From the NCBI GenBank assembly GCA_021795795.1, contig JAJYPA010000073.1, forward strand, positions 1 to 23,878: a stretch of DNA of 23,878 nucleotides. The letters run 5' to 3'. Both the position numbers and the translations under genes were made by a program. Below are positions 1 through 23,878 of the stretch, piece after piece. The stretch's first letter is position 1, and every line of letters begins with the position of its first letter. The notes below the pieces were generated by a model. It made no database searches, had not been told where the DNA came from, and saw only the letters and a list, made by a program, of their open reading frames with translations. The DNA comes from Pseudomonadota bacterium (GTDB taxonomy: Bacteria; Pseudomonadota; Gammaproteobacteria; Halothiobacillales; Halothiobacillaceae).

Positions 1-29
1 CCATCGATTTATTGTCCGATCATCCCTAT

Positions 30-106
30 GCGCCTGTAGCTCAACTGGATAGAGCAACGGCCTTCTAAGCCGTAGGTCGGGGGTTCGAGTCCCTCCAGGC
101 GTACCA
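30..106 (+). tRNA. tRNA-Arg (anticodon UCU)
   Basis: A full cloverleaf can be folded: acceptor strand GCGCCTG pairs with CAGGCGT (G-U at the first pair), the D arm lies around TAGCTC/GAGC, the anticodon stem is ACGGC/GCCGT with loop CTTCTAA and anticodon TCT at 64-66, the T arm contains GGTTCGAGTCC, and CCA is encoded at the 3' end. It reads AGA/AGG arginine codons. The 3' half is the integration target. The element sits downstream and restores an identical 3' end, so the tRNA should stay functional. Confidence 0.95.
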
Positions 107-115
107 TATAAAACA
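58..115 (+). repeat. attL: attL direct repeat
   Basis: These 58 bases are identical to 23769-23826. They span the anticodon-stem region of the tRNA through CCA and nine further bases (ATATAAAACA follows the CC of CCA). Flanking bases differ immediately outside both copies, so the repeat is the recombination identity block. The crossover probably lies in the anticodon or T-arm region, as is usual for tRNA-targeting tyrosine integrases. Confidence 0.92.
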
Positions 116-134
116 GTAGGTTACATCAAATTCT

Positions 135-172
135 TCTGCTGCATCTTGACTGTCTGCTGCAAATCTGCTGCA
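135..172 (+). promoter_or_regulatory. Candidate integrase arm-type sites, left
   Basis: The 9-mer TCTGCTGCA occurs three times in direct orientation (135-143, 153-161, 164-172), between attL and the integrase start. The last two, spaced 11 bp, recur as an identical pair near the right end (23634-23653). Repeated short sites at both ends but off the core are typical of the arm-type sites bound by the N-terminal domain of lambda-like integrases. The repeat is seen; the binding role is inferred. Confidence 0.55.
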
Positions 173-205
173 CTGCCATCTTAGCCCGCATCTTTGGAAA
201 GACAA

Positions 206-1303
206 ATGGCAACTATCACTGAAAGAAAATCCGCAAGCGGAAAACCATCACGCTGGCAAGCCAGCGTGAGACTGAAAGGGCAGCCTGCCCAGACAAAAAC
301 TTTCCGCACCAAAGCTGAGGCTGCGCGCTGGTCACGACAGATAGAGAGCGAGATTGACCGGGGTGTTTTCGTGTCGCGCACGGAATCCGAGCAGACAGCC
401 GTGCATAACCTGCTGTCCAGATATGCAGATGAAGTGCTGTCAACGCTCAAGGGTGGTCACAAAGAACTATCCAGAATCAAGGCATTACAGGCTGGATTAG
501 GCAAATATTCGCTTGCTGCGATCAATTCTTCCATAATTGCAAAATATAGAGACAAACGCCTATCCACAATCAGCGAAAAGACGGGGCGCTTGCTCGGTAC
601 GCAATCCGTAAAACATGAGCTAGGTTTACTGCAACGCGCTTTGAAAATGGCGGTCATGGAGTGGGGTATTGCCCTGCCTGGTGGCATCCCTACCGCGATG
701 GTAAAAAAACCGCCCATGCCACCCGCGCGAAATCGTCGCCTGGTCGATGACGAAGAGAAAAGGCTACTGGCCGCGTGTGCCGAGTCACGGAATCTCTGGC
801 TACCGCCCGCCGTCATCTTTGCCATTGAAACGGCCATGCGGGCCGGTGAAATACTGGAAACCTGGAAGTATATGGATGATGTGGATGAGGAAGGAAAAAA
901 AATAAAGGTCAAAACTAAAGTCAGCGATGGCCTGCAATGGTCAGACGTGGATCTGGCTAAGCGCACTGCACACCTGCCAAAAACTAAGAACGGGGATGCC
1001 CGCACGGTGCCGCTTTCCAGTCGGGCCATCCAGATATTGACTGACTTGCCGCGCAATCTGGACGATGGCCGCGTATTTGGCACCACTTACGAAGGCATCC
1101 ACCGAGTCTTTGACCGGGCCTGCAAACGGGCCGCCATTGATGGCCTCACCTTTCATGATCTGCGTCATGAGGCCACAAGTCGGCTATTTGAAAAGGGGTT
1201 TAACCCCATGGAAGTCTCGGCCATCACCGGCCACAAGACATTGCAGATGTTGAAGCGGTACACTCACCTGCGGGCTGAGGATCTGGCGAAGAGGATGTGG
1301 TAA
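206..1303 (+). CDS. int: Tyrosine site-specific recombinase (integrase)
   Basis: This 365-residue protein should integrate and excise the element at the tRNA-Arg gene. The N-terminal part (about 1-55) resembles the arm-binding domain of phage-type integrases, residues about 60-170 the SAM-like core-binding domain, and the rest the catalytic domain. Visible catalytic residues are R212 (in AMRAGE), H317 and R320 (HDLR), H343 (TGHK) and the nucleophile Y352 (KRYTH); K260 is the likely beta-hairpin lysine. The ATG at 206 is chosen over an in-frame TTG at 194 because GGAAAG lies seven bases upstream. An extra stretch of about 22 residues (219-241, charged, lysine-rich) follows the arginine motif, where relatives run straight into the WSDVDL strand. 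It ends ten bases before a convergent gene. Location beside attL supports the role. Confidence 0.95.
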   Translation: MATITERKSASGKPSRWQASVRLKGQPAQTKTFRTKAEAARWSRQIESEIDRGVFVSRTESEQTAVHNLLSRYADEVLSTLKGGHKELSRIKALQAGLGKYSLAAINSSIIAKYRDKRLSTISEKTGRLLGTQSVKHELGLLQRALKMAVMEWGIALPGGIPTAMVKKPPMPPARNRRLVDDEEKRLLAACAESRNLWLPPAVIFAIETAMRAGEILETWKYMDDVDEEGKKIKVKTKVSDGLQWSDVDLAKRTAHLPKTKNGDARTVPLSSRAIQILTDLPRNLDDGRVFGTTYEGIHRVFDRACKRAAIDGLTFHDLRHEATSRLFEKGFNPMEVSAITGHKTLQMLKRYTHLRAEDLAKRMW

Positions 1304-1312
1304 CCGATTTAG

Positions 1313-1807
1313 TTAAACCTCAAAACCCAGCGCCTGCAGTTTCGCCTTAGCAACGCTGTGCCCAAGTGCCGCAGCCTTCCCGATCCACTGGATACCTTGC
1401 GCATGGTTTTTCTCAACACCGATCCCGTTGATGTAACACATGGAGAGTAATTCCATGGCGTCCGCATGCCCCTTTTTAGCCGCAGCCTCAAACCACGTCA
1501 CGGCGATCTTGTATTCCTCCGATCTATAGAAATAGGTTCCGACATTGTTCATGCCGTCGGCATCACCAGCATCGGCCTGCCTGACACACTCCAGAAACTC
1601 ATCTGTCATCTCGGTGGGGACGTTGGCGGCAATGCTGGATAGGTCTATTCGCCGCATCAGTCCGCCCGGAATATGAGCGGCTGGCGCATCCTTACCCCTG
1701 ATCACCCCAGATTCAAGCCAGTTGTGGATGGTTCTCACCGACTTGTCCGTAAGTAATGCGGCGGTTTGGGTGCTTACGAAAATGGGTGAATGGTGGGGTA
1801 TGTCCAT
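1313..1807 (-). CDS. HTH plus Sel1-repeat protein
   Basis: This 164-residue protein combines a short N-terminal helix-turn-helix-like segment (about 10-38, containing TAALLTDKSVRTIHNWLE, like MerR or excisionase-type DNA readers) with Sel1-like repeats (about 77-160: an AAKKGHADAMELL helix pair and GNxVxKNxxQGIQWIxKAAALG-like features). Sel1 repeats are alpha-solenoid protein-binding modules. The start is supported by AAAAGGG ten bases upstream. It is convergent with the integrase and ends ten bases from it. It may be a regulator whose activity is set through protein contacts; the function is unknown. The domain reading is from pattern recognition only. Confidence 0.75.
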   Translation of the reverse strand: MDIPHHSPIFVSTQTAALLTDKSVRTIHNWLESGVIRGKDAPAAHIPGGLMRRIDLSSIAANVPTEMTDEFLECVRQADAGDADGMNNVGTYFYRSEEYKIAVTWFEAAAKKGHADAMELLSMCYINGIGVEKNHAQGIQWIGKAAALGHSVAKAKLQALGFEV

Positions 1808-1958
1808 GAGTGATCCCTTTTCTGGCTTTGTTCATCATGAAGGTATGGAACAAGTTTAGCACCTCATCGGCTTCATCGTAAAAACGTTGAAGCAAAATAT
1901 CGTATTTCATCGCATTCACCATGAAGCCGTTGAAGTGCAATCATCTATTTCATCAAAA

Positions 1959-1977
1959 ATCCGTTGAAATAACGGAT
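1959..1977. promoter_or_regulatory. Inverted repeat, possible operator
   Basis: ATCCGTT, five bases, then AACGGAT form a perfect 7-bp inverted repeat midway between the divergent HTH-Sel1 and pilin genes. Its size suits a dimeric repressor. The HTH-Sel1 protein is one candidate ligand, but nothing in the sequence proves it. Confidence 0.35.
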
Positions 1978-2075
1978 CAACCATATATTTAGAACATTCT
2001 CATGTTTATACAGGAAAGTATATATATGCAATGATTACAATAGATTGCGAAGTTACATGGCGAAATCGGCACCCA

Positions 2076-2091
2076 TGGCACGAAAACTGTA
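2076..2091 (+). promoter_or_regulatory. Candidate sigma-54 promoter of the pilin gene
   Basis: TGGCAC, five bases, then CTGTA matches the -24 element of sigma-54 promoters exactly, with correct spacing to the -12 element. The -12 element is weak because GT replaces the usual GC. The start codon is about 60 bases downstream. Type IV major pilins are often driven by sigma-54 with PilR, which makes the match worth noting. The leader also carries a CCCAC/GTGGG hairpin (about 2107-2123). Confidence 0.35.
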
Positions 2092-2152
2092 ACACCTTCT
2101 GTAGCCCACAGAAACACCGTGGGTACTTGTTTTACCCCATGGAGGATCGAAC

Positions 2153-2734
2153 ATGAGTATGCTAGTCAAAAAAGCCAAGGCCAGTGCCGAAGCCGGTTTC
2201 ACCCTCATCGAACTGATGATCGTCATTGCCATCATCGGCATTCTGGCGGCCATCGCCATTCCGCAGTATGAGAAGTACATTACTACAGCCAAGGCTGCTG
2301 ATGTGGCTGCCAACTTCCACTCAGCCATTAGCGCTGCAACGGCAGCGGCTGCGGCTGCGCAGGCTGGTCAATTAACCTATGTGGTTTCTAGTACAACCTC
2401 AGCCTCTACAGGTGTTTTGAATGGTACAGCACCAAATCCTGCAAATGCATCTACAAAAGCCTTCATAACTGGTGGCGGGGATACTTATGGTGGCGTTTCT
2501 GTGAGTGTTGCTGGTGGTACAACACCTACTACAAATCTCCCAGCCCAAGGGCTCGCAGGTACAATGGTCTATCCAGGTTATACTACTATAACCATTACGG
2601 ATACGGTTGGTGGTCTGTCAACGACATTGGCGAGCGACATTACTCAGGCAATTAATGCCCAACATACGACTGCCACAACTTGTTCGGGATCTACCTGCAC
2701 GGTAACGATCAGTGCTAATGGCGCAGTTTCATAA
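2153..2734 (+). CDS. Type IV major pilin (prepilin)
   Basis: This is a 193-residue prepilin. A 15-residue basic leader ends in glycine, followed by the canonical FTLIELMIVIAIIGILAAIA start of mature pilins. PilD-type peptidase would cut before F16 and N-methylate it; E20 is the conserved E5. The C-terminal part is rich in Thr/Ser/Gly/Ala, as in a pilin globular head, with two cysteines near the end (CSGSTC) that may form the small disulfide loop. GGAGG lies eight bases before the ATG. No assembly ATPase, secretin or prepilin peptidase is nearby, so host machinery would have to assemble it. It is probably cargo that alters host pili, or a receptor or attachment pilin. Confidence 0.92.
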   Translation: MSMLVKKAKASAEAGFTLIELMIVIAIIGILAAIAIPQYEKYITTAKAADVAANFHSAISAATAAAAAAQAGQLTYVVSSTTSASTGVLNGTAPNPANASTKAFITGGGDTYGGVSVSVAGGTTPTTNLPAQGLAGTMVYPGYTTITITDTVGGLSTTLASDITQAINAQHTTATTCSGSTCTVTISANGAVS

Positions 2735-2775
2735 AAAAGCATATCAGACGCATAATGCGTAATTAAATCATAACA

Positions 2776-2800
2776 AAGGGCACCTCGTACAGGTGCCCTT
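2776..2800 (+). terminator. Stem-loop after the pilin gene
   Basis: AAGGGCACCT, five bases, then AGGTGCCCTT form a perfect 10-bp stem 41 bases past the pilin stop. A proper T-run is missing, so it may be a weak terminator or an mRNA-stabilising hairpin that separates strong pilin expression from the gene downstream. Confidence 0.6.
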
Positions 2801-2828
2801 GATTATGCAAAACCAACAAGGGAATCCA

Positions 2829-3422
2829 ATGATAACAACCATTGCTCGCCCAGATATGCTCACATGGCTACATCTTAAATGGCTTCAGCTTCTCTCTCTC
2901 CAACTATCGGTTTACCTGTTCAATATCATGACCATTGAAGGGATCATCCTTCCCACCCTCTTCAGCATCGGGCTTCTCTGGAAATACTGGCGTCAAGTCA
3001 AAGACCAGCAAATCATTCTGGGTTTTCTGTTCTTTGCCGTGACCATGGGTTTATTCACGCAGTATTGGGGCATCACCGGCTTGCATCTGTTTACCGGCGG
3101 CTTCGTGATCTGGCCCGTACTGGTACTTCTTTTGGGAGATCGCCTGCCTTGGCCTATGTCGTATCCGCTGGCTTTTGTCGGTACCCTAATCCCTGATCTT
3201 TACGGGGCAGGAATGGCGAGCCATTGGACGAGCAGGTGGTTTTTCGGGGTCGGCGGCGCAGGGTTCCATGACGGGCTTTTTCTGATGCCACTGGAAACCA
3301 TGATAGCTGCGGCCATGCTGAATCAGTTCGGAACATTCATGCGAAAACGCGGGTACTTTAGTAGAAGGGCGAGCGTCGATGAGGACGTTTACCCAGAGGG
3401 TAGAGATCGGCGTGCCCGATAG
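2829..3422 (+). CDS. Multi-span membrane protein of unknown function
   Basis: This 197-residue protein has at least four or five hydrophobic segments (about 17-40, 60-75, 80-105, 115-130 and a shorter one near 160) and a charged, arginine-rich tail predicted to be cytoplasmic. I do not recognise the family. The ATG at 2829 is chosen over an upstream in-frame GTG (2793) and ATG (2805), because the GTG lies inside the post-pilin hairpin and AAGGGA precedes the chosen ATG. It follows the pilin gene in the same direction, so a role in pilin handling is possible, but no pilin-accessory signature was seen. Confidence 0.7.
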   Translation: MITTIARPDMLTWLHLKWLQLLSLQLSVYLFNIMTIEGIILPTLFSIGLLWKYWRQVKDQQIILGFLFFAVTMGLFTQYWGITGLHLFTGGFVIWPVLVLLLGDRLPWPMSYPLAFVGTLIPDLYGAGMASHWTSRWFFGVGGAGFHDGLFLMPLETMIAAAMLNQFGTFMRKRGYFSRRASVDEDVYPEGRDRRAR

Positions 3423-3472
3423 AAAATCACCGATACCTTACAGGCCATGACCGCCGCTACAGGAGAAGCATC

Positions 3473-3661
3473 ATGAACGAAAGCTACCGCCAAGCCCGTA
3501 TTGCCCAACTCCAGAACCATCGCCATGTCCTGCTTCAGCGGCGCGAACAGCGGGACGCACCCACTGCCACGATTGATATGGAACTCAACGTGGTGCGCGC
3601 CGAGTTGCAGGCGCTGTATGAGGCCGGAAGGATGCAGTTAGTTGTGGACACTGACGCCTAG
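3473..3661 (+). CDS. Small hypothetical protein
   Basis: A 62-residue protein rich in Arg, Gln and Glu, with heptad-like spacing of leucines over residues 10-55 that suggests one long helix or a coiled coil. AGGAG nine bases before the ATG gives a good ribosome site. It lies 50 bases after the membrane protein gene, so it may be the last gene of that transcript. No family recognised. Confidence 0.6.
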   Translation: MNESYRQARIAQLQNHRHVLLQRREQRDAPTATIDMELNVVRAELQALYEAGRMQLVVDTDA

Positions 3662-3749
3662 ATCCGCCGACCCGGTTGCTCCGCTCGCACCTTGCCTCTT
3701 GCATCCAGAGGGCTGCGAGGTTGATGTGTGGTGATTTTGACTGGTTATT

Positions 3750-3801
3750 TTATGTCACCATCATATAAATAGATTGATGTTTATGTCACCGTCATATATA
3801 T
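3750..3801 (+). repeat. Twin 21-bp direct repeats, possible operators
   Basis: TTATGTCACC-A/G-TCATATA occurs at 3750-3770 and again at 3781-3801, differing at two positions. The period is 31 bp, about three helical turns, so both copies face the same side of the DNA. They end 30 bases before the small AT-hook-like gene at 3832, so a promoter with a tandem operator fits well. Confidence 0.5.
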
Positions 3802-3831
3802 TAAGGGCGTCAACGGCAAGAGGGCGAGGCT

Positions 3832-4020
3832 ATGGAGACGAAGCAAGGCAAGGGGGTCGGCAGACCGCGCATTCATGCAGACGCCAAGGCAGCCAGCCGG
3901 GCGGCGTCGGCGGCCTACCGGGAGCGCAAGCGGAAGCGGCGGTCTGCGCCCGAGGTGTACAGCGGGATCATTGATCTCTCTGCGCTGCCAGCGTGGAAGG
4001 TGAAGATGCCACCCCGGTGA
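3832..4020 (+). CDS. Small basic AT-hook-like protein
   Basis: A 62-residue, strongly basic protein with a GRPR core (GVGRPRIHAD, about residues 8-17) as in AT-hook minor-groove binders, then an alanine/arginine helix ending in YRERKRKRR. It could be a small DNA-binding regulator of plasmid type. Twin operator-like repeats lie just upstream. The start has only a modest AGGGCGAGG ribosome site. A similar GRP motif followed by a basic tail occurs in the large regulator at 22522-23208. Confidence 0.55.
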   Translation: METKQGKGVGRPRIHADAKAASRAASAAYRERKRKRRSAPEVYSGIIDLSALPAWKVKMPPR

Positions 4021-4066
4021 TGGCATGCCCTCTCTTCGGCGGCGAGGGGATCGGCGGAAGAGGATG

Positions 4067-4245
4067 CGGCTGCAAGAGGTCTACAAGGGGTGTAGAAGGG
4101 CAGTTGTTTTTCCCAGGCGTCGGCCAGATTACATCCATGCGGGGCCAAGCGGTGTGCAAGGGGTCTACAAGAGGTATGCAAATTATTGACGACAAAATTA
4201 GATGCGCTTATGGCGCAGCAAGCGGTCTACAAGGGGTGTAGAGGG
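4067..4245 (+). repeat. Phased 11-bp repeat array, three clusters
   Basis: The unit GGTNTRCAAGG occurs as 4078-4088 and 4089-4099, 4151-4161, 4162-4172 and 4173-4183, then 4224-4234 and 4235-4245, with a diverged unit at 4067-4077. Clusters begin at 4078, 4151 and 4224, exactly 73 bp apart, or close to seven helical turns. Within clusters, adjacent units can pair (CTACA/TGTAG). The spacing DNA is not conserved, so the array looks like phased protein-binding sites or diverged iterons. Confidence 0.6.
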
Positions 4246-4352
4246 GCACAAGCCTTATCCAAGCCGAAGGCGGCAAAATCCACAACCCTTGCCCGCGCAA
4301 CGGGGTCCATCAAGACCCCATGGCCGCGCGGGGGTGGGCGGCAAGCCGGAAC

Positions 4353-4427
4353 GTGTACCGGCTGGTCATTGGAACAATGAGCCGTCCAGAGGTTGTGAGC
4401 GTAGCGGGAGTTTGTGGGTAAGGCGGG
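4353..4427 (+). repeat. Cassette-like repeat, copy A
   Basis: Contains GTGTACCGGCTGGTCAT (4353-4369), GAGCCGTCCA (4379-4388) and a 23-bp block at 4405-4427. The first two recur at 4750-4776 and the last two at 5603-5663. It marks the left edge of the AT-rich patch with the interrupted ORF and the acetyltransferase. Confidence 0.55.
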
Positions 4428-4506
4428 ATTTCAGCCCCAACACACGAGACATCGCATATGCTAAAACGCTATACTCAGAGGATCAACTGATACGAGGATA
4501 AATAAC

Positions 4507-4707
4507 ATGGCATGGATCATAATTAAACCCAATAGAAATTCTGGTAATACTTTTTAGGGTGGAATGGTGGTTAGCAAAAAAGGAGGTGAACCACATAGAT
4601 TTGACGATTGGGCGTCGGCCAAAGATCATCTCGATAATCATCCAGAATTTACGGATTTTATAGTGGTAGACGAAAGCAGTCATGGTGACGCGACACCACA
4701 AACATAA
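4507..4707 (+). pseudogene. Small ORF interrupted by an amber codon
   Basis: From the ATG at 4507, preceded by GAGG ten bases upstream, a protein-like frame runs 66 codons to TAA, but codon 17 (4555-4557) is TAG. The product would start MAWIIIKPNRNSGNTF, and the frame continues GGMVVSKKGG with a WASAKDHL-like helix and acidic tail. The composition is natural on both sides of the stop, which suggests a recent nonsense change, a sequencing error, or readthrough. Restart at the ATG at 4564 would give 47 residues. Family not recognised. Confidence 0.55.
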
Positions 4708-4749
4708 TGTGTCGGTTGGTTGTCTGGGTTATGGTCGACACTCTGTCGT

Positions 4750-4776
4750 GTGTACTGGCTGGTCATGAGCTGTCCA
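4750..4776 (+). repeat. Cassette-like repeat, copy M
   Basis: GTGTACTGGCTGGTCAT followed by GAGCTGTCCA, a close match to two blocks of copy A; its GTCCATCA extension matches copy B. It lies between the interrupted ORF and the acetyltransferase gene. Confidence 0.5.
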
Positions 4777-4860
4777 TCAGCTATAATTTTAGGCATTAAT
4801 TGTCATGATGTTGATTGTTTTAAGGAGGTTGATCCACAATTTTCTGAGGAATGTATATCC

Positions 4861-5427
4861 ATGCCATTTATAAGGGAAGCAACTTTATCGGATAAAGAGT
4901 TTATAATATATCTTTTAAATGCAGAAAGTAATAATGGTCATTTTTTGAAATGCGATCACAACATAGCGGTGGAATGGGCCATAAATGGAATGGCGACTGC
5001 TCCCAGTATAGACTACTTTAAAACCATCCAAAATAATAATAATTCTATGGATGCAGTGTACTCTATAAATGGAACACGCATGATTCAACGGAATATTGAT
5101 GAAACATGGCTTGAAAGCATCACTGTAGACGCCGGGATGCACATCATAGAAGATGAGATGCATAAACGATGTGGTTTCGTGATATTGCGAATTGCTGATG
5201 ACCATATTGAGATATATAATCTAGCTATAGCAAAAGAGTGTAGGAGAAATGACTACGCCTCCACTTTGATCTGTGGTATTGAGAATTTCTCTAAGACCAT
5301 ACATAAGCCTGTAAGAGCCCGGTGTTACTTCAAATCAACATGGATGATTAGCCTGCTAGAAAAAAGTGGTTATCATGAAATAGAACGCGGAGCACGTAGT
5401 ATCACATATGAGAAGTCAGTACTGTAA
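4861..5427 (+). CDS. GNAT-family N-acetyltransferase
   Basis: This 188-residue protein has a GNAT layout: an N-terminal IREATLSDKEFI strand-helix, a central beta hairpin (GFVILRIADDHIEIYNLAI), the acetyl-CoA binding motif A region (AKECRRNDYASTLICGI, a diverged R/Q-x-x-G/N-x-G/A loop), and a C-terminal KSGYHEIERG segment typical of the last strand. The substrate cannot be read. The frame is open from 4720, but its first 47 codons run through repeat DNA, so the ATG at 4861 (GAGGA ten bases upstream) is preferred. It is much richer in A+T than the flanking backbone, consistent with separate acquisition. The amber-interrupted small ORF lies upstream in the same direction. Confidence 0.75.
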   Translation: MPFIREATLSDKEFIIYLLNAESNNGHFLKCDHNIAVEWAINGMATAPSIDYFKTIQNNNNSMDAVYSINGTRMIQRNIDETWLESITVDAGMHIIEDEMHKRCGFVILRIADDHIEIYNLAIAKECRRNDYASTLICGIENFSKTIHKPVRARCYFKSTWMISLLEKSGYHEIERGARSITYEKSVL

Positions 5428-5432
5428 TTAAC

Positions 5433-5624
5433 CCAGAGGATCCCGATAGACCAGACATATCACCATGCCAGCATCCTGAGCAGTTGGTACGAGTTTCTAC
5501 CACACGCAGACAAATGTTGGCCTTTGTTTTTGATGCCCTGGCAGCTTCATTAATAGAACCGAATGACGATGATGCTCTCACCGTCTTCGCTTTCTTCATA
5601 ACGAGCCGTCCATCAAGGCCGTGA
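5433..5624 (+). pseudogene. Possible gene remnant after the acetyltransferase
   Basis: A plus-strand frame of 63 codons with protein-like composition (containing RRQMLAFVFDALAASL and an acidic EPNDDDALT stretch) has no start codon with a ribosome site and runs into repeat copy B before TGA. It could be the tail of a truncated gene. The opposite strand also holds a 65-codon frame (5402-5599) starting MKKAKTVRASSS, equally unsupported. Neither is certain. Confidence 0.2.
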
Positions 5625-5663
5625 GTGGAGCGAAGCGGAACGGGAGTTTGTGGGTAAGGCGGG
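5603..5663 (+). repeat. Cassette-like repeat, copy B
   Basis: Shares GAGCCGTCCA and a perfect 23-bp block (5641-5663) with copy A (4405-4427), with a variable middle. It ends eight bases before the first backbone gene and marks the junction between the accessory patch and the minus-strand backbone. Confidence 0.55.
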
Positions 5664-5670
5664 CTGCCAG

Positions 5671-5886
5671 TTACCAGCGCGTAGGCCAGTCGCCAACCCT
5701 TACAACCGTAACGTCTTCGCCGGCCTCGTTTGTTGTGTGATAGATCAGGTCGTATTCGGCTACAGCCTGCTCAAGCTCCCACCGCTCAAAAAACTCTTTA
5801 TATTTTTCAGCAAGTTCATCCATTTTCGATGCGTCACAGTGTGCCATGAAAGCGATGGTCTCCAGAAGTTTTTCCTTGCCGGTCAT
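5671..5886 (-). CDS. Small hypothetical protein
   Basis: A 71-residue acidic protein, mostly helical to about residue 45 (MDELAEKYKEFFERWELEQAV), then a short beta-like segment. The ATG at 5886 is chosen because AAAAAGGAG precedes it and it starts one base after the stop of the AlpA-like gene. The two are clearly co-transcribed. It may be a partner of the AlpA-like protein. No family recognised. Confidence 0.6.
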   Translation of the reverse strand: MTGKEKLLETIAFMAHCDASKMDELAEKYKEFFERWELEQAVAEYDLIYHTTNEAGEDVTVVRVGDWPTRW

Positions 5887-5887
5887 G

Positions 5888-6094
5888 TCAGTCTCCTTTT
5901 TCGACATATTTATCAATCCACTTCTCCACGTCCGCGCGACGCCAGCGCGGGCCGCGTGTGCCGGGCAGGCGCGTCACGCGGGGCAAGCGATTTTTGTCAG
6001 AGTGTGAAACGTGCCATGTAATCGTTGCTTTTTTTACGCTCAGGATTTCTGCCAAATCATCTACTGTCAGCAGTTTTTCGATTTCTTTAGCCAT
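5888..6094 (-). CDS. AlpA/excisionase-like HTH protein
   Basis: A 68-residue protein with a winged-helix (HTH_17/AlpA) pattern: LLTVDDLAEILSVKKATITWHV forms the helix-turn-helix, and PRWRRADVEKWIDKYVEKG is the typical wing and last helix. Such proteins act as transcription activators of integrases or as recombination directionality factors in integrative elements. AAGGGAGC upstream gives the ribosome site. It lies in the unit 6522-5671, about 4.6 kb inside attL rather than next to the integrase. It is the best candidate for the element's excisionase, by family only. Confidence 0.75.
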   Translation of the reverse strand: MAKEIEKLLTVDDLAEILSVKKATITWHVSHSDKNRLPRVTRLPGTRGPRWRRADVEKWIDKYVEKGD

Positions 6095-6106
6095 TTTATT
6101 GCTCCC

Positions 6107-6391
6107 TTAATATGTTGGGCCGTTGACTTCATATACTGTTTTGATCGTCCGACAAGCCTCATCCGGCAAAATCTCGCCGTTTTCGCATTCAGCACGATAG
6201 CGATTGAAAAGCCGGGGCCTGGTATCCATCATCATGACCACGTTGCCGCTGGAAAATTTTGCCATATCGTAGGCTTTACCCATGACGCCAGCCCCGGTCA
6301 GCATGTGACTTGCCATGACACCGGCAACAATGACGCCCGCAAAACCTTCCAGTAACAACATTGCCCCGAAACCGCGTTCATTGTTTTTCAT
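6107..6391 (-). CDS. Single-span membrane protein
   Basis: This 94-residue product starts MKNNERGFGAMLLLEG and has one hydrophobic segment (about 9-35) followed by a soluble part with two cysteines. The ATG at 6391 is preceded by AAGGAGC eight bases away, so the longer frame from 6529 is not used. The N-terminus loosely recalls a pilin-like start (basic leader, GF, hydrophobic stretch with a glutamate), but the glutamate is at +8 rather than +5, so this may be chance. It lies in one unit with the micro-protein upstream and the AlpA-like gene downstream. Confidence 0.6.
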   Translation of the reverse strand: MKNNERGFGAMLLLEGFAGVIVAGVMASHMLTGAGVMGKAYDMAKFSSGNVVMMMDTRPRLFNRYRAECENGEILPDEACRTIKTVYEVNGPTY

Positions 6392-6444
6392 TTTCAAGCT
6401 CCTTGGGGCCACCGGCCCCATATCCGTATGCCTTTTCCCCATTA

Positions 6445-6522
6445 TCAAAAGCTCTTGATCTGCCACCATGCCGCAAAAGCCACTACACCACCCATGCCAA
6501 GGAAAACCATCAATGTGTCCAT
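6445..6522 (-). CDS. 25-residue membrane micro-protein
   Basis: This very short gene encodes MDTLMVFLGMGGVVAFAAWW plus QIKSF. It has a strong GAGGTG ribosome site eight bases before ATG, the same leader layout as the other backbone units. It would be a single transmembrane helix with a short tail. It is the first gene after the conserved upstream motif at 6568-6597. No family can be named. Confidence 0.55.
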   Translation of the reverse strand: MDTLMVFLGMGGVVAFAAWWQIKSF

Positions 6523-6567
6523 TTCGCACCTCGTTTTAAGTAAATGAGCCGGAAAATTCCGCGCTCT

Positions 6568-6597
6568 CACTAACCGACGATGCCAAATTATTTTTTT
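6568..6597 (-). promoter_or_regulatory. Element-wide bipartite motif, copy 1
   Basis: On the minus strand an A-tract, TAATTTGGCA, five bases (TCGTC) and GGTTAGTG lie 45 nt before the 25-residue ORF. A terminator hairpin lies directly upstream (6613-6638). The bases downstream (GAGAGCGCGGAATT) resemble those after copy 6. Confidence 0.75.
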
Positions 6598-6612
6598 GAG
6601 AACGGAAGGCAC

Positions 6613-6638
6613 AAAAAAGCCGCCATTTCTGACGGCTT
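6613..6638 (-). terminator. Rho-independent terminator of the lipoprotein operon
   Basis: Read on the minus strand, GCCGTC, a six-base loop, GGCGGC and a run of six T form a standard terminator. It lies about 125 bases past the lipoprotein gene and just before motif copy 1. Confidence 0.8.
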
Positions 6639-6762
6639 CGCTGGCGTGTCCCTATATAAGGAGGCAATACATGACACTGCTGCGGGTGTTAGTTTCGGCC
6701 ATGATTGACCGCCTTGGGTAACACCGCCTGCTGGCTCCCAAGGTCGATATGCAATTCTTTTC

Positions 6763-7236
6763 TTAATGCAGAGGCACCGCCCGGGAATGCAGAGGCACCG
6801 CCCGGGTCCGTCCGCGCGGGCCGCGCAGAATGGCAACCTGCTCACCAGGAACCAGGTGCGGGTTTCCGACCTCTGGCACCCCAAGCAACTGACCATTGGT
6901 AAGTTTTACCATCACGTCCGTGCCTGCAACGGCATCGGGCGTCAACGCATGCCCTAAAATTGCCCCGCCAACCACGCCACCGATAGCGGCTAGTGGTGTC
7001 GATGAGATAGCGAAACCGACCAGGCCACCACCTACGCCCGCGATTAGACTGTTAGCAGACTGCCCGCCTGTGTCCCTGATTCGGATTGGCTGGCACCGGA
7101 TAACCGTGCCTTCGGCCATTTCTCGCGCCTGTAGGTTCTCGGTACTGGCATACCGCTGGTAGGTCAATGGCTGCATAGCGCACCCGGCCATTGCAACCAC
7201 CGCGATAGAGATAACGGCGATTTTCAGGGCTTTCAT
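6763..7236 (-). CDS. Glycine-zipper outer-membrane lipoprotein
   Basis: This 157-residue protein has a lipoprotein signal (VVAMAGC, lipidated Cys19) and a glycine-zipper double span (GVGGGLVGFAISS and GGVVGGAILGHAL, about 68-98), as in SlyB/Pcp-type lipoproteins. The C-terminal part resembles the short beta segment of that group (VKLTNGQL, PGEQVAIL). GGAGG precedes the ATG, and the start overlaps the previous gene's stop (ATGA). The last residues, RAVPLHSRAVPLH, come from a perfect 20/21-base tandem duplication (6766-6807) that has probably lengthened the tail. It would sit in the outer membrane, possibly supporting envelope changes with the secreted protein upstream in the operon. Confidence 0.8.
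   Translation of the reverse strand: MKALKIAVISIAVVAMAGCAMQPLTYQRYASTENLQAREMAEGTVIRCQPIRIRDTGGQSANSLIAGVGGGLVGFAISSTPLAAIGGVVGGAILGHALTPDAVAGTDVMVKLTNGQLLGVPEVGNPHLVPGEQVAILRGPRGRTRAVPLHSRAVPLH
6766..6807 (-). repeat. 21-bp tandem duplication
   Basis: Two adjacent 21-base units, differing only at the last base, duplicate seven codons (RAVPLHS) at the 3' end of the lipoprotein gene. The duplication stays in frame and places a second copy right at the stop codon. Confidence 0.85.
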
Positions 7237-7421
7237 GCGGCCTCCGCTGCTTCGGCAAGCATCGCATCGGCTTCGTCCATGAGTGCATGCCCCGCTTCTT
7301 GCATCGCCGTGATTGCCGCTTCATCGCAGAAATCTTCATCTTCAAGCGCAAAAGATCGGCTTAAAATTGCGCATCCGGCTTCAAAAAGTATGTCGCTTAC
7401 TTCTTCTTTCCAGTTTTTCAT
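7233..7421 (-). CDS. Small acidic alanine-rich protein
   Basis: A 62-residue acidic protein with repeated Ala/Glu/Asp helices (AITAMQEAGHALMDEADAMLAEAAEAA) and two cysteines. GGAGG lies about ten bases before the ATG. Its ATG overlaps the stop of the secreted-protein gene and its stop overlaps the start of the lipoprotein gene, so the three are translationally coupled. It has no signal peptide. Function unknown. Confidence 0.65.
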   Translation of the reverse strand: MKNWKEEVSDILFEAGCAILSRSFALEDEDFCDEAAITAMQEAGHALMDEADAMLAEAAEAA

Positions 7422-7762
7422 TTTTGCAGTACCTCCACGTCATGAAAGCCGTCGAAAAGCTGCTTACGCCCATGGTTAAGTAGAGCCTCGCAATTCAGCG
7501 CCAGCCCTGGGCCTGCTTTCATATCAACAACGCAAACATCACGCCCCTGATATTCGTGCGGCAGCATCAAAAAAGCCGCATCTTTGAGCGTCATCGTTTT
7601 CCGGCTCCAATTCGCTGTTGAGTTAATGACCAGATTTGTAGGCTTCGGGAAAATGAGAGGTGTGCTGTCGCTCATCGTTACCGTGCCCGCATGCGCCGCC
7701 AGCGCCGCACCCGCCAGAATCAAACCACTCACCAATGCTGCTGTACTTTGTTTCGCTTTCAT
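7418..7762 (-). CDS. Secreted protein of unknown function
   Basis: This 114-residue protein has a clear Sec signal peptide (MKAKQSTAALVSGLILAGAALAAHA, cleaved before GTVT). The mature part is about 89 residues with two cysteines (C76, C91) that could form a disulfide. GAGGTG lies before the ATG, and motif copy 2 lies 28 nt upstream. It heads the three-gene operon with the acidic protein and the lipoprotein. No family recognised; probably periplasmic. Confidence 0.7.
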   Translation of the reverse strand: MKAKQSTAALVSGLILAGAALAAHAGTVTMSDSTPLIFPKPTNLVINSTANWSRKTMTLKDAAFLMLPHEYQGRDVCVVDMKAGPGLALNCEALLNHGRKQLFDGFHDVEVLQK

Positions 7763-7790
7763 TTCACACCTCGTCGTTTAGTAGAAGATT

Positions 7791-7819
7791 CACTAACCAC
7801 CCATGCCAAATTATTTTTT
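7791..7819 (-). promoter_or_regulatory. Element-wide bipartite motif, copy 2
   Basis: A-tract, TAATTTGGCA, five bases (TGGGT), GGTTAGTG, 28 nt before the secreted-protein start. It begins six bases after the topoisomerase stop with no terminator between. Confidence 0.75.
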
Positions 7820-7824
7820 GGTGC

Positions 7825-9819
7825 TCATTTCTTGCTCCATTTTTTGCCAAGCGCCGTGCCCGCTTCATCGGGCCACCATGCGCTGCAGCATTTTTGGCAC
7901 CTAAAGTAAGGCTTGCCGTTCTTGGTAGAAAATTTGCCGGTGGGTGCCTTGCACTTTTTACAGACGGGGCCTTCGGCTTCTGGGGTGGCTTTCGGACGAT
8001 CCGCAAAGGGCAATCCGGGCTTGCCATCAGCGTCTTGCAGTAATCCGTGGCTACCACGATTTGAACATGCCCAATAGAATGAACCGAGCTTGTTTTTGCT
8101 CTCCAGGCGCTTGACGCGGCCATCGCACCCTGCGACCGGGCAGGGTTCCGTTACGGGAACCGCGCCGGCAGGCAAGGCTGCAAGCCCTGCCTGGAGCGAA
8201 TCCCACACCTTTTGCATGGTGACGCGGGGCTGTGCCTGTCCTTGGGTGATGGCGTCTAGGTCGTCTTCTATTTCCCTTGTCCAGTCCAGATCCGCGAAGG
8301 AAAAGCGGCCTGCCAAGGCTGCAATTACGGATTCGCCAAGGGGGGTGGGATATAAAGGCGGCTTGCCGCCTTTCTGTTCCATATATGCCCGTGCGAAAAG
8401 GACCTTGATGATGGATGCATACGTGCTAGGGCGGCCTACACCATGGTCTTCCAAGGCTTTGATCAGGGTGGCTTCGGTGTACCGGCTCGGGGCCTTTGTG
8501 GACTTCGCCAGCACCTCGCCGCGCGTCGGGGTTTCGGTGGCGCCTTTGAGTAACACGGGCACGGGGTTCGCCGCTTCGGCGGGCTGGTCGTCGTCAGAGC
8601 TCTCCTGATACAGCTTTTTCCAGCCGGGATCCGTCAGGACACTGCCGGTGGCCTTGAAGATTACAGGGCGGCCTTGAAACTCGTCGCCGCCCAGGGTGCA
8701 ACTGGTTTGCTGGTACCCTGCATCCGGCATTTGAGAGGCCAGTGCCCTTTTCAGAATCAACTGATAAAGCGCCTTCTGGGTTGCATCCTGCCCGGCATCT
8801 TCCTGCATGGGATCCGTTGGACGGATCGCTTCATGCGCTTCTTGGGCACCTTCTTTCAGCTTCCAGCGCCGGGGCGTTTCGACGATCGGCAACCCAGAGG
8901 ATTGCAGCGCGTTACGCAGTAACGTCTCGCCCTCTTGGCTCAGATTCGGTGAATCCGTCCGGTGGTACGTAATGGCGCCGGCCTCGAACAGCGCCTGGGC
9001 GGCTTTCATCACTTGCTCGGTGCCAATTTTAAGGGCGCGAGATCCGTCTTGCTGTAGGGTTGATGTGGTAAACGGCGCTGGCGGGCCTTTCTTGGTGGGC
9101 TTGCTCTCCGCTGATATGACGGCCAGGTTCATGCCGGGCAGGGCATATACCAAGGTGTCTGCAAAGGCTTTGTCCTGGAAATATTCGCCCTCTTTCGTGT
9201 CATCCTGCCATGCGGCCCGCCATCCGCCCGGGAAGTGGGCCACGATCTGGAAATACGCGGTGGGCTTGAAGGCGCGGATCGCCTGTTCTCTTTCCACAAT
9301 GATGCGGAGCGCTGGAGTCTGGACGCGGCCGGCGGACGCCTTTGATCCCACAACATTAGATAAGGGGCCACTGCATTCCCAACCAACCATGCGGTCCAAT
9401 CCGCGCCTGACTTCCTGCGCTGCCACAAGCCGCATATCCATGCCGCGCGGGTTCGCTACGGCCTTTTTGACGGCGCTTTCGGTCACTTCCTGATAAGTGA
9501 CACGCTTCGCGTTCGCTGGGCGGATTTCCAAGACTCGGCAAAGATGCCATGCAATCGCTTCCCCTTCCCTATCGGGATCCGTAGCCAGGTAAACGGCATC
9601 CGCCTTGCTGGCTGCGGCTTTCAGTCCGGCCACCGTATCCTTTTTATCGTCGCTAACCACATAATTCATCTTAAAATCTGGCGGTCTAACGTGCGATTTG
9701 TCGCCGGTTTTTTTCAGATCACGGACGTGACCAAGGCTGGCTTTTACTTGCCAGTCGCTACCTAAAAAATGCTGGATATGCTTCGCTTTTGTCGGGCTTT
9801 CTACAATCAAGAGTTTCAT
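7825..9819 (-). CDS. topA: DNA topoisomerase I (type IA)
   Basis: A 664-residue type IA topoisomerase, which relaxes negative supercoils by cutting one strand through a 5'-phosphotyrosine. The N-terminal TOPRIM domain has LLIVESPTKAK (Glu7) and ATDPDREGE (D81, D83, E87). The active-site tyrosine is Y285 in AITYHRTDS; a histidine replaces the usual methionine. Two C-terminal zinc-ribbon-like parts (CPVAGC...C at about 570-600; CKKCK...CQKC at about 622-648) bind DNA. Such enzymes recur on conjugative plasmids (for example TraE of RP4), where they help process transferred or replicated DNA. It starts three bases after the transglycosylase stop, and its ribosome site lies inside that gene's end. 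It looks intact and shorter than the chromosomal TopA of enterics (about 865). Confidence 0.93.
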   Translation of the reverse strand: MKLLIVESPTKAKHIQHFLGSDWQVKASLGHVRDLKKTGDKSHVRPPDFKMNYVVSDDKKDTVAGLKAAASKADAVYLATDPDREGEAIAWHLCRVLEIRPANAKRVTYQEVTESAVKKAVANPRGMDMRLVAAQEVRRGLDRMVGWECSGPLSNVVGSKASAGRVQTPALRIIVEREQAIRAFKPTAYFQIVAHFPGGWRAAWQDDTKEGEYFQDKAFADTLVYALPGMNLAVISAESKPTKKGPPAPFTTSTLQQDGSRALKIGTEQVMKAAQALFEAGAITYHRTDSPNLSQEGETLLRNALQSSGLPIVETPRRWKLKEGAQEAHEAIRPTDPMQEDAGQDATQKALYQLILKRALASQMPDAGYQQTSCTLGGDEFQGRPVIFKATGSVLTDPGWKKLYQESSDDDQPAEAANPVPVLLKGATETPTRGEVLAKSTKAPSRYTEATLIKALEDHGVGRPSTYASIIKVLFARAYMEQKGGKPPLYPTPLGESVIAALAGRFSFADLDWTREIEDDLDAITQGQAQPRVTMQKVWDSLQAGLAALPAGAVPVTEPCPVAGCDGRVKRLESKNKLGSFYWACSNRGSHGLLQDADGKPGLPFADRPKATPEAEGPVCKKCKAPTGKFSTKNGKPYFRCQKCCSAWWPDEAGTALGKKWSKK

Positions 9820-9822
9820 TTT

Positions 9823-10302
9823 TCACGCTCCATATTGGTTAGAAAAGTAGTAAACGGTATTGACATACGCCGCTCCGCCGCTGTTGAGTGTTAATCGGCC
9901 TGTTGTATAAGCAGCCAGTGCCATTTTTTGTGTCATGTATCCCCTGTATCCCGATCCCCACGCCCATTGCTCGTTTTTCTGTAGCAGCTTCGATGCAAAA
10001 TTTGCCGAAAAGCAGGCATTCAAGGCATTGATCGGGGTGATATGCCATGCCTTAAAATTCGTGCTTTTCAAGCCGAAAGCGCCCACGGCTACGGGGTGCC
10101 CCTCCCTTTCCAGCGTCCTGATGATTGCCAGCGCCGCGCCGGGATTTGCTGGCCTGTAAACCCTGAGCGTCACGCAATCAACAATTTGCAGCGGGTCGCC
10201 AGTCCTGGCCGTCTCTGTCTCTGCAATGCCATAAACAATGCTCCGCATGGCTTTCGGTGCGCATTTTATATAAGCCGCGATTGGCTCTATTTGATAGTGC
10301 AT
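9823..10302 (-). CDS. VirB1/TrwN-like lytic transglycosylase (putative)
   Basis: A 159-residue protein matching the VirB1 pattern: an N-terminal IKCAPKAMRSIVYGIAETE segment (relatives have CAP...TM.AIV.VES with the catalytic glutamate), a central GAFGLKSTNFKAW (relatives GLGQINxxNF), LNACFSANFASKLL (relatives NLxAGAxxLxxxY), and a late ALAAYTTGRL and YVNTVY pair. The catalytic acid is probably E28. No signal peptide is seen, which is unusual for this family. In conjugation systems such enzymes open the cell wall for the channel. AAGGAG precedes the ATG. It lies between two small genes and the topoisomerase in one unit. Confidence 0.7.
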   Translation of the reverse strand: MHYQIEPIAAYIKCAPKAMRSIVYGIAETETARTGDPLQIVDCVTLRVYRPANPGAALAIIRTLEREGHPVAVGAFGLKSTNFKAWHITPINALNACFSANFASKLLQKNEQWAWGSGYRGYMTQKMALAAYTTGRLTLNSGGAAYVNTVYYFSNQYGA

Positions 10303-10315
10303 GGCAATCTCCTTT

Positions 10316-10519
10316 TCAGTGCTGTTTTACGCGCTGTGCTCGTGTAAACGAGTCCGCAATCTCGTCAATCTGAGCAAGAATGTCTGTCATGTAATCGAGA
10401 TCAAGATGCAATGCAGCAATCCCGGCTGCCTGATTTTTTACGATCAGTTCCGCGTCTTGTGTGCATTGCGAAGAAAGCTGAGAAAGCAGGCTATAAAGTG
10501 ACGTTTGTGTGTGTGTCAT
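10316..10519 (-). CDS. Small helical protein, translationally coupled
   Basis: A 67-residue, largely helical protein (LYSLLSQLSSQ, LDYMTDILAQIDEIADSF) with one cysteine and no membrane segment. It has no ribosome site of its own; its ATG overlaps the TGA of the 30-residue ORF (ATGA), so its translation should depend on that small gene. It lies 13 bases before the transglycosylase. Function unknown. Confidence 0.6.
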   Translation of the reverse strand: MTHTQTSLYSLLSQLSSQCTQDAELIVKNQAAGIAALHLDLDYMTDILAQIDEIADSFTRAQRVKQH

Positions 10520-10608
10520 AGGACTGCCGCCATGAGTGCAACAACCGACACAACATAATTTGCTATTTGATGAAACTGCTTTGCTTTCTGCATGATGAGA
10601 TTTTTCAT
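10516..10608 (-). CDS. 30-residue membrane micro-protein
   Basis: The short frame encodes MKNLIMQKAKQFHQIANYVV and SVVALMAAVL. The N-terminus is basic and the C-terminal third hydrophobic. GAGGG lies before the ATG and motif copy 3 lies 24 nt upstream. It ends in an ATGA overlap with the next gene. Either a small membrane protein or a leader peptide that couples translation. Confidence 0.5.
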   Translation of the reverse strand: MKNLIMQKAKQFHQIANYVVSVVALMAAVL

Positions 10609-10632
10609 AAGTAAGCCCTCACAAGTGGTTCT

Positions 10633-10663
10633 TACTTACCAGCACTGCCAAATTTATTTTTTT
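10633..10663 (-). promoter_or_regulatory. Element-wide bipartite motif, copy 3
   Basis: A-tract, TAAATTTGGCA (one extra A), five bases (GTGCT), GGTAAGTA, 24 nt before the 30-residue ORF. A terminator hairpin lies just upstream (10680-10706). Confidence 0.7.
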
Positions 10664-10679
10664 GAGAGATTCAGGGCAT

Positions 10680-10706
10680 AAAAAAGGCCCTCATTTGAGA
10701 GCCTTT
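10680..10706 (-). terminator. Terminator after the Gln/Glu-rich gene
   Basis: On the minus strand GGCTCTC, AAAT, GAGGGCC and a run of six T form a stem with one G-T pair. It lies 23 bases past the gene at 10729 and just before motif copy 3. Confidence 0.8.
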
Positions 10707-10728
10707 TGACCTGGCAGACATAAGCTGA

Positions 10729-11181
10729 TTACATTTCCATTTCGATTTCTTCACCTCCTTTATTAAGCCCGTCGCTCATGGTTTCGCGGTCCATCGTCCC
10801 GTCTTGCTGTAGCCCGTCATGTTGAATATCCGATTGTCCAGGAGTGATTTCACCCGTTGCCAGTTCGTGCTCCGGTGCTTGTTCTGGCAAGGGTTCCGGC
10901 TGTAGCTCCGGCTCTTGTGCCTGTTCCTGCTGCACTTCCGGCGCTGGTTCGTCGTGCTCGGGCACTTGATAAGCCGCGTCTGGTAGCTGCTGGCCGCGCT
11001 GCTTTTCAACTTCTTCATCAAGCCAATGTTGCTGCCCTTGTGCCTGCTCTGGGGTTTGTTCGGCATACGATGCTTCGATTTCGTCTATCTCATCGCGCCC
11101 ACCGCGCCCCTGTTCTTGCTCCTGGTCAACGTCGCGACCATGCAAAATATCTTCCAAAAATTGCTTAAATTTACTGGCCAT
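10729..11181 (-). CDS. Gln/Glu/Pro-rich low-complexity protein
   Basis: This 150-residue acidic protein starts MASKFKQFLEDILHGRD (probable amphipathic helix). The rest is low-complexity, rich in Gln, Glu and Pro (VQQEQAQEPELQPEPLPEQA) and predicted disordered. The ATG at 11181 with GGGG eight bases upstream is preferred to the open frame from 11235, because the longer form would run through motif copy 4. It follows the relaxase gene. The composition recalls the Gln/Glu/Pro-rich tail of that relaxase (AHGQEQKPGQQQG), so it may have arisen from, or work with, that protein. Confidence 0.65.
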   Translation of the reverse strand: MASKFKQFLEDILHGRDVDQEQEQGRGGRDEIDEIEASYAEQTPEQAQGQQHWLDEEVEKQRGQQLPDAAYQVPEHDEPAPEVQQEQAQEPELQPEPLPEQAPEHELATGEITPGQSDIQHDGLQQDGTMDRETMSDGLNKGGEEIEMEM

Positions 11182-11216
11182 ATGTTTTACCCCGCTGTCT
11201 TGTGAGTGTTTTACTA

Positions 11217-11246
11217 CACTAACCAGCATTGCCAAATTATTTTTTT
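11217..11246 (-). promoter_or_regulatory. Element-wide bipartite motif, copy 4
   Basis: A-tract, TAATTTGGCA, five bases (ATGCT), GGTTAGTG, 35 nt before the Gln/Glu-rich gene. Its A-tract overlaps the relaxase TAA stop codon, so the unit starts exactly at the end of the transfer operon. Confidence 0.75.
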
Positions 11247-14200
11247 ACATGCCCATTTCCTCCCTTTTTTCCATAGCCTGCCGCCGCTCGTCTTCAATCG
11301 CCGGGTTGCCCTGCTGCTGTCCTGGCTTTTGCTCTTGCCCATGGGCCTGATCCGGCTCGATTTTGAAGCCCTGGGCGCGGTCTTTCTCCGGCTCCGTTGC
11401 CCACTTTCCGGGCTCGATCGGTGACAAATCGCGCTGCGCTTGCTGTAGATCAAAACGGTCCAGGTGCTCGTCTGTAACATGCTCCACCGCGTTACGATTT
11501 ACTTTCGATTCTGACCACTTTTCTGCAAGTTTATCCGGGTTGTCCGTATATACCTCAAGCCTTTCTTGTGCGTTTTCATTTTCCCTCGTCTGCAGTCTTG
11601 AGAGCGTTACATAACCCTGCTCTGCGCTAGAGAGCGATGATTCTGAATCAATCGCGGCAATAACTTTTCCTTCACCTTTTACCGTTGCGCCCTGGACTGC
11701 ATGCACCGTGCCTGAATAGCCATAATCGGCCCTTACACCGTCGTCGCTGTTGATAATGACCTCTTTTTGTGCCCCTTGTTTGTCAACCGTCTGCACCACT
11801 AGGCTGCCGTCTTCGGTTATTTCCTTGACCCGTCCGGTGCTGCCGTTATTCACCTTCACCTCATGCCCGTCTTTATCCTCTAGCCGCTGATTTTCCCTGA
11901 AACGAATTTTGTCACCTTTGGAAAATTCCTTGTTATCTTCTGTATAAGCGGTGTACTTTTCCGCGCTCGTTTTTGATAAATCCCATTCGATCTGCTCGCC
12001 TTTTTTGTTCTCCAAGGTTACGGTATTCCTCTTTACATCTGTTTCCGTTACCGTATATTCCTCAAATTTGTTAATGACATGCTCCTGTTCTTTGGGTATT
12101 TCTGGCCGCTTAACTTCCTGATACACCGCACTTTTTGCACTTATCGCGTCGTGATTTTGCTTTAGCTGTGCAATGTATTCTTTCATCGCCTTTTCATAAT
12201 CTTCTTTTTGTGCTGATTTCGTATCCTGAAACTCCTTTTGACGCTCTGGGTCTTTGAATTTTGCGCCTTTTTCATAGTCGCGCCGGAAAATTACTTTGTC
12301 GCCAGCCTCTAAACTTTGGGCATGTTTCTGCTGCTCGCGCGATAAGTCTTTCTTTTCCAGTACGCGGGTTTGTATGCCGCTTTCTAGCTCGCCGCGTTCC
12401 TTGAGATTTTCACGGATATGCTGATTAACCGCCTGCCGCATTTTGTTGGTGTCCAGCACGACCACGCTGTTATCACGGTCTTTCGCTTGCGTATAAGCTG
12501 CTGCGGCGGCTTTGGCAATTTCCTCAATTTTATCCTGGCCTTTCTCTGTTTTTACTTCTCGCATATACTCTTTTGCCTCTTTCGCGGCTTCTTTAAGCCA
12601 TGCGCCATCAATAGCGGCGAATTTCTCCACCGTTTTTTTGAGTTTGTCATCATTCTGGCGCCTTATCTCTGATATAACCGCCGTGCGCGATTCCCCTTTC
12701 TCCTGCGCAAGTTTGAAAGGGGCGCCGGATTCTACGCTCTGTAGCTGCCGCCAGTCGCCGAGAGGGGTGCCACGGGCGCCGGTTTTTTCGATACGATCCA
12801 GCAATTGTGCCATGTCTTTACTGCTGATCATGCCAGCTTCGTCAACGATAAATAGCGTTTTTTCGGTGCCCGGGGCGCCGCTGGCCTGCCACTTCGCTAT
12901 CGTATCGGCCTGGATGCCTGCGGCGCTTAGCTCGCTCGCGGCTTTGGAGGTCGGAGCAAGGCCAATGACTTCAAAACCTTTAGCTTTTACAGCGTCATTC
13001 ACGGCCTCGATCGCCGTGGTTTTCCCGGCCCCGGCATAACCCTGCCAGCACGTCAAACGGTCCTCACTTGTGAGGGCCAGCATTACCGCGTCGCGCTGGC
13101 CGGGGGAAAGGTTAAAGCCCTTTTCTTGCTCAAATTTATCGATAAATTTGCTGGCGTCCGGCTCTGTATAGATGGCCGTGACCGCGCCTTTGCCAGCCTG
13201 GACGTGCTGGATGATCTTTTCATCCCTGGCGATTTGCTCGGTCGTCGTCCATTCTCCTGCACGAATGGCCGGAACTACGCCATTTTTTTCCAGATTTGCT
13301 GTATTTTTGAGTGCGTCTGTAACGTCCTGTTCCACAACGGCTTTCCCCATTCCAGCGGTCAGGGATTCGGTGATTAACCGCTGCTCATCTACAACGCTCT
13401 CGCGCTCGCTGAGGTGCCGCATTGCCGATTTTACGGCCTCAAGCGCGTTTTTTTGGCGGTCCTCTTGGGTGTAGATGCGGTCATTTTCTTTTGACTGCTG
13501 GATAGTCTGCCGGATCTCATCCAGGGCGCCGATCCGCTCCGCGCGGTCTTCCCAACTGCCTGCCTGGGCGGCGTGAGACTGGTTTAATTTCCCCTCGCGC
13601 GTGTTGAGCGTTGCCGCCTTACGTTCTGCGTAACTCGCTGTTTCTATGCTTTTCCCTTTCTTGACAAGCTCCGCTTCGATCTGCTTTGTGCGCTGCGAAA
13701 ATTCCTCGCGGGTCGATTTTGATATGCCAGATATTTCAAAACTCTTGCCGTTTTTTTCGGTTTCGTACCCGATTTTCTGCATTTCGCGGGCCAGTTGCGC
13801 GTCTGCCCAGGCACCTAAATCCTCCCTATAACCTTTGGGCATGTCCCAACTTGTGGCCCTCCACTCTCCATCTGGCCGCTGTGCAACATTCAAAAACTCA
13901 ATGTGAACATGGGTTTGCGGGTCTGCCTGGCCGTTGACCGGGCGGCTTGTGCTATGGCGGGCAATCGCCATGACCGCCCGCGTGCCGTCTTCGTATACCA
14001 TGCGCTTTTGCTGACCATCCACCATTTGACGGGTGCCCACATGCTGCTGCTGGATGCGATCTGCAAGCTGCCGTGCTACTCGGTCCATCGCCTCATGTAT
14101 GCGAGTATCACCGCCGATCTCTGCAAGGATCGATACACTTTTCGGGGCTGACCAAACGAAATCTTCACCAGCGCGCCTTTCTACCGTATTGTCGGGATTG

Positions 14201-14424
14201 TCTGTCCCTGGCAATTTTTCGCCGGTCGGAAGTTCGCCTTTTTTGAGGGCATCAAAAATTTCTGCATCAACTTTGCCATTTAATCCAATGGCTTGCGCCC
14301 CCTCACCATACCACTCAAACGGGGCCTTTTCATTTTCGGAAAAGTACGCCGCACCCGCGCTGTCGCGCTCTTCTGCCAGGTCTTTCCCTGAATACCTGAT
14401 GCCGTCTGATGATTTACTGAGCAT
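11245..14424 (-). CDS. MobF-family conjugative relaxase-helicase (TrwC/TraI-like)
   Basis: This 1059-residue protein nicks oriT and unwinds the plasmid strand for transfer. The N-terminal relaxase domain (about 1-290) has the candidate nucleophile Y27 (AAYFSE) and the three-histidine metal site H157, H172, H174 (HSTSRPVNG...THVH). The C-terminal SF1 helicase has Walker A GYAGAGKTT (462-470), VDEAGM (about 528-532) and LGDWRQLQSVESG. The last part ends in YVTLSRLQ (the normal YVAISRAR-like motif, slightly diverged) and a Gln-rich tail. It overlaps the coupling-protein gene by 11 bases. The trwA-trwB-trwC order and spacing match R388. A basic insertion-rich middle (about 600-900) is lysine/glutamate heavy. 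Confidence 0.93.
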   Translation of the reverse strand: MLSKSSDGIRYSGKDLAEERDSAGAAYFSENEKAPFEWYGEGAQAIGLNGKVDAEIFDALKKGELPTGEKLPGTDNPDNTVERRAGEDFVWSAPKSVSILAEIGGDTRIHEAMDRVARQLADRIQQQHVGTRQMVDGQQKRMVYEDGTRAVMAIARHSTSRPVNGQADPQTHVHIEFLNVAQRPDGEWRATSWDMPKGYREDLGAWADAQLAREMQKIGYETEKNGKSFEISGISKSTREEFSQRTKQIEAELVKKGKSIETASYAERKAATLNTREGKLNQSHAAQAGSWEDRAERIGALDEIRQTIQQSKENDRIYTQEDRQKNALEAVKSAMRHLSERESVVDEQRLITESLTAGMGKAVVEQDVTDALKNTANLEKNGVVPAIRAGEWTTTEQIARDEKIIQHVQAGKGAVTAIYTEPDASKFIDKFEQEKGFNLSPGQRDAVMLALTSEDRLTCWQGYAGAGKTTAIEAVNDAVKAKGFEVIGLAPTSKAASELSAAGIQADTIAKWQASGAPGTEKTLFIVDEAGMISSKDMAQLLDRIEKTGARGTPLGDWRQLQSVESGAPFKLAQEKGESRTAVISEIRRQNDDKLKKTVEKFAAIDGAWLKEAAKEAKEYMREVKTEKGQDKIEEIAKAAAAAYTQAKDRDNSVVVLDTNKMRQAVNQHIRENLKERGELESGIQTRVLEKKDLSREQQKHAQSLEAGDKVIFRRDYEKGAKFKDPERQKEFQDTKSAQKEDYEKAMKEYIAQLKQNHDAISAKSAVYQEVKRPEIPKEQEHVINKFEEYTVTETDVKRNTVTLENKKGEQIEWDLSKTSAEKYTAYTEDNKEFSKGDKIRFRENQRLEDKDGHEVKVNNGSTGRVKEITEDGSLVVQTVDKQGAQKEVIINSDDGVRADYGYSGTVHAVQGATVKGEGKVIAAIDSESSLSSAEQGYVTLSRLQTRENENAQERLEVYTDNPDKLAEKWSESKVNRNAVEHVTDEHLDRFDLQQAQRDLSPIEPGKWATEPEKDRAQGFKIEPDQAHGQEQKPGQQQGNPAIEDERRQAMEKREEMGM

Positions 14425-16051
14425 TTTGCACCCCCTTTATCGCCGCTGGCACATAATTCGGTGCAATATCAGGCCTGTCCGTGCGCCGCAGTTTAATGCG
14501 CGTCACAACCACGCCGCCACTTGAGGGATACTTTAGAAAACCCTCAAAATTCGGTAAGCCCTGGATCTGGCTTGGTAAAATAGCGGGTTCGGTGGCGTGC
14601 TGCTGGCTGGTTCCGGTGCTGCCGCCCGATCCGCTCGCGCTTTCGTTTTCAATTTTCCTGATGATGTGACGATCACCGATCGCCTTACTTGCCCACCCCG
14701 CTGCCTCTGGCTCCGGGAGCCTGAGGATCATCTGCGTTTGCGGTAATCCCAATAAAGCATCTGCGCCATCCCTACCGTAAGTTTCTCTCAATTGTGAAAT
14801 TGACTGGACACCCACTAGGGTTGCTAGGCCAAACTGCCTGCATTCTGCCATCGCCATGGATATTTTCGGCATTTTTTGCAAGCTAGGCAGTTCATCAACA
14901 ATCATCCAAACCCTACGGTCCATGTTCGGTTTCAAAAGCATCACGCCGGTCACGGCAATATCAATCCATAAGCTCAAAAGAGGCCGCAAAACCGCGCGCT
15001 GATTTGCTCTCGAAGTGAGGAAAAGCCAGCTATTATTATCCTCATCTGCAACCCATTCTTTAATAGAAAAACGGTTTGCGCCTCCCTTCAAATAACGTAA
15101 ACAGGTGGTAGGCGCGGTCATACTTGCGCGGCTATTTGCGAATGTCTGGCCGCTACCAATCAAGCCCGCCATGCCTTTTGATTTAACGATGTTCATAAGC
15201 TCATCGCTATCCGCACCCATTATCATTCTTGTGAGCTCTTCAATAGAATCCGTGTGCTCTAAAAGAGAGACTAATAGAGCCCTTGCGCTCTGCGGGAAAA
15301 AAGGCTGTTTTTCATCATCTGGAATGATTGCCGCCGCAATTTGCTCATAGTCTGCGCGGCAATCCGCATCGGACCACGGCACCCAATCTGCAGACCTGGC
15401 ATCCAGGGGGTTTAGAATGGTATCGCCGTCTTTATAAAACTTGGCTAGAAACTCGCCTGTACTATCATAAACAATAGCCCGTTGCCCGCGTTTCCGTATT
15501 GTTTCCAGCATGTCCGATATAGCTGTTGATTTACCTGTACCGGGTCCACCAAGCATAAGAAAATGGCTCGCTTCGATCTGTTTTGGTATGGTGACACCGC
15601 CGATCTTAATAGCAAGATCATCTGATTTCTTCGATGATTTATCTTGCATGATATCCCGGTTATCTGCGATGACAGTACCCCGCAAAATCTCCCCGCCACC
15701 CTCGATCTCATCCGGGGCTTTTGTCTCTGGCTTTAACAGCCTGAACCAAATAATAGTCAAGTTTACCACGGCGCTAATCAAGAGCCACGGGCCTGCTGAC
15801 ATAACCGCAAAAAAGGCCGAGGCAATGAAAATAGCAAAAACTAGCATAGCTGTTTTTATATGCAGTTTGTGTTTACGATGGCCTACGATGACCCATGCAG
15901 CCACCGAAAAACCACCATACATGATGTACGTCATGAATGAAACCATAAGGGCCATTTCTGCATCTGATCCGCCGCCAAGGCTGGTAATGCCGCCCATTAG
16001 CAAGCCCATGGCTAGAAAAATGTATGCCAAGTATCCAAGTACCTTTGCCAT
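14414..16051 (-). CDS. Type IV coupling protein (TrwB/TraD-like)
   Basis: A 545-residue coupling ATPase of the VirD4/TrwB family, which delivers the relaxase-DNA complex to the secretion channel. The N-terminus has hydrophobic segments (about 3-23, 33-58, 65-100) that anchor it in the inner membrane. The RecA-like domain has Walker A GGPGTGKST (about 167-175) and Walker B RVWMIVDELPSL (about 370-382), plus the QFGLATLVGVQSISQL motif typical of the family. The ATG at 16051 with GAGGTG upstream is preferred over the longer frame from 16063. It starts one base after the relaxosome gene and overlaps the relaxase. R388 TrwB (507 residues) has the same arrangement. Confidence 0.93.
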   Translation of the reverse strand: MAKVLGYLAYIFLAMGLLMGGITSLGGGSDAEMALMVSFMTYIMYGGFSVAAWVIVGHRKHKLHIKTAMLVFAIFIASAFFAVMSAGPWLLISAVVNLTIIWFRLLKPETKAPDEIEGGGEILRGTVIADNRDIMQDKSSKKSDDLAIKIGGVTIPKQIEASHFLMLGGPGTGKSTAISDMLETIRKRGQRAIVYDSTGEFLAKFYKDGDTILNPLDARSADWVPWSDADCRADYEQIAAAIIPDDEKQPFFPQSARALLVSLLEHTDSIEELTRMIMGADSDELMNIVKSKGMAGLIGSGQTFANSRASMTAPTTCLRYLKGGANRFSIKEWVADEDNNSWLFLTSRANQRAVLRPLLSLWIDIAVTGVMLLKPNMDRRVWMIVDELPSLQKMPKISMAMAECRQFGLATLVGVQSISQLRETYGRDGADALLGLPQTQMILRLPEPEAAGWASKAIGDRHIIRKIENESASGSGGSTGTSQQHATEPAILPSQIQGLPNFEGFLKYPSSGGVVVTRIKLRRTDRPDIAPNYVPAAIKGVQNAQ

Positions 16052-16052
16052 T

Positions 16053-16499
16053 TTACACCTCACCTTTTTCGCTGTTGCGAATTGAAGTTAAAACCGCTTT
16101 TGCTGCCTTTTCCTGCACCGCCGTTTTATCTACTACAACGCCTGCTTTCTGCATGGAATCGTAAGATAAAACCCCTAGAAACCGATACCTAGTAAAGGCA
16201 AGTATCTCCATGATCGCCGCCTCTATCGCCGGGTTTGTCGCCGCCGATTGTGCGGGATGCTGCGTTTGCATAGGCGCTGGCCCTGCCGGTTTAATGTCCT
16301 TGATGGTGTCAATCTTGGCGTTTAGTTCCTGCATCTGCCTCTGAAAAAACGCAAAATTGAGGCCATCGCGCCCACGTATCAATAATGCTCTGACATACTC
16401 TGAGCGCGACACTTTCAAGGCTTTTGCTTCTGCATCCAAAAGCTCCGCCTGCTGCTTTGAAAGCGTTACCGAGAACCTTGCTATATCTTTTGTTTCCAT
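16053..16499 (-). CDS. TrwA-like ribbon-helix-helix relaxosome protein
   Basis: This 148-residue protein has an N-terminal ribbon-helix-helix (DIARFSVTLSKQQAELLDAEAKALKVSRSEYVRALL) followed by a Pro/Gln/Ala-rich linker (about 73-88) and a helical C-terminal half. TrwA of R388 has an RHH domain that binds oriT and represses its operon, and a C-terminal part that makes a tetramer and stimulates TrwB. The gene abuts the coupling-protein gene (one base apart) and lies directly beside the oriT-like hairpin. Weak ribosome site GAGGG. The role is strongly supported by position; the family assignment is by pattern. Confidence 0.8.
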   Translation of the reverse strand: METKDIARFSVTLSKQQAELLDAEAKALKVSRSEYVRALLIRGRDGLNFAFFQRQMQELNAKIDTIKDIKPAGPAPMQTQHPAQSAATNPAIEAAIMEILAFTRYRFLGVLSYDSMQKAGVVVDKTAVQEKAAKAVLTSIRNSEKGEV

Positions 16500-16779
16500 A
16501 ACTTTTAACCCTCATTGATGAATACTCTATGCACCACGCTCAAACCCTTTATACACAAGCCATTGGCGCCCAATTTCCCGGGAAAATGCACCACTTCTTT
16601 GGCAAAAGTGGTGCGCGTGTATCCTGTTGAGTCCGTTGGCGGAATAGGCTTGTTGATACCCCTTTAGGGGGTAGCGACCTGCCTGAAGCTCCGAGGGGGT
16701 CTGGGGGGAACCCCCAGGGCTGTCGGCTGTACCGTGTTTCCCGTGCATGCGGTTTCTGCACTGCATCGATCTCCATCCG
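16500..16779 (+). other. oriT: oriT region with nic-like site
   Basis: The 280-bp gap between the trwA-like gene and the next small gene has the look of an origin of transfer. GCACCACTT, nine bases, AAGTGGTGC (16588-16614) forms a 9-bp inverted repeat. Five bases later TATCCTG (16620-16626) matches the conserved core cut by IncP-type relaxases (nick after the G). Further inverted repeats follow: TACCCC/GGGGTA (about 16657-16673) and GGGGGG/CCCCC (about 16702-16715). The orientation places the trwA-B-C genes to be transferred last, as in R388. The R388 MobF nic sequence (TATTGTCT) is absent. The hairpin is seen; the nick is inferred. Confidence 0.6.
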
Positions 16780-17013
16780 TTACGCTGCCATCTTTTTGAT
16801 GAGCATATCTTTAGTAAAAGCTGCATCATCAAGTATCAATTTTCTGCTGGCGTCTCTTGTGTAAACACCGACCACAAAATCGGGGTGTGTTATTAACAAA
16901 AGCCGTGCTTCTTTACTTGATGCTTTCTCTCTATCCAGATGCAAGAGACAATTCAGATAGTAGAGATACATGCCCGCTTTGTTCTCTGCTGCTCTTTCTG
17001 TTTTCGTTGCCAT
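16780..17013 (-). CDS. Small hypothetical protein
   Basis: A 77-residue protein with a helical centre (AGMYLYYLNCLLHLDREKASSKEARLLLI) and a basic C-terminal region. GAGGGGCG precedes the ATG. It lies directly beside oriT on the side opposite trwA and in the same direction, so it could belong to the transfer unit that starts at 17194. No family recognised. Confidence 0.55.
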   Translation of the reverse strand: MATKTERAAENKAGMYLYYLNCLLHLDREKASSKEARLLLITHPDFVVGVYTRDASRKLILDDAAFTKDMLIKKMAA

Positions 17014-17029
17014 CGCCGCGCCCCTCTTT

Positions 17030-17194
17030 TCAATTATTCGGGATACGCTGGCCGTGCTCTATGCAAGCAACGGCGTCGCTTTGTGAACAATGATTTTGAT
17101 AGTATCCGGCTACTCCTGAATATTCATGAGTAAGTGAGATACCGACCAGGAATAAAACTGCTACCAGTAGCCCGCCAAAAATGATTTCTTTCAT
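17030..17194 (-). CDS. 54-residue membrane or periplasmic small protein
   Basis: A short gene encoding MKEIIFGGLLVAVLFLVGIS followed by a soluble tail with two cysteines (C36 and C45, nine residues apart). GAGGTG lies before the ATG and motif copy 5 lies 31 nt upstream. It looks like an N-terminally anchored envelope protein or one with a signal anchor. It heads the unit that runs on toward oriT and the trwABC-like genes. Confidence 0.6.
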   Translation of the reverse strand: MKEIIFGGLLVAVLFLVGISLTHEYSGVAGYYQNHCSQSDAVACIEHGQRIPNN

Positions 17195-17225
17195 GTGTCA
17201 CCTCGTTTCCGTTTGTGTGTGCCTA

Positions 17226-17258
17226 CACTTACCGCCGCTGCCAAATTATTTATTTTTT
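17226..17258 (-). promoter_or_regulatory. Element-wide bipartite motif, copy 5
   Basis: A-tract interrupted by T, TAATTTGGCA, five bases (GCGGC), GGTAAGTG, 31 nt before the 54-residue gene. Its A-tract overlaps the stop codon of the membrane protein gene upstream (17250), so there is no room for a terminator. Confidence 0.75.
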
Positions 17259-17600
17259 AGATTGCATGTGTGTTCTTTGGTACCAGAGGAAAAACCAATC
17301 TGTAGAAACTGCCAACCCCACCGGAAAAATCAACATTGATGCAACCGCTAGCGCATTTTGCCATTGCGTCAATCCCGATAGAAAAATGCTCCACATCTTC
17401 GGGCTGGCGGGCGGGATTATCTTGAGTAATGATTCGACATAAAACTTACCCCATGCCCAAAAATCGATGATCGAGATTTTGTAAGCGGAGAACAAAAAAT
17501 CGGACACAACCGACTCTAGCCAAACCGCAACCACCAACCCCATGATAAAAACCTTTATAAAGCGCATGCTTCTCGATATGGGATCAAATTCGATTTTCAT
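17250..17600 (-). CDS. Inner-membrane protein of unknown function
   Basis: This 116-residue protein has three hydrophobic segments (about 14-32, 35-63 and 80-105), probably two or three spans. GGGAAGGAG lies before the ATG. It follows the 94-residue gene by 73 bases. It has no recognised family. Aromatic residues at the span edges (WLES, WAWGKF, DWFFLWY) are typical of real membrane proteins. Confidence 0.65.
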   Translation of the reverse strand: MKIEFDPISRSMRFIKVFIMGLVVAVWLESVVSDFLFSAYKISIIDFWAWGKFYVESLLKIIPPASPKMWSIFLSGLTQWQNALAVASMLIFPVGLAVSTDWFFLWYQRTHMQSKK

Positions 17601-17673
17601 TTATCTGCTCCTTCCCAAGTGCCAGCCAAACACGGCGGGCGTTTGTTGACCGGATTTTCACTTATGCTACTCG

Positions 17674-17958
17674 CTACTGCATCGCCCGTACTTTTTTGCG
17701 TAGATCGCTTTTATCTACTCCAAAAAGATGCGCAACGTGTTCGATGGTCCTGCAATGGACCATCAACGAAAAAGGATAACGGCGCGATGGCCAGCGAATA
17801 TACTCACAACATTCCTGCCATTCGTTATCGTCCGGCTCCCACCGCCGCGCACTGTCAAAAGTACCGCTCGGGTGTGAATCCCGGGATTTACGATCCAGGT
17901 ATTCTTGCGCCGCTTTTTCAAGATCTAAGTCATACTGCTCGACAGTCTTAATTCCCAT
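17674..17958 (-). CDS. Small soluble hypothetical protein
   Basis: A 94-residue, charged protein whose C-terminal part (TIEHVAHLFGVDKSDLRKKV) resembles a helix-turn-helix, as in homeodomain-like or sigma-region-4 readers. It starts MGIKTVEQYDLDLEKA. GAGGTG lies before ATG and motif copy 6 lies 42 nt upstream. It may be a small DNA-binding regulator; this rests only on the helix pattern. Confidence 0.6.
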   Translation of the reverse strand: MGIKTVEQYDLDLEKAAQEYLDRKSRDSHPSGTFDSARRWEPDDNEWQECCEYIRWPSRRYPFSLMVHCRTIEHVAHLFGVDKSDLRKKVRAMQ

Positions 17959-18000
17959 AAGTCACCTCTATCTATCTGGGGCGGGTGAATTCCGCGCCCT

Positions 18001-18030
18001 CTTCTACCCGCACTGCCAAATTATTTTTTT
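18001..18030 (-). promoter_or_regulatory. Element-wide bipartite motif, copy 6
   Basis: A-tract, TAATTTGGCA, five bases (GTGCG), GGTAGAAG (most diverged right half), 42 nt before the 94-residue gene. The bases that follow (GAGGGCGCGGAATT) repeat those after copy 1. A terminator hairpin precedes it (18048-18073). Confidence 0.7.
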
Positions 18031-18047
18031 CGGAGAATCTCGAGCAT

Positions 18048-18073
18048 AAAAAAGCCCCTCAAAATGAGGGGCC
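18048..18073 (-). terminator. Terminator after the autotransporter
   Basis: GCCCCTCA, a short loop, GAGGGGC and a T-run make a strong rho-independent terminator 24 bases past the autotransporter stop, directly before motif copy 6. Confidence 0.85.
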
Positions 18074-18096
18074 AATAGGTGACGATGATTTGATGA

Positions 18097-20382
18097 TTAC
18101 CAGTGGTATTTAACTGCAGCCACGAATTCCATAGATGCGGCGCCACCACCGAAAAGCTGGCGGGCCGAGACATTCGCAGACAGGCCCTTGCTGTAGTGCG
18201 TGTGGCTGATCACATCCAGCCGCACTTCTGCCATGCCCTGCAAATGCGGCGCTGCAAGTCCCTGCACCTGCCCTGCCACTTGGCCTGAGCTGATGGACGC
18301 GCTGGGGTTTGGGCCGACGCTCTCCACTGCTCCCAAACGGATCTGCGGGAAAATGGTGTGGTTCCCGCTTTGGCTGCGGTAGTTGAATTTTTTGCCTACC
18401 AAGATGGCCGGTGAAAGGTACAACTGGCCGTCACTCTGCCCGCTTACCTGCACATCCAAGGGACCGCCACCATGGGTGCTAAACCCGTTGGTCCAGGACT
18501 GGTTATAACCAATCGAGAGACGCGGGCTAACGATGACGCCGTCATCCAGCGTCTTCCAGTAGCTTGCGCGGATCTCTCCACCCATGAAGCCACCCCAAAA
18601 GTATGCCGCCTGGGGGAGGCCAAGCGCGGTGGATTCAATGGTGTTGGTGGACAGTCCACCGCCCAGGGTGCCGGTAATTTTCCAGGTGCGGGCCACCGTG
18701 GGATAGTAGGTGCCATAGAGCCAGAGACCATAATCAGAAGCCTTAGTGAAGTCGCTGGCGCCCGTTCCCAATCCCGCTTGCCCTGCGCTGAAAGCCAAGC
18801 CAGCTACGTCGCGGCCAACGCTGAACCCATAGCCGCTGATCAGGCCATAATTCATCCCGGAATAGCCGCTCTGGCTGGAAAAGCCGCCCAAGGTTTTCAA
18901 CCACAAGCCCCTGGGTCCACCGCCAACAACGCCAGTGCTGACAAGGGCGCTGGTAGTATTCTGAACATCAGCCTGAGTTGCCTGCGAAGAATCGGAAAGG
19001 ATCGGCTTTGCCTCTTCTGTCGGCGTCACAACATGCACCGGGATGACCTGGGCCGGTGCCGGTGCGGGTGTCGATTTTGCAGGCGCGGGCGTCGATGGCG
19101 GGTTCAAAACAACCTGCACATTGTCTGCATGCACTTCAAGCTCTGGATCATACCCGTCAATCGTCGGGCTTTTCGCGCCATTGTAGACATAATAGCCACC
19201 ACTTGGCGCGAAAGTGTTACTTACGCCACTGCCACATTGCAAAAGCGTATAAGTGTCACCGGCTTTATAAGCCCCTTTTTCACCGTCGAAAATTACCGTC
19301 CCGCCGCGCACTGTGTAACCGCTTTCACTGTATATGTCTGCATACGCCATGCCACCAGCGCCCAGGTAGTCACTTGCGCTGTTTTGAAAGACTAGCGTGC
19401 CGCCAGTCATGCGAAAACCAGGCCCACTTGTTGCGCCGTTTCCGGTATTCAAATCAATGCCATATTGATCGGTCTGCGGAGCATCCACGGTCATCTGCCC
19501 GCCCTGTAACTCTAAGATCGTATCACCGCCGTTGTTGCTACCAAAAACAACATTAGCCGCATCGAGTTGCGTGTAATCCGCCTCAAGAGTTGCGTTATTG
19601 AAAGTAAGATTTACATTACCAGATGCATTAAAATCGGCGCCGGGGGCGTCGAGTATGCCGGATATTGAGACATCGAGAGGATTCGCGCCGGAATTTTCAA
19701 CGCCTGCGAAACTGGAAGCATAGCCGCCGATTTTTACCGTACTGCTGGCCGTGCTGCCAGCCACTTGTGACAAGTCGCCATCCAGCGTAAGCCCGCCCTG
19801 GTCGCCGCTGCCGATACTCACATTAGAGTCATAAACGGTCATCTCGCTGGCATTTAGCTGCTGTAAGGTCTGCGTATCGCCAGTACCTAGCGTAGCATCA
19901 CCAAAATCGATTGTGCCGGGGCCACTTAAAGTCAAATCGCTTGCCCCAAGGCTTTGATTACCAGCCAGCTCCACACTATATGCAGAACGGTCGGTATCTA
20001 CAGTGAAATCACCAGTCCCAGTCATACCAGAGCCGGAGATTAAAAGCTGTGATGACGGGGCAGAATTGCCCAGGTAGATACCTGCACCCCCACCAGCCGC
20101 GACATTAACCGCACCCAGGCCAATCGCGCCGCCTGTTAGTGAAGTCGGATAAGTCGGCGCGCATGGGGCAGAGCCGCAATATTGCGTATTGGACATGATC
20201 AAAGAGCCTTCGCTGCCCGAAAAATCGAACTGCGTGTAAGCATTACCGGTCGCATCTTTATATTGATAGGCTTCGCGCGTGGTAACGCTGTCGGTATTAG
20301 TACCGGCCATCGCCACGGCTGGCATAATCGCCAGGGCAACCGCCACGGCCACGGCCTTGATTTTCGTCTGCTGCTTTTTCAT
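18097..20382 (-). CDS. Type Va autotransporter (outer membrane)
   Basis: This 761-residue protein has a Sec signal peptide (cleaved near residue 26, AMA before G), a passenger of about 460 residues rich in Gly, Ser, Thr and Asn with short repeats of beta-helix type, a Pro/Ala/Thr linker (about 428-446), and a C-terminal beta-barrel (about 490-761). The barrel ends KYHW with an aromatic last residue, as needed for BAM recognition. It would be anchored in the outer membrane with its passenger displayed outside; no protease or esterase motif is obvious, so adhesion is the likeliest role. The ATG at 20382 (GAGGTG upstream) is preferred to the frame from 20583. It follows motif copy 7. It is unusual cargo for a small mobilizable element. 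Confidence 0.88.
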   Translation of the reverse strand: MKKQQTKIKAVAVAVALAIMPAVAMAGTNTDSVTTREAYQYKDATGNAYTQFDFSGSEGSLIMSNTQYCGSAPCAPTYPTSLTGGAIGLGAVNVAAGGGAGIYLGNSAPSSQLLISGSGMTGTGDFTVDTDRSAYSVELAGNQSLGASDLTLSGPGTIDFGDATLGTGDTQTLQQLNASEMTVYDSNVSIGSGDQGGLTLDGDLSQVAGSTASSTVKIGGYASSFAGVENSGANPLDVSISGILDAPGADFNASGNVNLTFNNATLEADYTQLDAANVVFGSNNGGDTILELQGGQMTVDAPQTDQYGIDLNTGNGATSGPGFRMTGGTLVFQNSASDYLGAGGMAYADIYSESGYTVRGGTVIFDGEKGAYKAGDTYTLLQCGSGVSNTFAPSGGYYVYNGAKSPTIDGYDPELEVHADNVQVVLNPPSTPAPAKSTPAPAPAQVIPVHVVTPTEEAKPILSDSSQATQADVQNTTSALVSTGVVGGGPRGLWLKTLGGFSSQSGYSGMNYGLISGYGFSVGRDVAGLAFSAGQAGLGTGASDFTKASDYGLWLYGTYYPTVARTWKITGTLGGGLSTNTIESTALGLPQAAYFWGGFMGGEIRASYWKTLDDGVIVSPRLSIGYNQSWTNGFSTHGGGPLDVQVSGQSDGQLYLSPAILVGKKFNYRSQSGNHTIFPQIRLGAVESVGPNPSASISSGQVAGQVQGLAAPHLQGMAEVRLDVISHTHYSKGLSANVSARQLFGGGAASMEFVAAVKYHW

Positions 20383-20408
20383 CTGAACACCTCTGATTTG
20401 TGTGGATT

Positions 20409-20437
20409 CACAAACCACCAGTGCCAAATTATTTTTT
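20409..20437 (-). promoter_or_regulatory. Element-wide bipartite motif, copy 7
   Basis: A-tract, TAATTTGGCA, five bases (CTGGT), GGTTTGTG, 26 nt before the autotransporter start. The gap of only 26 bases leaves room for little more than a ribosome site, so the motif must overlap the core promoter if transcription starts here. Confidence 0.75.
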
Positions 20438-20639
20438 ACGCGAGAGGAACGGCGAGTAACCCGATCTGGTACGTCAATGCAGATTAGGGCGGGGAGAAGT
20501 GCGGGGGCATCGGTTAAATGCGTTCTGGGGCAACTATGGTGCCCTGGCGGGCATCCGGCACCGCTACCGCCCGCCGCGCTCATAATTTTTCGGGTTTGCG
20601 GTCATTTTTATGAAACGCGGTCTATGGCCGGATCACGTG

Positions 20640-20823
20640 GTAAGTTAACCGCCGAAGGCGGTTTTACTAATAAAGCGGCAAGTCCCGCCCGGAAGGCGGG
20701 GCGCTAGCCGCCTTCTAATAATCCTGAATAAAACTGCTTGCGTCGGGCCGGTGGGGAATGCGTCGGGCCGGTGGGGAACGCTACCGGGCCGGTGGGGAAC
20801 GCTACCGGGCCGATAGGGAACGC
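20640..20823 (+). other. oriV: Candidate replication origin (oriV) with iterons
   Basis: Four tandem units of 20-21 bp lie at 20740-20759, 20760-20779, 20780-20800 and 20801-20821, with core CGGGCCGGTGGGGAA (the last unit has CGATAGGGAA). They sit directly downstream of the repC-like gene. Next to them are two GC-rich stem-loops, ACCGCC/GGCGGT (about 20648-20662) and CCCGCC/GGCGGG (20684-20700). Iterons plus stem-loops next to an IncQ-type repA/repC pair fit an IncQ-like origin, where RepC binds iterons and single-strand start sites form hairpins. The remaining 20450-20640 shows nothing else recognisable. Confidence 0.65.
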
Positions 20824-21567
20824 CTACCCATTTTTGATAACGCGATCGCCATCGATGATTATGCCGATTTTGTTTAAGTCTTCTGAGTCTGCCTTTAGTA
20901 AAAATTTCGCTTTTCGCTGTACTTGGGGGGGTAGAGGCTGCCTTGAGACCGTTTGAATGAGTCCGTCAATCGTCCAGCCGCCCCGAGGCTGAGTCTTGTG
21001 TGATAGACAATGTCGAGCGATTGCTTGACTAATCCCATGTTCCAGCCGGGCAATTGGCGCAGGGTCGTAATATAGCGGTAAGTCTATCTCCAAAAGAGCC
21101 ACTAAGAGCTTTCCAAGCCTAACCCGCCATAAGTGGCGGATCCCGCCAGTTAGCGGATCCGGCCGAGTAGCCGGGGATTCGATCACGTCATCAATCAGAT
21201 GCCCTAAAGCCCGAAAGTTTTTTGTTTCTATTTCCACAGTTGCCGCCATGATTTCTCGCAATAGTGACCACATACGCGAATGGGAGTAGCCGCTATCAGA
21301 AAGATTTCTCCTAACTTTGGCGGGGTCTACCAGTAACTCGACCCCGCCATCCTCGACCATCCGCCGTTTTTCAGCGACCGAGAGCATGGTTTCTGTGATA
21401 TCTGCATGTCGCTGGCCTAGCCTGCCTGTCACTCTGCATCTTCCCCATGCCGTTGTGTTCCAGACCCCATTTTGATAAACGGGCCTCTGGGTAGGCTGCC
21501 AGAGGAGAATCCGCACTTGTATAGCTGTGGATGTCGGTACTATTTGCTTACCAGATTTCCTCATCAT
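20824..21567 (-). CDS. repC: RepC-like replication initiator
   Basis: This 247-residue protein is most likely the iteron-binding initiator. In the middle, RHLWRVRLGKLLVALL, LPLYYDPAPIARL and GGWTIDGLIQTV match the order of features in IncQ RepC proteins, which have two winged-helix units. The ATG at 21567 is chosen because GGGAGG lies seven bases before it; the longer frame from 21708 would run deep into repA. Its start overlaps the repA stop by 20 bases, so the two are co-translated, as in RSF1010. It ends two bases before the iterons. Length fits the family (RSF1010 RepC is 283). Similarity is moderate. Confidence 0.7.
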   Translation of the reverse strand: MMRKSGKQIVPTSTAIQVRILLWQPTQRPVYQNGVWNTTAWGRCRVTGRLGQRHADITETMLSVAEKRRMVEDGGVELLVDPAKVRRNLSDSGYSHSRMWSLLREIMAATVEIETKNFRALGHLIDDVIESPATRPDPLTGGIRHLWRVRLGKLLVALLEIDLPLYYDPAPIARLEHGISQAIARHCLSHKTQPRGGWTIDGLIQTVSRQPLPPQVQRKAKFLLKADSEDLNKIGIIIDGDRVIKNG

Positions 21568-22519
21568 CGTTTCCTCCCTTTCCAGTTGCTTTCGCATAAG
21601 CATTACCTTTTTTATCCGCTTTACTTTCTGCCCGTTCTTCCCCTTTTTCATAAATCTGTGTCGGCAAAAGGATCCCTCCCTCGCCGCGTCTGAACCATTG
21701 TCCTGCAACTGGCTCGCCGTAATTTTGCTTGCTGATGCCGTATTTCACATACTTGAAGGCATCTTCTTTCTTAACAGAATTTCCGAAACCATCCATATAA
21801 TCGCTGCAATTCTTTTCGCTCATTTTGTTGATATAGCACACAAAACGCGCATTATCTACAAGCGCCGAAGCACCGCGACTGGCCGCCTGATTCTCCTTGA
21901 GATCATCGAGTTGCGACATTTTGTTAGCGTGATGTGCAATAAGAACAGCCGCGCCTGTTTCTTTTGCAATTTTTTCAAGCCGCGACACAACCCCCGCCAT
22001 CTCCCCATTTTTGTTTTCGTCTGCTGTGTGAATGCGCGACAACGTATCTATAATAATGAGACGTACTCCGTAGCTCATTTTTATGATTATATCTAAATGT
22101 TTATCATTTATAATATCAATCATTTCGCCGCGCATATCAACAATCGACGTGTTAATAATTGCCTTTTCCCGCGCTTCTTTATGCAGTAAAGTGCCCATGG
22201 AAATGATCCGGTTTTGCACAATTTCGGTGGGGTCTTCTAAGTTGATATAAAGCACTTCACCGCTTTTATCTACTTGAAAGCCAGCAAGATTTTCACCGCT
22301 CGCGATTGACAAAGCCGCTTGCAAGAGCCAGAAACTTTTACCAGACGCGCCGGGTGCAATTATCTCACCTACGGTCCCGACCAAAAGCCCCGGCAATATA
22401 AAATCAAGTTTATTTGGTTCGGCTTCAAAATCGATTTTAATGCGAAGGGCTTCACGCGCTGCCCGGGATTTTTCTTCAAGGTCAAGACCTGGAATGTAGT
22501 CTACATTTGACTTAGCCAT
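21548..22519 (-). CDS. repA: IncQ-type RepA replicative helicase
   Basis: This 323-residue RecA-like hexameric helicase has Walker A APGASGKS (55-62), Walker B VRLIIIDTLSRIH (about 150-162), and AHHANK plus ASRGASALVDNARF, all strongly like RSF1010 RepA. The C-terminal YGISKQNYG...QWFRRGEGGILLP segment also matches. It unwinds from the oriV to allow strand-displacement synthesis. The ATG at 22519 is preferred to a GTG at 22525. The start is four bases past the regulator stop. It has a C-terminal extension of about 35 charged, Gly/Lys-rich residues. Motif copy 8 lies 31 nt upstream, inside the regulator gene. Confidence 0.9.
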   Translation of the reverse strand: MAKSNVDYIPGLDLEEKSRAAREALRIKIDFEAEPNKLDFILPGLLVGTVGEIIAPGASGKSFWLLQAALSIASGENLAGFQVDKSGEVLYINLEDPTEIVQNRIISMGTLLHKEAREKAIINTSIVDMRGEMIDIINDKHLDIIIKMSYGVRLIIIDTLSRIHTADENKNGEMAGVVSRLEKIAKETGAAVLIAHHANKMSQLDDLKENQAASRGASALVDNARFVCYINKMSEKNCSDYMDGFGNSVKKEDAFKYVKYGISKQNYGEPVAGQWFRRGEGGILLPTQIYEKGEERAESKADKKGNAYAKATGKGGNDDEEIW

Positions 22520-22521
22520 GG

Positions 22522-23208
22522 TCACACCCCCAATCCCAGCAAATCGCCATTACTAACCTGAGATGCCAAATTATTTGCTTTGGCTTTTCTGGCTTGGCTT
22601 TTAGTGGGGCGTCCGGCTCTGGATTTTTGGTTCCTTGCATTTTTGAGCAGAATGCCAGTCAAATCATTCTCTTTGCTGTCAAAATAGACGGCATGATTCT
22701 GGAAAAAGGCGTTTTGTATATCATCAGAATCGAAAGCTGCTTGTGCGATTTGATAGAGATTATCGGCTTGTTGGTCGCTGTAACCTAACAAATCACTGAT
22801 TTTTGCAAAAGAGTAATGGTATTTAATCCTTAAAAGAATTAAAGCCGCTTGCAGCTCTGTTAGCTTTCTTAAATGCAAATTAAATTCTTCTTTATCTGCT
22901 TTTGCTTGCTCTGCTTTTTTTGTATATTCAGCGTCTTCTTTCGCATTCGCATAAGCACTTAGATAGTCACTGATATAATCTACATTTGCATCAATACCGC
23001 GATTCTCTAAAATATGCGATATTTCTTCACAAAGCACATTCCACGCTTCGTTTACTTCAACATACTCAAAGCCTTGTGCGCTTTCGTGGTCGGCTTGATA
23101 TTCAGCGTTTTCAGTGTGATGGCTCTCTTTTTCTAAGAATTTCTGACGCAAAAAAGAGCGAGCCTGTGATTTTTCTTCGGGTTCGTATATGGCTTGAGCT
23201 ACAGACAT
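22522..23208 (-). CDS. Regulator with sigma-region-4-like HTH and AT-hook-like tail
   Basis: This 228-residue protein has an acidic, mostly helical N-terminal half (about 1-110). A central LTELQAALILLRIKYHYSFA followed by KISDLLGYSDQQADNLYQIA (about 115-158) closely resembles region 4 of sigma factors or LuxR/sigma-like HTHs. The C-terminal RAGRPTKSQARKAKA resembles an AT-hook. No sigma region 2 is seen, so it is unlikely to be a full sigma factor. GAGGTG lies before the ATG; a palindrome (23231-23244) lies just upstream. It leads the replication unit. The element-wide motif lies in its own last codons, so it may control its own operon and others. Function inferred. Confidence 0.65.
   Translation of the reverse strand: MSVAQAIYEPEEKSQARSFLRQKFLEKESHHTENAEYQADHESAQGFEYVEVNEAWNVLCEEISHILENRGIDANVDYISDYLSAYANAKEDAEYTKKAEQAKADKEEFNLHLRKLTELQAALILLRIKYHYSFAKISDLLGYSDQQADNLYQIAQAAFDSDDIQNAFFQNHAVYFDSKENDLTGILLKNARNQKSRAGRPTKSQARKAKANNLASQVSNGDLLGLGV
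22551..22576 (-). promoter_or_regulatory. Element-wide bipartite motif, copy 8 (in coding sequence)
   Basis: TAATTTGGCA, five bases (TCTCA), GGTTAGTA, 31 nt before repA. Here it lies within the end of the regulator gene, encoding NNLASQVS, and the A-tract is shortened to CAAA. It would give repA/repC its own promoter inside the operon. Confidence 0.7.
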
Positions 23209-23633
23209 GACTAAGCACCTCGATTTTTTTCAAAACGAGTTTTGCTTAGCAGGCTTTTTTGGTACTTCTGGCGGAAAGCCGGGTAACATCGCGCTACCTA
23301 AAACCGCACTGTCATCTGTATTTCAACAAGCCGGCAGGAACTCGAAAATAAAATCGCCTGCCGACTCACTGTCCCCGATAACGCCTGACTCGCTTTTAAA
23401 TCAGGAAGTTATAAAACTATCCGGTCGAGGTCCGGGGTTGGCGCCTTCGTAAGTTTCCCGCTTGCCGAAGGCGGGGCTTCATGCTGCGAATTTGCCAGCA
23501 GGAGCTACCTGCTGGCTGGTGTCCGGGTGTAAAGCCCCCGGCGATCTATGTACGATTCTCTCGCACTTTGAAAACCATGTCAACACTTTTTTTCACGGCT
23601 TCGCACGCCGAAACAATGGCTTTTACATATTTT
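23209..23633. other. Gene-free right end of the element
   Basis: No supported gene lies between the regulator start and the right arm sites. It holds the palindrome at 23231-23244 and a strong stem-loop, CCAGCAGG, AGCTA, CCTGCTGG (23495-23515). A plus-strand frame (23207-23452) overlaps the regulator ATG and has no ribosome site. The stretch from 23654 to 23768 also shows nothing more. Confidence 0.55.
23231..23244. promoter_or_regulatory. Palindrome upstream of the regulator
   Basis: CAAAACGAGTTTTG is an inverted repeat with two central bases, 22 nt before the regulator start and next to an A/T-rich run. This position suits an autoregulatory operator covering the regulator promoter. Confidence 0.45.
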
Positions 23634-23653
23634 TCTGCTGCAAATCTGCTGCA
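23634..23653 (+). promoter_or_regulatory. Candidate integrase arm-type sites, right
   Basis: Two direct copies of TCTGCTGCA, 11 bp apart (23634-23642 and 23645-23653), identical in sequence and spacing to the pair at 153-172. They lie about 115 bp inside attR. The shared 20-base block at both ends supports a role in integrase binding. Confidence 0.55.
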
Positions 23654-23768
23654 CTCCCCCATACTCTCTATCACTCATTAGCAAACCATAATACATCATA
23701 ACGCCATGAAAGATTTATGTTTTATGGTAATGCGTGGTAAATGGAAGTAATGTAAAAGGGGATTCCAC

Positions 23769-23826
23769 CGGCCTTCTAAGCCGTAGGTCGGGGGTTCGAG
23801 TCCCTCCAGGCGTACCATATAAAACA
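23769..23826 (+). repeat. attR: attR direct repeat
   Basis: Identical over 58 bases to 58-115. Only the 3' part of the tRNA is present, without acceptor 5' strand or D arm, so this is the displaced end of the target gene, not a second tRNA. Chromosomal sequence follows to the end of the window. Confidence 0.92.
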
Positions 23827-23878
23827 TGGCGTTATAACATTTCCGTGTGGGCGATTTTCGCATTTTCGGTAACTGGTA

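What the first reader, a model, noticed from the sequence alone, without database searches (positions are those of the whole stretch)
6568..22576. Eight-copy bipartite motif heads nearly every backbone unit
Read directly: copies at 6568, 7791, 10633, 11217, 17226, 18001, 20409 and 22551, all on the minus strand and each 24-45 nt before a start codon. The common form is an A-tract, TAATTTGGCA, exactly five variable bases, then GGTWAGTG. Only the second half varies much, and copy 3 has one extra A (TAAATTTGGCA). The short distance to the ribosome site means that if transcription starts here, the motif overlaps the core promoter. It matches neither the sigma-70 -10/-35 pair nor the sigma-54 pair. 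Inferred: an element-wide promoter/operator coordinating transfer, replication and envelope genes.
Basis: partly seen in the sequence, partly recalled or inferred. Interest (0 to 1): 0.82.

Follow-up and report, generated by a model that had tools for sequence, protein, structure and literature searches.

The report
Mobile element's private promoter motif
A mobile DNA element from an acid-loving bacterial lineage, and its cousins in Acidithiobacillus ferrianus, carry the same unusual short DNA signal in front of many of their genes, probably a private promoter switched on by a sigma-like protein that the element itself makes.

Summary
Eight copies lie at the stated places, all on the minus strand, against 0.05 expected in shuffles. 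The motif is not private to this window: a syntenic relative in Acidithiobacillus ferrianus (relaxase 43% identical) carries about ten copies and a second element in that genome about eight, same orientation, just upstream of genes. The shared form is AATTTGGCA-N7-[A/T]TAG; the second half differs between the window (GG-TWAGTG) and A. ferrianus (NN-ATAGRTG). Of 369 genomes of the class, only A. ferrianus has more than two matches.

The spacing fits no known promoter pair, yet the distance to the ribosome site leaves room for little but a core promoter. Sigma-70 signals near the copies do not clearly exceed shuffles.

The best candidate reader is the element's 228-residue protein: all 23 family members match the sigma-70/ECF model weakly over region 4 and its predicted fold resembles sigma region 4. 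Region 2 is not detected. Its gene lacks an upstream copy but has a sigma-70-like promoter, as does its A. ferrianus orthologue. No transcript data exist.

The parts
6568..6590 (-). motif copy 1, before a short ORF and the genes down to the AlpA-like gene
   Evidence: perfect match; a terminator-like hairpin lies just upstream (6636-6622)
7791..7813 (-). motif copy 2, before 7418-7762 / 7233-7421 / 6763-7236 (lipoprotein-like)
   Evidence: perfect match; A. ferrianus orthologues of 7418-7762 (53% and 49% identical) also have the motif
10633..10655 (-). motif copy 3, TAAATTTGGCA form
   Evidence: 2 mismatches; a T-run lies 31 nt upstream
11217..11239 (-). motif copy 4, directly after the relaxase stop codon
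   Evidence: perfect match
17226..17248 (-). motif copy 5; may head the unit leading to the trwA/trwB/trwC-like genes (unit extent inferred)
   Evidence: perfect match
18001..18023 (-). motif copy 6, before 17674-17958
   Evidence: 3 mismatches, all in the second half; terminator-like hairpin just upstream (18073-18053)
20409..20431 (-). motif copy 7, before the large envelope-type protein gene (listed as 18097-20583; the ATG after the motif gives 761 codons)
   Evidence: 1 mismatch; orthologues in both A. ferrianus elements also have the motif
22551..22573 (-). motif copy 8, inside the 3' end of the 228-residue ORF, before the repA-like AAA gene
   Evidence: 1 mismatch
22522..23208 (-). 228-residue sigma-region-4-like protein, candidate reader of the motif
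23555..23583 (-). sigma-70-like promoter TTGACA-17-GAGAAT in the long leader of the 228-residue gene
   Evidence: a similar site TTGACT-17-TATGAT with a conserved -35 block lies before the A. ferrianus orthologue
11245..14424 (-). TrwC/MobF relaxase with helicase
14414..16063 (-). TrwB-type coupling protein
16053..16499 (-). ribbon-helix-helix protein, trwA-like; rival reader
5888..6094 (-). AlpA-like helix-turn-helix protein; rival reader; an A. ferrianus relative is itself directly preceded by the motif
194..1303 (+). tyrosine integrase next to tRNA-Arg, marking the element's left end

Best explanation
The motif is the core promoter of a family of Acidithiobacillus-type integrative mobilisable elements. 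Each copy is a one-way site with a fixed block AATTTGGCA, seven variable bases and a second block around [A/T]TAG, placed so that RNA would start about 20-25 nt after the first block, upstream of the ribosome site. Most likely the host RNA polymerase is brought there by the element's own 228-residue sigma-like protein, whose helix-turn-helix resembles sigma region 4 and would read AATTTGGCA. That gene lacks an upstream copy and is instead served by a host sigma-70-type promoter with a long leader, so it would act as the master switch for the rest of the backbone. Shown here: motif, conservation, spacing, sigma-like sequence and fold signals, sigma-70-like promoter before the regulator in two elements. 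Inferred: that the motif is where transcription starts, that the 228-residue protein binds it, and how promoter opening occurs without a detectable region 2.
For: Motif: 8 copies, one strand; exact AATTTGGCA 12 on + and 0 on - in the syntenic A. ferrianus locus L005, 10 and 0 in the second element's locus L106, shuffle means 0.40 and 0.56 (one of each lies inside a gene, L005 17738 and L106 17651). Specificity: 14 matches and 0 for the reversed pattern in A. ferrianus; the other 368 class genomes have at most 2 each; within the family 3 of 29 genomes match, the other two once each. Orthologous genes carry it in both hosts. Geometry: a start was called automatically for 27 of 29 copies; there the gap from AATTTGGCA to the ribosome site is at least 26 nt, median 32. 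A -35 reading with a 17-nt spacer puts the start less than 3 nt before, or past, the ribosome site in 13 of 27; the -24/-12-like reading does so in 0 of 27. No clear sigma-70 signal near the 29 copies (mean best 6.0 versus 5.4 in shuffles, sd 2.1), but one before the regulator gene in both elements (4 of 100 and 0 of 100 shuffles reach it), with a 25-nt block 88% identical. Reader: 23 of 23 members match sigma70-ECF TIGR02937 at E<=0.1, best 1.2e-6, below its curated cut-off in the two shown; best PDB sequence match is an RpoE (E 0.0049); the VIA-align rows are dominated by sigma region 4. The segment SDxQAxN of the helix-turn-helix is kept between the window and A. ferrianus proteins, 36% identical, as AATTTGGCA is. 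Relaxase and 228-type hits share longest-contig lengths 18623, 18810 and 16007, which suggests linkage.
Confidence: 0.5

Rival explanations
1. The motif is the binding site of an element-wide regulator (trwA-like ribbon-helix-helix, AlpA-like or 228-residue protein acting as classic repressor or activator) placed over weak host sigma-70 promoters, like KorA/KorB operators of plasmids.
For: A ribbon-helix-helix relative of the trwA-like protein occurs in the first A. ferrianus element (39% over 61 residues) and AlpA-like relatives in two other A. ferrianus loci; the genes after L005 7383 (trwA-like) and L106 8374 (trwA-like by position, not tested) are preceded by a deviating motif; in 8 of 29 copies the best sigma-70 pair uses the motif's TTGGCA as -35; Foldseek also lists KorA and ArdK for the 228-residue model.
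Against: The motif is not a dyad by inspection and points the same way as the gene; sigma-70 scores around the 29 copies do not clearly exceed shuffles; too little room downstream for a separate promoter.
Confidence: 0.22
2. The 228-residue protein is a Q-like antiterminator: it loads at the motif within a host promoter and lets RNA polymerase run through the terminators that separate the units.
For: PHROG 'anti-termination protein Q-like' matches the A. ferrianus relative (E 0.0034); PF06530 hits 2 of 23 members (best E 0.024); terminator-like hairpins lie just upstream of two window copies.
Against: Sigma-family matches are stronger and cover all members; a Q site sits in a promoter with host elements (recalled), which are not clearly seen; one site before each unit is more than a Q system needs.
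Confidence: 0.1
3. The motif works as a post-transcriptional RNA leader element, with real promoters further upstream.
For: It lies close to the ribosome site; four A. ferrianus copies are followed by a GGGGCCACC-GGCCCC hairpin.
Against: 11 of 29 copies have a run of five or more T within 70 nt upstream and others directly follow a stop codon, leaving little room for another promoter before them; no Rfam match in the window apart from tRNA.
Confidence: 0.06
4. Variant sigma-54 promoter (-24/-12).
For: TTGGCA and the distance between blocks resemble the -24/-12 layout (consensus recalled).
Against: 0 of 29 copies have GC at the -12 position; no enhancer-binding activator was recognised among the 20 window ORFs given to Pfam.
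Confidence: 0.04

Closest known systems
Phage-encoded sigma factors with a dedicated promoter set (phage 7-11 gp47; phiEco32 gp36), PMC8948821, passages incl. part of the abstract seen
   Same: A mobile genome encodes a divergent sigma-like protein and a short set of its own promoters (eight in 7-11), which motif searches had missed.
   Different: 7-11 promoters are GTAAtg-16-aCTA and phiEco32's are a single tAATGTAtA; here the blocks are only seven bases apart, and the element is mobilisable rather than a virus.
Xpf, positive control factor of PBSX (PMC10141391, one table passage seen; NCBIfam PRK06930)
   Same: Sigma-like control factor of a prophage; 7 of 23 members of the 228-type family match PRK06930 at E<=0.1, best 0.00046.
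   Different: The table lists sigma2 and sigma4 domains for Xpf; region 2 is not detected here.
[quoted passage not shown]
   Same: Sigma4 and sigma2 can sit on separate proteins. (The table in PMC10141391, lists the domains in the other order.)
   Different: No sigma2 partner was recognised in the element; promoter differs.
Tn916 Orf7, sigma-like regulator of an integrative conjugative element (recalled; one search listed no paper on it that I read)
   Same: Element-encoded sigma-like regulator of transfer genes.
   Different: No multi-copy element-wide promoter motif known to me; unrelated host.
KorA/KorB regulons of IncP plasmids (recalled)
   Same: Element-wide coordination of replication and transfer genes by a repeated site.
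   Different: Those are palindromic repressor sites over sigma-70 promoters.

Membership tests
Sigma-70 family / ECF sigma factor (for the 228-residue protein) | region 4 helix-turn-helix | tested here: inconclusive
Sigma-70 family / ECF sigma factor (for the 228-residue protein) | region 2 (core binding and -10 melting) | tested here: inconclusive
   no region-2 family among the Pfam matches of 23 members at E<=1; N-terminal helices barely tested by fold search
Sigma-70 family / ECF promoter (for the motif) | -35 and -10 blocks 16-18 nt apart | tested here: not met
   blocks seven bases apart; no TATAAT-like excess 16-18 nt after TTGGCA (2.2 versus 2.3 in shuffles)
Sigma-54 promoter | GG at -24 and GC at -12 | tested here: not met
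   GG present, GC in 0 of 29
Two-subunit SigO-RsoA type | separate sigma2 partner encoded nearby | tested here: inconclusive
   no sigma region 2 family among the 20 window ORFs given to Pfam; other small ORFs not scanned
Plasmid Kor-type operator | palindromic site overlapping sigma-70 promoter | tested here: not met
   motif not a dyad by inspection; no clear sigma-70 excess at copies
Integrative mobilisable element (the host element) | integrase, att repeats at a tRNA gene, relaxase and coupling protein | tested here: met
   tRNA-Arg and 74-nt repeat 55-128 / 23766-23839; integrase, relaxase, TrwB-like protein
Integrative mobilisable element (the host element) | no mating-pair apparatus of its own | tested here: inconclusive
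   no type IV secretion channel family among the matches of the 20 ORFs scanned; other ORFs not scanned
Any of the above | transcription starts at the motif | not testable with these tools
   no transcript data held

The most novel reading that the evidence does not exclude
A new promoter class with two blocks about one helical turn apart, served by a family of element-encoded sigma-like proteins that keep only a region-4-like reader and open DNA by an unknown route (a borrowed host sigma or a novel N-terminal domain), with the second block drifting as the protein drifts.
Probability: 0.3. Interest if true: 0.82.

Novelty: new variant of a known kind. Interest (0 to 1): 0.62.

Why it matters
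Element-encoded sigma-like factors with dedicated promoters are known from phages; here a whole mobilisable backbone (replication, transfer, envelope) seems wired to one private promoter type with a geometry that fits no textbook class. It gives a compact, testable case of sigma-promoter co-evolution in acidophiles and a way to find such elements by a 20-nt signature.

Tried and rejected
Sigma-54 and sigma-70 readings: not supported. Pattern scans of IMG/VR gave 3 and 42 stretches with one match each, read as chance; the 3 carry the same sequence around the match; the 42 were not examined. No plasmid DNA match; no plasmid or phage protein relative of the 228-type protein; none in viral contigs or, with the first alignment, in genome contigs. 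The relaxase as a single query found no viral relative; as an alignment it found 5, which show no motif match at 3 mismatches or fewer. Relaxase relatives L004 and L006 lack the motif; L006 has a different seven-copy repeat. The first structure model, from 8 sequences, was poor and not used. A literal search for TAATTTGGCA in papers found two unrelated papers; searches showed no description of this motif or element family in their listings; of PMC10561277 I saw only passages.
Full report
OBSERVATION. The window is 23,878 bases, 51% G+C. A pattern scan with up to three mismatches finds eight copies, all minus strand, at the eight stated coordinates; shuffles average 0.05 and never exceed 1. A repeat finder recovered the same eight without the pattern. 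Start codons follow 24-45 nt after the 23-mer. Some neighbourhoods share more than the motif (D2 and D7, 60-77% identity), but most of the common sequence is the motif itself.

THE ELEMENT. A tRNA-Arg gene stands at 30-106 and its 3' part is repeated at the other end (55-128 and 23766-23839). Pfam finds a tyrosine integrase, a TrwC-type relaxase, a TrwB-type coupling protein, a ribbon-helix-helix protein, a topoisomerase and an AAA/DnaB-like ATPase in the 20 ORFs given to it; no type IV secretion channel family was among the matches. I read this as an integrative mobilisable element. No plasmid record matches its DNA at megablast sensitivity. Four relaxase relatives at 85-91% identity are unnamed entries from the sources ena and lgn; the next group, 42-45%, includes Acidithiobacillus ferrianus.

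RELATIVES. The best-scoring named relative by identity is locus L005 of A. ferrianus MG, 43%. Without any pattern given, the repeat finder on L005 returned a ten-copy family beginning AATTTGGCA, all on the coding strand. In the window's own form the motif is absent from L005 at three mismatches and appears once at four: the second half differs. Searching the whole A. ferrianus genome for AATTTGGCA-N7-WTAG gave 14 matches and none for the reversed control: eight in this element, four in a second element (L106 region), one in a small contig with a lipoprotein-like remnant and one before an AlpA-like gene. A weight-matrix reading adds further copies. In 29 family genomes only two others match, once each; among 369 class genomes 37 match, and apart from A. 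ferrianus none has more than two, while the reversed control reaches three in single genomes. So dense occurrence belongs to these elements. BLASTP between window and A. ferrianus ORFs with the motif positions shows shared genes led by the motif in both: 7418-7762 (53% and 49% identical) and the large envelope-type protein (62% and 53%). Two more are directly preceded by it in A. ferrianus and lie further down a motif-led unit in the window: the lipoprotein 6763-7236 (64% and 61%) after copy 7791, and the AlpA-like gene (34%) after copy 6568.

ANATOMY. I aligned 29 copies: 8 window, 11 and 8 in the two A. ferrianus elements, 2 elsewhere. Left out: a tandem partial copy (L106 6994), two AATTTGGCA inside a gene (L005 17738, L106 17651), and the copies that only brought up. 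The alignment shows AATTTGGCA, seven variable bases with weak preferences, and then [A/T]TAG. Because copies were collected by AATTTGGCA, its perfect conservation is partly built in; variants such as GATTTGGCA exist. The window has GG before TWAGTG and an A-tract upstream; A. ferrianus has neither constantly and prefers ATAGRTG. Starts could be called automatically in 27 of 29: AATTTGGCA to start codon 38-67 nt, to ribosome site at least 26, median 32. If AATTTGGCA were a -35 box with a 17-nt spacer, the start site would fall less than 3 nt before the ribosome site, or past it, in 13 of 27; if WTAG is the melting-side block, in 0 of 27. Eleven of 29 copies have a run of five or more T within 70 nt upstream, some follow a stop codon directly, and copy 8 lies inside the previous gene. 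Of the eight proteins in the close 228-type group, six have N-L-A-x-x-V-S at the end where copy 8 lies, which is what the motif would encode there; this is only suggestive.

WHAT IT IS NOT. Sigma-54: 0 of 29 have GC in the -12 register. Sigma-70: best hexamer pairs around copies do not clearly beat mononucleotide shuffles (6.0 versus 5.4, sd 2.1), and no TATAAT-like excess lies 16-18 nt after TTGGCA. Against this, in 8 of 29 the best pair uses the motif's own TTGGCA as -35, and two of these (window 7804, L005 20682) reach the top 6% of shuffles. RNA element: only tRNA matches in Rfam for the window.

HIERARCHY. The 228-type gene has no motif copy upstream of it. Upstream of it lies TTGACA-17-GAGAAT (23583-23555), and upstream of the A. 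ferrianus orthologue TTGACT-17-TATGAT, about 375 and 344 nt before the start, with a 25-nt block 88% identical covering the -35. Shuffled leaders reach these scores in 4 of 100 and 0 of 100 cases. The general promoter scan itself found no more sites in the region than shuffles (15 versus 16.6), so this rests on conservation. The picture is host sigma-70 making the sigma-like protein, which then drives the backbone.

VERDICT. Observation confirmed; promoter reading likely (about 0.75 as my judgement); sigma-like reader plausible (about 0.5). Known in kind from phages (PMC8948821 passages), unusual in geometry and setting.

Noticed in passing
L005:6074, L005:9904, L106:7022, L106:11169: A GGGGCCACC(C)GGCCCC hairpin sits between motif and start codon in four A. 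ferrianus copies; it might tune translation.
   Followed up: no
L005:7383 and L106:8374: The copy before the trwA-like gene (L106 by position only) deviates in the same way in both A. ferrianus elements (AATG instead of ATAG), perhaps a weaker promoter.
   Followed up: no
L006:2767-6447: A relaxase relative from another metagenome bin has its own seven-copy 26-nt repeat, six copies of it in pairs about 60 nt apart.
   Followed up: partly
window 194-1303; L107:3363-4511: The integrase is 71% identical to one in another A. ferrianus island, so that island may be a third relative.
   Followed up: partly
window 7825-9819: The topoisomerase is 84% identical to its A. ferrianus relative while the relaxase is only 43%, suggesting module exchange or strong constraint.
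   Followed up: no
window 20744-20826: Four near-tandem copies of a 21-nt unit (D6).
   Followed up: no
window 23208-23583: A leader of roughly 340-375 nt lies between the sigma-70-like site and the start of the 228-type gene in both elements; content unknown.
   Followed up: no
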